A stretch of 44,364 nucleotides of DNA. Source: Elusimicrobiota bacterium. GTDB taxonomy: Bacteria > Elusimicrobiota > UBA8919. This document shows, one piece after another, positions 1-44,364 of this stretch. Numbering within the stretch: the first letter of the stretch is position 1; the number at the start of each line of letters is the position of its first letter. The stretch lies in contig JBFLWK010000014.1 of the NCBI GenBank assembly GCA_040757695.1, positions 1 through 44,364 on the forward strand. Direction: 5' to 3'. A model generated the notes under the pieces. It did not search any database. It was not told the origin of the DNA and saw nothing but the letters and a program-made list of their open reading frames with translations. The position numbers were made by a program, and so were the translations under genes.

Positions 1-12
1 GACCAGTTTTCC

Positions 13-136
13 CGAATATAAAATTTATTTTTTGTATGCCTTTTGGCATTTGTCATAAGTGTATCATTTTTATACGGTTGTGTCAAGAGCATTTTATTAT
101 CGGTAAAATATAAATTTATAGCCGTTTTTCAGGTCG
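13..136. repeat. 124-bp terminal repeat, left copy
   Basis: The reverse complement of this stretch matches positions 44241-44364 with only three mismatches over 124 bp. The repeat contains an outward-facing promoter on the minus strand. Its inner edge (136/137) coincides with the point where the permease homology starts. It is most likely one end of a multicopy element present in opposite orientations on either side of the window, or a repeat at which assembly stopped. The element itself lies outside the window and cannot be identified. Confidence 0.9.
58..86 (-). promoter_or_regulatory. outward promoter in left terminal repeat
   Basis: On the minus strand a perfect TTGACA (81-86) is followed after 17 bp by TACACT (58-63). 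It would transcribe out of the window, into whatever the repeat belongs to. The right-hand copy carries the identical arrangement. Confidence 0.6.
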
Positions 137-710
137 TCTATTGGGCAAGGAATATGTTGACAGTATTGATGTTCAGGTGACCGATACAAATTTAATGGAC
201 GATGTCAGTAACAAAATCAAAAAACTTATTATTATGCTTCACCGACTTTCGGAAACACAGAAAGACACAATTGATATAAGAAATATGGCGGATATTCAGG
301 AAACGATAACATCAACGGTGAAGACATTTTCTTATCTTTTAGGCTCAATCGCATTCATCAGTTTGCTGGTTGGCGGTATCGGGATTATGAATATAATGCT
401 GGTTTCAGTTACAGAACGAACCAGAGAAATTGGACTGCGTAAAGCGGTCGGCGCCGATAATAATGATATTCTTTTTCAGTTCATAGTTGAGTCGGTTGTT
501 ATATGTGTGTTAGGCGGGATTATCGGGATAATGTCCGGCTCCCTGATTTCCGTTATTCTGTCAAAATTCGCCGGCTGGTCAACAAAAATATCTCTGCCAT
601 CAGTTCTTCTGGCATTCACTTTCTCTGTTGCAATCGGTTTGATTTTTGGAATCTGGCCTGCCCGAAAAGCCGCTCAATTAAATCCTATAGATGCATTGCG
701 TTATGAATAG
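137..710 (+). pseudogene. MacB-type ABC transporter permease, C-terminal half only
   Basis: This is the C-terminal part of a FtsX/MacB-family permease, which pairs with an ATPase to move substrates or act as a mechanotransmitter in the inner membrane. A TTG or upstream start would give about 189 residues against roughly 400 in the family. Visible features are three hydrophobic segments, the conserved GGIGIMNIMLVSVTERTREI motif after the first of them, and the terminal WPARKAAQLNPIDALRYE signature. The periplasmic domain and first membrane helix are missing. Homology begins around codon 135-140 (RLLGKEYVDSI), directly at the end of the 124-bp repeat. The gene was therefore either truncated by insertion or rearrangement, or the sequence is joined at the repeat by assembly. 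A full-length gene on the other side of the repeat cannot be excluded. Confidence 0.85.
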
Positions 711-976
711 AGATATATTCAAGTCATTAAAGCACAAAAACTTTTGGCTTTTTTTTTATCGGGCAGATTATATCACTAATTGGCAGCTGGATACAGACAA
801 CTGCGACACCGTGGCTGGTTTATCGGCTGACCAGTTCAGCAGTAGTTTTAGGACTTGTCGGCTTTTTAGGTCAGGTTTTTATTCTGATTGAAATGGTTGG
901 TAAAGACGATTTAATGAATGCGATTGCACTTAACTCTGCAGTTGTTCAATCTGCTGATGTTGGCGCAGTTTTTTGA
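703..976 (+). pseudogene. MFS transporter remnant (EntS/MFS_3-like)
   Basis: The ATG at 703 overlaps the end of the permease and encodes MNRDIFKSLKHKNFWLFF. A frameshift in a run of nine T (about 748-756) is needed to continue in the family pattern GQIISLIGSWIQTTATPWLV and on through YRLTSSAVVLGLVGFLGQV. This reads straight into VGKDDLMNAIALNSAV, a motif that lies more than 100 residues further on in enterobactin-exporter-type MFS proteins, so there is also a large internal deletion. The reading ends at a TGA at 974. It is a decayed gene, called from family motifs recognised by eye. Confidence 0.7.
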
Positions 977-1153
977 ATACTTCGCTATGTTTCAGATTTA
1001 GTATAATAGCACAAGTATCGTTGCCTTTATCACTGTAATCAAGTATCGGATAATATAGAGCAAGTGCTCTATATTCCGACGACAAAACATATAGAGCAAA
1101 TGCTCTACAACCTGTCTGCGACTATCCAAGTTCACCTGCGGTTGCTTTTATAA
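977..1153. other. non-coding debris with CAAATG-loop palindromes
   Basis: No gene is visible. The stretch holds two related hairpins (1053-1074 and 1092-1107) and the 15-mer GTATCGTTGCCTTTA (1015-1029), which recurs on the opposite strand at 5760-5774 beside another hairpin of the same family. This suggests that both regions contain pieces of one repeat element. Confidence 0.5.
1053..1107. repeat. pair of CAAATG-loop palindromes
   Basis: A perfect 10-bp stem (ATATAGAGCA, loop AG) occupies 1053-1074 and a 7-bp stem (TAGAGCA, loop AA) occupies 1092-1107. They are separated by CCGACGACAAAAC. The same stem-loop plus CCGACGA/CGTCGG arrangement recurs near 5785, 18657, 33103, 36681 and 39137 with different but self-complementary stems. 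Confidence 0.6.
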
Positions 1154-1310
1154 TTTTCTATTAACAATGCGATTGAACTTGCAGGTATTGACGATAAAAC
1201 AGGCGGTAAATTTTCCGGTATTGGTTCGGATTTAGCGGGTGCCTTAAAAAATTGTGATTTTAGAAAACCGGTGATTCTTTTATCTCATCAGCCGGATATT
1301 TTTCATTCTT
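1154..1310 (+). pseudogene. metallophosphoesterase C-terminal remnant
   Basis: The open frame reads NNAIELAGIDDKTGG, then about 20 residues, then PVILLSHQPDIF. This resembles the C-terminal metal-binding part of YkuE-type calcineurin-like metallophosphoesterases (AGIDD then LSHQPD). There is no start and no N-terminal GDxVD/GNHD part, and the frame runs into the 3' end of the convergent carboxynorspermidine synthase gene. It is a leftover fragment, identified by motif only. Confidence 0.55.
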
Positions 1311-2520
1311 TTATTTCAGTAGGTAAGCCGAGTTTATTCAATAATTCAATAAATGGATCCGGGTCTAATTCCTCAACATTCACCATTGTTTTTGGATTCC
1401 ATACTTCTTTTGCAACAAGTATCGCTGCTGCGACCGGTGGCACACCTGCAGTATAACTAATCGCCTGCGATTCTACTTCATTATAGCATTCTTTATGATC
1501 AGAGACATTGTAAATAAAAATTTCCTTATGTTTACTATCTATCTCACCTTTCACAAGGCATCCGATACAGGTTTTACCGATATAATTCGGTGCAAGTGAT
1601 TTCGGGTCCGGGAGTACCGCTTTTACAACTTTTAACGGGACAACTTCCTGCCCGTCTGCTGTTTTAATCGGTTTATGAGATAACAATCCTAATGTTCGCA
1701 AAACAGTAAAAACATTTATGTAATGGTCAGAAAAACCCATCCAGAACCTGATACTGTTCGCATCAATATTTTTAGAAAGAGAATGTAGTTCATCATGCCC
1801 GTTTAAATAAATCGGTTGCGGACCGACTACTGGAAAATCGTAAATCTGTTTTATTGTATGTGTTGGGAATTCCTGCCATTTTCGGTCAATCCAAGTCCAT
1901 ACTTTTACAAATTCACGAAAGTTTATTTCAGGGTCAAAATTGGTTGCAAAATATTTACCGTGATTACCAGCATTAACATCCATTATATCAATAGTATCAA
2001 TTTTGCCATTGTTAAAATAATGCTTCACTGCTAATGCGCAGTATGCATTTACAACTCCAGGGTCAAATCCAACACCGAGTATCGCGGTTACGCCTTTTTG
2101 TGTACAACGGTCTTTTCGTTTCCATTCGTAATTTGCATACCAGGGCGGGTCTTCACAAACCTTGCCTGGCTCTTCATGGATTGCAGTGTCCATATAGACC
2201 ACGCCGGTTTCAAGACATGCTTCCAGAACTGACATATTTATGAACGCAGTTCCAAGATTGATTACAATCTCTGATTTGGTTTCTTTTATCAGTTTTATTG
2301 TTGCAGGGATGTCTAATGCGTTAAGTTGTCTTGAATATATTTTTTTCGTCTTATTTTTGATATTATTTTTTCGGTAGATACTTTCAATAATTTCATCACA
2401 TTTTTTTTGTGTTCGCGAAGCAATACAGACATCACCGAGAATATCATTATTTTGAGCACACTTATGTGCTGCAACATGAGCGACCCCACCTGCACCGATA
2501 ATCAGAACATTTTTTTTCAT
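1303..2520 (-). CDS. carboxynorspermidine synthase (saccharopine dehydrogenase family)
   Basis: This 405-residue NAD(P)H-dependent enzyme condenses aspartate semialdehyde with a diamine (putrescine or diaminopropane) to carboxy(nor)spermidine in the alternative polyamine pathway. The N-terminus carries the Rossmann motif VLIIGAGGVAHVAAHK. ILGVGFDPGVVNAYC and the C-terminal YTAGVPPVAAAILV are typical of the carboxynorspermidine dehydrogenase branch of the Lys9 family, and the length is normal. The gene starts at the ATG at 2520, 100 bp downstream of the decarboxylase gene on the same strand, so the two enzymes of the pathway are neighbours. The gap between them is filled with repeat sequence. 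A true saccharopine dehydrogenase is less likely given the nspC neighbour. Confidence 0.88.
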   Translation of the reverse strand: MKKNVLIIGAGGVAHVAAHKCAQNNDILGDVCIASRTQKKCDEIIESIYRKNNIKNKTKKIYSRQLNALDIPATIKLIKETKSEIVINLGTAFINMSVLEACLETGVVYMDTAIHEEPGKVCEDPPWYANYEWKRKDRCTQKGVTAILGVGFDPGVVNAYCALAVKHYFNNGKIDTIDIMDVNAGNHGKYFATNFDPEINFREFVKVWTWIDRKWQEFPTHTIKQIYDFPVVGPQPIYLNGHDELHSLSKNIDANSIRFWMGFSDHYINVFTVLRTLGLLSHKPIKTADGQEVVPLKVVKAVLPDPKSLAPNYIGKTCIGCLVKGEIDSKHKEIFIYNVSDHKECYNEVESQAISYTAGVPPVAAAILVAKEVWNPKTMVNVEELDPDPFIELLNKLGLPTEIKE

Positions 2521-2619
2521 AAAACACCACTGAACTGGCGCGGAACTTAATACACGGAAGCAACACGGAACTTTCCGTGCCTGTTCTGTGTTTCAGTTCT
2601 GCGTCTGTTCCGTGCCTCC
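2521..2619. repeat. ACGGAAC-type degenerate repeat
   Basis: The gap between the two polyamine genes is made of variants of (A)CACGGAAC/GTTCCGTG on both strands, including an inverted pair CACGGAA-CTTTCCGTG near 2565. The same family recurs inside the methyltransferase gene (about 13227-13270) and before acsB (13990-14040). Confidence 0.6.
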
Positions 2620-3723
2620 TTAAGATAAATTATTCAAAAAATCTTTATAATCAAACTGGCGAACAATATCTAGTTTCCCGTTAAGTCGTTTAACAACTAT
2701 TGAAGGCATCTGCAAGCCGTTGAACCAGTTTTTTTTTACCATTGTATATCCAGCCGCATCTGAAATTCTGATTATGTTGCCAGTTTTGAGCCGGTTTTTG
2801 AAGTTGTAGGTTCCAAATACATCTCCTGCCAGACATGACCGCCCGGCAATAATGTACTTGAAGTTGCCGTTCCCGGCGGAATTTATTTTTGCAGGTATTC
2901 TGTAAATCAACAAGTCAAGCATATGTGCCTCAGTTGATGCGTCCACTATTGCGATATCAATTTCATTATGAACAATATCAAGAATTTTTGTTACAAGTTG
3001 GGCTGATTGTGTAATCACCGTCTCGCCAGGTTCCAGATAAACCTGGATATGGAAACGGTTACTGAACTCTTTCAATTTTTGGCAAAACTTTTCTAACGGA
3101 TAATTATCTTTTGTAAAATAAATCCCACCACCTAACGAGACCCAGTCCAGTTTTTCAAGCAACTCGCCATAATTATGCCCGATATAATCAACTGCCTTCG
3201 CAAAACTGTGAAAATCATCATTCTCACAATTAAAATGGAACATCACGCCACTGATAAGATGCAGTATTTTCCTGAGCGATTTTTTGCCGACTACACCTAA
3301 TCGTGAATAACGCCGTGCGGGATCTGCTAAATCAAAATGGGAACAACTGATTTTCGGATTTATTCGTAGACCAACCTTAACATTAGCAACATTTTTGTAA
3401 AACATTTTTAGTTGCGATATTGAGTTAAAAATGATTTTGGTCGCATACCGTTTAACTTCTGCTATATCTTCTTTTGAATAAGCCACGCAGTAAGCATGAA
3501 CCTCTTTACCAAATTTTTCATAGCCCAGTTGTGTTTCGTACAATGAACTGCTTGTTGTTCCGTCCATATATTTTTGTATTAACGGAAAAACAGACCATGT
3601 AGAAAAACATTTCAAGGCCAGCACAATTTTTCCGCCGGAATTTGTTCTGACATAATCTATTTTTTTAAGATTTTTCAGCAATTTTTTTTCGTCAATCAAA
3701 TAGTAAGGTGTTTTCAGAATCAT
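2620..3723 (-). CDS. nspC: carboxynorspermidine decarboxylase
   Basis: This 367-residue PLP enzyme of the alanine-racemase-fold decarboxylases removes the carboxyl group of carboxy(nor)spermidine to give (nor)spermidine. The N-terminal ALKCFSTWSVFPLI contains the PLP lysine, followed by MDGTTSSSLYE. SCSHFDLADP and LGVVGKKSL are characteristic of NspC, SLGGGIYF and YLEPGETV bind PLP phosphate, and the C-terminal GRSCLAGDVFG holds the catalytic cysteine. Length and start are normal. A minus-strand promoter lies just upstream (3736-3763), and the synthase gene follows 100 bp downstream. Together they make spermidine without S-adenosylmethionine decarboxylase. Confidence 0.92.
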   Translation of the reverse strand: MILKTPYYLIDEKKLLKNLKKIDYVRTNSGGKIVLALKCFSTWSVFPLIQKYMDGTTSSSLYETQLGYEKFGKEVHAYCVAYSKEDIAEVKRYATKIIFNSISQLKMFYKNVANVKVGLRINPKISCSHFDLADPARRYSRLGVVGKKSLRKILHLISGVMFHFNCENDDFHSFAKAVDYIGHNYGELLEKLDWVSLGGGIYFTKDNYPLEKFCQKLKEFSNRFHIQVYLEPGETVITQSAQLVTKILDIVHNEIDIAIVDASTEAHMLDLLIYRIPAKINSAGNGNFKYIIAGRSCLAGDVFGTYNFKNRLKTGNIIRISDAAGYTMVKKNWFNGLQMPSIVVKRLNGKLDIVRQFDYKDFLNNLS

Positions 3724-3735
3724 AATTCTACAATT

Positions 3736-3763
3736 AGTTTACAAAAAAAATTTTTTTTGTCAA
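3736..3763 (-). promoter_or_regulatory. promoter of nspC
   Basis: On the minus strand TTGACA (3758-3763) is followed by a 16-bp A/T-only spacer and TAAACT (3736-3741). The ATG of nspC is 12 bp further on, so the leader would be very short. Confidence 0.6.
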
Positions 3764-3784
3764 GCAAAAAATAAAATTGGTAAA

Positions 3785-3855
3785 AAATTTGGTAATGCTT
3801 ACCTCAAAACAAAAAAATTTGGGAAACCAAAAAAGTACTTGACAAAATTTGGTAA
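3785..3855 (+). repeat. three direct repeats phased at exactly 30 bp (operator candidate)
   Basis: AAATTTGGTAA (3785-3795), AAATTTGGGAA (3815-3825) and AAATTTGGTAA (3845-3855) start exactly 30 bp apart, about three helical turns. A weaker copy AAATTGGTAA is at 3774. The third copy lies between the -35 and -10 boxes of the downstream promoter. The likeliest role is an operator array for the adjacent HTH protein, possibly also seen by the divergent nspC promoter. Confidence 0.55.
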
Positions 3856-3867
3856 AATATGTATAAT
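3839..3867 (+). promoter_or_regulatory. perfect-consensus sigma70 promoter of the HTH-kamA operon
   Basis: TTGACA (3839-3844), a 17-bp spacer and TATAAT (3862-3867) match consensus at all twelve positions. The ATG at 3899 leaves room for a leader of about 25 nt with an AAGGTGG Shine-Dalgarno sequence. Confidence 0.85.
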
Positions 3868-3898
3868 AATAACAGAATAAAATAAAAGGTGGTAAAAT

Positions 3899-4162
3899 AT
3901 GGCAGAAACAAAAGATGTAATGTCAATAAAAGAACTTTCAGCGTATCTTGGAATTGGGAAATCAAAAATTTACAATTTAATACGGCTTAACAAAATTCCA
4001 GCATCTAAGATTGGCAGGCAGTACAGGTTTTCAAAAGAGGTAATTGATAACTGGCTGAAAGAAAAAATTATTACAATCCCTCAACCACCGCAGATGGAAC
4101 TTTTTAAGGGAGTACCAAAGGAAAAGGAAACAAAAAAGGAAACCACAAATGAACACATGTGA
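3899..4162 (+). CDS. excisionase-type helix-turn-helix DNA-binding protein
   Basis: This 87-residue protein has one MerR/excisionase-like helix-turn-helix (HTH_17): MSIKELSAYLGIGKSKIYNL, then IPASKIGRQYRFSKEVIDNWL, at residues 8-52. A charged, Lys/Glu-rich tail follows. The family includes excisionases and small transcription regulators; no integrase is nearby, so a regulator is more likely. It starts at an ATG behind AAGGTGG, and its end overlaps the kamA start by 14 nt, so the two are translationally coupled. It probably binds the 30-bp-phased repeats in its own promoter. That autoregulation is inference. Confidence 0.8.
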   Translation: MAETKDVMSIKELSAYLGIGKSKIYNLIRLNKIPASKIGRQYRFSKEVIDNWLKEKIITIPQPPQMELFKGVPKEKETKKETTNEHM

Positions 4163-5294
4163 GCACAGCGAAACGAATAAAAACGATTGGAGATGGCAGT
4201 TAAGAAATCGTATCACAACACTTGAAGAACTGTCAAAATTTGTTTACCTTACAGAAAGCGAACTTGTAGCATTAAAAACCAATTCACGACTTAAAATGTC
4301 AATCACGCCGCATTTTATTTCATTGATAGATAAAAACGACCCGAACTGCCCGCTACGAAAACAAGCGATTCCAACAAGTGCAGAACTCAATTTTTGTGAA
4401 GATGATTTAACAGACCCCTGTGGTGAAGTAAAAGACACAGTAGTGTCCGGTGTCGTCCATCGTTATCCTGACCGTGTGCTTCTACTTGTAACTGATTTAT
4501 GTGCGATGTACTGCCGGCATTGTACAAGAAGACGGCTTGTTGGCCAAAAAGAAGTATCGCTTTCTGATGAACAATTAAATATGTCGTACGATTATATCAA
4601 ACGAAACAAGAAAATACGGGATGTACTTATTTCAGGTGGCGACCCGCTAATTCTCTGTGATAACAAACTTGAAACAATTTTAAGCAATTTGAAAGCAATT
4701 GAACATATTGAAATAATTCGTATCGGTACCCGAATACCTGTTTCATTACCGCAAAGAATTACACCTGAATTAGTCGCGATGCTAAAAAAATATCAGCCAC
4801 TGTATATCTCAATACATTTCAATCATCCGAAAGAAATTTCAACACAGACAAAATCCGCATGTCTCACATTTGCAGATGCTGGAATCCCACTTGGCAGTCA
4901 GACCGTATTGCTTAAAGGTATAAACGACAACCCTAAAATTATGATGCGGCTAATGCATGAATTATTAAAAATCAGAGTAAAACCTTATTATATCTATCAG
5001 TGTGATTTAGCGCCGGGAACTTCGCATTTCAGAACATCAATATCAGCAGGTATCAAAATAATTGAATCACTGCGTGGATATACTACCGGCTATGCAGTAC
5101 CAACATTCGTTGTTGATTTACCCGGTGGTGGTGGAAAAGTGCCGGTTTCACCTGAATATGTAATTTCTAAAAACAAAAAAAATGTTATATTAAGAAACTG
5201 GAGAAAAGAGATTTATGTATATCCAGAAAATTATCGCGAAAACAGACAAACCCGAGTGAATCGGGAAATTTTAACAGGAAAGGGGGTGAGATAA
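4149..5294 (+). CDS. kamA: lysine 2,3-aminomutase family radical SAM enzyme
   Basis: This 381-residue radical SAM, PLP-dependent aminomutase would convert L-lysine to L-beta-lysine. CAMYCRHC supplies the three cysteines of the [4Fe-4S] cluster and VLISGGDPLIL the SAM/substrate region. The C-terminal DLPGGGGKVPVSPEYV matches KamA rather than the shorter EpmB. At 381 residues it is slightly shorter than clostridial KamA. The start overlaps the HTH gene and the stop is 3 bp before the next gene. Possible roles are lysine fermentation, Nepsilon-acetyl-beta-lysine osmolyte synthesis, or donating beta-lysine for EF-P. No other lysine-fermentation gene is present, and beta-glutamate or related substrates are possible. 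Confidence 0.88.
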   Translation: MNTCEHSETNKNDWRWQLRNRITTLEELSKFVYLTESELVALKTNSRLKMSITPHFISLIDKNDPNCPLRKQAIPTSAELNFCEDDLTDPCGEVKDTVVSGVVHRYPDRVLLLVTDLCAMYCRHCTRRRLVGQKEVSLSDEQLNMSYDYIKRNKKIRDVLISGGDPLILCDNKLETILSNLKAIEHIEIIRIGTRIPVSLPQRITPELVAMLKKYQPLYISIHFNHPKEISTQTKSACLTFADAGIPLGSQTVLLKGINDNPKIMMRLMHELLKIRVKPYYIYQCDLAPGTSHFRTSISAGIKIIESLRGYTTGYAVPTFVVDLPGGGGKVPVSPEYVISKNKKNVILRNWRKEIYVYPENYRENRQTRVNREILTGKGVR

Positions 5295-5297
5295 GAG

Positions 5298-5519
5298 ATG
5301 GCACAGGAAGTCGCGAAAGCAGGTGTGAAGAGACAGGATGGTTATCTGTACTACATTGACAAGCAGGGCGATGTTTCCAGAGCGAAAATGGCCCGCGGTG
5401 GCAAGAAAGGCGGCAAACCCGAGAAAGTCGCGAAAGTCGGCGTAAAAAAAGAAAAGGGTTACCTCTATTTTCTTGACAAGAAAGGCAATGTATCCAGAGC
5501 AAAAATGGCAAGAAGGTAG
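5298..5519 (+). CDS. 73-residue basic protein made of two near-identical halves
   Basis: I do not recognise a named family. The protein is a direct duplication. Residues 4-33 (EVAKAGVKRQDGYLYY, then IDKQGDVSRAKMAR) are repeated at residues 42-72 as KVAKVGVKKEKGYLYF, then LDKKGNVSRAKMAR. The halves are joined by a Gly/Lys linker GGKKGGKPE. It is strongly basic, with no cysteines and no membrane segment. Each half looks like a small beta-hairpin ending in a positive tail, which suggests nucleic-acid or ribosome binding (inference). The start is well supported by a strong GGGGGTGAG Shine-Dalgarno sequence inside the end of kamA. It closes the HTH-kamA operon and is followed by two terminator hairpins. 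Confidence 0.7.
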   Translation: MAQEVAKAGVKRQDGYLYYIDKQGDVSRAKMARGGKKGGKPEKVAKVGVKKEKGYLYFLDKKGNVSRAKMARR

Positions 5520-5525
5520 AAAGTC

Positions 5526-5551
5526 CTGCCTGCCAACAGGCAGCCGTTTTT
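5526..5551 (+). terminator. rho-independent terminator
   Basis: A 7-bp stem CTGCCTG/CAGGCAG with loop CCAA is followed by CCGTTTTT, directly after the small basic protein gene. Confidence 0.6.
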
Positions 5552-5563
5552 GATGATGGACTG

Positions 5564-5608
5564 AAAAAAACCCTCAAGTTCCTTATTTAGGAAGAATGGG
5601 GGTTTTTT
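5564..5608. terminator. second, bidirectional terminator hairpin
   Basis: AAAAAACCC pairs with GGGTTTTTT, with an inner TTCCT/AGGAA stem. A-rich and T-rich flanks would allow termination in both directions. Confidence 0.65.
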
Positions 5609-5967
5609 ATTGATTTTTTGTGATAAATTTTGTAAAATAATATTCTCTGACAAAAATGTGTCATTCCAGGATGTCTCTATCGTGGTTCTATCAGTATCGG
5701 AAACTGAATAATTGTCTTCAACCCCGAACTTCCTTAAGGACTTTTCAGAAAAGGCGTGGTAAAGGCAACGATACCAGTGATACAAAATGTAAGCAAATGC
5801 TTACATTTGAATTTTGCTCGTCGGTAATTTTTGGTTTTTCAATTAGTCCAATTGGTCTAATTGAAAATTTAGCAGTCTCGGATTGAAATTCAGTGGCAAA
5901 AAAATCCTGTTAATCCCGTCAAAAATCAAAAACGGGTTTCATGACGAAGCCCTGACTACCTTGTATA
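5609..5967. other. intergenic region with repeats, no gene
   Basis: No coding sequence is supported. From left to right it contains the 15-mer TAAAGGCAACGATAC shared with 1015-1029 (opposite strand), a 24-nt stem-loop with an 11-bp stem (5785-5808), the imperfect palindrome around CCAATTGG (5840-5863) and a half copy of the AATCCTGTTAATCC repeat (about 5906-5926). A TATAAT at 5964 overlaps the cooC start codon and so cannot serve that start. Confidence 0.5.
5785..5808. repeat. CAAATG-loop palindrome
   Basis: The 11-bp perfect stem AAATGTAAGCA/TGCTTACATTT has an AA centre and is followed by TTTTGCTCGTCGG. It is almost identical to the copy at 18657-18682, which has the central AA flipped to TT. 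Confidence 0.7.
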
Positions 5968-6711
5968 ATGAAAAAAATCGCTATTACTGGTAAAGGCGGT
6001 GTTGGCAAAACTACAATTGCTGCTACACTCGCAATTGCGTTTTCTAAAGAAAAAAAAGTTGTCGCGGTTGATTGCGATCCCGACTCAAATCTGGCGGAAA
6101 CACTTAATTTTCCTGAACCGAAAAAAATTATACCAATATCAGAAATGAAAAATCTGATACAGGCACGAACCGAATCAAAAAATGGTTTTTTTAAGATGAA
6201 CCCGAAAGTTGACGATATACCCGAAAGGTTCTGTCCTGAATACAAAAATATCCGGCTTATAAATATGGGTTCTATTAAAAAAGGCGGCAGCGGCTGTTTC
6301 TGTGCTGAAAATACATTCATAAAAACGTTTATCAGCCATCTTTTGTTACAGCGTAATGAGTTCTTAATAATGGATATGCCTGCTGGAATTGAAAATCTTT
6401 CACGCGGGACCGCATCAGCCGTTGATGCTGTCTTGATTGTTGTTGAGCCGGATATGAAATCAATTGAAACTGCAAAAAGAATCAGGCAACTTTGTAATGA
6501 ACTGAAAATAAAAAAAGTTTTTATTATTGGGAATAAAGTTATAGATAAAACCGATAAGGATTTTATCAGACAAAATATTGATATGCTTGATATTTTAGAG
6601 TTTATCAAGTATAATAGAAATATAAGAACATCACGAGGACTATTATCAGAGAACAAGTCAATTCTAACCCAAATTTATAAAATAAAAAAACTTTTGGAGG
6701 CAGGGAAATGA
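5968..6711 (+). CDS. cooC: CO dehydrogenase nickel-insertion ATPase CooC
   Basis: This 247-residue MinD/ParA-type P-loop ATPase delivers nickel to the C-cluster of CO dehydrogenase. The deviant Walker A GKGGVGKTT is at residues 8-16, and VAVDCDPDSNLAETL holds the switch I aspartate. GGSGCFCAENTF contains the CxC motif that binds metal at the dimer interface, and IMDMPAGIENL is Walker B. Length is normal. Its stop overlaps the cooS start (ATGA), so the pair is coupled. I see no convincing promoter at the expected distance. The 350 bp upstream are repeats. Confidence 0.92.
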   Translation: MKKIAITGKGGVGKTTIAATLAIAFSKEKKVVAVDCDPDSNLAETLNFPEPKKIIPISEMKNLIQARTESKNGFFKMNPKVDDIPERFCPEYKNIRLINMGSIKKGGSGCFCAENTFIKTFISHLLLQRNEFLIMDMPAGIENLSRGTASAVDAVLIVVEPDMKSIETAKRIRQLCNELKIKKVFIIGNKVIDKTDKDFIRQNIDMLDILEFIKYNRNIRTSRGLLSENKSILTQIYKIKKLLEAGK

Positions 6712-8612
6712 GCAATAAAGAAAAAAGCATTGATTTGGCAACAACAGAAATGCTTGATATTGCGTGTAAAAAAAATATAGCAACCGCATTTGACAGATAC
6801 GAGATGATAGAGCCGGAATGCGGATTCGGTCAATTAGGTATTTGCTGCAGGAACTGCGTAATGGGACCCTGTCGGATTGACCCATTTGGTGAAGGTGCAA
6901 AAGAGGGGATATGTGGTGCTACCGCCGATATTATCGCGGCAAGAAATCTTGTCAGAATGATTGCTGCAGGTGCCGCCGCACATTCAGACCATGGCAGAGA
7001 TATAGCACATACTCTACTTGCGACTTCGGAAGGAAAAACAAAAGGTTATGAAATCAAGGGGAAGCAAAAATTATTTAATTTAGCAAAAGAACTCAATATA
7101 AAAACGGAAAACAGAAAAATAGAAGAAATCGCTCATGATGTTGCCGAAAAATGTTTCGCTGAATTCGGGCAGCAGCATGGCGAATTACAATTTACTAAAC
7201 GAGCACCCAAAAAACGACAGGAGATCTGGAAAAAAAATAAATTTATGCCGCGTGGTATTGATAGAGAGATTGTTGAAATAATGCATAGAACACATATCGG
7301 CGTTGATAATGACTACGAAAACCTAATTCAACAAGGCATTCGTGCTTCACTCGGAGACGGTTGGGGCGGTTCAATGGTAGCGACCGATTTGTCAGATGTA
7401 ATTTTTGGAAACCCAACGCCTGTTCGTTCAATTGCCAATCTCGGTGTTCTAAAAGAGAATGAGGTGAACCTGATTGTTCACGGACACGAGCCGACACTTT
7501 CAGATGTAATTGTTACAGCAGCACAGGATAAAGAACTGCTGGATTTAGCAAAAAGTTACGGTGCCAATGGTATAACACTTGCTGGAATCTGTTGCACGGC
7601 AAATGAGATTCTAATGAGACACGGAATTCCACTTGCAGGAAATTTTTTGCAGCAGGAACTGGCTGTAATCACCGGTGCGGTTGATTTGATGCTTGTGGAT
7701 GTTCAGTGCATTATGCCCGCTCTCGGAAATCTCTGTCAGTGTTTTCATACAAAATTTGTCTCAACCTCACCGAAGGCGAAATTTCCATTTGCAGAACATG
7801 TTGAATTTTCAGAAGAAGAAGCACTGCCTATAGCAAAAAAAATTGTCCGAATGGCAGTTGAGAATTACAAAAACAGAAAGAAGGAATTTGTAAAAATCCC
7901 AAATGAAAAAATGGATTTGGTAGCAGGGTTTACCGCTGAATATGTTTATAAAATGCTTGGTGGAAAATATAGAGCAACCTACAGACCGCTTAATGATGCG
8001 ATAATTTCAGGACGGTTGCGAGGTGCAGTTGGAATAGTTGGTTGTAATAATCCAAAAATAAAACACGACTGGGCACATGTAACACTTGCAAAGGAACTTA
8101 TAAAAAAGGATGTACTTGTCGTCGTAACCGGTTGTTCCGCGATTGCTGATGCAAAGGCAGGACTTTTGGTACCGGAGGCTGCAAAAAAATATGCAGGGAA
8201 AGGACTGCAAGAAATTTGTGAAGCGGTAGGCATCCCACCTGTTTTACACTTGGGAAGTTGTGTTGATTGTTCAAGAATTTTAACTGTGCTTGCCAATACT
8301 GTTTTAGAAGGCGGGTTGGGAGAAGATATTTCGGATTTGCCTGTTGCTGGTGCTGCGCCTGAATGGATGTCTGAAAAAGCAGTCAGTATTGCCTTTTATG
8401 TCGCTGCTTCGGGAGTTTATACTGTTTTAGGACTCCCGTTTCCTGTTCTTGGAGGTAAAAAACTTACAGAACTTTTGACAAAAAATCTGGAAAATATCGT
8501 CGGTGCAAATTTTGCATTTGAGCCCGACCCATTAAAAGCAGCTGAGTTAATCGTCAATCATCTGAACAAAAAACGCGAAGCACTTAAACTCAAACCAATA
8601 ATGTATGAATAA
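6708..8612 (+). CDS. cooS: anaerobic carbon-monoxide dehydrogenase, catalytic subunit
   Basis: This 634-residue homodimeric Ni-Fe enzyme interconverts CO + H2O with CO2 + 2 e-. The N-terminal cysteines at residues 38, 46, 47, 50, 55 and 69 match the D- and B-cluster spacing of Carboxydothermus CooS. C-cluster ligands are visible in GHEPTLSDVI (His), AGICCTANEI, VDVQCIMPAL, GIVGCNNPK, VVTGCSAIAD and LGSCVDCSRI. All key residues are present and the length is typical. The start overlaps cooC and has an AGGCAGGGA Shine-Dalgarno sequence. It is the CooS type, not the AcsA subunit by neighbourhood, yet acsB lies 5.5 kb downstream on the same strand. It may therefore supply CO to acetyl-CoA synthase. 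Confidence 0.96.
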   Translation: MSNKEKSIDLATTEMLDIACKKNIATAFDRYEMIEPECGFGQLGICCRNCVMGPCRIDPFGEGAKEGICGATADIIAARNLVRMIAAGAAAHSDHGRDIAHTLLATSEGKTKGYEIKGKQKLFNLAKELNIKTENRKIEEIAHDVAEKCFAEFGQQHGELQFTKRAPKKRQEIWKKNKFMPRGIDREIVEIMHRTHIGVDNDYENLIQQGIRASLGDGWGGSMVATDLSDVIFGNPTPVRSIANLGVLKENEVNLIVHGHEPTLSDVIVTAAQDKELLDLAKSYGANGITLAGICCTANEILMRHGIPLAGNFLQQELAVITGAVDLMLVDVQCIMPALGNLCQCFHTKFVSTSPKAKFPFAEHVEFSEEEALPIAKKIVRMAVENYKNRKKEFVKIPNEKMDLVAGFTAEYVYKMLGGKYRATYRPLNDAIISGRLRGAVGIVGCNNPKIKHDWAHVTLAKELIKKDVLVVVTGCSAIADAKAGLLVPEAAKKYAGKGLQEICEAVGIPPVLHLGSCVDCSRILTVLANTVLEGGLGEDISDLPVAGAAPEWMSEKAVSIAFYVAASGVYTVLGLPFPVLGGKKLTELLTKNLENIVGANFAFEPDPLKAAELIVNHLNKKREALKLKPIMYE

Positions 8613-8648
8613 AAAACTTATGGAAAGATTATTTCAAGTGGAGAAAAA

Positions 8649-8809
8649 ATGGTAGAAGTTTTAACTCCGTTACAAAAAGAAATTCTTAAAAAATTCCTGA
8701 TGAAATAGAAAAATTACCAGTTACAATGTTAAAACCAGTAAATATAATTAAATTAAAAGAATTTTTTATAAATTCTGCAATGCAATTGATTGATAAAAGA
8801 ATAAAATAG
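8649..8809 (+). pseudogene. AbiEii/AbiGii-type nucleotidyltransferase toxin remnant
   Basis: MVEVLTPLQKEILKKF matches the start of AbiEii-family nucleotidyltransferase toxins. A frameshift follows, then PDEIEKLPVTMLKPVN and IIKLKEFFINSAMQL, which resemble the family's C-terminal end. The middle (around 150 residues, including the catalytic site) is deleted. The remnant occupies the gap between cooS and the ferredoxin gene and indicates past insertion of a defence/toxin gene into this operon. It is called from short motifs only. Confidence 0.45.
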
Positions 8810-8818
8810 GTAAAAGTT

Positions 8819-9349
8819 ATGAAGAAGATATATTGTGATATTTCAAAATGTCTTGGATGCAGAAGTTGCGAACTCGCCTGCGCAGTTGAGCACTCCAAAA
8901 CAAAAATTTTAGAGCGAGCAATTTACGAAACACCGTTACCAGAAAAACGTGTTTCTGTAGAACAGTTGTCTTTACCTTCTACCTTCTACCTTCTGCCTTC
9001 TACCGTTCCTTTACAGTGCCGTCATTGCGAAGATGCACCCTGTGTAAAAATTTGTCCTACAAAATCAATGGAGAAAATGGAGAATGGGATTGTTTTACAT
9101 CACGATGAGACCTGTATCGGTTGTAAATGGTGTATTATTGTCTGCCCATTTGGGATTCCAAAAACAAACAAGGCGGGTAAAACAATAATAAAATGTGACC
9201 TGTGTATTGAACGACTGAAAAATAATGAATCTCCTATATGCGTTTCTGCTTGTCCAACAAAAGCGCTTAAATTCAAAGAAGCAGAAGAAATTGCACAAGA
9301 GAAGAAGAAAAAGTTTTTAGTTGAGTTTGTTTTTTCTACGAAACTTTAG
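8819..9349 (+). CDS. four-cluster ferredoxin (CooF/HycB-like) with repeat insertion
   Basis: This 176-residue electron carrier has four [4Fe-4S] motifs: CLGCRSCELAC, CRHCEDAPCVKICP, CIGCKWCIIVCP and CDLCIERLKNNESPICVSACP. It is the expected electron partner of CooS and can pass electrons to the diaphorase encoded next. It is longer than the usual 140-160 residues because a 7-bp tandem array (8974-9004) is inserted in frame. That array encodes LPSTFYLLPSTV between the first two clusters, immediately before CRHC. The cysteine pattern is intact, so the protein is probably functional. Confidence 0.88.
   Translation: MKKIYCDISKCLGCRSCELACAVEHSKTKILERAIYETPLPEKRVSVEQLSLPSTFYLLPSTVPLQCRHCEDAPCVKICPTKSMEKMENGIVLHHDETCIGCKWCIIVCPFGIPKTNKAGKTIIKCDLCIERLKNNESPICVSACPTKALKFKEAEEIAQEKKKKFLVEFVFSTKL
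8974..9004. repeat. 7-bp array (ACCTTCT)n inside ferredoxin gene
   Basis: ACCTTCT x3, GCCTTCT and a partial ACC lie back to back, adding residues to the ferredoxin without breaking the frame. Confidence 0.85.
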
Positions 9350-9448
9350 TTTCGGTTCCCAGCAGAGGCGGATCCCTGCCTGTAGCAAGGAAGCTCCTTT
9401 GGCGGAAAAACTAGCAAAACCGATGCTAAAGCATCATAGAATAATTGT

Positions 9449-9892
9449 ATGAGTATACAAAAATTGATTAAGAAATACGAAAAAACAGAAGAGAATGTTT
9501 TAGGTATCCTTGAAGATTTACAACAGGAATTCAATTATCTATCCGAAGAGCATCTGCGACTTATATCAGAAAAGTTTAAAGTTCCATTAAGTAGAATCTA
9601 TTCTTTAGCAACTTTTTATAAAGCGTTTTCACTTAAGCCAAAAGGGAAACATATTATACTTGTATGTTTAGGAACCGCATGTCATGTTCGTGGTGGACCC
9701 AAAATTGTTGAAACGGCTAGTCGTCTGCTAGGTATTCAACCCGGTGAAACAACTGCTGACAAACTATTCACTTTGGAAACCGTCAACTGTCTCGGTGCTT
9801 GTGCGTTAGGACCGTTAATGGTTATAGACGGCAAATACTATGGTAAAATGTCATCTGCAAAAGTAAACAAAATAATTGAGAGTTACAAATGA
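9449..9892 (+). CDS. NuoE/HydC-like [2Fe-2S] subunit
   Basis: This 147-residue thioredoxin-fold [2Fe-2S] subunit belongs to NADH-dependent diaphorases (NuoE, HoxE, HydC). Two helices at the N-terminus are followed by the ligands VCLGTACHVRG and NCLGACALGP, the standard C-x4-C plus C-x3-C pattern. Length is normal for NuoE. There is no clear Shine-Dalgarno sequence before the ATG. It follows the four-cluster ferredoxin and precedes the NuoF-like gene, which together form the flavin module that exchanges electrons with NAD(P)H. Confidence 0.9.
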   Translation: MSIQKLIKKYEKTEENVLGILEDLQQEFNYLSEEHLRLISEKFKVPLSRIYSLATFYKAFSLKPKGKHIILVCLGTACHVRGGPKIVETASRLLGIQPGETTADKLFTLETVNCLGACALGPLMVIDGKYYGKMSSAKVNKIIESYK

Positions 9893-10010
9893 AGCACAAA
9901 TGGAATAAGTTTTCAAGATGATGAAAGAGAAAGTACTGGATTGGGAAGAGGCAATGCTTTTTAAAACTTTTATGTATTTGAAAAAATAAGTTAAAAAGGG
10001 CATCAACTTT
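9893..10010. other. short gap without a supported gene
   Basis: The 118 bp between the NuoE-like and NuoF-like genes contain no convincing ORF. In some HydABC-type operons a small ATPase gene sits here. A short open stretch is visible but is too short to assign. Confidence 0.4.
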
Positions 10011-11942
10011 ATGAAAATAAATTCAGTTGATGAATTAGAAAAATTAAGAAGTGAAATTGTCACACAACGAAACCCAGAGCAAACTGTAATAAGTATTGGA
10101 AATGGTACTTGCTGTAGGGCGGTTGGCTCAGAAAGTGTTGCTGATACTTTTATAGAGGAAATTAAGAAAAGAAATTTAAAAGATAAATTTATTTTACAAC
10201 TTACAGGCTGCCAAGGATTTAGTGAACAGGACCCTGTAGTAGTGATTTATCCAAAGAAAATTTTTTATCACCAAGTAAAACCAGAAGATGTTACTGAAAT
10301 ATTAGATTCTATTGTGGCAGGTAAGATAGTTAATAGACTTTTATATGAAAACTTTATGTACGAAGCAGAAATCCCGTTCTTCAGGATGCAAAAACGATTT
10401 CTTACTAGTAGTTTTGGTAAAATAAATCCATTGAGTATATCAGATTATATTTCTATTAGTGGATATTCAGCATTAGCAAAAGCACTACAAATGAATCCGG
10501 AAGAAATTATTGATGAAATAAAAAAATCCGGTCTGCGTGGTCGTGGTGGTGCCGGCTTTCCGACGGGTAGAAAATGGTCTGCCTGCCGTCAGTCCAATCC
10601 AACAACTAACAACCAACAACTAACAACTAAGTATATCATCTGCAATGCTGATGAAGGTGACCCGGGTGCATTTATGGACCGCTCACTCTTAGAAAGTAAT
10701 CCACATTCTGTTATTGAAGGAATGATTATTGGTGCATATGCGATTGGTGGTTTAGGTAGCCGATCCTTCAGCCCCGCCGAGCATGAAGCCCATAAAGGGC
10801 TGAATGCTCGGCTACAAGGGGCTTCAGGGTCGGTTGAAATTCAAGGTTATATTTATGTTCGTAATGAATATCCATTAGCAGTGAAACATTTACAAATTGC
10901 ACTTACACAGGCAAAAGAATATGGATTTTTAGGTGCGAATATTTTGGGAACTGAGTTTTCATTTGATATAAAAATAATTCGTGGTGGTGGTGCATTTGTA
11001 TGTGGTGAGTCATCTGCATTAAGAGCATCTATTGAAGGTAAAATAGGTGAACCATCAGTAAAATATGTTCATGCAACAGATAAAGGACTCTACGACAGAC
11101 CTACAGTTTTGAATAATGTAAAAACATGGGCGTCTGTGCCTTTAATAGTCAATAATGGCGCTGAATGGTTTTCATCAATCGGTACAGAAAAATCCAAAGG
11201 GACAATGATATTTTCGCTTGTCGGAAAAATCAACAATACAGGGCTTGTAGAAGTGCCCATGGGTATAAAACTTCGGCAGTTGATTTACGATATTGGCGGT
11301 GGAATTCCAAATAACAAAAAATTCAAAGCAGTTCAAACAGGTGGTCCTTCAGGTGGCTGTATTCCAGAGAGTTTATTAGACCTACCAGTTGATTACGAAG
11401 CACTAACAGAAGCAGGTTCTATGATGGGTTCTGGTGGGATGATAGTTATGGATGAAGATACCTGTATGGTAGAAGTAGCGCGATATTTCTTAGCATTCAC
11501 TCAGGATGAGTCCTGTGGGAAATGCACTCCCTGCCGTGAAGGAACGAAAATTATGTTAGATATCCTAACTCGTATCACACAAGGAAAAGGTTCACAAGGT
11601 GATATTGAACTGCTTGAAGAGGTTGGTCAGATGGTCAAAGATACTGCATTGTGTGCGCTTGGTAATAGTGCGCCTAATCCTGTATTAACTACAATAAGAT
11701 ATTTTAGAAATGAATACGAGGCACATATAAAAGAAAAAAAATGTCCAGCAAAGCAATGTAAATCACTTATTACATATAGCATACTGGAAAAATGTAATGG
11801 CTGCCATGTGTGTTTTAAGAACTGTCCACAAGAGGCGATTTCTGGTGAGCCCAAAAAACTGCATACAATAAATCAGGATAAATGTATCAAATGTGGTATC
11901 TGCTTTGATCTCTGTAAATTTGCTGCTATAGAAATTCAATGA
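10011..11942 (+). CDS. NuoF/HydB-like NADH-binding flavoprotein subunit with two repeat insertions
   Basis: This 643-residue FMN and NAD(H)-binding diaphorase subunit belongs to the HydB/HndC class. Residues 1-110 form a thioredoxin-like [2Fe-2S] domain (GNGTCCRAVGSE, TGCQGF). GLRGRGGAGFPTG (about 172-184) and CNADEGDPGAFMDRS bind FMN, and RGGGAFVCGESSAL binds NADH. SCGKCTPCREGT (about 500) and a later Cys ligate [4Fe-4S]. Residues 590-643 carry two ferredoxin clusters (CNGCHVCFKNCP, CIKCGICFDLC). Two stretches absent from homologues interrupt the core. One is a heptamer array encoding NPTTNNQQLTTK before YIICNADEGDPG. The other is a palindromic element encoding about 27 residues between AYAIGG and GYIYVRNEYPLA. 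The catalytic motifs remain in frame. Confidence 0.92.
   Translation: MKINSVDELEKLRSEIVTQRNPEQTVISIGNGTCCRAVGSESVADTFIEEIKKRNLKDKFILQLTGCQGFSEQDPVVVIYPKKIFYHQVKPEDVTEILDSIVAGKIVNRLLYENFMYEAEIPFFRMQKRFLTSSFGKINPLSISDYISISGYSALAKALQMNPEEIIDEIKKSGLRGRGGAGFPTGRKWSACRQSNPTTNNQQLTTKYIICNADEGDPGAFMDRSLLESNPHSVIEGMIIGAYAIGGLGSRSFSPAEHEAHKGLNARLQGASGSVEIQGYIYVRNEYPLAVKHLQIALTQAKEYGFLGANILGTEFSFDIKIIRGGGAFVCGESSALRASIEGKIGEPSVKYVHATDKGLYDRPTVLNNVKTWASVPLIVNNGAEWFSSIGTEKSKGTMIFSLVGKINNTGLVEVPMGIKLRQLIYDIGGGIPNNKKFKAVQTGGPSGGCIPESLLDLPVDYEALTEAGSMMGSGGMIVMDEDTCMVEVARYFLAFTQDESCGKCTPCREGTKIMLDILTRITQGKGSQGDIELLEEVGQMVKDTALCALGNSAPNPVLTTIRYFRNEYEAHIKEKKCPAKQCKSLITYSILEKCNGCHVCFKNCPQEAISGEPKKLHTINQDKCIKCGICFDLCKFAAIEIQ
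10601..10629. repeat. 7-bp array (AACAACT)n inside the nuoF-like gene
   Basis: AACAACT, AACAACC, AACAACT, AACAACT, then AAG. The array splits the conserved region between GRKW and YIICNADEGDPG without a frameshift. Confidence 0.85.
10760..10833. repeat. 74-bp palindromic element inserted in frame in the nuoF-like gene
   Basis: Nested inverted repeats are visible. The inner perfect pair is GCCGAGCAT (10776-10784)/ATGCTCGGC (10804-10812), with AGCCC/GGGCT inside. The outer imperfect arms are CCGATCCTTCAGCCCC and GGGGCTTCAGGGTCGG. It is GC-rich compared with its surroundings. It encodes an extra peptide in a position where NuoF homologues run directly from AYAIGA into (N)KGYIYVR. Confidence 0.8.
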
Positions 11943-11957
11943 TCAAGAGGGGAAACT

Positions 11958-12373
11958 ATGGGTAAAGTTATTGTTAAAACGAAACTCTGGAATTTTTGTG
12001 ATGAGGTAGAAGTAAGAAAAGGGCTCCGCAAGCCTGAAGAGATAAGATCGGTTGAAGTTGATGCTTTAGTTGATACAGGTGCGACGATGGTAAGTTTACC
12101 AAAGAAATTAGTAGAAGCACTTGGGTTATTATTCTTACGTGAAACTACAGTTACTTATGCTGATGGTAGGAGAGAGAAAAAAAATGTTGCTACGGGTTTA
12201 AATATTGAAATTTTAGGTCGATTAGCATTGACTGATTGCCTTGTTGAAGAGCTAGAGACAAAAGTTTTAATTGGCCAAATCCCGCTTGAAGAAATGGATT
12301 TGATTGTAGATCCAAAAAATGGAGCAATTGGTCCTCGTCCTGAATCGCCAGATATGCCATTAATTGAAATGTT

Positions 12374-12377
<4 letters not shown>
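11958..12377 (+). CDS. retropepsin-like clan AA aspartic protease
   Basis: This 139-residue protein of the bacterial clan AA aspartic protease group (retropepsin-like) has the catalytic motif LVDTGATMVSLP at residues 36-47 and a second region LIGQIPLEEMDLIVDP. It ends with the GAIGPRPESPD signature typical of the TIGR03698-type family. A single catalytic Asp per chain implies a homodimer. There is a good GAGGGG Shine-Dalgarno sequence, and its stop overlaps the start of the HoxU-like gene (ATGA). Lying between two diaphorase subunit genes, it could act in maturation of the complex. That role is inference, and the family is often found beside toxin-antitoxin or unrelated genes. Confidence 0.8.
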
Positions 12378-13136
<759 letters not shown>

Positions 13137-13153
<17 letters not shown>

Positions 13154-14012
13154 AAAAATTGATTATTCACTGAAACTCTGCCGAGAGGTTTTAGGACTTC
13201 CAGCATTCCATTTCGGGTATTTTGATGAAACGCGGAACAGACGCGAAACGACACACGGAACAGACACGGAACTAACTATTGATGATTTGAAACAGGCACA
13301 GTTAAAATATACTGAAAAACTGTTAAATTATATTCCTGAAAATGTAGAAACAATTCTTGATGTCGGTTGCGGAACAGGGATTTCAACAGAGATGCTTATT
13401 TCAAAAGGGCTTAATGTTGAATGTTTAAGCCCTGACCTGTATAATCAACAAATAATTACTGAAAAGTTTAAAGATGCAGTTAAATTTCATCTTATAAAGT
13501 TTGAAGAGTTTTCTACTGATAAAAAATATAACCTTGTACTAATGAGTGAAAGTTCACAGTATATATCGCTGAAAATACTTTTTTACAAATGTAAAGAAAC
13601 TTTAACTAAAAACGGCTATATTCTACTATCTGACTATTTCAGAAAAGAGCCAACCAGCTATTACAGAAACTGCGCTGTTTTATCGGAATTTCTTGAAGAA
13701 GCAGAAAAAAATAATTTCAAAATTTTGAAATCAGAAGATATTACTGAAAATATTCTGCCGACACTTTCACTGGGAAATTATTACTATCAACATTATGCGA
13801 TTCCAATACTGGAATCGCTGATTTCATTAGCAAATGACGAACTCCCAAAAACAACTAAAATTATAAAAGTTCTGTTTAAACAAAAAATTTATAAACAGAA
13901 AAAACGGATATACGAAAAATATCCAGAAATGCTGGATACTGAACAATTCAGAAAGAACCTGAAATATATGATATACCTGTTCCGGAAAGGACGAGAAACA
14001 AACGCGGAATGA
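13137..14012 (+). CDS. class I SAM-dependent methyltransferase
   Basis: This 291-residue protein has a Rossmann-fold methyltransferase core: motif I ILDVGCGTGIST near residue 75 and motif II/III FSTDKKYNLVLMSESSQY. The substrate is not evident. It starts inside the end of the HoxU-like gene and precedes acsB. It does not resemble AcsE, the methyl-THF methyltransferase, which is a TIM barrel. An N-terminal stretch NRRETTHGTDTEL comes from the ACGGAACAGAC repeat family (about 13227-13270), and the gene's 3' end runs into another copy. Lys/Glu-rich C-terminus. Confidence 0.8.
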
Positions 14013-14100
14013 AACGCGGAACAGACGCTAAATGTTCTGCGTCAGTTTTGCGGGTTCTTCAAAGTTTAGCGTTAGTTTGGCGATTTTCAGGAGGGAAATA

Positions 14101-16278
14101 ATGTCAAAAATTGTTGCTACCGCTGCTATAAAAGGCGCAAAAAAATTTGTTCAAGAAGCAGAAGAATTTTTAAACAAAGCAATTTTAGAAAAAAGCGAAT
14201 CACAGAAAGTAGAATTCCCGGATACCGCATACTATTTCCCAATGGCGTATGCATTATTGGGTTTAGAAGTAAAAACGCTTGGTGAGTTAAAACCGGTTTT
14301 GCAAGAAGCAAAATCGCTTTTGCATAATGAGCCAACAGAAACTATATGGCTGCCTTATTTAGGTGATGCGTTAGATTCCGGTATCGCAACATTACTTGCT
14401 GAAGAAATTATCGTCGGGCTACGATATCTTTACAAACAGGAACCGCAACAGGATTGTAACGGCTTTTTTTCAGATACAATTTTAAGGTCACTTGGTATCC
14501 AGCTTGTTGATGGCAGGATGCCCGGGTTTGCCGCAATTTTAGGCGCTGTGCCTGATAACAAAACTGCGGTTGAAATAGTAAGAGAACTTCAAAAAAGAAA
14601 TATTTTGATATTTGTTGGCTCGTCAACAAATGGACGCTCAATCATAGACCAGTTAAAAGAAGAAAAAGTTGAAATGGGCTGGGATAATTACATCGTTCCA
14701 TATGGTAGAGACACAGTTACAGGAATTTATCCGCTAAACTGGGCGATAAGAGCTGCATTAACATTTGGTGGCTTGAGAGCTGGTGAGCCGTTGAAATGCT
14801 TGAAATACTGTCAGAACAGGGTCTTCGCATTCGGTTTAGCACTCGGCACTGTTGATGACGAAAAATATGCTACTGGCGCAGGTGCAATCAATATGGGTTT
14901 TCCTGTAATTGCAGATACAGATATTCCTGAAATTCTACCGACGGGCATCTGTACTTACGAGCATCTTGTCAAAGAACTGGATTACAAAAAAATTGTGCCA
15001 CGCTGTATTGAGGTTCGTGGTGTAAAGGTAAAAGTTTCAGAGATACCAATCCCGGTTGCATATTCTGCAGCGTTTGAAGGTGAACGAGTAAGAAGAGAAC
15101 AGACATATATGGAAGCAGGTAGTAAATTCTCTACTGCGTTTGAATATGTGACAACAAAAAATTTGGACGAAATTGAGGATGGTAAATTTGAAATTATAGG
15201 TGTTGAAATTGACGATATAAAAGAAGATTCTGCAGTACCACTTGCGATTTATGTAGAAGTTGCCGGTAGAAAAATGCAGAAAGAGTTTGAATCAATTGTT
15301 GAACGCCAGATTCATACATATCTGAATGAAGCACAAGGTGTGATGCATACAGGTCAGAGGGATTTGCTCTGGCTTAGAATCTCCAAAGAGGCGAAATCAA
15401 AGGGCTTTAAGTTGAAACATCTTGGCACAATTATTCATGCTCGGATTCACGAGATATTCGGTACTATTATTGATAAGGTTCAAGTTAAAATTTATACAAA
15501 CCAAGAGGATGTAGAAAAACTGTTGCCAACTGCCCGTGAAGCGTATAAATTCCGCGATGAACGGATTGGTGCGATGACGGATGAATCGGTTGACACATTT
15601 TATTCCTGTACACTCTGTCAGTCGTTTGCACCAAATCATTTGTGTATTGTGAAACCGGAACGACTGGGCTTGTGCGGTGCGTATAACTGGCTTGATTGCA
15701 AGGCGTCGTTTGAAATAAATCCAACCGGACCTAATCAGCCGGTAAAAAAAGGTACGATGTTAGACGAAATAAGAGGCGAGTGGCAGGGCATCAATGACTG
15801 GGTAAAAATAAAATCAAACGGTCATTTAGAACGGTTTCACGGATATTCTATTATGACCTGCCCTGAAACCAGTTGCGGCTGTTTTGAATGTATAGGCGCA
15901 ATTGTTCCTGAGGCAAACGGATTTATGATTGTCAACCGCGAGTATTCGGGCATGACACCACTTGGTATGACATTTTCTACACTTGCTGGTTCAGTTGGTG
16001 GCGGCAACCAAACGCCTGGATTTATGGGTTTCGGTCGGCTCTATATCATATCAAAAAAGTTTATCAAAGCAGATGGCGGACTGAAAAGAATCGTATGGAT
16101 GCCGAAAGAGTTAAAAGAGGCGATTTCTGAAAAATTTAAAAAACGTGCTGAAGAAGAAAACATACCAATTTTTCTTGATAAAATCGCCGACGAAACTGTT
16201 GCAACTGATACCGAAAAACTTCTTGAGTTCTTGCAAAAAGTAAATCATCCTGCACTTACAATGGAACCACTGTTATAA
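14101..16278 (+). CDS. acsB: acetyl-CoA synthase (CO dehydrogenase/acetyl-CoA synthase subunit)
   Basis: This 726-residue enzyme assembles acetyl-CoA from CO, a corrinoid-bound methyl group and CoA. The A-cluster is complete: SCTLCQSFAPNHLC, then nine residues, then GLC (about residues 502-525), reproduces the C-x2-C-x8-C-x9-C spacing of Moorella ACS, and TSCGCFEC (about 590) supplies the CGC motif for nickel. Length matches bacterial AcsB, including the N-terminal CODH-interacting domain. I chose the ATG at 14101 because of the perfect CAGGAGGG Shine-Dalgarno sequence. An upstream in-frame start would translate repeat sequence. AcsC, AcsD and AcsE are not in the window. Confidence 0.95.
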   Translation: MSKIVATAAIKGAKKFVQEAEEFLNKAILEKSESQKVEFPDTAYYFPMAYALLGLEVKTLGELKPVLQEAKSLLHNEPTETIWLPYLGDALDSGIATLLAEEIIVGLRYLYKQEPQQDCNGFFSDTILRSLGIQLVDGRMPGFAAILGAVPDNKTAVEIVRELQKRNILIFVGSSTNGRSIIDQLKEEKVEMGWDNYIVPYGRDTVTGIYPLNWAIRAALTFGGLRAGEPLKCLKYCQNRVFAFGLALGTVDDEKYATGAGAINMGFPVIADTDIPEILPTGICTYEHLVKELDYKKIVPRCIEVRGVKVKVSEIPIPVAYSAAFEGERVRREQTYMEAGSKFSTAFEYVTTKNLDEIEDGKFEIIGVEIDDIKEDSAVPLAIYVEVAGRKMQKEFESIVERQIHTYLNEAQGVMHTGQRDLLWLRISKEAKSKGFKLKHLGTIIHARIHEIFGTIIDKVQVKIYTNQEDVEKLLPTAREAYKFRDERIGAMTDESVDTFYSCTLCQSFAPNHLCIVKPERLGLCGAYNWLDCKASFEINPTGPNQPVKKGTMLDEIRGEWQGINDWVKIKSNGHLERFHGYSIMTCPETSCGCFECIGAIVPEANGFMIVNREYSGMTPLGMTFSTLAGSVGGGNQTPGFMGFGRLYIISKKFIKADGGLKRIVWMPKELKEAISEKFKKRAEEENIPIFLDKIADETVATDTEKLLEFLQKVNHPALTMEPLL

Positions 16279-16289
16279 AAAGGCAATTA

Positions 16290-16372
16290 AAAATGTAAAA
16301 TGTAAAATTAAAAATTGTTGTGAAAAAAATAAAATCCCATAATTTTTCATTTTTAATTTTGAATTTTTAATT
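16290..16372. repeat. inverted pair of 7-bp arrays
   Basis: The copies AAAATGT, AAAATGT, AAAATTA, AAAATTG (16290-16317) are mirrored by TTTCATT, TTTAATT, TTGAATT, TTTAATT (16345-16372). The two arms could form a long AT hairpin between acsB and the next gene and may act as a terminator. Confidence 0.75.
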
Positions 16373-16381
16373 GATATTATT

Positions 16382-17611
16382 ATGAAACTTATTGCAGATT
16401 TGCATATTCACTCTAAATACTCTCGTGCAACAAGCGGTGATATGGATATTCCTAACATCGCTAAGTGGGCAAAACTTAAAGGGATTGCACTTATGGGGAC
16501 AGGCGATTTTACTCATCCTAAATGGCTTGAACATCTGAAAGAAAACTTAAAAGAAACCGATGGTTGCTATGAACACAACAGCATAAAATTTATTCTGACA
16601 GCAGAAGTTTCAAATATCTATACAAGAACCGATAAAACACGGAAGGTGCATAATATAATTTTTGCGCCTGATTTTGAAACAGTTGAAAAAATCAATACTG
16701 AACTTGCTGGATTTGGCAACCTTGAGTCAGATGGCAGACCTATGCTTTCGCTTGATTCCGAAGATCTTGCAAAAATTGTGTTTGATATTTCAGATGACTG
16801 TATGATAATTCCTGCACATGCCTGGACACCACATTTTTCTGTATTCGGGTCTAATTCCGGATTTAACTCTTTAGAAGAATGTTTTGGCTATTATACTGAT
16901 AGAATCTACTCTATTGAAACAGGGCTTTCATCTGACCCGAAAATGAACTGGCGGCTTTCACAACTTGATAAAATTACACTCATCTCAAATTCAGATGCGC
17001 ACTCACCAAAAAATATTGGACGCGAAGCGAATGTATTTGATGTCACGAATTATACGAATTTATACGAACAAATTACCCGAATTATTAGAACAAAGGATAA
17101 AGACAAGTTTCTCTATACAATAGAGTTTTTTCCGGAAGAAGGAAAATATCATTATGATGGACACAGGAATTGCGATACTGTGCTTGCACCTAAAGATGCG
17201 ATAAAAAATCATAATCTCTGCCCGAATTGTGAGAGACGGCTTACAATTGGTGTTTTACATCGTGTAGAAGAACTTGCAGATAGAGAGGAAAATTTTCAGC
17301 CAGTAAATGCTATCGGCTACAAAAGTTTGATTCCATTAAGAGAGATTATTGCTGATGCGTTAGATATTGGGAAGGAATCCGCAGGTGTTGATAAAGAATA
17401 TCAACAGATAACATCACAGGTTGGAACTGAGTTTGATGTGCTTTTAGAAATTCCAGAAGAAATTTTACAAAAAAATATCAGAACGGAAATTGCCGAAGGC
17501 ATTATTAAGGTTAGAAATGGTGAGGTTGATATACAGGCGGGTTACGATGGTGTATATGGTAAAATTTCAATAAGAAAAGATAAAAAACAAGAACAACTTT
17601 CATTGTTTTAA
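16382..17611 (+). CDS. PHP-domain endonuclease, EndoQ-like
   Basis: This 409-residue PHP-family metal-dependent protein resembles endonuclease Q, which nicks DNA 5' of deaminated bases (uracil, hypoxanthine, xanthine). Metal-binding motifs are ADLHIHSKYS at the N-terminus, GTGDFTHP, IIPAHAWTPHF and ISNSDAHSP. A zinc-finger stretch CDTVLAPKDAIKNHNLCPNC near residue 265 and a helix-hairpin-helix-like C-terminus agree with EndoQ. Length matches. A run of ACGAATTATACGAATTTATACGAA repeat-like sequence (about 17044-17067) is read in frame as TNYTNLYEQ. It sits 6 bp before a ferredoxin gene, with no obvious functional link. Confidence 0.82.
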   Translation: MKLIADLHIHSKYSRATSGDMDIPNIAKWAKLKGIALMGTGDFTHPKWLEHLKENLKETDGCYEHNSIKFILTAEVSNIYTRTDKTRKVHNIIFAPDFETVEKINTELAGFGNLESDGRPMLSLDSEDLAKIVFDISDDCMIIPAHAWTPHFSVFGSNSGFNSLEECFGYYTDRIYSIETGLSSDPKMNWRLSQLDKITLISNSDAHSPKNIGREANVFDVTNYTNLYEQITRIIRTKDKDKFLYTIEFFPEEGKYHYDGHRNCDTVLAPKDAIKNHNLCPNCERRLTIGVLHRVEELADREENFQPVNAIGYKSLIPLREIIADALDIGKESAGVDKEYQQITSQVGTEFDVLLEIPEEILQKNIRTEIAEGIIKVRNGEVDIQAGYDGVYGKISIRKDKKQEQLSLF

Positions 17612-17617
17612 GAAAAA

Positions 17618-18094
17618 ATGAAATATCTTAATATTGATGTAACAAAATGTTCGGGTTGCCGGATGTGTGAACTTGCCTGCTCATTTATTAAAGAAAAAAA
17701 AATTGTTCCTAATCTTGCCAGAATAAATGTGGTTGCTGATTTTGGAAAAGGGCTTTCTATACCGATTGTATGTATGCAATGCGAGAATGCGCCTTGTATA
17801 AATATCTGTCCAACAAAAGCGCTCTCAAAAAATTTTGTAACCGGTGCTGTTATCGTCTCAAATAAAAAATGTATCGGCTGTAAACTTTGCACAACCGTGT
17901 GTCCTTACGGTGCGATTGTTTTTATTCCTGAAAAAAAATATGTTGTAAAATGTGACCTGTGTGATGGTGAACCAACCTGTGTAAAATTTTGCTGTACAGG
18001 TGCGTTAAGATATGACGAATCTATAAAAACAAAAATGCTAAAAAAACGGGAAGTTGCAGAAAGAATGATACAGATACTTGGCGAAATTCATTAA
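17618..18094 (+). CDS. four-cluster ferredoxin, AorA/CooF-like (copy 1)
   Basis: This 158-residue polyferredoxin has four [4Fe-4S] motifs: CSGCRMCELAC, CMQCENAPCINICP, CIGCKLCTTVCP and CDLCDGEPTCVKFC. It is a paralogue of the next gene, and both have the same length and motif order. The class includes CooF, HycB and AorA, the electron-transfer subunit of AOR-type enzymes in bacteria. The AOR gene lies one gene downstream, which makes AOR the likeliest partner. CODH service is also possible. Confidence 0.88.
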   Translation: MKYLNIDVTKCSGCRMCELACSFIKEKKIVPNLARINVVADFGKGLSIPIVCMQCENAPCINICPTKALSKNFVTGAVIVSNKKCIGCKLCTTVCPYGAIVFIPEKKYVVKCDLCDGEPTCVKFCCTGALRYDESIKTKMLKKREVAERMIQILGEIH

Positions 18095-18137
18095 AGTCTA
18101 GAAGGGGGGGAGAGGAGGGAAGAGGGGGAAGGGTAGA

Positions 18138-18614
18138 ATGAAAATTTTAGTTACTAATCCGGAAAAATGTTCAGGTTGTCGAATATGCGAAATCACTTGC
18201 TCCTATTTTCACGAGCAAATTTTTAATCCAGCCAAAGCACGAATCCAAATTGTCTCAAACAAAAAGGAAGCGATTTTTTATCCGCTGATTTGCGAGCAAT
18301 GTGAAAAAGCACCCTGTAGTGAGGTTTGTCCTGTAAAAGCGATTTCTAAAAATGACGAAACAGGCGCATGGGTTGTGGATGTGAAAAAATGTATCGGCTG
18401 TAAAATGTGTGTTCAGGCATGCCCTGCTGGAATTATGAATTTTGATAGTGATGCTGGAGTTTCTATGAAATGTGATTTATGTTCTGGTGATACGCAATGT
18501 GTCAAATACTGCCCGATGGGTGCGATTGAATATATTGACGAAAGTAAAATCAGCTTAAAGCGAAAAAGTTGGGTTGGCAAAAAAATTCTAGCAACAGTCA
18601 GTGAAAGCAAATAG
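18138..18614 (+). CDS. four-cluster ferredoxin, AorA/CooF-like (copy 2)
   Basis: This 158-residue paralogue of the preceding gene has motifs CSGCRICEITC, CEQCEKAPCSEVCP, CIGCKMCVQACP and CDLCSGDTQCVKYCP. A purine-only stretch of about 30 bases (18104-18133, many G runs) precedes the ATG and supplies the Shine-Dalgarno sequence. A tandem duplication of the electron-transfer subunit directly before an AOR gene suggests either alternative partners or an extended electron wire. Confidence 0.88.
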   Translation: MKILVTNPEKCSGCRICEITCSYFHEQIFNPAKARIQIVSNKKEAIFYPLICEQCEKAPCSEVCPVKAISKNDETGAWVVDVKKCIGCKMCVQACPAGIMNFDSDAGVSMKCDLCSGDTQCVKYCPMGAIEYIDESKISLKRKSWVGKKILATVSESK

Positions 18615-18656
18615 AAAACCACACGGATTATTATGGATGGCTACACGAATATTTAC

Positions 18657-18682
18657 AAAATGTAAGCATTTGCTTACATTTT
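18657..18682. repeat. CATTTG-loop palindrome
   Basis: The 12-bp perfect stem AAAATGTAAGCA/TGCTTACATTTT has a TT centre and is followed by GATTTTGCCCATCGGTAA. It is the near twin of 5785-5808. Confidence 0.75.
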
Positions 18683-18713
18683 GATTTTGCCCATCGGTAA
18701 ATTTTGGTTTTTT

Positions 18714-18738
18714 AATCTTTAATCTTTAATCTTTGATT
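18714..18738. repeat. 7-bp array (AATCTTT)n
   Basis: Three perfect copies of AATCTTT and a partial one lie just upstream of the G-rich Shine-Dalgarno sequence of the AOR gene. Confidence 0.8.
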
Positions 18739-18758
18739 GCCGTTATAGGGGGGGCGAA

Positions 18759-20738
18759 ATGCTTTACGGTTATGCCGGGAAATATCTGAGGATTGATTTA
18801 ACAAAAAACAAAATTGAAATAAAAGAAACTTCAGAAAAACTGGTCCGAAAATATCTTGGTGGTGTCGGGCTTGGCGTACGAATTTTATGGGACGAGTTAG
18901 ACCCCAGAACACAGCCGCTTTCACCTGAAAACAAAATCATTTTTCTTACCGGACCGCTTACCGGTACACTTTTCCCACCATCAGGCAGATATGAAGTAGT
19001 ATCTCGCTCGCCACAGACAGGTTGGTGGGCACATTCGTCGGCAGGTGGTTTTTTTGGTCCGGAAATGAAATATGCAGGTTATGATTATATAATTATTCAA
19101 GGGAAGGCAAAACAGCCTGTTTATATTCACATAGATAATGATTCAATCCAGATAAAAAATGCGAAGCATCTCTGGGGCAAAAATGTTGTTGAAACCACAG
19201 ATACAATCTGTGAAGAACTCGGCGATACCGATATAAAAGTTGCCTGTATTGGTCAGGCAGGCGAAAATCTGGTAAAATACGCATGTATAATGAGTGATTA
19301 TTTTCGTGCAGCAGGCAGAACTGGAATGGGCTGTATTCTGGGTTCAAAAAATCTGAAAGCGATTGCTATAAGAGGCACAAAAGGACTTAAAATCGCAGAT
19401 AATAAAAAATTCGTTTCAGTTGTAGAAGATGCTTTTAAGCGACATACACCAAAAGGAAAGTATTGGGAACATGTCAATGCGATGCGAATCTACGGTTCGT
19501 TTGCACTAACTGACTGGGAGAATGCAATCGGTCGGCTACCGACGAAAAATCACTGGACTGGCTATTTTGAGAATGCTGAAGAAACAATCGGGATGAAACC
19601 GATGAGAGAGCGGCATTACAAAAAGCATGCCTCATGTTTCAGTTGCGGGATTCAATGCAAGTATGCATCCACTATTAAAGAAGGTAAGTATGCTGGTAGT
19701 GAATCAGAAGGTCCTGAATATGAGACGGTAGAAGCATTCACATCCAACTTTTTATCAACTGATACCAATTCTCTGATTGAAGCAAATCGGCTCTGTAACA
19801 TTTACGGGCTTGATACAATTTCTGCAGGACATACAATTTCATTTGCGTTTGAATGTTTTGAAAAAGGGATACTGACCGAGAAAGATACCGGCGGCAGAAA
19901 ACTTATCTGGGGAAATGACGAAATGGATACAGTGATAGAACTGCTGCATTCAATTGCTACAAGAAAAGACAAATTCGCATCACTACTTGCAGAAGGTTCT
20001 GCTTTTGCTGCAAAACAAATTGGAGGTGCTGCATATCGCTGTGCAATTCATGTGAATAATTTAGAAGCTTCCGGCCAGGATGGTCGTCCTCATAAATCAC
20101 TCGGGTTAACATATGCAATAAATGTCAGAGGTGCCGACCATTTAACATCGCTTTCGTCTTTAGATGAACTTGGATATAAAGAAGCGTTACAAGAAAGGTT
20201 TGGCAAAAAAAATGTAAAAATACTTGCAGACCGCTGGGATGAACGATTGAAGGGTTATCTTGTTAGTGATTGTGAAAATCTTTATGCGATTACTGATTCA
20301 CTGCTTGTGTGTAAATATGGCACAATGTGGCCACCGATATATTACTGGCAGGATATGGGCAGAATAATTTCATACCTTACAGGTTTCAACGAATATGAAA
20401 GTATAAAAAAATTAAAAAAATTAGCCCGACGAATCTGCCATCTGCGTCGGTGTTTTAATGTGCGGTTAGGCTGGAGTAAAAAAAATGATTGTCTGCATCC
20501 ACGCTTTACTGAAGAACCGATGCCAACAGGACCTGCGAAAGGACAGGTTGTTCATTTAGAGCCAATGCTGAAAGAGTATTACGAAGTAAGACAGTATGAT
20601 TGGAAAACAGGGCTACCTACGAGAGCAGAACTTGAAGATGTCGGGCTTGAAGATATCGCCAGTGAATTAAAAAAGCGTGGCAAACTTGTTGAAAAATATA
20701 AAGGCAAACCTAAAGACCCACTGAATGTTTTAAAATGA
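18759..20738 (+). CDS. aldehyde:ferredoxin oxidoreductase (tungsten enzyme)
   Basis: This 659-residue enzyme oxidises aldehydes, or reduces carboxylic acids, at a bis-tungstopterin site. The N-terminal KYLGGVGLGVRILWDEL and SGRYEVVSRSPQTGWWAHSS form the pterin-binding beta region. CFSCGIQC plus a distant LRRCFNV give the four cysteines of the [4Fe-4S] cluster in the spacing of Pyrococcus AOR. GPEYETVEAF and the DH-containing RGADHLTS region match the family. It has a GGGGGGGCGAA Shine-Dalgarno sequence. Preceded by two polyferredoxins, it may form an AorAB-like complex and reduce acids made via acetyl-CoA. The true substrate is unknown. Confidence 0.92.
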   Translation: MLYGYAGKYLRIDLTKNKIEIKETSEKLVRKYLGGVGLGVRILWDELDPRTQPLSPENKIIFLTGPLTGTLFPPSGRYEVVSRSPQTGWWAHSSAGGFFGPEMKYAGYDYIIIQGKAKQPVYIHIDNDSIQIKNAKHLWGKNVVETTDTICEELGDTDIKVACIGQAGENLVKYACIMSDYFRAAGRTGMGCILGSKNLKAIAIRGTKGLKIADNKKFVSVVEDAFKRHTPKGKYWEHVNAMRIYGSFALTDWENAIGRLPTKNHWTGYFENAEETIGMKPMRERHYKKHASCFSCGIQCKYASTIKEGKYAGSESEGPEYETVEAFTSNFLSTDTNSLIEANRLCNIYGLDTISAGHTISFAFECFEKGILTEKDTGGRKLIWGNDEMDTVIELLHSIATRKDKFASLLAEGSAFAAKQIGGAAYRCAIHVNNLEASGQDGRPHKSLGLTYAINVRGADHLTSLSSLDELGYKEALQERFGKKNVKILADRWDERLKGYLVSDCENLYAITDSLLVCKYGTMWPPIYYWQDMGRIISYLTGFNEYESIKKLKKLARRICHLRRCFNVRLGWSKKNDCLHPRFTEEPMPTGPAKGQVVHLEPMLKEYYEVRQYDWKTGLPTRAELEDVGLEDIASELKKRGKLVEKYKGKPKDPLNVLK

Positions 20739-20777
20739 AATAAATTACAAAACCTTTTAAGAAGAAGGAGGAAAAAA

Positions 20778-22124
20778 ATGCTTACTTTGTTATGTAATGG
20801 AACGGTTATTACACAGTCTGAAATAATTGAGAATGGTGGGGTTTTGTTTGAAGATGGAATCATCAAAGATGTTGGTAGAACCGACGATGTAAGAGCAAAG
20901 GTATTCAGAACTTCACAGGATAAAATTCATCTGAAAATAGTTGATGCTAAAAGAAAGATAATTCTGCCGGGTTTTATAAATACACATCATCATTTGTATT
21001 CAACTTTTGCGCGTGGGATGTATATTCCGGGAACACCTGCTAAAAATTTTGTTGAGATATTAGAAAAACTCTGGTGGAAACTTGATAAAATTTTGACTGC
21101 AGAAGATATTTATTATTCAGCGCTTATTCCACTGATTGAATGTGTAAAAAACGGCACAACAACAATAATTGACCATCATGAATCGCAGGGTTTTCAGATA
21201 GGTTCGCTTGATGGGATACAAAAAGCAGTAGAAAAAATCGGTATCCGTGCGTGCCTATGTTTTGGTACTTCAGACCGTTATGGTAAAGGCAAAGAAGGTT
21301 TGAAAGAAAACGAAAGATTTTTCTCTCAACTCTTAACTCTAAACTCTCAACTTATTTCTGGCATGGTCGGGCTTCATGCTGCATTTACCGTCAACAATGA
21401 TACACTTGAGAAATCAGTTGAATTGGCAAAAAAATATAATGTCGGGATACATATCCATTGTGCGGAAGATTTAGCAGACGAGAACGATTCTGTAAAAAAA
21501 TACAAAATACAGGTTGTTGAACGATTAAAAAAATTCGGTGTGCTTGGTCAGAAAACATTGCTTGCACATTGTATTCATATAAACGAAAAAGAAACAAAAA
21601 TTATAAAAGATACTGGCACGAATGTGGTTCATAATCCAGAAAGTAATATGAACAATGCGGTTGGTTGTGCGGATGTTTTAGGTATGTTAAAAAAAGGTAT
21701 TATTGTCGGGCTTGGAACTGATGGTATGTCATCCAATATGCTTTCCCAGATGCGTTGTGCCTATCTGATTCACAGACATAACAAAAAAGACCCGCGGGTT
21801 GCTTTTTGTGAAGCGCCACGATTACTTTTAGAAAACAATCCTAAAATTGTAGAGAAGATATGTGGCTGGCGTGTTGGTAAAATTGAAACTGGCCGACCTG
21901 CCGATTTGGTTGTGCTTGACTATGTTCCACCGACACCGTTGACAAAAGATAATTTTCTTGGGCATTTAATTTTTGGGATGGTTGATGCAACGGTTGATAC
22001 TGTAATCTGTAATGGTAAGACCCTGATGAAAGATAAAAAATTAGAAGGTATAAATGAAGAGTTGATTTGCGAAAAATCGCGCGAGCTCGCAAAAACATTC
22101 TGGGAAAAAATCATTTCAATCTGA
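20778..22124 (+). CDS. ssnA: SsnA-like aminohydrolase/amidohydrolase
   Basis: This 448-residue amidohydrolase-superfamily member is closest by motif to SsnA. Visible are GFINTHHHLYSTFARGM (metal-binding HxH-like), NFVEILEKLWWKLDK, GTTTIIDHHES, GLHAAFT, IHIHCAEDLADENDS, AHCIHI, NVVHNPESNMNNAVGCA and GLGTDGMSSN. Conserved His and Asp metal ligands are all present. The reaction of SsnA is not established; the family deaminates purine- or pterin-like compounds. A heptamer array (21323-21353) inserts SQLLTLNSQL in frame before SGMVGLHAAF. It has an AAGGAGGA Shine-Dalgarno sequence. Its place after AOR may reflect molybdopterin/tungstopterin or purine metabolism, which is speculative. Confidence 0.88.
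   Translation: MLTLLCNGTVITQSEIIENGGVLFEDGIIKDVGRTDDVRAKVFRTSQDKIHLKIVDAKRKIILPGFINTHHHLYSTFARGMYIPGTPAKNFVEILEKLWWKLDKILTAEDIYYSALIPLIECVKNGTTTIIDHHESQGFQIGSLDGIQKAVEKIGIRACLCFGTSDRYGKGKEGLKENERFFSQLLTLNSQLISGMVGLHAAFTVNNDTLEKSVELAKKYNVGIHIHCAEDLADENDSVKKYKIQVVERLKKFGVLGQKTLLAHCIHINEKETKIIKDTGTNVVHNPESNMNNAVGCADVLGMLKKGIIVGLGTDGMSSNMLSQMRCAYLIHRHNKKDPRVAFCEAPRLLLENNPKIVEKICGWRVGKIETGRPADLVVLDYVPPTPLTKDNFLGHLIFGMVDATVDTVICNGKTLMKDKKLEGINEELICEKSRELAKTFWEKIISI
21323..21353. repeat. 7-bp array (CTCTCAA)n inside the ssnA-like gene
   Basis: CTCTCAA, CTCTTAA, CTCTAAA, CTCTCAA and CTT lie in frame. The unit is a rotation of the one in the HoxU-like gene. Confidence 0.85.
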
Positions 22125-22164
22125 CAGGATTTACAGAATAAATAAAATCCTGTTAATCCTGTCA
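22123..22164. repeat. CAGGATTTACAG-type inverted repeat
   Basis: GACAGGATTTACAG pairs with CTGTTAATCCTGTC across a short A/T loop, and A-rich sequence follows. It may serve as a terminator for the ssnA transcript. The same family forms 32203-32250 and a half copy is at about 5906. Confidence 0.65.
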
Positions 22165-22205
22165 AAAATCAATACCGTTTTTAAGGTGTCGGAGCGAGAA
22201 AAACG

Positions 22206-24428
22206 ATGAAAAATGTTACGCAGGTAAAAGTTGCTGGTATTAACAAAAAAATTGTTGATATTTGTACGAAGATAATGCTATATTTGCCGCCGATTTTTTA
22301 TTTTTCAATGGCGGTTGCGTTTTACTTAAAAACATATGATTCCTGCCAGATAAAAATCACCATCTGCCAGATTGGTGGCACGATTCTGATTGCTGTTTTT
22401 CTTATAAAAATTATTGAGTTATGGAAAAACCCGTTCCCTAAAGGTTCATTTCATTTACTTCTATCGCCTACACTTATTCTGGTATGGTCTATTTTTTCGG
22501 CGTCAATTTCACCATTAAAAAACTGGTTTGGCACACAGGATGAATTCACCCGCCGTATTTTTTATATTTTTCTGTTTTACATAATAGTTTCAGAATTCAG
22601 AGATGAAAAAAGCCAGAAACGGCTTATCAACTGGTGGCTTGCTGGTGCATTTATATCGGTATTTTACGGTATTGTGCAGTTTTTTGACCGATTTTATCCA
22701 CCTAATCCTGCAGTTGGACTTGACCCGTTTATATGGCGGCGTGCGTTTGGTAGCAGAATCTTTTCTACTTTTGGGAATCCTAACTTTTATGGTGATTTCC
22801 TGCTTGTTGTGGCGCCTGTGATTCTTTCATATGCTGTCCAAAAATTTTCTAAATTGTTAATACTGTTTTATATTATGACTGTATTCTGTATCATTTTTAC
22901 ATATTCAAAAGCGGTTTGGATTGGTTATTCTGGTGGTGTGATTGCATTCTCATTTTTTGCAGTTGCATTTCTATCACACGGCAGAAAGGAAACAATCCGA
23001 AAAATTCTGTTGGGGATGTCACTTGCTGTTTTTTCTGCGATGGTTTTAGGTGTTACATATTTTACTATGCAGCGGATAGATTCTGTAAGATTTAGAACCA
23101 ATACTTGGTTGGGATGCTGGGAGATGTTTAACAGATCTCCGCATCCGGAGTCCTATCTGTATGCTCGTTCACCACTCAAATGGAAAAGCCCAGTAAGAAA
23201 AACACTCCATCCATTGATAGGCACAGGTATCGGTTCATTCAAAGCGGTTTATCCCGCGTATAGAAGGCCTGAAATAATCCAGTTAGAAGGTCGCTCAAAC
23301 ACAGAAAGCGACCATCCTGAAAACGAATTTTTAGAAGTGCTGTATGATGAAGGGATTATCGGATTTGGATTTTTTATACTGTTGATAATGACATTCATAA
23401 CTGCTGCAATAAAACGATTAAAAGCGATTCAGCCACAACAGAAATTTATTATACACGGACTGATTGGTTTTTCGTCGGGACTTATTTCTCAACTTGTTCA
23501 TAATACTATGTGTGTCAGTATGCGATTTGTTTCTGAAGGTGTTGTGTTCTGGCTTGCGTTAGGAATGATTGGTATATTTTCTCTACCACAAATCACAAAT
23601 CCAAAAACAGGCAACATTAATCATTCCCAAAAACCAAAGTTTATGTCGGCTGTACAAATTGGAATTGTAATTATCGCTATTTATTTTATAAAATATTTTT
23701 ATGGTTTCTTTCTTGCGGATATGCACCATAACATAGCAATTTTTCATTCTAAACGAGGCGAATGGGATGCCGCACTTGCCAATTACGATATTGTTATAAA
23801 ATACAGTCCTGACTATGTGATGACCCATTATTTCAAAGGGAATGTGTATAACGACCGATGGGCAGCAGGCGACCCGGAACGATGTATCCAGAAATACCAG
23901 GATGTAATAAAACTGGCGCCGAATTATGTTCAGATTTTTATGCAGATGGGAACCGTTTATTCCAAAATGGGTAAATGGGCAGAAGCAATAGAATCATTCA
24001 GAAAATACCAGAAATTAGACCCTGTTTTTGAACGGGCATATCCTTCGTTAGGTATGGCATATGCACAAATCGGGCATTGGAAAGAAGCCGAGAATACATT
24101 TAAACGATATATTGCCCGAAATAACTGGTATTACTACTATGATTGGCTTGTGACTAACAATATGAAAGATTATAATACAAATGTTAAAACACATATCTTA
24201 AAGCCAGATGTATGGCTTGGGCTTGGCAATGTCTACTATGCCCAGAAGAAATTTTTTTCTGCAGAGACAATGTACAAAAAAATCTTGAAAGATATTGACC
24301 CGAATAATACAGAAGCACTCCGAAATCTTGCAATACTTTACGAGAGAACAGGCAGGCAGCAACAATCACAAAAAATCTTGAATCGTATTATGAAAAATAA
24401 TCCAGCCACAATCCCGCATAGCCAATAA
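22206..24428 (+). CDS. O-antigen ligase/polymerase-like membrane protein with TPR tail (copy 1)
   Basis: This 740-residue polytopic membrane protein has about a dozen hydrophobic segments in residues 20-510. It carries the Wzy_C/O-antigen-ligase signatures FGNPNFYGDFLLVVAPVIL, GTGIGSFKAVYP and SDHPENEFLEVLYDEG IIGFG. Residues 520-730 form several tetratricopeptide repeats (for example KYSPDYVMTHYFKGNVYNDR and KMGKWAEAIESFRKY). Such proteins transfer or polymerise surface glycans, and the exact substrate is unknown. The next gene is a paralogue with the same architecture, 5 bp downstream. The leader contains repeat sequence and no clear promoter. Confidence 0.85.
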   Translation: MKNVTQVKVAGINKKIVDICTKIMLYLPPIFYFSMAVAFYLKTYDSCQIKITICQIGGTILIAVFLIKIIELWKNPFPKGSFHLLLSPTLILVWSIFSASISPLKNWFGTQDEFTRRIFYIFLFYIIVSEFRDEKSQKRLINWWLAGAFISVFYGIVQFFDRFYPPNPAVGLDPFIWRRAFGSRIFSTFGNPNFYGDFLLVVAPVILSYAVQKFSKLLILFYIMTVFCIIFTYSKAVWIGYSGGVIAFSFFAVAFLSHGRKETIRKILLGMSLAVFSAMVLGVTYFTMQRIDSVRFRTNTWLGCWEMFNRSPHPESYLYARSPLKWKSPVRKTLHPLIGTGIGSFKAVYPAYRRPEIIQLEGRSNTESDHPENEFLEVLYDEGIIGFGFFILLIMTFITAAIKRLKAIQPQQKFIIHGLIGFSSGLISQLVHNTMCVSMRFVSEGVVFWLALGMIGIFSLPQITNPKTGNINHSQKPKFMSAVQIGIVIIAIYFIKYFYGFFLADMHHNIAIFHSKRGEWDAALANYDIVIKYSPDYVMTHYFKGNVYNDRWAAGDPERCIQKYQDVIKLAPNYVQIFMQMGTVYSKMGKWAEAIESFRKYQKLDPVFERAYPSLGMAYAQIGHWKEAENTFKRYIARNNWYYYYDWLVTNNMKDYNTNVKTHILKPDVWLGLGNVYYAQKKFFSAETMYKKILKDIDPNNTEALRNLAILYERTGRQQQSQKILNRIMKNNPATIPHSQ

Positions 24429-24433
24429 TAAAT

Positions 24434-26518
24434 ATGAAAAAAAATTTGCTTGACAAAAAAGCACCCAGCCAAATTTTATATTTCGCTATTGTTGTTTGCC
24501 CGCTTGTTTTCTTCACGAATGTCACAAGAAACCCGTATATTATTCAAGGCACAATCTTACACATCTGTTTACTATTGATTTTTGGATTATTCATTTTTCA
24601 ATCACTTAAAAACGGAAAAATTATTTTCTATAGAACCCGACTGGATTTACCGATACTGATTTTTTTGGGCTTTACAATTGTTACATTTATCAGGGCACTA
24701 TTGTGCAGTGCTGATGTTGCAGGTTTCGGGAAAATACCCGGGTTCACAACCGCTACATGGTCAGAAGGTCTAAGGAATAATCTGTATATTTTAATTAACT
24801 GCGTTCTTGTGTATTATGTTGCGGTTAATTTTATCAGAGATGAAAAGTCAATAAGAAAAGTTTTATTTCTTTCTTTTGTTGTCTCGTTTCTTGCAAGTGT
24901 TTATGCGATTTTGCAGTATTTTGACCTTGAGCCAATCTGGCAGCAGACAATTAACCCGTATAGTATGAAACGGTGTGTCTCTACTTTCGGCAATCCCGTT
25001 TTTATATCCAGTTTTTTGGTTATAATGGTCCCGCTTTCAGTTGTTTCGTTTATTCAGGCAAAATCAAATTATTCCAGATTTTTATATATAGCGTTATCTG
25101 TATTAATGATTTTAGCGCTTATTACAACAATGGCGAGATCTTCATGGCTTGGACTTTTTGTAGCATTCATTTTTGTTGCAGGTGTGTTTAAGCAAAAAAT
25201 TATCAAATATAAAAAATGGTTACTGTGCGCTGGTATAAGTATATTTCTGGTTTTGTTAATACCGTCCAGATGGCAGATCGAGACAAAACCCTTTGGTTTT
25301 TATGCGTTTGACCGCGCATCCAGTATATTCAGTGTAGAGAAAGCGGGTCCTGCGGTCTATCAGCGGGTTCTGATATGGCTTTCTGCCTGGGATATCTCAA
25401 AACGGAATCCTGTATTAGGAAGTGGCTGGGGATTGTTTGAGATGCTGTTCCCGTTTTATCAGCAACGATATTTAATCCATCCGAAGTTAACACAGCGAAC
25501 CCATGCTAATAATGCCCATAATGTTTTTTTAGAGAATCTTTCACAGATAGGAATCGTCGGGCTGGGGATGTTTTTATGGCTTATTTATTGTATTGTAAAA
25601 TTCGGACTGTATCAGATTAACAATCTAAAGAACGAATTCCAGAAGATAATTGCGATTGGTATTTTTGCAGGTGTGATTGGAATGCTCGTTGATAATATAG
25701 TGAATGTAACTTTATACTTTATAATACCCGGCTTTTTCTTTTGGATGAATTTAGGAATTTTAGCAGGGCTTGGTGGCGGCGGCACATCTGAAAAAAAAAT
25801 AATCAACCATAGCTTACTTTCCAAAATAGTTTCTTTAATTTTAATCGTGCTCTCAATTTTGCTTATCCGCCTGTATATCAGAACATTTTTTGCTGAAAAA
25901 AATTATTTTACCGGCTTTAAACTCGCTAAGAAACAAAATACACCGATAGAGCAGGCAATACCATATTTAGAAAAAGCACACCAACTTCATCGGCTTGAAG
26001 TTAACAACAACTACGAACTCGGGAATGCATATGCGAGAATGGCTGCGCAGTTCAGACACCTGAATGCAATTTCGCAGGCGGAAGAATACCAAAAAAAAGC
26101 GCTCTGGGCGTATAACGAAGCACTGGCAGCCAATCCCGGATATGATGAGATTTATTTTAATAAAGCAACTATCCTTGCACAACGAAAAGAGTTTGACGGT
26201 GAAGACGGTGCGCTTGTAAATTATCAACGAGCAGTTTTTATCAATCCGTTTTCGTTAGATGCAATAATGGGGCTCGGGAATGTCTATCTGTTTTCAGAAA
26301 AATATGAGCCAGCAAGGAATCTTTACCGTCGGGCAACCATACTCAGTCCATCTAACAAAGATATATGGAATAATCTCGGCTATGTCAGTATGAAACTGAA
26401 CCGGATTGACGACGCAAAAAAATGTTATCAGAAAGCACTCGCAATTGACCCTAATTTTGAACTTGCCCGCCGAAATCTTGCTAATATAAGTGCTCTACCA
26501 AAAAATAAAAAAGAATAG
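24434..26518 (+). CDS. O-antigen ligase/polymerase-like membrane protein with TPR tail (copy 2)
   Basis: This 694-residue paralogue of the preceding gene has hydrophobic segments through about residue 490, with STFGNPVFISSFLVIMVPL, GSGWGLFEMLFP and HANNAHNVFLENLSQIGIVG matching the Wzy_C core. TPR repeats fill the C-terminal 200 residues (KDIWNNLGYVSMKLNRIDDA, KCYQKALAIDPNFELARRNL). The pair is probably co-translated and acts in the inner membrane with the TPR region exposed to bind partners. No glycosyltransferases are adjacent, so the target glycan cannot be inferred. Confidence 0.85.
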   Translation: MKKNLLDKKAPSQILYFAIVVCPLVFFTNVTRNPYIIQGTILHICLLLIFGLFIFQSLKNGKIIFYRTRLDLPILIFLGFTIVTFIRALLCSADVAGFGKIPGFTTATWSEGLRNNLYILINCVLVYYVAVNFIRDEKSIRKVLFLSFVVSFLASVYAILQYFDLEPIWQQTINPYSMKRCVSTFGNPVFISSFLVIMVPLSVVSFIQAKSNYSRFLYIALSVLMILALITTMARSSWLGLFVAFIFVAGVFKQKIIKYKKWLLCAGISIFLVLLIPSRWQIETKPFGFYAFDRASSIFSVEKAGPAVYQRVLIWLSAWDISKRNPVLGSGWGLFEMLFPFYQQRYLIHPKLTQRTHANNAHNVFLENLSQIGIVGLGMFLWLIYCIVKFGLYQINNLKNEFQKIIAIGIFAGVIGMLVDNIVNVTLYFIIPGFFFWMNLGILAGLGGGGTSEKKIINHSLLSKIVSLILIVLSILLIRLYIRTFFAEKNYFTGFKLAKKQNTPIEQAIPYLEKAHQLHRLEVNNNYELGNAYARMAAQFRHLNAISQAEEYQKKALWAYNEALAANPGYDEIYFNKATILAQRKEFDGEDGALVNYQRAVFINPFSLDAIMGLGNVYLFSEKYEPARNLYRRATILSPSNKDIWNNLGYVSMKLNRIDDAKKCYQKALAIDPNFELARRNLANISALPKNKKE

Positions 26519-26542
26519 TTTAAGCCCCCCCCATCCCCCCAC

Positions 26543-26570
26543 TTGTTTTTTCTAAGAAATTTAGTATAAT
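26543..26570 (+). promoter_or_regulatory. promoter giving a leaderless DUF502 mRNA
   Basis: TTGTTT (26543-26548), a 16-bp spacer and TATAAT (26565-26570). The ATG at 26579 is only 8 nt after the -10 box, so transcription would start at or next to the start codon. No Shine-Dalgarno sequence precedes it. Confidence 0.6.
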
Positions 26571-26578
26571 AATACTGT

Positions 26579-27199
26579 ATGAAAAAATACTTCTTAACAG
26601 GGCTCGTTATTATCCTGCCGTTTTTTCTTACGCTTTACATCATCTGGCTTGTATTCAAGATTGTGGGCAGATTTTTTACACCAGTATTCACAAATATTTT
26701 TGAAACATTTGTTCCACTTAAAATCCCATACTTTGCAATAACTTTTATAAGCGCTATTGTTACACTTTTTTTGATATGGTTAATCGGGCTTATTGCATCC
26801 AATTTTATCGGCAAGAAATTATTTCATCAAATTGAATCTATTCTTTTAAAAATACCGATGGCACGCGGACTCTATGACGCAATAAAAAAACTTACAAAGG
26901 TTTTTTTTGTAGGTACAACAACCTTTCAAAGAGTTGTCCTGATAGAATATCCGCGGAAGGGGATATATTCTGTTGCGTTTATTACTGCAGAAGCGATGGG
27001 CGAAATTCAGGAATTGACAAAAGAAGAAGTAATCAATGTATTTATACCGTCTACACCTAATCCGACAACAGGATATTTCTTGCTAGTACCAAAATCGGAT
27101 ATTATTCCACTCAAAATGTCGGTTGATGATGCAATGAAACTGATAATTTCCGGCGGGATTGTTGTACCGCCATCTTCCCCAAAAAAATCAAATGAATGA
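26579..27199 (+). CDS. DUF502-family membrane protein
   Basis: This 206-residue protein has two strong transmembrane segments near residues 5-28 and 48-78. The signatures PMARGLYDAIKKLTKVF and VVLIEYPRKGIYSVAFIT are followed by VFIPSTPNPTTGYFLLVPKSD, which define DUF502. Function is unknown in bacteria, and the C-terminal half is a soluble domain. The end overlaps the start of the histidine kinase gene by 8 nt, suggesting that the kinase may sense through or report on this membrane protein (inference). Confidence 0.88.
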   Translation: MKKYFLTGLVIILPFFLTLYIIWLVFKIVGRFFTPVFTNIFETFVPLKIPYFAITFISAIVTLFLIWLIGLIASNFIGKKLFHQIESILLKIPMARGLYDAIKKLTKVFFVGTTTFQRVVLIEYPRKGIYSVAFITAEAMGEIQELTKEEVINVFIPSTPNPTTGYFLLVPKSDIIPLKMSVDDAMKLIISGGIVVPPSSPKKSNE

Positions 27200-28742
27200 C
27201 AAATTTCTGCTTTTATTAGATGCTAACAGGATTCTTAACTCTACGCTTGATATAAAAAAACTGCTTACCATTATATTAGAACTTGCCAGTAGGGTTGTTA
27301 ATGCAGAAGCATCCTCGCTTCTGTTGATTGACGAACAGACAGGCGAACTTTATTTTGATGTTGCAATTGGTGAGAAGGCAGATGAGATAAAACGGATTCG
27401 GCTGAAACCTGGCGAAGGAGTCGCCGGCTGGTGTGCTGCCTACAACAGGTCTGTAATAGTTGAGGATGTAACAAAAGACCCGCGATGGACCCGACGGTCT
27501 GACGATACTTCCGGGTTTGTGACAAAATCAATTATATGTGTGCCGATGCGGTACAAGGGCAGGGTTTTAGGTGTAATTGAAGGTATAAATCCGATTGGTA
27601 AAGCGTTTTTTACAGACGATGACCTGCCGGTCTTAGAAGCGTTTGCAAACCAGACAGCAGTTGCATTAGAAAACGCGCGGCTTTTTACAAAATTAACTCA
27701 AGAACGAGAAAAAATTGCAGCTGCGTTTGATGGTATGACCGAAGCAGTTTTTGTAACCGACAGAGAAGGTGTGATAACTCAATCAAATATGGCTGCCTGT
27801 AAATTAATAGATAAAAAAGATATTAACGGCAGTTTGTTTGAAAAAGTAATGACAGAATCTGAATTCAGTATCCCGGCTGGTTTCTTACAGTTTGATGAAA
27901 GAATAAAAGTTTTTGAAATTACAAAAAAAACAAGAAAACAAATATTCCTTAACTGTGTAGCCACAAAAATCGTTAACGACCGCGCTGAAACTACTGGCTA
28001 TATTTTTGTAATCAGGGATATTACAGACGAGAAAAAAGAAGAATTCGTAAAACGGACATTCTTATCGCTTATCTCACATAAACTTAAAACACCACTTGTA
28101 ACAATCAGCGGTTATCTGCCAATGTTGTTAGCGGAGGATTCACTCATCTTGAAGCCGTCAATTAAAAAAGCGCTTGAAGCGATGAAAAGCCAGAGTAACC
28201 GTCTGGTCGGGCTGGTTACGGATTTGCTGAGATATACAGTAATAGAAACCGAAGCACTTGAACTTGACAGAAAGAAAATTTCAGTTGAACAACTTGTTGC
28301 TGAAACACTCGGTATAATGAAAGAAAAAATGAAAGATGCTAAAATTGAGGTTGTTAGTTTATCAGAACTTGGCGAGGTATTTGTTGATACAGACAAAATG
28401 AAAGAAGCGCTCGGTTGCATTTTAGAAAATGCTGTAAAATTTAATAAAGTAGGGGATAGTGAAGGTGCTGAAAAAATTGTGAAAATATCCGGCGAGTTGC
28501 AAACCGATGCGGTTGCTATAAGTATTGAAGATAATAGTGTTGGTATACCACTTGCTGAACAGGAAAAAATTTTTGATAAATTCTATCAGATAGAAGAATC
28601 ATTTACGGGTCAGGTTGCCGGCGCAGGTCTCGGATTGCCACTCGCCAAACGAATTGTAGAAGCCCATAATGGCAGCATAAATGTTAATTCCAAAGTTGGT
28701 GTAGGTTCTACATTCACCGTAAAAATCCCCAGATTTATCTGA
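27192..28742 (+). CDS. GAF-PAS sensor histidine kinase
   Basis: This soluble histidine kinase of about 516 residues has a GAF domain at residues 5-160 (ANRILNSTLDIKKLL, AEASSLLLIDEQTGEL, LKPGEGVAGW, FANQTAVALENARLF), then PAS at about 175-285. The H-box is FLSLISHKLKTPLVTISGYL, and the ATPase N, G1 and G2 boxes are LENAVKFN, DNSVGIP and GAGLGLPLAKRIV. No membrane segment is present. No response regulator is adjacent, so it is an orphan here. The ATG at 27192 overlaps the DUF502 stop (ATGAATGA). Its own stop overlaps the convergent pfkB-family gene by 8 nt. Confidence 0.92.
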   Translation: MNDKFLLLLDANRILNSTLDIKKLLTIILELASRVVNAEASSLLLIDEQTGELYFDVAIGEKADEIKRIRLKPGEGVAGWCAAYNRSVIVEDVTKDPRWTRRSDDTSGFVTKSIICVPMRYKGRVLGVIEGINPIGKAFFTDDDLPVLEAFANQTAVALENARLFTKLTQEREKIAAAFDGMTEAVFVTDREGVITQSNMAACKLIDKKDINGSLFEKVMTESEFSIPAGFLQFDERIKVFEITKKTRKQIFLNCVATKIVNDRAETTGYIFVIRDITDEKKEEFVKRTFLSLISHKLKTPLVTISGYLPMLLAEDSLILKPSIKKALEAMKSQSNRLVGLVTDLLRYTVIETEALELDRKKISVEQLVAETLGIMKEKMKDAKIEVVSLSELGEVFVDTDKMKEALGCILENAVKFNKVGDSEGAEKIVKISGELQTDAVAISIEDNSVGIPLAEQEKIFDKFYQIEESFTGQVAGAGLGLPLAKRIVEAHNGSINVNSKVGVGSTFTVKIPRFI

Positions 28743-29640
28743 AGTGTGTGATTTGTTTGAATTTTTTGTAACGGGATTGGATTTCAGCAGGTTTTAATCG
28801 TTTCATTCTTTCTAACGAAAAATCTTCTACATTAAAAGATGCCATAACACTGCCATAAATTACCGCGCATCTTAAATCATACTCGGTAGGTTTTTTATTT
28901 AATTTTGCCAGCCAGCCAAAAAAACCGCCTGCAAAAGTATCGCCTGCACCCGTCGGGTCAAAAACCTCTTCAAGTGGATATGCAGGCGCAGAAAAAAAAT
29001 TTTGTTTAGAAAACAAAAGAGAACCATGCTCACCCTTTTTTATTACAACATACTTTGGTCCATAGTCAAGAATAATCCTGCCTGCTTTTATCAGTGATGG
29101 TTGTTCTGTAAGAAGTCGTGCCTCACCATCATTGATTACAAAAATATCAATTTTTGATAGTAGGTTTAATAACGATTGTTTTTTTAGTTTTATCCAGAGG
29201 TTCATAGAATCCGCCGCAACAAATTTTGGTTTTTTTATTTGCGATAAAACATCCATCTGTAAATCAGGGTCTATATTAGCAAGAAAAACATAATCGGTAT
29301 TTTTGTAAGAATCAGGGATTTCAGGCTTGAATGTTTCAAATACATTGAGGCAGGTTGAAACTGTTTTTGCCTCATTCATATCATACTCGTAAAAACCACT
29401 CCATCTGAATGTTTTACCATCTGTAATTTGAAGTCCATCAAGATTTATATTTCGTTTCTTAAAAAGTTCCAGATACTCCTCTGGGAAATCAGAGCCAACA
29501 ACAGCAACAATCCTGACATCAGTAAAAAAACTTGCCGAATAGGAAAAATAAGTCGCAGAACCACCGAGTATATCTCGCTTTTTACCGAACGGCGTTTTTA
29601 CCGAATCAAGCGCAACCGAACCTACAACAAGAATGGACAT
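28735..29640 (-). CDS. PfkB-family sugar/nucleoside kinase
   Basis: This 301-residue ribokinase-fold kinase has the N-terminal VVGSVALDSVKTPFG, the glycine pair GGSATYFSYSAS, and the C-terminal catalytic and anion-hole motif DPTGAGDTFAGGFFGWLAK. It lacks the features that identify a specific substrate, though its arrangement resembles archaeal and deep-branching adenosine- or ribokinase-like members. Given the nucleoside-salvage genes at 31-34 kb, a nucleoside substrate is a fair guess but unproven. A repeat-filled leader lies upstream. Confidence 0.85.
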   Translation of the reverse strand: MSILVVGSVALDSVKTPFGKKRDILGGSATYFSYSASFFTDVRIVAVVGSDFPEEYLELFKKRNINLDGLQITDGKTFRWSGFYEYDMNEAKTVSTCLNVFETFKPEIPDSYKNTDYVFLANIDPDLQMDVLSQIKKPKFVAADSMNLWIKLKKQSLLNLLSKIDIFVINDGEARLLTEQPSLIKAGRIILDYGPKYVVIKKGEHGSLLFSKQNFFSAPAYPLEEVFDPTGAGDTFAGGFFGWLAKLNKKPTEYDLRCAVIYGSVMASFNVEDFSLERMKRLKPAEIQSRYKKFKQITHFR

Positions 29641-29745
29641 GATTGAACCAGAGATTAAGAGATTGAGAGATTAGGAAATTAGGGTTAGGTGCATTCCAAT
29701 CTTCCAATCACCTAATCTTTAATTTCTGTTCTCTATTCTCTGCCT
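29641..29745. repeat. 8-bp degenerate array with inverted partner
   Basis: AGAGATTA, AGAGATTG, AGAGATTA, GGAAATTA (about 29653-29684) are followed by partly complementary TTCCAATC and AATCTTTAATTTC units. The unit is related to the GAATTAGA tract at the smpB 3' end. Confidence 0.6.
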
Positions 29746-29749
29746 TTAC

Positions 29750-29831
29750 TGGGCGCGAGAGGATTTGAACCTCCACGGTGTTATCCACAGCGTCCTGAGC
29801 GCTGCGCGTCTGCCAGTTCCGCCACGCGCCC
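29750..29831 (-). tRNA. tRNA-Leu (anticodon CAG)
   Basis: Read on the minus strand, the acceptor GGGCGCG (29825-29831) pairs with CGCGCCC (29751-29757), with discriminator A. The anticodon stem CAGCG/CGCTG encloses CTCAGGA, so the anticodon is CAG. A long variable arm (class II) and GGTTCAAATCC T-arm confirm leucine identity. The 3' CCA is not encoded. It is transcribed from the minus-strand promoter at 29887-29915. Confidence 0.95.
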
Positions 29832-29839
29832 GGAAAAAC

Positions 29840-29874
29840 AGTGATAAGTGAATAGTTATTAGTGATTAGTAACT
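29840..29874. repeat. 7-bp array (AGTGATT)n in the tRNA leader
   Basis: AGTGATA, AGTGAAT, AGTTATT, AGTGATT, AGTAACT are five degenerate heptamers between the tRNA-Leu promoter and the tRNA. Confidence 0.75.
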
Positions 29875-29886
29875 AAAACCAAAAAT

Positions 29887-29915
29887 ATTTTACTATAAAA
29901 TTCATAAATAGTCAA
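29887..29915 (-). promoter_or_regulatory. promoter of tRNA-Leu
   Basis: On the minus strand TTGACT (29910-29915), a 17-bp spacer and TAAAAT (29887-29892). Its -35 box directly abuts the -35 box of the divergent smpB promoter. Confidence 0.7.
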
Positions 29916-29944
29916 TTGAAAAATTATTCAGAATTTGGTAAAAT
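29916..29944 (+). promoter_or_regulatory. promoter giving a leaderless smpB mRNA
   Basis: TTGAAA (29916-29921), 17 bp, TAAAAT (29939-29944). The ATG at 29952 is 7 nt after the -10 box and lacks a Shine-Dalgarno sequence. Confidence 0.7.
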
Positions 29945-29951
29945 TAATATA

Positions 29952-30395
29952 ATGAACAAAAAAATCATTGCAACCAACAGAAAAGCATATTTTAATTACG
30001 AACTGCTTGAAAAATATGAAGCGGGTATTTCACTTTTAGGTAGCGAAGTGAAATCAATCCGGGCAGGACATATTGATATTAAAAATGGCTATATCAACAT
30101 TGAAAAAGGCGAATTTTTTTTGTATAATATAAATATATTGCCTTATAAACAACTTTCAGACAAAAAATACAACCCATTAAGACCCAGAAAATTATTACTA
30201 CACCGACGAGAAATAAAGAAACTGCAAGAAAAAATCGCTATCAAAGGGTTTGCAATTATTCCAACTGAGGTCTATTTCAGAAACGGGCTGGTCAAAGTTG
30301 AAATATCTGTTGCAAAAGGCAAAAAACTTTGGGATAAACGAGCAGTAATTAAAGAAAGGGAAATAAAAAAGAGAATTAGAGAATTAGAGAATTAG
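29952..30395 (+). CDS. smpB: SsrA-binding protein SmpB
   Basis: This 147-residue tmRNA partner is needed for trans-translation rescue of stalled ribosomes. It contains the SmpB signatures NRKAYFNYELLEKYEAGISL, GSEVKSIRAG, YNINILPY and KLLLHRREIKKL, and the basic tail that enters the ribosome. I chose the ATG at 29952 because upstream codons fall inside the promoter. The last codons (IRELEN) are written by a GAATTAGA tandem repeat that continues past the stop. ssrA follows 50 bp downstream. Confidence 0.95.
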   Translation: MNKKIIATNRKAYFNYELLEKYEAGISLLGSEVKSIRAGHIDIKNGYINIEKGEFFLYNINILPYKQLSDKKYNPLRPRKLLLHRREIKKLQEKIAIKGFAIIPTEVYFRNGLVKVEISVAKGKKLWDKRAVIKEREIKKRIRELEN

Positions 30396-30441
30396 AAATG
30401 GCGAAAGCATTTTACTAATTCGCTAATAACTAATTGGCTAA
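30373..30441. repeat. 8-bp (GAATTAGA)n then 7-bp array across the smpB 3' end
   Basis: Three copies of GAATTAGA (30373-30396) form the last codons and stop of smpB. They are followed by the heptamers ACTAATT, CGCTAAT, AACTAAT, TGGCTAA (30414-30441) just before ssrA. Confidence 0.7.
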
Positions 30442-30445
30442 AATT

Positions 30446-30805
30446 GGGGGTGAACAGGGCTCGACGGGGATATTTGACTGATGTAGCGGCAGGCCGCAGT
30501 TGACCGAAAGGCTGCGTAAAAAATCGGTCATACAAAAATAACTGCCGTTTATACACCGGTAGTTGCCTACGCATAATTGCGTAAGCCGCCTGCCTAACCT
30601 TTTTCTGTGAGGTTGGGGTGAGGTGTTATAAAAGCAGAATAGTTTTCGGCATTGTCGTTGTACCGAAAGCGAAACCTTAAACGACTGGCTGTCAGATATT
30701 TTGTCAGTGGAAGTTTTTGGCAGCGAGAACAAAACACTGACTATGCTTGTAGAAGCCGTTAGGCGTTATCTTCGGACGCGGGTTCGATTCCCGCCACCTC
30801 CACCA
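30446..30805 (+). ncRNA. ssrA: tmRNA
   Basis: This 360-nt transfer-messenger RNA has the tRNA-like ends GGGGGTGAACAGGGCTCGAC at the 5' side and GGTTCGATTCCCGCCACCTC plus CACCA at the 3' side. The 7-bp acceptor pairs fully (one G-U), and CCA is encoded. The tag reading frame is not certain. One frame ends PVVAYA before TAA at 30574, and another ends LRIIA before TAA at 30582. The first looks more like a degradation tag with its small hydrophobic end. smpB lies directly upstream, an arrangement common in bacteria. Confidence 0.95.
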
Positions 30806-30813
30806 GAAAGGCA

Positions 30814-30841
30814 GGTAAAAGGTTAAAGGTGAAAGGTCCAA
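30814..30841. repeat. 7-bp array (GGTTAAA)n
   Basis: GGTAAAA, GGTTAAA, GGTGAAA and GGTCCAA lie immediately after the tmRNA. The rest of the gap up to 30961 contains CACAGAAACACTGAAAA- and TTCGTG-type dispersed repeat sequence and no gene. Confidence 0.7.
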
Positions 30842-30961
30842 GGGAGCGGTAATAGGTAAGTTTTACCACAGAAACACTGAAAAAAATTATTTCGTGATTT
30901 CGCGCTTTCGTGGTTAAATTTATGCGTTTTCAGCAAAACTGAACTGTTACAGGGAGTAAAA

Positions 30962-32221
30962 ATGGATATTATTATCAAAAATGCAAAGTTGGAAAATGGA
31001 AAAATTGTTGATATTGGAATTAAGAAAGGTAAAATTGTAGAAATCAAGTCCGAAGTCCGATGTCCAAAGTCCGATGTCCAAATCATTGATGCAAAGAGAA
31101 ATCTTGTCACACCTACTTTTATTGACTCACATATTCATCTGGATAAATGTCTTATTAGCGATTCTATTCCTAAAAATATTACAGGCACACTTAAGGAATC
31201 AATAGAACTTACTTGGGCAAGAAAGAAAAGATATACAGTGAATGATATTGTTGAGAGAGCAAGTAAAGTTATTGACTGGCATATTCTGCACGGCTCAACT
31301 ATTATAAGAACACATGTTGATGTTGATACTATTGGTAAGTTAATGCCATTGAAAGGGCTTCTTGCAACTCGTGAAAAATATAGAGGCATTGTTGATTTAG
31401 AAATTGTTGCATTCCCACAGGAAGGAATTTTGCAGGATGAAGGCACTGAAGAACTTATGTATCAGGCGATGGAATCAGGTGCAGATGTCGTCGGTGGGAT
31501 GCCACATAACGAAATGACTGACGAAGATGGTAGAAGGCATATAGATATCTGTTTTGAGATTGCAAAAAAATTTAATTGTGATATTGATATGCATATTGAT
31601 GAAACAGATGACCCGAATTCACGGTGTCTCCAATATCTTTGTTGGAAAACAATCAAAGAAAAATATCAAGCTCGGGTGACTGCCGGACATACTTGTGCGC
31701 TCGCAGCTTATAACGATTATTACGCTGTGAAAGTTATTGACTGGGTAAAAAAAGCAGGTATCAATATGATAACAAATCCAGTCACAAATTTGATGATAGA
31801 AGGTCGGCTTGATAAACAGCCAATCCGTCGGGGGACAACGCGTATAAACGAACTGATTACTGCAGGTGTTAATGTTTCTTACGGACAGGACTGCGTCAAG
31901 GATACGTTCTATCCTACTTGGGGACATGGCGATATGCTTGAATGCGGATTGGTTACAGCACACGCTGCGCAATTCACACAGGTGGAACAAGTAAATTATC
32001 TTTACAAAATGATAACAGAAAACGCTGCAAAAATTTTGCGGCTGAAAGATTACGGGATTGCTGTTAGCAAAACCGCAAACTTGAATATCGTTGATGCAAA
32101 GACAATCCCGGAAATGTTCAGAACACAAGCCGACCGCCTTTATGTAATAAGAAAAGGAAAAATTATTGCCACCACAGAGATACGGAGAACACTGAAAATA
32201 CCGACAGGATTTACAGGATAA
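30962..32221 (+). CDS. cytosine-deaminase-like amidohydrolase
   Basis: This 419-residue amidohydrolase of the CodA/isoguanine deaminase group has metal and catalytic motifs FIDSHIHLDKCL, TIIRTHVDVD, DIDMHIDETDDPN, TAGHTCALA and VSYGQDCVKDTF. The length matches CodA. It would hydrolytically deaminate a pyrimidine or purine-like base. Two repeat intrusions are visible. A five-copy heptamer array (31046-31080) encodes SEVRCPKSDV in the N-terminal beta-sandwich. The last residues TTEIRRTLKIPTGFTG are translated from CACAGAGATACGGAGAACAC- and CAGGATTTACAGG-type repeats. The neighbouring cyclase and uridine phosphorylase suggest base and nucleoside salvage or degradation. Confidence 0.85.
   Translation: MDIIIKNAKLENGKIVDIGIKKGKIVEIKSEVRCPKSDVQIIDAKRNLVTPTFIDSHIHLDKCLISDSIPKNITGTLKESIELTWARKKRYTVNDIVERASKVIDWHILHGSTIIRTHVDVDTIGKLMPLKGLLATREKYRGIVDLEIVAFPQEGILQDEGTEELMYQAMESGADVVGGMPHNEMTDEDGRRHIDICFEIAKKFNCDIDMHIDETDDPNSRCLQYLCWKTIKEKYQARVTAGHTCALAAYNDYYAVKVIDWVKKAGINMITNPVTNLMIEGRLDKQPIRRGTTRINELITAGVNVSYGQDCVKDTFYPTWGHGDMLECGLVTAHAAQFTQVEQVNYLYKMITENAAKILRLKDYGIAVSKTANLNIVDAKTIPEMFRTQADRLYVIRKGKIIATTEIRRTLKIPTGFTG
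31046..31080. repeat. 7-bp array (AAGTCCG/ATGTCCA)n inside the amidohydrolase gene
   Basis: AAGTCCG, AAGTCCG, ATGTCCA, AAGTCCG, ATGTCCA give five exact 7-bp units, 35 bp in frame. Confidence 0.9.
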
Positions 32222-32250
32222 AAGAATTAAAATCCTGTAAATCCAGTCAA
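32203..32250. repeat. CAGGATTTACAGG-type inverted repeat over the amidohydrolase stop
   Basis: GACAGGATTTACAGGAT pairs with ATCCTGTAAATCC across an A-rich loop. It contains the stop codon and provides the last residues of the protein. Confidence 0.7.
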
Positions 32251-32259
32251 AAGAAATAG

Positions 32260-32308
32260 CCAAAATTCCAATGCGGGTTTGGAATTTTGGAATTTGGAAT
32301 TTAGAATT
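32260..32308. repeat. hairpin plus 7-bp array (TGGAATT)n
   Basis: CCAAAATTCCA is complementary to TGGAATTTTGG across an 8-9 nt loop. It is followed by heptamers GGAATTT, TGGAATT, TGGAATT, TAGAATT (32281-32308) and then a G9 tract used as a Shine-Dalgarno sequence. Confidence 0.7.
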
Positions 32309-32329
32309 TGCCGTTAATTGGGGGGGGGT

Positions 32330-33094
32330 ATGAAACTTTATGATTTGACACAGCCGCTGTCACATTTAACACCTGCATGGCCGACTTACGAGCCGTTGCA
32401 AATTAAATTTTTCAAGCGGCTTGCACCAAATGGCGCAAATGGACAAATTATTACAACCAGCAACCATGTAGGCACACATCTTGACGGCTCACTTCATTTC
32501 TGTACACACGGAAGAGATATTGCCTCAATTCCGCTTGAAGAACTTTATGGTGAGGCAGCAGTTGTGGATTTATCCGATATTGCAGAGGACTACGGGATTT
32601 ACACATCAAAAGATATTGAAAAACGGGTTGAAGTAAAAGAGCGAGATATTTTAATTATCAATACGGGTTATCACAGATATGCTTGGGACCAGCCCGAAGC
32701 GGACGAGGTTCGCTATATGGTGAAACATCCGGGACCGACGATGGAATTTGCAGAATGGTGCAAAAAGAAAAAATTGAAATGGCTCGGCGTTGACTGCGGA
32801 AGCGCCGACCACCCGATGAATACGAAAATCAGAGAATGGATGCCGAAACAGGCGAAGGAATGCGAAGCATACTTTCAGAAAAAATTTAAGAAATCAATTG
32901 ACGATATTTTTCCATCTGACCACTATCAATTAATGCATATTGTTCTGTTTCCTTTGGATATAATTCATGCCGAAAATCTGGGTGGAGAAATAGATAAGTT
33001 TAAAAATAAAAGAACCACCGTCGGCTGTTTCCCATGGCGGTTCGTTGGCGGAGAATCGTCAATCTGCAGAATTGTGGCATTTGAGAAAACTTAA
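32330..33094 (+). CDS. cyclase-family hydrolase (kynurenine-formamidase-like)
   Basis: This protein of about 254 residues belongs to the metal-dependent cyclase family. It has DLTQPLSHLTPAWPTYEP at the N-terminus, the metal motif SNHVGTHLDGSLHF (HxGTHxD) and later LGVDCGSADHP and HIVLFPLDIIHAENL. Family members hydrolyse amides or lactam-like rings (arylformamides, isatin, carbapenem-like compounds). Beside a base deaminase and uridine phosphorylase it may open or hydrolyse a pyrimidine- or purine-derived ring (inference). I prefer the ATG at 32330 behind a run of nine G; the TTG at 32318 would be inside that tract. Confidence 0.82.
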   Translation: MKLYDLTQPLSHLTPAWPTYEPLQIKFFKRLAPNGANGQIITTSNHVGTHLDGSLHFCTHGRDIASIPLEELYGEAAVVDLSDIAEDYGIYTSKDIEKRVEVKERDILIINTGYHRYAWDQPEADEVRYMVKHPGPTMEFAEWCKKKKLKWLGVDCGSADHPMNTKIREWMPKQAKECEAYFQKKFKKSIDDIFPSDHYQLMHIVLFPLDIIHAENLGGEIDKFKNKRTTVGCFPWRFVGGESSICRIVAFEKT

Positions 33095-33102
33095 GCGGCG
33101 AG

Positions 33103-33126
33103 AAAGTATATCATTTGTTATACTTT
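33103..33126. repeat. CATTTG-loop palindrome at the udp ribosome binding site
   Basis: AAAGTATA/TATACTTT encloses TCATTTGT and is followed by TCAGACGGAGG. The GGAGG of this family's conserved tail serves as the Shine-Dalgarno sequence of the next gene. It shares CATTTGTTATA and TTTTCAGACG with 36688-36709. Confidence 0.6.
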
Positions 33127-33144
33127 TCAGACGGAGGAAATTTT

Positions 33145-33906
33145 ATGGAGAACGGCAAACAGTATCACATAGCGTTGGGGAAAGGTGATGTAGGAAGATA
33201 TGTTTTGCTGCCGGGCGACCCGGGACGAACGCCTCTGATAGCGAAATTTTTTGACGATGCGAATGAAATGGCATTCAATAGAGAATACAGAACATTCACA
33301 GGACATATTACAGGTTATGATGGTAAAAAAATAAAAATATCAACGACTTCTACTGGAATCGGGTGTCCGTCAACCGCAATTGCAGTTGAGGAACTGATAA
33401 AAATCGGCGCGGATACTTTCATAAGAATAGGCACCGCTGGCTCGCTTCAAAAAGAGGTTGGACTTGGCGATGTCGTCATTTCAACTGCGGCAGTACGGGA
33501 AGAAGGTACTACCCGCCAGTATGTTCCACTTTCGTATCCTGCGGTTGCTAATTTTGATGTCACTGCTGCACTTATTGAAGCATCAAAAAAATTAAAAATA
33601 AAAGCACATCCTGGAATTACACACTGTAAAGATGCATTTTATACAGAAAATGCGAAAGACTTACCGCTGTCCGACCACAATGAAAAAATGTGGACTGCAT
33701 GGTATCGTTCAAATGTGATTGCGACATCAATGGAGTCCGCCGCGCTTTTTGTCGTATCTTCTATAAAAAAGGTTTATGCAGGCGAAGTGCTTGCGATTAT
33801 TGGGTTAACATATTCCGACGAGCCGATAGTCAAAAAAGTTGGTATTGAAGAAGCAATCAAAATTGCAATTGAGGCGGTAAAAATTTTAGAAGAAAAAAGA
33901 AAATAA
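33145..33906 (+). CDS. udp: uridine phosphorylase
   Basis: This 253-residue nucleoside phosphorylase I family enzyme cleaves uridine with phosphate to uracil and ribose-1-phosphate. Visible are LLPGDPGRTPLIAKFFDDA (phosphate site), STTSTGIGCPSTAIAVEEL, IRIGTAGSLQKEVGLGDVV, and SMESAALFVV for the ribose-binding Met-Glu. Length and motif order fit Udp. I chose the ATG at 33145 with its GGAGG at the right distance. The gene ends before a strong terminator and completes the amidohydrolase-cyclase-udp run. Confidence 0.92.
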   Translation: MENGKQYHIALGKGDVGRYVLLPGDPGRTPLIAKFFDDANEMAFNREYRTFTGHITGYDGKKIKISTTSTGIGCPSTAIAVEELIKIGADTFIRIGTAGSLQKEVGLGDVVISTAAVREEGTTRQYVPLSYPAVANFDVTAALIEASKKLKIKAHPGITHCKDAFYTENAKDLPLSDHNEKMWTAWYRSNVIATSMESAALFVVSSIKKVYAGEVLAIIGLTYSDEPIVKKVGIEEAIKIAIEAVKILEEKRK

Positions 33907-33923
33907 AAAAATTCGGATAAAGC

Positions 33924-33960
33924 AAAAAGCCCCCAATTTTCATATCGGAGGGCTTTTTTT
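33924..33960. terminator. bidirectional terminator between udp and the Hsp20-fusion gene
   Basis: AAAAAGCCC and GGGCTTTTTTT form a stem with a C2/GGA-rich extension and an A/T loop. It serves the plus-strand udp and the converging minus-strand operon. Confidence 0.85.
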
Positions 33961-33977
33961 ATACGGAAACTTTCGGT

Positions 33978-34700
33978 TCATTCTATCTCAATTTCTTTTA
34001 TTTTCACTTTTGCCTGTCTGGTTTTTGGCAGTGTTATATTAAGAATGCCGTCTTTGTATTTTGCTTTTATGTTTTTTTCGTCAACAGCCGCTGGTAGCGA
34101 TATTGAGCGGTAGAAATTGCCGTATCTTCTTTCCGAGTAGTAATATCCCTTTTCTTTTTTTTCTTCTTCTTTTTTGCTTTCACCCGTCAGTGTCAGATTA
34201 CCCTGTTCAAATTTAACTTTTATATCTTTTTTCTCAATACCTGGAACTTCAACCTTTACTACGACAGCATCCTTTTTCTCGTCAATCTCTATCTTGGGCG
34301 TAAACCCGAAATCTTTTGTAGTATCAAGCCCTTTCTGCGATAAACTCTTACCAAAAAATCTGTCAAACGCATCACGAATATCCAAAAGTTCCCTGAATGG
34401 TTCAAATTTTATGATGTCAGTCATATTCATCACCGCCTGCTTGTTTTGATGCATTTTTCTTATTCGCGTTTCTCCTTTTTGTGGAGTATCTTCTATTGTT
34501 CGTATAATATTATAATGTAAATTTTTAGGAACTTCATGGAGTCCAATCTGATGGCATAAATCTACTGTTTTCTTAAAAGTGTTGAAATAACAGCGGCAGA
34601 AATCATCTTCAAGTTCCCGTTCAAAATCATCAAGCAAATCAGTATCTAATTCATCGTCTATAAAATCGGATAATAATTGGAAAAATTTTTCGTGTTCCAT
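33978..34700 (-). CDS. anti-sigma factor fused to an Hsp20 small heat-shock protein
   Basis: This 240-residue protein combines two modules in one continuous frame. Residues 1-75 resemble a short zinc-finger anti-sigma domain (SDFIDDELDTDLLDDFEREL, then CRCYFNTFKKTVDLCHQIG with three Cys and one His). Residues 95-240 are an Hsp20/alpha-crystallin protein (FEPFRELLDIRDAFDRFFGK, VVVKVEVPGIEKKDIKVKFE, LTLTGES, FYRSISLPAAVDEKNIKAKY, DGILNITLPK). The stop of the ECF sigma gene overlaps this ATG (TAATG). Internal ATG codons at 34454 and 34430, the latter behind GGCGGTG, could produce a separate Hsp20. The arrangement suggests a stress circuit in which the chaperone domain or unfolded protein controls sigma release (inference). 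Confidence 0.85.
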   Translation of the reverse strand: MEHEKFFQLLSDFIDDELDTDLLDDFERELEDDFCRCYFNTFKKTVDLCHQIGLHEVPKNLHYNIIRTIEDTPQKGETRIRKMHQNKQAVMNMTDIIKFEPFRELLDIRDAFDRFFGKSLSQKGLDTTKDFGFTPKIEIDEKKDAVVVKVEVPGIEKKDIKVKFEQGNLTLTGESKKEEEKKEKGYYYSERRYGNFYRSISLPAAVDEKNIKAKYKDGILNITLPKTRQAKVKIKEIEIE

Positions 34701-35281
34701 TAATGTTCTCTAAAATATCTTGAAAGTTTATCTCTTAAAAACAAGCGTGCTCTATGCAGTCGTGATTTTATTGATGGCAACGAAATTTTTAATGTCCTTT
34801 GTAGCTCGTCATTAGACATGCCTTCAATATCTCTTAAAATCAGAACTGTTTTGTATTTTTCAGGTAGTAATCCAATCGCTTCGTTAAGTCGGTTTTTTAG
34901 CTCTATATTTTCTAATGTTGCCAGTGGGTTTTTTGACCAATCGTCTGCAAATTCTCGCTTCGCTGTACCTTTTGGTGTAGTAATTGGAGTATCCATAGAG
35001 ACGGTATGTATCACCTTTTTTTTCCGTTTTTTCATCAAAACCAGATTCAACGCAATCCTGTAAAGCCAGGTTGAAAATTCCGAAGTTCCTTTGAAACCTT
35101 TTAACTTTTTCCATGCAGTTAGAAATGTTTCCTGCAAAAAATCATCTGCCGATGACCTGTTGCCTGTCAGATTCAAAAGCAAATTGTAAATTTTTAGTTC
35201 GTGCTTTTTTATTAACTGCTCAAAAGCGCGGGTATCGCCTCTTTTTGATTTCTCAACAAGGATTTTATCGTCTGATTTCAT
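34700..35281 (-). CDS. ECF-type RNA polymerase sigma factor
   Basis: This 193-residue sigma factor of the RpoE type has region 2 (FEQLIKKHELKIYNLLLNLT, then ADDFLQETFLTAWKKLKGFK and FSTWLYRIALNLV) at residues 20-85. Region 4 (LLPEKYKTVLILRDIEGMSN, then LKISLPSIKSRLHRARLFLR) is at residues 135-185. It is directed by the following anti-sigma/Hsp20 gene, which overlaps its stop by one base. It lies 50 bp downstream of the GNAT-like gene and probably shares that gene's promoter. No clear promoter of its own is visible. Confidence 0.93.
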   Translation of the reverse strand: MKSDDKILVEKSKRGDTRAFEQLIKKHELKIYNLLLNLTGNRSSADDFLQETFLTAWKKLKGFKGTSEFSTWLYRIALNLVLMKKRKKKVIHTVSMDTPITTPKGTAKREFADDWSKNPLATLENIELKNRLNEAIGLLPEKYKTVLILRDIEGMSNDELQRTLKISLPSIKSRLHRARLFLRDKLSRYFREH

Positions 35282-35331
35282 TTATTTAGATGCAGTAATT
35301 TTCAGGCGGGTGCGTAGATAAAACAGGTTTT

Positions 35332-36060
35332 TCAGTCTTCTTCCAGTTTTTCAGGAACTATTATGTTTTCGTTTTTATTCAATAATTCTTCTGAAATAGG
35401 TCGTTCAAATTTTGATTGTATCATCTCCTGTAAGTATCTTTTTACTGTTGTATCCCAGTATTTTTTGGTTACATAATAAACCTTTGCGCCACCAAGTTCA
35501 TGCTGAACATCCGGCCATGGATATGACGGCTGTGCCATCCCGATACCCCATCTTTTCAAGCCGTTGTAACTTTCATATGTAGCCCAGAACTCTTTCTGAT
35601 TGAGCGTCTCAAAACAGTACTCGCATTTTGCATAATACATGATTGCGCCTGCTCGTAAGCCCCGTCTGAAAGCCATAGAATGAAGCGAGATATTTATATC
35701 CTCGTTCATAATCCGACCATTACAGAAACCGACAAGATGTCCATCAATAAGTCCAACAAGTTGATACGGGTCTTTTAAACGGTTTCTTACCCAGCCAAGA
35801 ATTTCAGCATAAACCCGCGCACCAACAATATCATAAAAATCATGGTCAACCTCTATAATCTTTTTCAGATAATTTAACAGCAATGGTGATTCCTCTTTTT
35901 TCAGCGGTCTGATTAACATCGTCTCACCTGTTTTCACTTTTATTGCAGCAGGTTCAAACGACGGAATGACCATCGGATCCGGCGATAAGAGTGGTTCCAA
36001 TTCCTCTACCTTAAAAACTATCTGTTCCTGCGATACCTTTTCAGGCGGTAACTTCTTCAT
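35332..36060 (-). CDS. GNAT-like acyltransferase domain protein (uncertain)
   Basis: This 242-residue protein has a proline-rich N-terminus (residues 1-45) and a probable GNAT fold from about 46 to 205. Visible are ETMLIRPLKKEESPLLLNYL, then LVGLIDGHLVGFCNGRI, like the beta4 strand of acetyltransferases. A classical acetyl-CoA P-loop (R/Q-x-x-G-x-G/A) is only weakly matched by FRRGLRAGAIMYYAK. The substrate is unknown. It is the first gene of the operon GNAT - ECF sigma - anti-sigma/Hsp20, with an AGGAGG Shine-Dalgarno sequence and a good promoter. Confidence 0.55.
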   Translation of the reverse strand: MKKLPPEKVSQEQIVFKVEELEPLLSPDPMVIPSFEPAAIKVKTGETMLIRPLKKEESPLLLNYLKKIIEVDHDFYDIVGARVYAEILGWVRNRLKDPYQLVGLIDGHLVGFCNGRIMNEDINISLHSMAFRRGLRAGAIMYYAKCEYCFETLNQKEFWATYESYNGLKRWGIGMAQPSYPWPDVQHELGGAKVYYVTKKYWDTTVKRYLQEMIQSKFERPISEELLNKNENIIVPEKLEED

Positions 36061-36091
36061 AACAAAAATCCTCCTGTATAAAATTTTTGTT

Positions 36092-36120
36092 ATTTTACAA
36101 ATATTTTATTGATTTGTCAA
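36092..36120 (-). promoter_or_regulatory. promoter of the GNAT-sigma-Hsp20 operon
   Basis: On the minus strand TTGACA (36115-36120), 17 bp, TAAAAT (36092-36097), then AGGAGG before the ATG at 36060. It overlaps the divergent dcd promoter. Confidence 0.8.
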
Positions 36121-36137
36121 GTATTTTTTTGTATAAT
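36109..36137 (+). promoter_or_regulatory. promoter of dcd
   Basis: TTGATT (36109-36114), 17 bp, TATAAT (36132-36137). It is interleaved with the minus-strand promoter, so the two polymerases would compete. Confidence 0.75.
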
Positions 36138-36163
36138 AAATACAAATTAAATAAGAGGTATTG

Positions 36164-36676
36164 ATGGGAATTTTAACCAGAGATGAAATTCTAAAAGAGA
36201 TTCAAAATGGTAACATTGAGATTGAACCGTTTTCAGAAAAGCAGGTTGGTCCCGCATCAATTGATTTATATCTTGGCGATGAAATCAGAGTTTTTAAGAA
36301 AATAAGAAATATCTATCATGTAACCGAAAATAGCGATTATGAAAAAATTACACGGCTTGTAAAAGTAAAAAAGTGTTTTGTAATCAGACCTGGTGAAGTT
36401 GTTCACGGGATAACAAGAGAAAAGATAAAACTTGGTGAGAATCTGTGTGCGTGGCTTGAAGGCAGGTCGCGTTATGCACGGCTCGGGCTTATGGTTCATG
36501 TAACTGCCGGGCTGATTCAACCAGGTATCAATAATAAACAGGTTTTAGAAATTTCAAACATGGGTTCTATTCCACTTGCGATTTATCCGGGGACAAAAAT
36601 CTGCCAGTTAGTCATACAGGAAACAACCGGTAAAGCAAAATACCAGGGCAGGTTCAAAAACCAAATCCATCCGTAA
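36164..36676 (+). CDS. dcd: dCTP deaminase / dUTPase-family enzyme
   Basis: This 170-residue trimeric enzyme supplies dUTP (or dUMP if bifunctional) for thymidylate synthesis. Visible motifs are VGPASIDLYLGDEIRVF, the core EGRSRYARLGLMVHVTAGLI with catalytic Glu and Arg, the trimer-contact PGINNKQVLEISNMG, and the nucleotide-closing tail GRFKNQIHP. I prefer the ATG at 36164 over the TTG at 36161. A weak AGAGG precedes it. Whether it is mono- or bifunctional cannot be told from the sequence alone. Confidence 0.88.
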   Translation: MGILTRDEILKEIQNGNIEIEPFSEKQVGPASIDLYLGDEIRVFKKIRNIYHVTENSDYEKITRLVKVKKCFVIRPGEVVHGITREKIKLGENLCAWLEGRSRYARLGLMVHVTAGLIQPGINNKQVLEISNMGSIPLAIYPGTKICQLVIQETTGKAKYQGRFKNQIHP

Positions 36677-36680
36677 AAAA

Positions 36681-36709
36681 ATTAGAGCATTTGTTATAGT
36701 TTTCAGACG
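36681..36709. repeat. degenerate CATTTG-loop element
   Basis: ATTAGAGCATTTGTTATAG is an imperfect stem-loop, followed by TTTTCAGACGA. CATTTGTTATA and TTTTCAGACG are identical to the element before udp. Confidence 0.5.
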
Positions 36710-36720
36710 ATAAAACTTGT

Positions 36721-37407
36721 TTACTTCAACCCGTTTAGTTTTTTGACCACATCTACGATTTCATACATATCTTTCAAATCGTAATCAGCACCCGTCAGCG
36801 GTGCATCAGGATGCTCACCCCATCTCGCAAAAACAGTAACCAGTCCGACGGCTTTTGCGCCCGGAATATCCCGTTCAGGCCAGTCACCACAATACATTAC
36901 TTCATTCGGCTGCATCTGTAATTTTTCAAGCGCGTATAAAAACGGTTTTGTTGACGGTTTTCTTTCCCCTGTATCGTCAAACGAAACTATCAAATCAAGC
37001 CACGGAGTAAGATGCAATCGTGCAAGCCGATTATATGCCTGCTCACCAGGCGCATCAGAAATCACGCCGAGTTTCAAACCGAGTCGCAAAAGTTCTTTAA
37101 GTGTAATTTCAACATGCGGATATGTATAGGTTGCCATATCACGACCACGCTGATAGCCGATGATTCCAGCAGAAAGAATTTTTTTGTCAACCTTACCGAT
37201 TTTATTTATAAGTGACTGCTCTATTGCCGACTGACTTTCTATATGTGTTGCCCAGTAGACATTGAAAATTTCATCGTATATTTCCTGCAAAGGAATATCC
37301 AACCCGACATTTATCATATAATTACACGCCATCTCTACCGCAGAGCGTTTCATTCGCATAAAATCAACCAGCGTATTATCCAAATCCGTCAGAAATGCTT
37401 TAATCAT
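36721..37407 (-). CDS. HAD-superfamily phosphatase
   Basis: This 228-residue HAD phosphohydrolase has motif I LTDLDNTLVDF (nucleophile Asp), motif II GVISDAPG, motif III Lys in TGERKPSTKPF and motif IV GDWPERDIPGAKAVG. An all-alpha cap lies between motifs I and II. The substrate is unknown; similar proteins dephosphorylate phosphosugars. It faces dcd tail to tail. Its promoter on the minus strand gives a leaderless start at 37407. Confidence 0.88.
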   Translation of the reverse strand: MIKAFLTDLDNTLVDFMRMKRSAVEMACNYMINVGLDIPLQEIYDEIFNVYWATHIESQSAIEQSLINKIGKVDKKILSAGIIGYQRGRDMATYTYPHVEITLKELLRLGLKLGVISDAPGEQAYNRLARLHLTPWLDLIVSFDDTGERKPSTKPFLYALEKLQMQPNEVMYCGDWPERDIPGAKAVGLVTVFARWGEHPDAPLTGADYDLKDMYEIVDVVKKLNGLK

Positions 37408-37414
37408 AACATAT

Positions 37415-37443
37415 ATTTTACATAAAATTCATTGACAATTCAA
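37415..37443 (-). promoter_or_regulatory. promoter giving a leaderless HAD phosphatase mRNA
   Basis: On the minus strand TTGAAT (37438-37443), 17 bp, TAAAAT (37415-37420). The ATG at 37407 follows 7 nt after the -10 box. The -35 box overlaps the spacer of the divergent aroK promoter. Confidence 0.65.
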
Positions 37444-37460
37444 GTTAATTTTAGTAAAAT
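37432..37460 (+). promoter_or_regulatory. promoter giving a leaderless aroK mRNA
   Basis: TTGACA (37432-37437), 17 bp, TAAAAT (37455-37460). The ATG at 37468 is 7 nt after the -10 box. Confidence 0.75.
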
Positions 37461-37467
37461 AAAATTT

Positions 37468-37986
37468 ATGAATATAGTTTTAACTGGTTTTATGGCGACG
37501 GGAAAAAGTACAGTGGGGCATGCAATCGCCAAGGTACTTAAAATGGAATTTGTTGATACAGACGATTTGATAGAAGAAAAAGTTGGAATGAAAATCCCGG
37601 ATATTTTTGCCAAAAAAGGTGAAAAATATTTCAGAAATGTTGAAACAGCAGTTGCAAAAGAAGTCAGCGAATATGACAATTATGTAATTGCGACAGGTGG
37701 CGGAATCGTTTTGAGGCAGGAAAATATTGATGCATTGAAAAAAAACGGAAAAATCATCAATCTAAAAACATCAGTAGAAAAGATTTTAGAACGAGTATCA
37801 AAGAATTCCGACAGGCCGCTTCTCAATGTTGTGGACAGAAAATTAGAAATTAAAAAACTTTTAGAAATTAGAAAACCTTATTACAAAAAATGTGATTTTT
37901 CTGTTGATACAACAAAAACAACTCCAAAAGAAGCTGTTAAAAAAATTATAGCACGAATAAAGGCACACGAATTAAATCACGAATAG
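37468..37986 (+). CDS. aroK: shikimate kinase
   Basis: This 172-residue kinase phosphorylates shikimate in aromatic amino acid synthesis. It has Walker A GFMATGKSTVG, FVDTDDLIEEKVGMKIPDIF, FRNVE, the shikimate-binding VIATGGGIV and the lid NSDRPLL. The ATG at 37468 is chosen because upstream codons lie in the promoter. The C-terminal residues KAHELNHE are encoded by a CACGAATTAAATCACGAA dispersed repeat that continues beyond the stop. aroB follows, so this is an aro operon. Confidence 0.94.
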   Translation: MNIVLTGFMATGKSTVGHAIAKVLKMEFVDTDDLIEEKVGMKIPDIFAKKGEKYFRNVETAVAKEVSEYDNYVIATGGGIVLRQENIDALKKNGKIINLKTSVEKILERVSKNSDRPLLNVVDRKLEIKKLLEIRKPYYKKCDFSVDTTKTTPKEAVKKIIARIKAHELNHE

Positions 37987-38053
37987 TATACAAATAACTG
38001 CAATTTTTTATTCGCGATATTTCGTGATAAAATTCGTTTGAAATTTGCGATTT

Positions 38054-39133
38054 ATGAAAATCGTTGAAGTAAAACTTGGTGACAGGACTTATTCCATTCA
38101 CATAGGCGTCTCTTTAACCCATATTGGTGATGCCTTGAAGGCTAAAAATTTTTTCGGTAAAGTGCTTGTTATCACAAACACTACCGTTGGTAAATTATAT
38201 GGCGATATGGTGCTTGATAGTTTAACACGGGCAGGTTTTGAGCCGAGTATCACAAAAATCCCAGATGGTGAAAAATACAAAACACTTGAAACGGTTAATG
38301 ACCTTTATCAGGTTTGTATAGACAACAAACTTGAACGAAATTCTGTGATTGTTGCTTTAGGTGGCGGTGTTGTTGGCGATATTGCAGGTTTTGTTGCTGC
38401 AACTTATATGCGAGGGATACCGTTTGTTCAGGTGCCTACAACACTTCTTTCACAGGTAGATTCTTCCGTCGGTGGCAAGGTCGGCGTGAATCATCCAAAA
38501 TCCAAAAATATGATAGGTGCATTCTATCAGCCGGCACTTGTTTATACTGATATTTCAACATTAAAAACTTTACCGGAAAGAGAGTTCGATGCCGGTCTTG
38601 CAGAAGCAATAAAATACGGCATTATCCGTGATAAAAAATACTTTTCTGTGCTTGAACGGGATTTGATGAAAATAAAATCGTTGAATTACGAGCGGGTTGA
38701 ATATGTTGTATGGCGAAGTTGTCAGATAAAAAAGTGGGTGGTTGAACTGGATGAAAAGGAAGCAGGACTAAGAGCGATATTGAATTTCGGGCATACCATC
38801 GGTCATGCTATTGAATCGGCGACGAATTACAAGACATATCTGCACGGTGAAGCGGTTGCAATTGGTATGGTTTGTGCGACAAAGATTGCATTGGAATTAA
38901 AATTGTTTGATGAAATGTGGGCGAGAAGAGTTGAACGGATTTTAATACGCACTGGTCTACCAGTAAAACATAGTTTAGAAGTTGAAAAAGTTATTGAGAA
39001 ATTATCTTTTGATAAAAAAGTGCAAGACGGCAAAGTTCGTTTTGTGTTACCGAATGGCCGTCCCGGAAAAACCATCATAAAAGACGATGTACCGATTGAT
39101 ATAATCAAAAAGGTTCTTACCGAACAGAAATAA
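38054..39133 (+). CDS. aroB: 3-dehydroquinate synthase
   Basis: This 359-residue NAD- and metal-dependent enzyme makes 3-dehydroquinate from DAHP. Visible are PDGEKYKTLETVNDLY, the long conserved core GGGVVGDIAGFVAATYMRG, then QVPTTLLSQVDSSVGGKVGV with NHPKSKNMIGAFYQP, and metal ligands in EAIKYG, LNFGHTIGHAIE and LHGEAVAIGM. Length is normal. The start at 38054 gives the standard N-terminus. The 67 bp before it hold TTCGTGATAAAATTCGT-type repeat sequence, and there is no clear Shine-Dalgarno sequence. Confidence 0.95.
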   Translation: MKIVEVKLGDRTYSIHIGVSLTHIGDALKAKNFFGKVLVITNTTVGKLYGDMVLDSLTRAGFEPSITKIPDGEKYKTLETVNDLYQVCIDNKLERNSVIVALGGGVVGDIAGFVAATYMRGIPFVQVPTTLLSQVDSSVGGKVGVNHPKSKNMIGAFYQPALVYTDISTLKTLPEREFDAGLAEAIKYGIIRDKKYFSVLERDLMKIKSLNYERVEYVVWRSCQIKKWVVELDEKEAGLRAILNFGHTIGHAIESATNYKTYLHGEAVAIGMVCATKIALELKLFDEMWARRVERILIRTGLPVKHSLEVEKVIEKLSFDKKVQDGKVRFVLPNGRPGKTIIKDDVPIDIIKKVLTEQK

Positions 39134-39136
39134 AAG

Positions 39137-39168
39137 ATATAACAAATGTTATATACCAATTGGTATAT
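39137..39168. repeat. two overlapping palindromes (CAAATG loop and CCAATTGG)
   Basis: ATATAACA-AA-TGTTATAT (39137-39154) overlaps ATATACCAATTGGTATAT (39151-39168) and is followed by TTACCGTCT. The pairing of a CAAATG hairpin with a CCAATTGG palindrome is also seen at 5785-5863. Confidence 0.6.
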
Positions 39169-39257
39169 ATTACCGTCTAAAAGAGTGTGGGGGGACAACC
39201 TGTCGTATGGTAGTTCCAAGAGTCAAGAGTTATCGGACAACCGCAGTAGAGTAATAA

Positions 39258-40268
39258 ATGAATTTGAAGATAAAAAAACTGCAAAAAAAAATCGCAACGG
39301 AAAAACTGGACGGGTTTGTTTCGTTTGAGCCATCAAATATTTTTTATCTAACAGGGTTTGATGCTGAGAATTCGTTTGTTTTTGTTACACGAAAAAATGC
39401 GACACTTATCGTTCCGGAGCTTATATATCAGTCAGCAAAAAAAAATGCCGGTTGTCCCGTTGAAATTACAAAAGAAGATTTCTTTAACCGATATAAAGAC
39501 AAAAAAATCGGATTTGAAAATTCACTTTCGTATAAACAAGTTTGCAAACTAAAAAAAGCAAAAATCAAATTAAAAGATTGCTCTGATTTTATTGAAAAGA
39601 TGCGGGTTGTAAAAGATAAAAGTGAACTCTCAAAAATAAAAACTGCGTGTAAAATTTCTCAAAAAGCAATGAGATTTGCTGAAAAGAAAATTAAAGTAGG
39701 ATTAACAGAAAAAGGACTGAAAGACAAATTAGAATATTTTTTAAGGCGATTGGGGGCTGAAAAATCCGCATTTGATATAATTGTTGCATCAAGTAAAAAC
39801 TCTGCCAATCCTCATCATAAATCGACAAACAGAAAATTCCAAAAGGACGATGTTATACTTGTTGATTTAGGCTGTGTTTATGACGGATACAATTCTGACT
39901 TGACAAGAATGTTTTTTTTAGGTAAAATTAATAAACAGCAACAAAAAGTTTTTAGTATTGTAAAAGAAGCACAGCAGAAAGCAATCGGTATTATTAGAGA
40001 TGGAGTATTGTGCAAAAAAGTTGATTTTACAGCGCGAGATTTTATAGCAAAAGAGGGTTACAAAAAATTTTTTATTCACGGAGCAGGTCACGGTGTAGGG
40101 ATTGATGTTCATGAAAAGCCGGTAATTTCTGCAAAGTCTGAAGCGATATTGAAAGCAGGAATGGTTGTGACGGTAGAGCCTGGTATTTATATTCCGAACA
40201 AATTCGGTATTCGGATAGAAAATACAGTTTTAGTAACAAAAGTTGGTTGTGAGGTTTTAACGAAATAA
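39258..40268 (+). CDS. pepQ: Xaa-Pro dipeptidase/aminopeptidase (M24)
   Basis: This 336-residue metallopeptidase of the pita-bread fold removes N-terminal residues before proline. The creatinase-like N-domain spans 1-110. The metal ligands appear in order: VDLGCVYDGYNSDLTRMF (two Asp), HGAGHGVGIDVHEKP (His), VVTVEPGIY (Glu) and GIRIENTVLVT (Glu). In many bacteria this gene sits directly before efp. Here a toxin-antitoxin pair separates them. Confidence 0.9.
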   Translation: MNLKIKKLQKKIATEKLDGFVSFEPSNIFYLTGFDAENSFVFVTRKNATLIVPELIYQSAKKNAGCPVEITKEDFFNRYKDKKIGFENSLSYKQVCKLKKAKIKLKDCSDFIEKMRVVKDKSELSKIKTACKISQKAMRFAEKKIKVGLTEKGLKDKLEYFLRRLGAEKSAFDIIVASSKNSANPHHKSTNRKFQKDDVILVDLGCVYDGYNSDLTRMFFLGKINKQQQKVFSIVKEAQQKAIGIIRDGVLCKKVDFTARDFIAKEGYKKFFIHGAGHGVGIDVHEKPVISAKSEAILKAGMVVTVEPGIYIPNKFGIRIENTVLVTKVGCEVLTK

Positions 40269-40284
40269 AATTTGGAGGGTAAAA

Positions 40285-40479
40285 ATGGGCATAGCAGTTA
40301 TTCCTAAACCAAAATTTATTGTTGATGAAAAGGGCAAAAGAAAAGAGGTCATTTTGAACTTAAAAGATTATCAAGAATTACTGGAAGATTTAGAAGATCT
40401 TCGCGATGTTGCTTTGAGGCAATTTGAACCAACTCGTTCTTTTCGTGAATATCATAACGAAAGAATGAAAAAAAGATGA
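40285..40479 (+). CDS. antitoxin of a RelBE/ParDE-type module
   Basis: This 64-residue acidic/amphipathic protein (VDEKGKRKEVILNLKDYQEL, then LEDLEDLRDVALRQ) resembles short antitoxins that precede RelE toxins in this type of module. It has a strong GGAGGG Shine-Dalgarno sequence. Its last codons overlap the toxin start by 4 nt (ATGA), typical of antitoxin-toxin pairs. No separate DNA-binding domain is obvious. Confidence 0.8.
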   Translation: MGIAVIPKPKFIVDEKGKRKEVILNLKDYQELLEDLEDLRDVALRQFEPTRSFREYHNERMKKR

Positions 40480-40727
40480 GTTATCGGATAACGATTAAAC
40501 CATCTGCAGAAAAAGAACTGAATAAGTATTCATTGAAAATCTATGAACAAATTGTACCGCATATATTTTCGTTGCAAAATAATCCCAGACCATTTAATTA
40601 CAAAAAGTTAAAATCAAATATCTACAGAGTACGTTCGGGTGATTATAGAATTATTTACACGATTGATGATATTAACAAAATAGTTGAAGTTACAAAGGTA
40701 GCACACAGAAAAGATGTTTATAGATAA
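40476..40727 (+). CDS. RelE/ParE-superfamily toxin
   Basis: This 83-residue protein has the typical fold order: ITIKPSAEKELNKYSLKIYE, then LQNNPRPFNYKKLKSNIYRV and RSGDYRIIYTID, ending IVEVTKVAHRKDVYR. The conserved Arg, Tyr and His of RelE mRNA interferases are present (RVRSGDYRIIY, HRKDVYR). It is coupled to the antitoxin gene. The module sits 5 bp before efp, inside what is usually a pepQ-efp-accBC housekeeping operon. Confidence 0.9.
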   Translation: MSYRITIKPSAEKELNKYSLKIYEQIVPHIFSLQNNPRPFNYKKLKSNIYRVRSGDYRIIYTIDDINKIVEVTKVAHRKDVYR

Positions 40728-40732
40728 ACAAA

Positions 40733-41296
40733 ATGATTTCAACTTCTGATTTCAAAAACGGATTAACAATTAAAGTTGATAATTCGCCCTGTCAGGTGAT
40801 ATGGTTTCAGCATCACAAACCTGGCAAAGGTGGTGCGGTAATGCGTGTAAAACTAAAAAATCTTGAAACAGGTGCGATTACAGAAACAACTTTTAAATCA
40901 GGCGCCAAATTTGAAGAGATAACACTTACACGAAAAAAGAAACAATTTCTGTATTCTGCCGGTGACGATTATACTTTTATGGATATGGAAAACTACGAAC
41001 AAATCACAATACCAAAAGAAAAACTCGGCGATATAATAAAATATCTGAAACCTGATATAGAAGTGGAAGCGCTTTATGTTGACGATAAATTTCTTAATAT
41101 GGACTTGCCAGTAACGATAGAATTAAAGGTTGTTTCAACCGTGCCGGGTATACGCGGTGATTCCGTTTCAAACCTGGTTAAACCAGCAATACTTGAGACG
41201 GAGATTGAAGTTCAGGTGCCTCTTTTTATAAAGGAAGGCGATATTGTAAAAATAGATACTCGGACAGGAGAATATGTAGAACGTGTTTCAAAATGA
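40733..41296 (+). CDS. efp: elongation factor P
   Basis: This 187-residue three-domain translation factor relieves stalling at polyproline. Domain I carries FQHHKPGKGGAVMRVKLKNL, with a lysine at the modification-loop position (PGKG). VDDKFLNMDLPVTIELKV is in domain II, and the C-terminal signature is VQVPLFIKEGDIVKIDTRTG. The lysine could be beta-lysylated (EpmAB type) or unmodified. The KamA-type enzyme at 4.1 kb is not obviously EpmB and no EpmA gene is in the window. Confidence 0.95.
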   Translation: MISTSDFKNGLTIKVDNSPCQVIWFQHHKPGKGGAVMRVKLKNLETGAITETTFKSGAKFEEITLTRKKKQFLYSAGDDYTFMDMENYEQITIPKEKLGDIIKYLKPDIEVEALYVDDKFLNMDLPVTIELKVVSTVPGIRGDSVSNLVKPAILETEIEVQVPLFIKEGDIVKIDTRTGEYVERVSK

Positions 41297-41392
41297 ACGC
41301 AGATAACCGCAGATAAAAACGCAGATGGACGCAGATTTATCAGCGTTAATCTGTGAGGTTTCAAGAATCTGCGTCCATCCGCGTTGTGTTAA
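41297..41392. repeat. CGCAGATGGACGCAGAT-type inverted repeat
   Basis: CGCAGATGGACGCAGATT pairs with AATCTGCGTCCATCCGCG (one mismatch) across about 28 nt, preceded by two further GCAGATAA units. It fills the efp-accB gap. Related units form the 3' end of accB (41844-41920). Confidence 0.75.
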
Positions 41393-41899
41393 ATGGACAT
41401 TAAAAAAATAAAATCAGTTTTAGATGCAATCAAAGATACCGATATTGAAGAAATCTGGATAGAAAAAGATGGTGAAAAATCTGGCTTTCGCAGGAAGCCT
41501 GTTGAATTAGATTCATTAGTCGTTTCAAAAAAAGCCACTCCAGAGCCACAAGATGTTCTACAAAAAAGCGGCAGTGAACCTGTTCAATCATCTGCGTTAA
41601 AGACCAGCATTATAAAATCAACAATGGTAGGTACATTTTACCGTTCGCCAACACCAGGCGGGAAACCGCTTGCTGAAGAAGGTGATTTTGTAACTGTCGG
41701 GCAGAAAGTTGGTATTGTTGAGGCGATGAAAGTAATGAAAGAAATAACATCAACTGCTGAAGGCAAAATTGTAAAAGTTTTAGTGCAGGATAATACTCCT
41801 GTGGAATACGGGCAACCACTTTTTGAAATAGAGCCGCAGATTACCACAGATAAATCGCAGATGTCCGCTGATGAAAATCAGCGGCAATCAGTGTTGTAA
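41393..41899 (+). CDS. accB: biotin carboxyl carrier protein of acetyl-CoA carboxylase
   Basis: This 168-residue BCCP has a flexible linker (residues 45-75) and a C-terminal biotinyl domain with STMVGTFYRSPTPGGKPLAE, the biotin lysine motif EAMKVMKEI and PVEYGQPLFEIEP. The residues after that (TTDKSQMSADENQRQSVL) are an extension translated from the GCAGAT-type repeat and are not part of the family. It is co-directional with efp and accC, the classical order. Confidence 0.93.
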   Translation: MDIKKIKSVLDAIKDTDIEEIWIEKDGEKSGFRRKPVELDSLVVSKKATPEPQDVLQKSGSEPVQSSALKTSIIKSTMVGTFYRSPTPGGKPLAEEGDFVTVGQKVGIVEAMKVMKEITSTAEGKIVKVLVQDNTPVEYGQPLFEIEPQITTDKSQMSADENQRQSVL

Positions 41900-41923
41900 T
41901 CAGCTGTCATCAGCGTATAAATT

Positions 41924-43273
41924 ATGTTTAACAAAATTCTGATAGCCAATCGTGGTGAAATAGCAGTAAGGATTATTCGTGCCTGTCACGAGATGGGAAT
42001 ACGAACTGTTGCAGTTCATTCCGATATTGATGCCGAATCGCTTCCTGTAAAACTTGCAGATGAAACCGTTTGTATCGGACCCGCCTCGCCGTCTGACAGT
42101 TATCTAAATATCGCAAGTATCATTTCTGCTGCTGAAATAACAGGTGCGGACGCGATTCATCCCGGGTATGGTTTTTTATCAGAAAACACCTATTTCGCCG
42201 ATGTTTGTGAATCCTGCAATATAAAATTTATTGGTCCATCAAAAACGACTATACAATTAATGGGTGATAAAATGGCATCAAAACATACAATGAAAAAAGC
42301 AGGGATACCAGTAATTCCAGGAACTGATGAATGTATAACAGCTGAACATCCGAAACTTTTTAAGATTGCCAAAAAAATTGGGTATCCATTGATTGTAAAA
42401 GCATCTGCAGGTGGTGGCGGAAAAGGTATGCGGATTGTACCGTCAGAAGATGCACTCAAGAATGCGATACTTACAGCACAGCAGGAAGCCAAGTCATCAT
42501 TCGGGAATAGCGATGTCTATCTTGAAAAATACTTAGACGAACCTAAACATATTGAATTTCAAATACTTGGCGATATAAAAGGCGATGTTGTTTCTTTTCC
42601 GGAGCGGGATTGCTCAATCCAGAGAAGACATCAGAAACTGATAGAAGAATCACCATCTTTAATTTCTGAAAAATTACGGAAAAAAATGGGACATTACGCT
42701 CGGCTTACTGCTAAAGCGGTTGATTATTTTACTGCCGGTACTGTTGAGTTTCTGGTAGATAAAAAAGAGAATTTTTATTTTATGGAAATGAACACTCGTA
42801 TACAGGTTGAACATCCGGTTACTGAATTGGTTTCCGGAATAGACCTTGTAAAAGAGCAGATACGGCTTGCAGCAGGTGAACGACTTGGCTATGATTACGA
42901 CGATATAAAACAAAAAGGGCATGTGATTGAATGCCGAATAAATGCTGAAGATTCTGAAAAGGATTTCATCCCAAGCCCCGGTAAAATTGAAACGGTTATT
43001 TTTCCAGGCGGACCGGGTATTCGGCTTGATACACATATCTATCCCGGCTATACCGTGCCAGCAGTATATGACAGTTTGATTGCCAAATTACTCGTTATTG
43101 ACGAAACCAGACAGAAAGCAATCGCAAGAATGCATCGTGCGCTTTCAGAATTTGAAATCGCAGGTATTAAAACAACGATTCCATTTCATAAACTTGCAAT
43201 CTCAAACGAGTATTTTAAGAAAGGCGAAATATATACCAACTTCATCCATAAAAGGATTTACAATGAAAAGTAA
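41924..43273 (+). CDS. accC: biotin carboxylase
   Basis: This 449-residue ATP-grasp enzyme carboxylates the biotin on AccB for fatty acid synthesis. Visible are MFNKILIANRGEIAVRIIRA, HPGYGFLSEN, the glycine-rich ATP loop ASAGGGGKGMRIV, ERDCSIQRRHQKLIEE and EMNTRIQVEHPVTE, all canonical. Length is standard. Its 3' end overlaps the gmhA-like gene by 11 nt. Because no carboxyltransferase is adjacent, use by another acyl-CoA carboxylase cannot be excluded. Confidence 0.95.
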   Translation: MFNKILIANRGEIAVRIIRACHEMGIRTVAVHSDIDAESLPVKLADETVCIGPASPSDSYLNIASIISAAEITGADAIHPGYGFLSENTYFADVCESCNIKFIGPSKTTIQLMGDKMASKHTMKKAGIPVIPGTDECITAEHPKLFKIAKKIGYPLIVKASAGGGGKGMRIVPSEDALKNAILTAQQEAKSSFGNSDVYLEKYLDEPKHIEFQILGDIKGDVVSFPERDCSIQRRHQKLIEESPSLISEKLRKKMGHYARLTAKAVDYFTAGTVEFLVDKKENFYFMEMNTRIQVEHPVTELVSGIDLVKEQIRLAAGERLGYDYDDIKQKGHVIECRINAEDSEKDFIPSPGKIETVIFPGGPGIRLDTHIYPGYTVPAVYDSLIAKLLVIDETRQKAIARMHRALSEFEIAGIKTTIPFHKLAISNEYFKKGEIYTNFIHKRIYNEK

Positions 43274-43826
43274 AATCCTGCAAATTATTGACGATAGTAT
43301 CGCTGTAAAACAAAATTCAAAAGCACTTGTGCCTGTAATTTACAAAATTGCTAAAGAGATAATCAACTGTTATCGCCGAAAAAATAAAGTTGTCATTTTT
43401 GGTAATGGTGGTTCTGCAGCGGATGCGCAACACATTGCGACAGAACTTGTCTGCCGGTTTGAAAAAGAGAGAAAATCACTTAATGCTCTCGCACTTACAA
43501 CAAACACATCTATTCTTACCGCAGTTGCTAACGATTACAGTTTTGACAAAATTTTTTCCAGACAGATTGAATCAACTGTTCAAAAAAGTGATGTTGTGAT
43601 TGCCATTTCTACAAGCGGCAATTCAAAAAATGTCGTTGAGGCAGCAAAACAGGCAAAAAAACATGGTGCGGTTGTGGTAGGTTTTACAGGTGCTGATGGT
43701 GGTAAATTAAAGAGGGTTTGCGATATAATTCTGAAAGTCCCATCTAAAAACACCGCGCGAATCCAGGAAGTCCATATCACAGTTGGCCATATTTTATGCA
43801 AACTTGTTGAAGATGAACCATTCTAA
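43263..43826 (+). CDS. gmhA: phosphoheptose isomerase-like SIS protein
   Basis: This 187-residue SIS-domain protein is of the GmhA/DiaA type. GmhA converts sedoheptulose-7-phosphate to D-glycero-D-manno-heptose-7-phosphate for LPS. Visible motifs are VVIFGNGGSAADAQHIATEL, CRFEKERKSLNALALTTNTS, SILTAVANDYSFDKIFSRQI, IAISTSGNSKNVVEAA and the C-terminal EVHITVGHILCKLVE, all matching GmhA-type isomerases. The ATG at 43263 is chosen because it aligns with the family start and overlaps accC. If it is GmhA, the cell probably makes heptose-containing LPS, in line with the O-antigen-ligase-like genes. Confidence 0.88.
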   Translation: MKSKILQIIDDSIAVKQNSKALVPVIYKIAKEIINCYRRKNKVVIFGNGGSAADAQHIATELVCRFEKERKSLNALALTTNTSILTAVANDYSFDKIFSRQIESTVQKSDVVIAISTSGNSKNVVEAAKQAKKHGAVVVGFTGADGGKLKRVCDIILKVPSKNTARIQEVHITVGHILCKLVEDEPF

Positions 43827-43833
43827 AAAGTTC

Positions 43834-43862
43834 TTGACAAACTGCATATTTTTTGTTGTAAT
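43834..43862 (+). promoter_or_regulatory. strong promoter with no visible gene
   Basis: TTGACA (43834-43839), 17 bp, TGTAAT (43857-43862). No credible coding sequence follows before the terminal repeat. Confidence 0.65.
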
Positions 43863-44027
43863 TTTGACAAGATTAACCGGGTTTTAACTTTATCTTTATC
43901 CTGTAAATCTTTTTTATTCTCCACTTTGTAGTGCGATTTTATATGAAAAAAAATAAATCAGCAATGATTTTCCTACGTACCACTTCCTACTTAAAAAAAA
44001 GATTGAAAATTTCAAGTCTGGCACAGT

Positions 44028-44175
44028 TTTCTCAGTTTTCACAGTTTTCACAGTTTTCACAGTTTTCAGTTTTATGGCTGGCACAGTTTTCTTCCCAGTT
44101 TCCAGTTTCACAGTTTCAGCAGGCACAGTTTCAGCAGTTTCAGTTTTTGCTGGCGCAGTTTTGCCAGTTTTGTTA
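44028..44175. repeat. degenerate 9-bp tandem repeat (CAGTTTTCA)n
   Basis: CAGTTTTCA is repeated at least four times in near-perfect form (44034-44069). It then decays into CAGTTTC, CAGCAGG and CAGTTTTTGCTGG variants until about 44175. As 9 bp is a multiple of three, all frames stay open. Confidence 0.85.
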
Positions 44176-44240
44176 TTCCAGTTCCATTACGACATTTTTA
44201 TGTTTTATATGTTTCAGTCCATTATACTCGCAAAGAATTT

Positions 44241-44364
44241 CGACCTGAAAAACGGCTATAAATTTATATTTTACCGATAATAAAATGCCCTTGACACAAC
44301 CGTATAAAAATGATACACTTATGACAAATGCCAAAAGGCTTACAAAAAATACATTTTATATTCG
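44241..44364. repeat. 124-bp terminal repeat, right copy
   Basis: This is the reverse complement of positions 13-136 with three mismatches. It runs to the last base of the window, so the element continues outside. An outward promoter lies inside it. Confidence 0.9.
44291..44319 (+). promoter_or_regulatory. outward promoter in right terminal repeat
   Basis: TTGACA (44291-44296), 17 bp, TACACT (44314-44319), pointing out of the window into the unseen body of the repeated element. Confidence 0.6.

What the first reader, a model, noticed from the sequence alone, without database searches (positions are those of the whole stretch)
8974..32308. Genome-wide style 7-bp tandem arrays, each with a different unit, between and inside genes
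At least eleven tracts share an exact 7-bp period but have unrelated unit sequences: ACCTTCT (8974), AACAACT (10601), ACTCTCA (12734), AAAATGT and its inverted partner (16290-16372), AATCTTT (18714), CTCTCAA (21323), AGTGATT (29840), CTAATTC-like (30414), GGTTAAA (30814), AAGTCCG/ATGTCCA (31046) and TGGAATT (32281). The constant period with a variable unit suggests a process that copies a 7-nt register, not one mobile sequence. Heptanucleotide STRR repeats are known in heterocystous cyanobacteria, but those use few fixed units. Here the diversity in 24 kb is striking.
Basis: partly seen in the sequence, partly recalled or inferred. Interest (0 to 1): 0.72.

Follow-up and report, generated by a model that had tools for sequence, protein, structure and literature searches.

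The report
Seven-base repeats that swap their unit
A groundwater Elusimicrobia bacterium and its relatives carry hundreds of tiny 7- or 8-base tandem repeats, even inside essential genes, and at many gene positions the repeat is kept from genus to genus while the repeated word itself is exchanged, which gives a natural record of how such repeats form and rewrite themselves.

Summary
In 1.22 Mb of this Elusimicrobiota genome, exact period-7 tracts far exceed neighbouring periods (133; period 8: 60; period 6: 3; period 9: 6; shuffles 0). The window has eleven period-7 and two period-8 tracts; units recur, so 'each different' is too strong.

Many arrays lie inside conserved genes, in frame although 7 is not a multiple of 3. 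Of 59 orthologous coding array sites, 29 carry an array in two or more genomes, and 25 of those include non-matching units. A relative has an array at the same spot in 102 of 345 comparisons, against 10 of 1,905 shifted control positions. Same-period pairs usually have identical length (52 of 68); different-period pairs rarely (3 of 29).

Best reading: slippage in 7-8-nt steps founds arrays in tolerant loops; arrays then persist at fixed length while variants spread to adjacent copies, so the unit turns over in place. Part of the intergenic arrays form inverted pairs with GCC[T/G]TT-marked ends.

Heptanucleotide repeats, inverted pairs and one unit switch are known elsewhere. Unit exchange at fixed coding sites appears new as a general pattern. 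The mechanism is inferred.

The parts
8973..9004 (+). 7-bp array (TACCTTC) inside the ferredoxin-like gene 8819-9349, read through as LPSTFYLLPST
   Evidence: about +8 aa against most homologs
10601..10630 (+). 7-bp array (AACAACT) inside the NuoF/HydB-like gene 10011-11942, encodes PTTNNQQLTTK
   Evidence: 7-residue (21-nt) insertion against nearly all aligned homologs; a homolog in G006 has an 8-bp array at the same loop
12734..12764 (+). 7-bp array (ACTCTCA, perfect) inside the ferredoxin/hydrogenase-subunit gene 12374-13153, encodes TLNSQLSTLN
16290..16316 (+). left arm (AAAATGT/AATTAAA array) of an intergenic stem-loop after acsB
   Evidence: fold z -3.2; same arm pair at other loci (L099, L074)
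16342..16372 (-). right arm (complementary array), 9 nt before the ATG at 16382
18711..18737 (+). intergenic 7-bp array (TTTAATC), followed by TGCCGTTA, 21 bp before the AOR-like gene at 18759
21323..21352 (+). 7-bp array (CTCTCAA) inside the amidohydrolase gene 20778-22124; relatives have CTCTCGT/CCCTCGT (G006, G007) or AAAAATC-like (G004) arrays here at identical length
29650..29683 (+). 8-bp array (AGAGATTA), partly complementary to 29694-29709
   Evidence: fold not better than shuffles
29840..29870 (+). weak 7-bp periodicity (AGTGATT) next to the tRNA-Leu at 29750-29831
30370..30396 (+). 8-bp array (AGAGAATT) over the end of smpB, forming a stem-loop with 30412-30440
   Evidence: fold z -5.75
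30813..30843 (+). 7-bp array (AGGTAAA/AGGTTAA) with AAAGGC before it, just after the tmRNA gene 30446-30805
31046..31079 (+). 7-bp array (AAGTCCG alternating with ATGTCCA) inside the amidohydrolase gene 30962-32221
32278..32309 (+). intergenic 7-bp array (TTTGGAA) between 32221 and 32330

Best explanation
These are heptanucleotide (and octanucleotide) simple-sequence arrays made and maintained by copying errors whose natural step is 7-8 nt, most likely strand slippage during replication or repair. Step 1 (inferred): a chance short direct repeat 7 or 8 nt apart lets the growing strand re-anneal one unit back, giving about four copies. Step 2 (shown by distribution): inside genes such arrays survive only where the protein tolerates them, in loops, with a total length that keeps the frame; at several sites the array genome has a net +7 or +8 residues, about three added units. 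Step 3 (shown by comparison, mechanism inferred): surviving arrays persist across genera at a fixed place and length. Point variants spread to neighbouring copies by out-of-register copying, so the unit changes in concert until it is unrelated to the unit at the same site in a relative. Some arrays decay to plain sequence, and tolerant loops can also gain a new array. Part of the intergenic arrays sit as complementary pairs forming stem-loops; this may add stability or mobility.
For: Sharp peak at 7-8 in G000 and its family. Arrays in 102 of 345 orthologous coding comparisons against 10 of 1,905 control positions. 29 of 59 orthogroups carry arrays in two or more genomes; 25 of these include units that differ by 2 or more bases or in period. 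Same-period pairs have length difference 0 in 52 of 68; different-period pairs in 3 of 29. In-register identity of dissimilar arrays is 0.49 against 0.29 permuted. Orthologous segments without a called array keep excess lag-7 matching (0.345 against 0.276), most where length is equal (0.39 against 0.285 at +7/+8 aa). Variants shared by two copies lie in adjacent copies (66 of 76 against 26 expected). +7/+8-aa insertions at PurL, RadA, the NuoF-like gene and the ferredoxin. Ku/NHEJ not found.
Against: Units recur far more than genomic composition predicts (585 against 40 pairs); slippage from random local seeds does not predict this without an intrinsic unit preference. The larA-like, prmC-like and polA arrays are 97-100% identical between G000 and G004/G006 while flanks are 71-77%; neutral turnover does not predict that. 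Loops with the same length but no array across the phylum (enolase) need length-neutral founding or a loss balancing the gain. No copy-number change was observed directly: no strain-level or read data. Why the step is 7-8 nt is not explained by any sequence found here.
Confidence: 0.55

Rival explanations
1. The arrays are arms or remnants of small palindromic mobile elements (REP- or MITE-like) with GCC[T/G]TT ends, moved by a Y1 (HUH, RAYT-like) transposase. Coding arrays would be single arms left in genes.
For: 65 adjacent array pairs within 100 bp, 58% complementary against 6% in direct orientation; outward GCCTTT 44 against 1.4 expected and GCCGTT 17 against 1.0 in G000; Y1_Tnp found in all family members and in G011, absent from G008-G010 and G012, whose held loci (about 82 kb) show no arrays; unit repertoires genome-specific over all arrays.
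Against: Most coding arrays have no partner arm; the end motif was not enriched in G001 or G005; one element family does not explain many units with one period; orthologous coding arrays keep length and register, not flanks; the transposase correlation rests on few lineages.
Confidence: 0.2
2. Permissive-loop saturation: arrays arise independently and often anywhere, survive only in a few tolerant loops, and so are found at the same sites with different units without any inheritance of the array.
For: Different units and different periods at one site (21 of 62 array pairs differ in period); control positions are mostly in less tolerant sequence; array sites are indel-rich.
Against: Equal length in 52 of 68 same-period pairs against 3 of 29 different-period pairs; in-register similarity above permutation and residual periodicity in array-less relatives of equal length. 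It probably holds for the different-period sites.
Confidence: 0.15
3. The arrays are selected functional sequences: intergenic stem-loops acting in termination or translation, and arrays forming the n- and h-regions of signal peptides.
For: Stem-loops in the window at 16278-16384 and 30365-30440 fold better than shuffles; arrays run directly into C-L-Y-A signal-peptide ends in several secreted proteins; three coding arrays conserved above their flanks.
Against: Unit turnover at most coding sites; arrays in unrelated housekeeping genes; no single position or partner gene.
Confidence: 0.07
4. A dedicated templated process (for example a short RNA or ssDNA guide with a 7-8-nt template) writes the arrays, in the manner of telomerase.
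For: Fixed step with free unit; near-exact identity islands at prmC-like and polA arrays.
Against: No such enzyme or guide was looked for beyond Ku and Y1_Tnp, and none was found; shared variants spread to adjacent copies as expected for cis copying.
Confidence: 0.03

Closest known systems
Heptanucleotide long simple sequence repeats (Mrazek 2007, as cited in PMC4679880 and PMC4692102)
   Same: Heptamers as the favoured class among 5-11-nt units in many genomes; slippage tied to a polymerase footprint proposed
   Different: Here the peak includes 8; coding arrays are common in housekeeping genes; orthologous sites keep length while the unit changes. Primary paper not read here.
GGGAATC / GGGGA(C/T)T heptamer repeats of Xanthomonas and Nostoc (PMC4692102)
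   Same: Mostly four units, 70-75 inverted pairs per Xanthomonas genome, close to starts and stops, same location in two species with length and sequence variation
   Different: One G-rich unit there; dozens of units here, not G-rich, many inside genes
Class I / Class II heptamers of the Nostoc trnL intron P6b stem (PMC4476775)
   Same: Stem-loop built of 7-nt repeats; unit class switched repeatedly at one site with structure kept
   Different: One RNA locus and two classes; here many protein-coding sites and many units
TAACTGA heptamer repeats of Beggiatoaceae (PMC4679880)
   Same: Heptamer direct repeats, 2-6 copies, often next to start codons
   Different: One unit; mostly intergenic
Borg tandem repeats (PMC9879509)
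   Same: Unit differs at each site; arrays in genes and between genes; slippage discussed
   Different: Borg units inside ORFs are all divisible by three; here the units are 7 or 8
Rickettsia palindromic elements (from own knowledge) and bacterial MITEs/REPs
   Same: Palindromic inserts between genes and in frame inside genes
   Different: No shared element sequence; arms are arrays with variable units

Membership tests
Bacterial heptanucleotide simple sequence repeats (LSSR) | 7-nt unit tandem tracts longer than chance and more common than neighbouring unit sizes | tested here: met
Bacterial heptanucleotide simple sequence repeats (LSSR) | Copy number varies by slippage between close strains | not testable with these tools
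   no strain-level genomes or reads held; no other genome of the same genus turned up
Cyanobacterial STRR | A few fixed heptamer units dispersed through the genome | tested here: not met
   80 unit classes among 210 arrays, although some units recur often
REP / RAYT elements | Palindromic units in intergenic sequence | tested here: met
   for part of the arrays only: 65 close pairs, 58% complementary
REP / RAYT elements | A Y1 transposase in the genome, flanked by the same palindromes | tested here: inconclusive
   Y1_Tnp present; arrays within 2.5 kb of three copies, not immediately flanking
MITE / Rickettsia palindromic element | Shared element sequence with terminal inverted repeats and target-site duplication | tested here: inconclusive
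   GCC[T/G]TT ends clear in G000 only; target duplication not tested
Phase-variable contingency loci | Out-of-frame copy changes switch surface genes | tested here: not met
   arrays lie in housekeeping enzymes, in frame, with conserved length
Borg-type tandem repeats | In-ORF units divisible by three | tested here: not met
   in-ORF units are 7 or 8 nt

The most novel reading that the evidence does not exclude
A length-preserving copying process with an intrinsic 7-8-nt step keeps rewriting tandem arrays in place, so that array position and length are inherited over genus-level time while the repeated word is replaced, including inside essential enzymes. It would be an unrecognised mode of local sequence evolution, possibly with a dedicated enzyme or template.
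Probability: 0.15. Interest if true: 0.85.

Novelty: new variant of a known kind. Interest (0 to 1): 0.6.

Why it matters
Why heptamers dominate bacterial simple repeats has been open since at least 2007 and rests on an untested polymerase-footprint idea. This family gives dozens of orthologous sites where array position and length are fixed and the unit is free, plus array-poor relatives, so step size, founding, spread of variants and decay can be measured on a tree. It also shows unrelated peptides (for example CFRLPTSDFRLP, AYHLPLTTYCLP and TYRLSITDYRLP in enolase) exchanged in one loop of an essential enzyme by a DNA-level process, and warns that similar low-complexity peptides in candidate-phylum proteins may be mutational footprints, not domains.

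Tried and rejected
Chance in an AT-rich background: rejected (shuffles near 0). Plain autocorrelation over the window: shows only the codon signal, no period-7 excess. Built-in reversed-pattern control of the pattern search: not usable, because CTCTCAA reversed is a rotation of itself. Ku-dependent end joining: no Ku found. Trans-templating between coding arrays of one genome: little support, identical classes 1.3% within against 0.9% between genomes for confirmed coding arrays, although over all arrays repertoires are genome-specific. Protein-level heptad selection: the DNA period is 7-8 nt, not 21, and intergenic arrays share it. Clean split of +7 aa for 7-mers and +8 aa for 8-mers: not seen, both sizes occur for both. 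One family scan failed for wrong frames and was not repeated.

Full report
What the window is. The window is contig 14 of a 2.89-Mb, 264-contig, 99%-complete genome. Its acetyl-CoA synthase gene is 84-88% identical to that of most members of one family, including MAGs named Elusimicrobia bacterium UBA9627, CG06_land_8_20_14_3_00_38_11 and NC_groundwater_1671. It is therefore an Elusimicrobiota metagenome genome.

Check of the observation. Lag-match scanning finds eleven period-7 tracts and two period-8 tracts in the window. Reading 1.22 Mb of the genome in stretches gives, for exact runs with at least 14 matched bases, 3, 133, 60 and 6 tracts at periods 6, 7, 8 and 9, and 0 in dinucleotide shuffles. 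With a tolerant score the counts are 10, 269, 104 and 13, and every member of the family with a sizeable sample shows the 7-8 excess, from 54 tracts per Mb (G003) to 305 (G000). Units are diverse but not all different: 210 arrays fall in 80 classes, and identical pairs are fifteen times more frequent than genomic 7-mer frequencies predict.

Where they lie. 235 of 402 TRF arrays are intergenic by my own ORF caller, although 82% of the sequence is called coding. Calling errors at gene starts inflate the intergenic share. About 110 arrays lie well inside well-scored genes, judged by sequence to be enolase, PurL, PurM, TsaD, PriA, ValS, PolA, RuvC, RadA and others, and are translated through. In the confirmed coding set, 93 of 102 coding-strand units lack stop trinucleotides in every frame, as they must when a 7-nt unit runs through all frames.

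Comparison with relatives. In the window's amidohydrolase gene the CTCTCAA array at 21323 is faced by a CTCTCGT/CCCTCGT array in G006 and G007, an AAAAATC-like array in G004 and no array in G008, all without any gap. The enolase loop has four different heptamer arrays in G000, G001, G002 and G004, and none in other genomes of equal loop length. To test this generally, ortholog regions were located with chimeric protein queries, fetched and analysed together. In 345 orthologous comparisons at 105 array sites, the relative has an array at the same place in 102, against 10 of 1,905 at positions shifted by 45-80 residues. Grouped, 59 array orthogroups remain; 29 have arrays in two or more genomes, and in 25 of these at least one pair of units differs by two or more bases or in period.

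Inheritance or repeated hits. Shifted control positions are usually less tolerant than loops, so co-location alone does not prove inheritance. Three further results favour inheritance for many sites. First, same-period pairs have exactly equal length in 52 of 68 cases, different-period pairs in 3 of 29, and array-less relatives in 63 of 242. Second, arrays with dissimilar units still match in register more than permuted pairs (0.49 against 0.29, none of 2,000 permutations as high). Protein constraint may contribute to this. Third, orthologous segments without a called array have excess lag-7 matching (0.345 against 0.276, P about 5e-25), strongest where length is unchanged (0.39) and absent where the array genome is 7-8 residues longer (0.285), which look like true empty sites. 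Different-period sites are probably independent hits of the same tolerant loop.

How the unit changes. When a variant base is shared by two copies, the copies are neighbours in 66 of 76 columns of arrays with five or more copies, against 26 expected, even in high-scoring arrays where detection bias is small. This fits spread to the adjacent copy by out-of-register copying. At several sites the birth of an array is a net gain of 7-8 residues: PurL, RadA, the NuoF-like gene of the window (PTTNNQQLTTK against nearly all homologs) and the ferredoxin.

Paired intergenic arrays. 65 neighbouring array pairs lie within 100 bp; 58% are complementary against 6% in direct orientation and 16% of random pairs. 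The two arms of a pair are each homogeneous but differ from one another, so homogenisation acts within an arm. In G000 the outward flanks are enriched for GCCTTT (44 against 1.4) and GCCGTT (17 against 1.0); G004 shows GCCGTT weakly and G001 and G005 do not. In several secreted proteins such arrays run into a C-L-Y-A signal-peptide end. A Y1 transposase family is present in the array-bearing family and G011, and absent from G008-G010 and G012, which have no arrays in the loci held. This is a lead for an element-borne subset, not a demonstration.

What does not fit. The larA-like, prmC-like and polA arrays are 97-100% identical between G000 and G004/G006 although coding sequence 12-72 bases away is 71-77% identical. 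Recent short-tract exchange, selection, or convergence on a preferred unit could do this; I cannot tell which.

Place in the literature. Heptamers as the dominant class and the polymerase-footprint idea are attributed to Mrazek and colleagues 2007 by PMC4679880 and PMC4692102; I did not read the primary paper. Inverted heptamer pairs, about four units per array and conserved location with sequence variation are reported for Xanthomonas (PMC4692102). Repeated class switching of a 7-nt repeat in one RNA stem is reported for Nostoc (PMC4476775). Borg repeats have site-specific units but in ORFs always multiples of three (PMC9879509). I found no report of the pattern shown here in the library searched. 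Most subscription papers are not in it.

Limits. Only about 42% of G000 and 44-320 kb of each main relative (8 kb for G007) were read; sites were first chosen for conserved genes and then extended to everything held; alignments next to arrays are uncertain by a few residues; pairs are not independent, so the orthogroup counts are the safer numbers; no strain or read data exist here.

Verdict. A real, genome-wide feature of a known kind (heptanucleotide repeats) in an unusually clear form. The exchange of the unit at conserved coding sites of conserved length is the new part. Slippage with local copying at a 7-8-nt step is the most likely mechanism, at about even odds or slightly better.

Noticed in passing
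L084:9725-9758 and L237 (G004): DNA polymerase I of the two array-richest genomes carries an array encoding NKRCKMQD(V/A)RCRM directly before the QVHDEL/QVHDDL catalytic motif, nearly identical in DNA between genera.
   Followed up: partly
L076:5463 with L191, L184, L215; L084:4423 with L275: Near-perfect DNA identity of the larA-like and prmC-like arrays in sequence otherwise 71-77% identical between genera (G000 against G004/G006).
   Followed up: partly
L042:17770, L042:19047-19119, L037:13373, L040:18247-18330, L072:5546: Signal peptides of unrelated secreted proteins appear to be built of array arms followed by TGCCTTTATGC-like sequence (C-L-Y-A).
   Followed up: partly
G000-G012: Y1_Tnp (PF01797) genes are present in the array-bearing family and G011 and absent from G008-G010 and G012, which show no arrays in the small loci held.
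   Followed up: partly
L107-L177 (Omnitrophota): Omnitrophota loci also show a period-7 excess (19 tracts against 1 at period 8 and 0 at period 6 in 619 kb), while Armatimonadota, Phycisphaerae and others show none.
   Followed up: partly
44022-44143: A 9-bp repeat (CACAGTTTT and variants) in a short ORF encoding QFSQFSQFS-type peptide, a different period from the rest.
   Followed up: no
30446-30805: tmRNA gene with tag AVYTPVVAYA between smpB and an amidohydrolase, with arrays on both sides.
   Followed up: no
5968-20738: Cluster with CooC-like ATPase, CO dehydrogenase, NuoE/NuoF-like hydrogenase subunits, acetyl-CoA synthase and an aldehyde ferredoxin oxidoreductase, suggesting a Wood-Ljungdahl-type pathway.
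   Followed up: no

Follow-up and report, generated by a model that had tools for sequence, protein, structure and literature searches.

The locus described here is likely to encode a heat-shock ECF sigma factor and a soluble anti-sigma factor, followed by a small heat-shock protein (Hsp20) that belongs to the output of the system and whose reading frame has merged with that of the anti-sigma gene, so that two products are to be expected from the joined frame. The window, which is the whole stretch of 44,364 nucleotides that was analysed, is contig C14 of a draft metagenome-type assembly of an Elusimicrobiota bacterium, which comprises 2.89 Mb in 264 contigs.

The sigma factor gene (34700–35281, reverse strand) encodes a protein of 193 residues, which matches sigma70 region 2 (E = 8e-16) and region 4_2 (E = 7e-14) of Pfam and the NCBIfam model TIGR02937, all above the cut-off. 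The closest NCBIfam models include SigW. A protein of this length with sigma regions 2 and 4 only is classified by its sequence as an ECF (group 4) sigma factor. Its stop codon overlaps by one base (TAATG) the start of a frame of 240 codons (33978–34700, reverse strand), which contains no stop between its anti-sigma and Hsp20 domains. The ECF sigma gene and the adjoining uninterrupted frame had both been reported in the first-pass annotation, and both stand. The frame is composed of an anti-sigma domain (codons 1–75, 34476–34700, reverse strand), a linker (codons 76–92, 34425–34475, reverse strand), and a part equivalent to a free hsp20 gene encoding 148 residues (codons 93–240, 33978–34424, reverse strand). 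The alpha-crystallin domain (33984–34286, reverse strand) occupies residues 139–239 and covers positions 2–101 of the 102 positions of PF00011 (E = 1e-24). The domain is complete, as had been claimed, so the protein is assigned by sequence to the small heat-shock proteins. It also carries a C-terminal IEI motif, and it is the sole Hsp20 of the 2.89-Mb genome, which is 99% complete. The gene upstream of the sigma gene (35332–36060, reverse strand) has a weak match to GNAT acetyltransferases. Its adjacency to the sigma gene is conserved in three relatives (G004, G006, and G007), and co-transcription of the two genes is possible. Elsewhere, the window contains a tmRNA gene (30446–30805) with the tag peptide AVYTPVVAYA and, judging from translations only, carbon monoxide dehydrogenase-like genes together with a maturation ATPase and a bifurcating-type hydrogenase/NADH module (5968–13153).

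The N-terminal domain of the fused frame did not match any anti-sigma family of Pfam. A profile built from its orthologues matches RsiW, the inhibitor of SigW (PDB 5wuq and 5wur), with an E-value of 0.005, and five of eleven relatives of the domain match zf-HC2 (best E = 2.5e-7). The AlphaFold2 model of the domain contains four helices in the anti-sigma pattern (mean pLDDT 82). Its four fold matches in the PDB are all anti-sigma factors (RsiW, MucA twice, and RslA), none of them significant alone. The RsiW profile and the weak fold matches together point to a class I anti-sigma domain (ASDI). The first reading of this part as a cysteine-rich anti-sigma-like domain is therefore right about the anti-sigma nature of the domain, but its cysteines run FCRC...LCH and do not form an H-x3-C-x2-C motif. 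This motif is absent from the anti-sigma of the window and from its family and occurs in more remote relatives, G011 and G040 among them. Since this protein and its family have not kept the zinc motif, it is, on sequence grounds, not a zinc anti-sigma (ZAS) protein. From the conserved adjacency of the two genes, we infer that the anti-sigma domain binds the sigma factor.

The locus was compared in relatives, of which the seven named ones are all Elusimicrobia MAGs, and a single genome represents the genus of the window. The shared neighbourhood consists of the sigma and anti-sigma genes and, in most genomes, a convergent uridine phosphorylase gene. The anti-sigma and hsp20 genes are separate at the same syntenic locus in G002, G005, and G008. 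In G002, the two genes share a frame, but a TAG stands between them in the DNA, and the genome was rejected as a second fusion, which an open-frame figure of 259 had indicated. In G003, a truncated hsp20 follows the anti-sigma gene (L030:5586–5768), and the genome has no other hsp20. The sigma/anti-sigma pair is kept in G001, G004, G006, and G007, where hsp20 is absent both from the locus and genome-wide; thus, the pair persists without Hsp20 in several genera. In G011 and G270 (L036 and L060), the gene that follows the anti-sigma gene is not hsp20 but clpB, which has its own ECF promoter. The anti-sigma profile has matches in 40 of 341 Elusimicrobiota genomes, and no second case of an anti-sigma and Hsp20 in one frame was found among the examined loci from these 341 genomes. 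The architecture is as unusual as initially proposed, and it does not recur as a family among the examined Elusimicrobiota loci.

The linker (GETRIRKMHQNKQAVMN) consists mostly of translated former intergenic DNA that held a promoter, a leader, and a Shine-Dalgarno sequence, as the alignment with relatives indicates. Since GAAAC, CATC, GGTGAT, and ATG are kept at matching positions in the window, G002, G005, and G003, codon 93 of the fused frame corresponds, by alignment, to the codon at which the free hsp20 of the relatives starts and is hence the ancestral start. The Shine-Dalgarno sequence of this internal start (AGGCGGTGAT, 34429–34438, reverse strand) has an energy of −12.7 kcal/mol, which surpasses those of 27 gene starts of the window (best −12.6 kcal/mol) and of 186 internal ATGs (best −11.7 kcal/mol). 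The corresponding values for hsp20 of the relatives range from −12.5 to −19.3 kcal/mol. The suggestion that internal starts could yield a free Hsp20 gains weight from these signals: the internal promoter and ribosome site probably still yield free Hsp20, and translation of the long transcript would give the fusion protein as well. After shuffling, the linker remains open with a probability of about 0.32 given the frame, so the open frame alone is not evidence of selection; the value falls to about 0.1 when the one-in-three chance of the frame is included. The junction is best read as a recent joining of the hsp20 frame to the anti-sigma gene, for which the simplest explanation is an indel of recent date, be it natural or technical.

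If the indel were technical, a one-base assembly error in the anti-sigma tail would conceal genes that are really separate, as they are in all relatives. The tail accommodates such an error readily, since the loss of one base within or close to the CAAAAAGG run, or at any position across much of the tail, results in a 79-residue anti-sigma with a basic tail ending in TPQKEKRE, much like those of the relatives, and an insertion of one base gives a 94-residue protein ending at the hsp20 start. The draft metagenome-type origin of the assembly, with its 264 contigs from a single sample, also fits an error. However, the homopolymer is only five A long, and the long ORFs nearby in the window are unbroken, which makes the indel rate look low. 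A point mutation or a small deletion is equally able to fuse the genes naturally, and the frames of G002 are parted only by the TAG. We consider an assembly error unlikely.

The promoter motif was found by eye, by comparing orthologous upstream regions, and was then tested; a search with a generic ECF promoter expression upstream of the sigma gene had given nothing useful. An element pair at fixed spacing, roughly GxAxC-N16-CATCTAA, is located upstream of the sigma genes of the relatives, and the same pair precedes hsp20. In the window, the ECF-type promoter of the sigma gene (35286–35313, reverse strand) is composed of GCACC, N16, and CATCTAA and adjoins the ATG; it is conserved in relatives, and its −35 element (GCACC) is poor. 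The ECF-type promoter of hsp20 (34445–34472, reverse strand) is located within the fused frame and is formed by GAAAC (34472–34468), N16, and CATCAAA (34451–34445). A matrix trained on 25 sites from other genomes ranked the sigma promoter first and the hsp20 promoter fourth among all positions of the window. The hsp20 promoter is weakened: its score of 9.3 is below that of every training site (17–31), and its T-tract is lost. The expression of free Hsp20 may be reduced as a result, and the weakening could mean that the fusion is taking over. The sigma gene starts without a Shine-Dalgarno sequence and with the −10 element within five bases of the ATG, from which a leaderless sigma mRNA is predicted; the mRNAs of the relatives may be leaderless as well.

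Promoters of the type GAA[A/T]C-N16-CATCTAA precede the sigma gene and groES in the family of the window and clpB, dnaK, and grpE in other families. Within the genome of the window, the pattern is present before the sigma gene, groES (identified by a relaxed pattern), and hsp20 only. The strict pattern GAAWC-N16-CATCTAA has 27 matches in 12 genomes with the sigma/anti-sigma pair, one match in the reversed control, and none in four Elusimicrobiota genomes without the anti-sigma. Eighteen of the 27 sites are positioned just before sigma (5), groES (5), clpB (3), hsp20 (2), dnaK (2), or grpE (1) genes. A rough binomial estimate excludes chance as the explanation of the strict sites, a caveat being that these genomes also served for the discovery of the motif. 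Promoters of groES were found in further members of the family, with a variant ending in CATCAA in G003 and G004. The groES gene of G011 combines GAATC-N16-CGTCTAAA with a neighbouring CIRCE element, and groES in the family of the window (L090–L100) has no CIRCE even though hrcA has been retained beside grpE. In G038, G053, and G042, hsp20 and the anti-sigma gene are on different contigs, and hsp20 is still located behind an ECF promoter. No such promoter precedes hsp20 of G029, G031, and G032, which have TTAGCA-type repeats or similar sequences instead, and the ECF promoter site is absent from clpB in the family of the window. A grpE match in the genome of the window was set aside because it is not conserved, as were GAATC...CATCT matches within grpE and hrcA, which reflect a conserved peptide. 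The promoter type that the sigma gene shares with the main chaperone genes identifies, at the sequence level, a putative heat-shock sigma regulon. Judging from the relatives, in which it is separate, missing, or unlinked but preceded by the same promoter, Hsp20 appears to be an output of the sigma factor.

The promoter pattern is present in 117 of the 341 Elusimicrobiota genomes. The two large families f3 and f4 have it at a level close to the control, which suggests that the sigma factor was lost there. Families in which the anti-sigma profile has no match often carry the pattern as well, and there it precedes redox genes; other related sigma factors may use the same motif. In four families (f6, f17, f23, and f24; L189–L224), the same pattern is located before redox and thiol-stress genes, which encode thioredoxin, peroxiredoxin, and OsmC-like, CxxC glutaredoxin-like, UspA-like, and TolC-like proteins. 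A related sigma factor may run a thiol-stress regulon in these families, much as SigH and SigR do in Actinobacteria.

The first-pass annotation proposed that the fusion is a folding sensor, in which client binding could change sigma binding. In a fuller form of this idea, client binding by the Hsp20 part would change or sequester the anti-sigma part and release the sigma factor, so that a single protein would measure unfolded protein. The frame is uninterrupted with both domains intact, and if the sequence is taken at face value, no anti-sigma would be made without an attached Hsp20. In its AlphaFold2 model, the fusion contains two confident domains joined by a flexible linker, with pLDDT below 50 at residues 89–102, so a functional fusion is physically possible. 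The predicted targets of the sigma factor are chaperone genes, and the promoter and Shine-Dalgarno sequence of hsp20 are weaker than in the relatives, which would fit a diminished importance of free Hsp20. PMC7406223 reports the view that an anti-sigma domain lacking a sensory zinc site depends on added domains. Nevertheless, every other member of the family and order has Hsp20 as a separate gene, has a broken copy, or lacks it; the fusion is unique, its linker resembles translated intergenic DNA, and the internal start signals of hsp20 persist. A sensory role, which the relatives with a separate, missing, or unlinked Hsp20 do not support, is not needed to explain the locus and is quite improbable. 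If the fusion were such a sensor, which we doubt to the same degree, the output chaperone of the regulon would have become part of the sigma inhibitor, and the system would read the occupancy of its own chaperone directly, while free Hsp20 would still be made from the promoter within the fused frame. A real but passive fusion, in which the Hsp20 oligomer concentrates the anti-sigma and alters the strength of inhibition without sensing clients, agrees with the large oligomers that small heat-shock proteins generally form and with the independent domains and flexible linker of the model, but the evolutionary pattern shows no need for it and direct support is nil, which makes it very improbable.

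A mechanism can be proposed. In unstressed cells, the soluble RsiW-like anti-sigma would hold the sigma factor. Proteotoxic stress, presumably heat, would free the sigma factor from the anti-sigma, and the freed sigma factor would transcribe its own operon, groES, and hsp20 from the GAA[A/T]C-N16-CATCTAA promoters. In the ancestor, hsp20 would have stood apart as the third gene, equipped with a promoter, leader, and Shine-Dalgarno sequence of its own. A small indel in the lineage of the window probably removed the stop codon of the anti-sigma gene, so that the frame runs through the hsp20 promoter and leader into hsp20. Two products would result, free Hsp20 initiated at codon 93 and an anti-sigma–Hsp20 fusion translated from the long mRNA. 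The locus may represent a gene fusion caught early, in which the promoter and ribosome site of the downstream gene are still readable within the joined frame. It is also a warning against taking every striking two-domain frame for a purpose-built sensor, since a regulator and its target may simply have merged recently. The regulon matters more than the fusion: the comparisons argue, at the level of sequence, that Elusimicrobiota have a chaperone regulon driven by an ECF sigma factor from a defined, testable promoter.

Searches of the open-access literature turned up no description of an ECF heat-shock regulon from Elusimicrobiota and none of an anti-sigma/Hsp20 fusion, and parts of the system resemble known ones. 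The Hsp20 part is like bacterial Hsp20/IbpA-type proteins in its complete alpha-crystallin domain and C-terminal IEI motif and differs from them in being in frame with an anti-sigma, as in no other examined genome. The HrcA-CIRCE system controls the same chaperone genes, and hrcA is present in the genome of the window. CIRCE precedes groES in other Elusimicrobiota, and G011 has both CIRCE and the ECF promoter, whereas groES in the family of the window has the ECF promoter instead, with no CIRCE found. RsiW of Bacillus subtilis is membrane-bound, contains zinc, and answers envelope stress. It is the closest solved anti-sigma by profile (5wuq), and SigW is among the closest sigma models, but the anti-sigma of the window is short and soluble, and the predicted targets are cytosolic chaperones. 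By analogy, the closest known system in function is SigH-RshA of Actinobacteria, which has a role in heat shock. In SigH-RshA of Corynebacterium and Mycobacterium and in SigR-RsrA of Streptomyces, as in the proposed system, an ECF sigma factor with a soluble anti-sigma controls chaperones and itself. The promoters differ, GGAA-N16-19-GTT for SigH and SigR and GAA[A/T]C-N16-CATCTAA here; RshA and RsrA bind zinc, whereas the anti-sigma of the window lacks the zinc motif; and the presence of hsp20 in the operon is a feature of the window. The sigH-rshA operon of C. glutamicum contains an internal sigma-dependent promoter before rshA (PMC3489674), and the window shares this operon-internal arrangement, with the putative sigma-dependent promoter located before hsp20.
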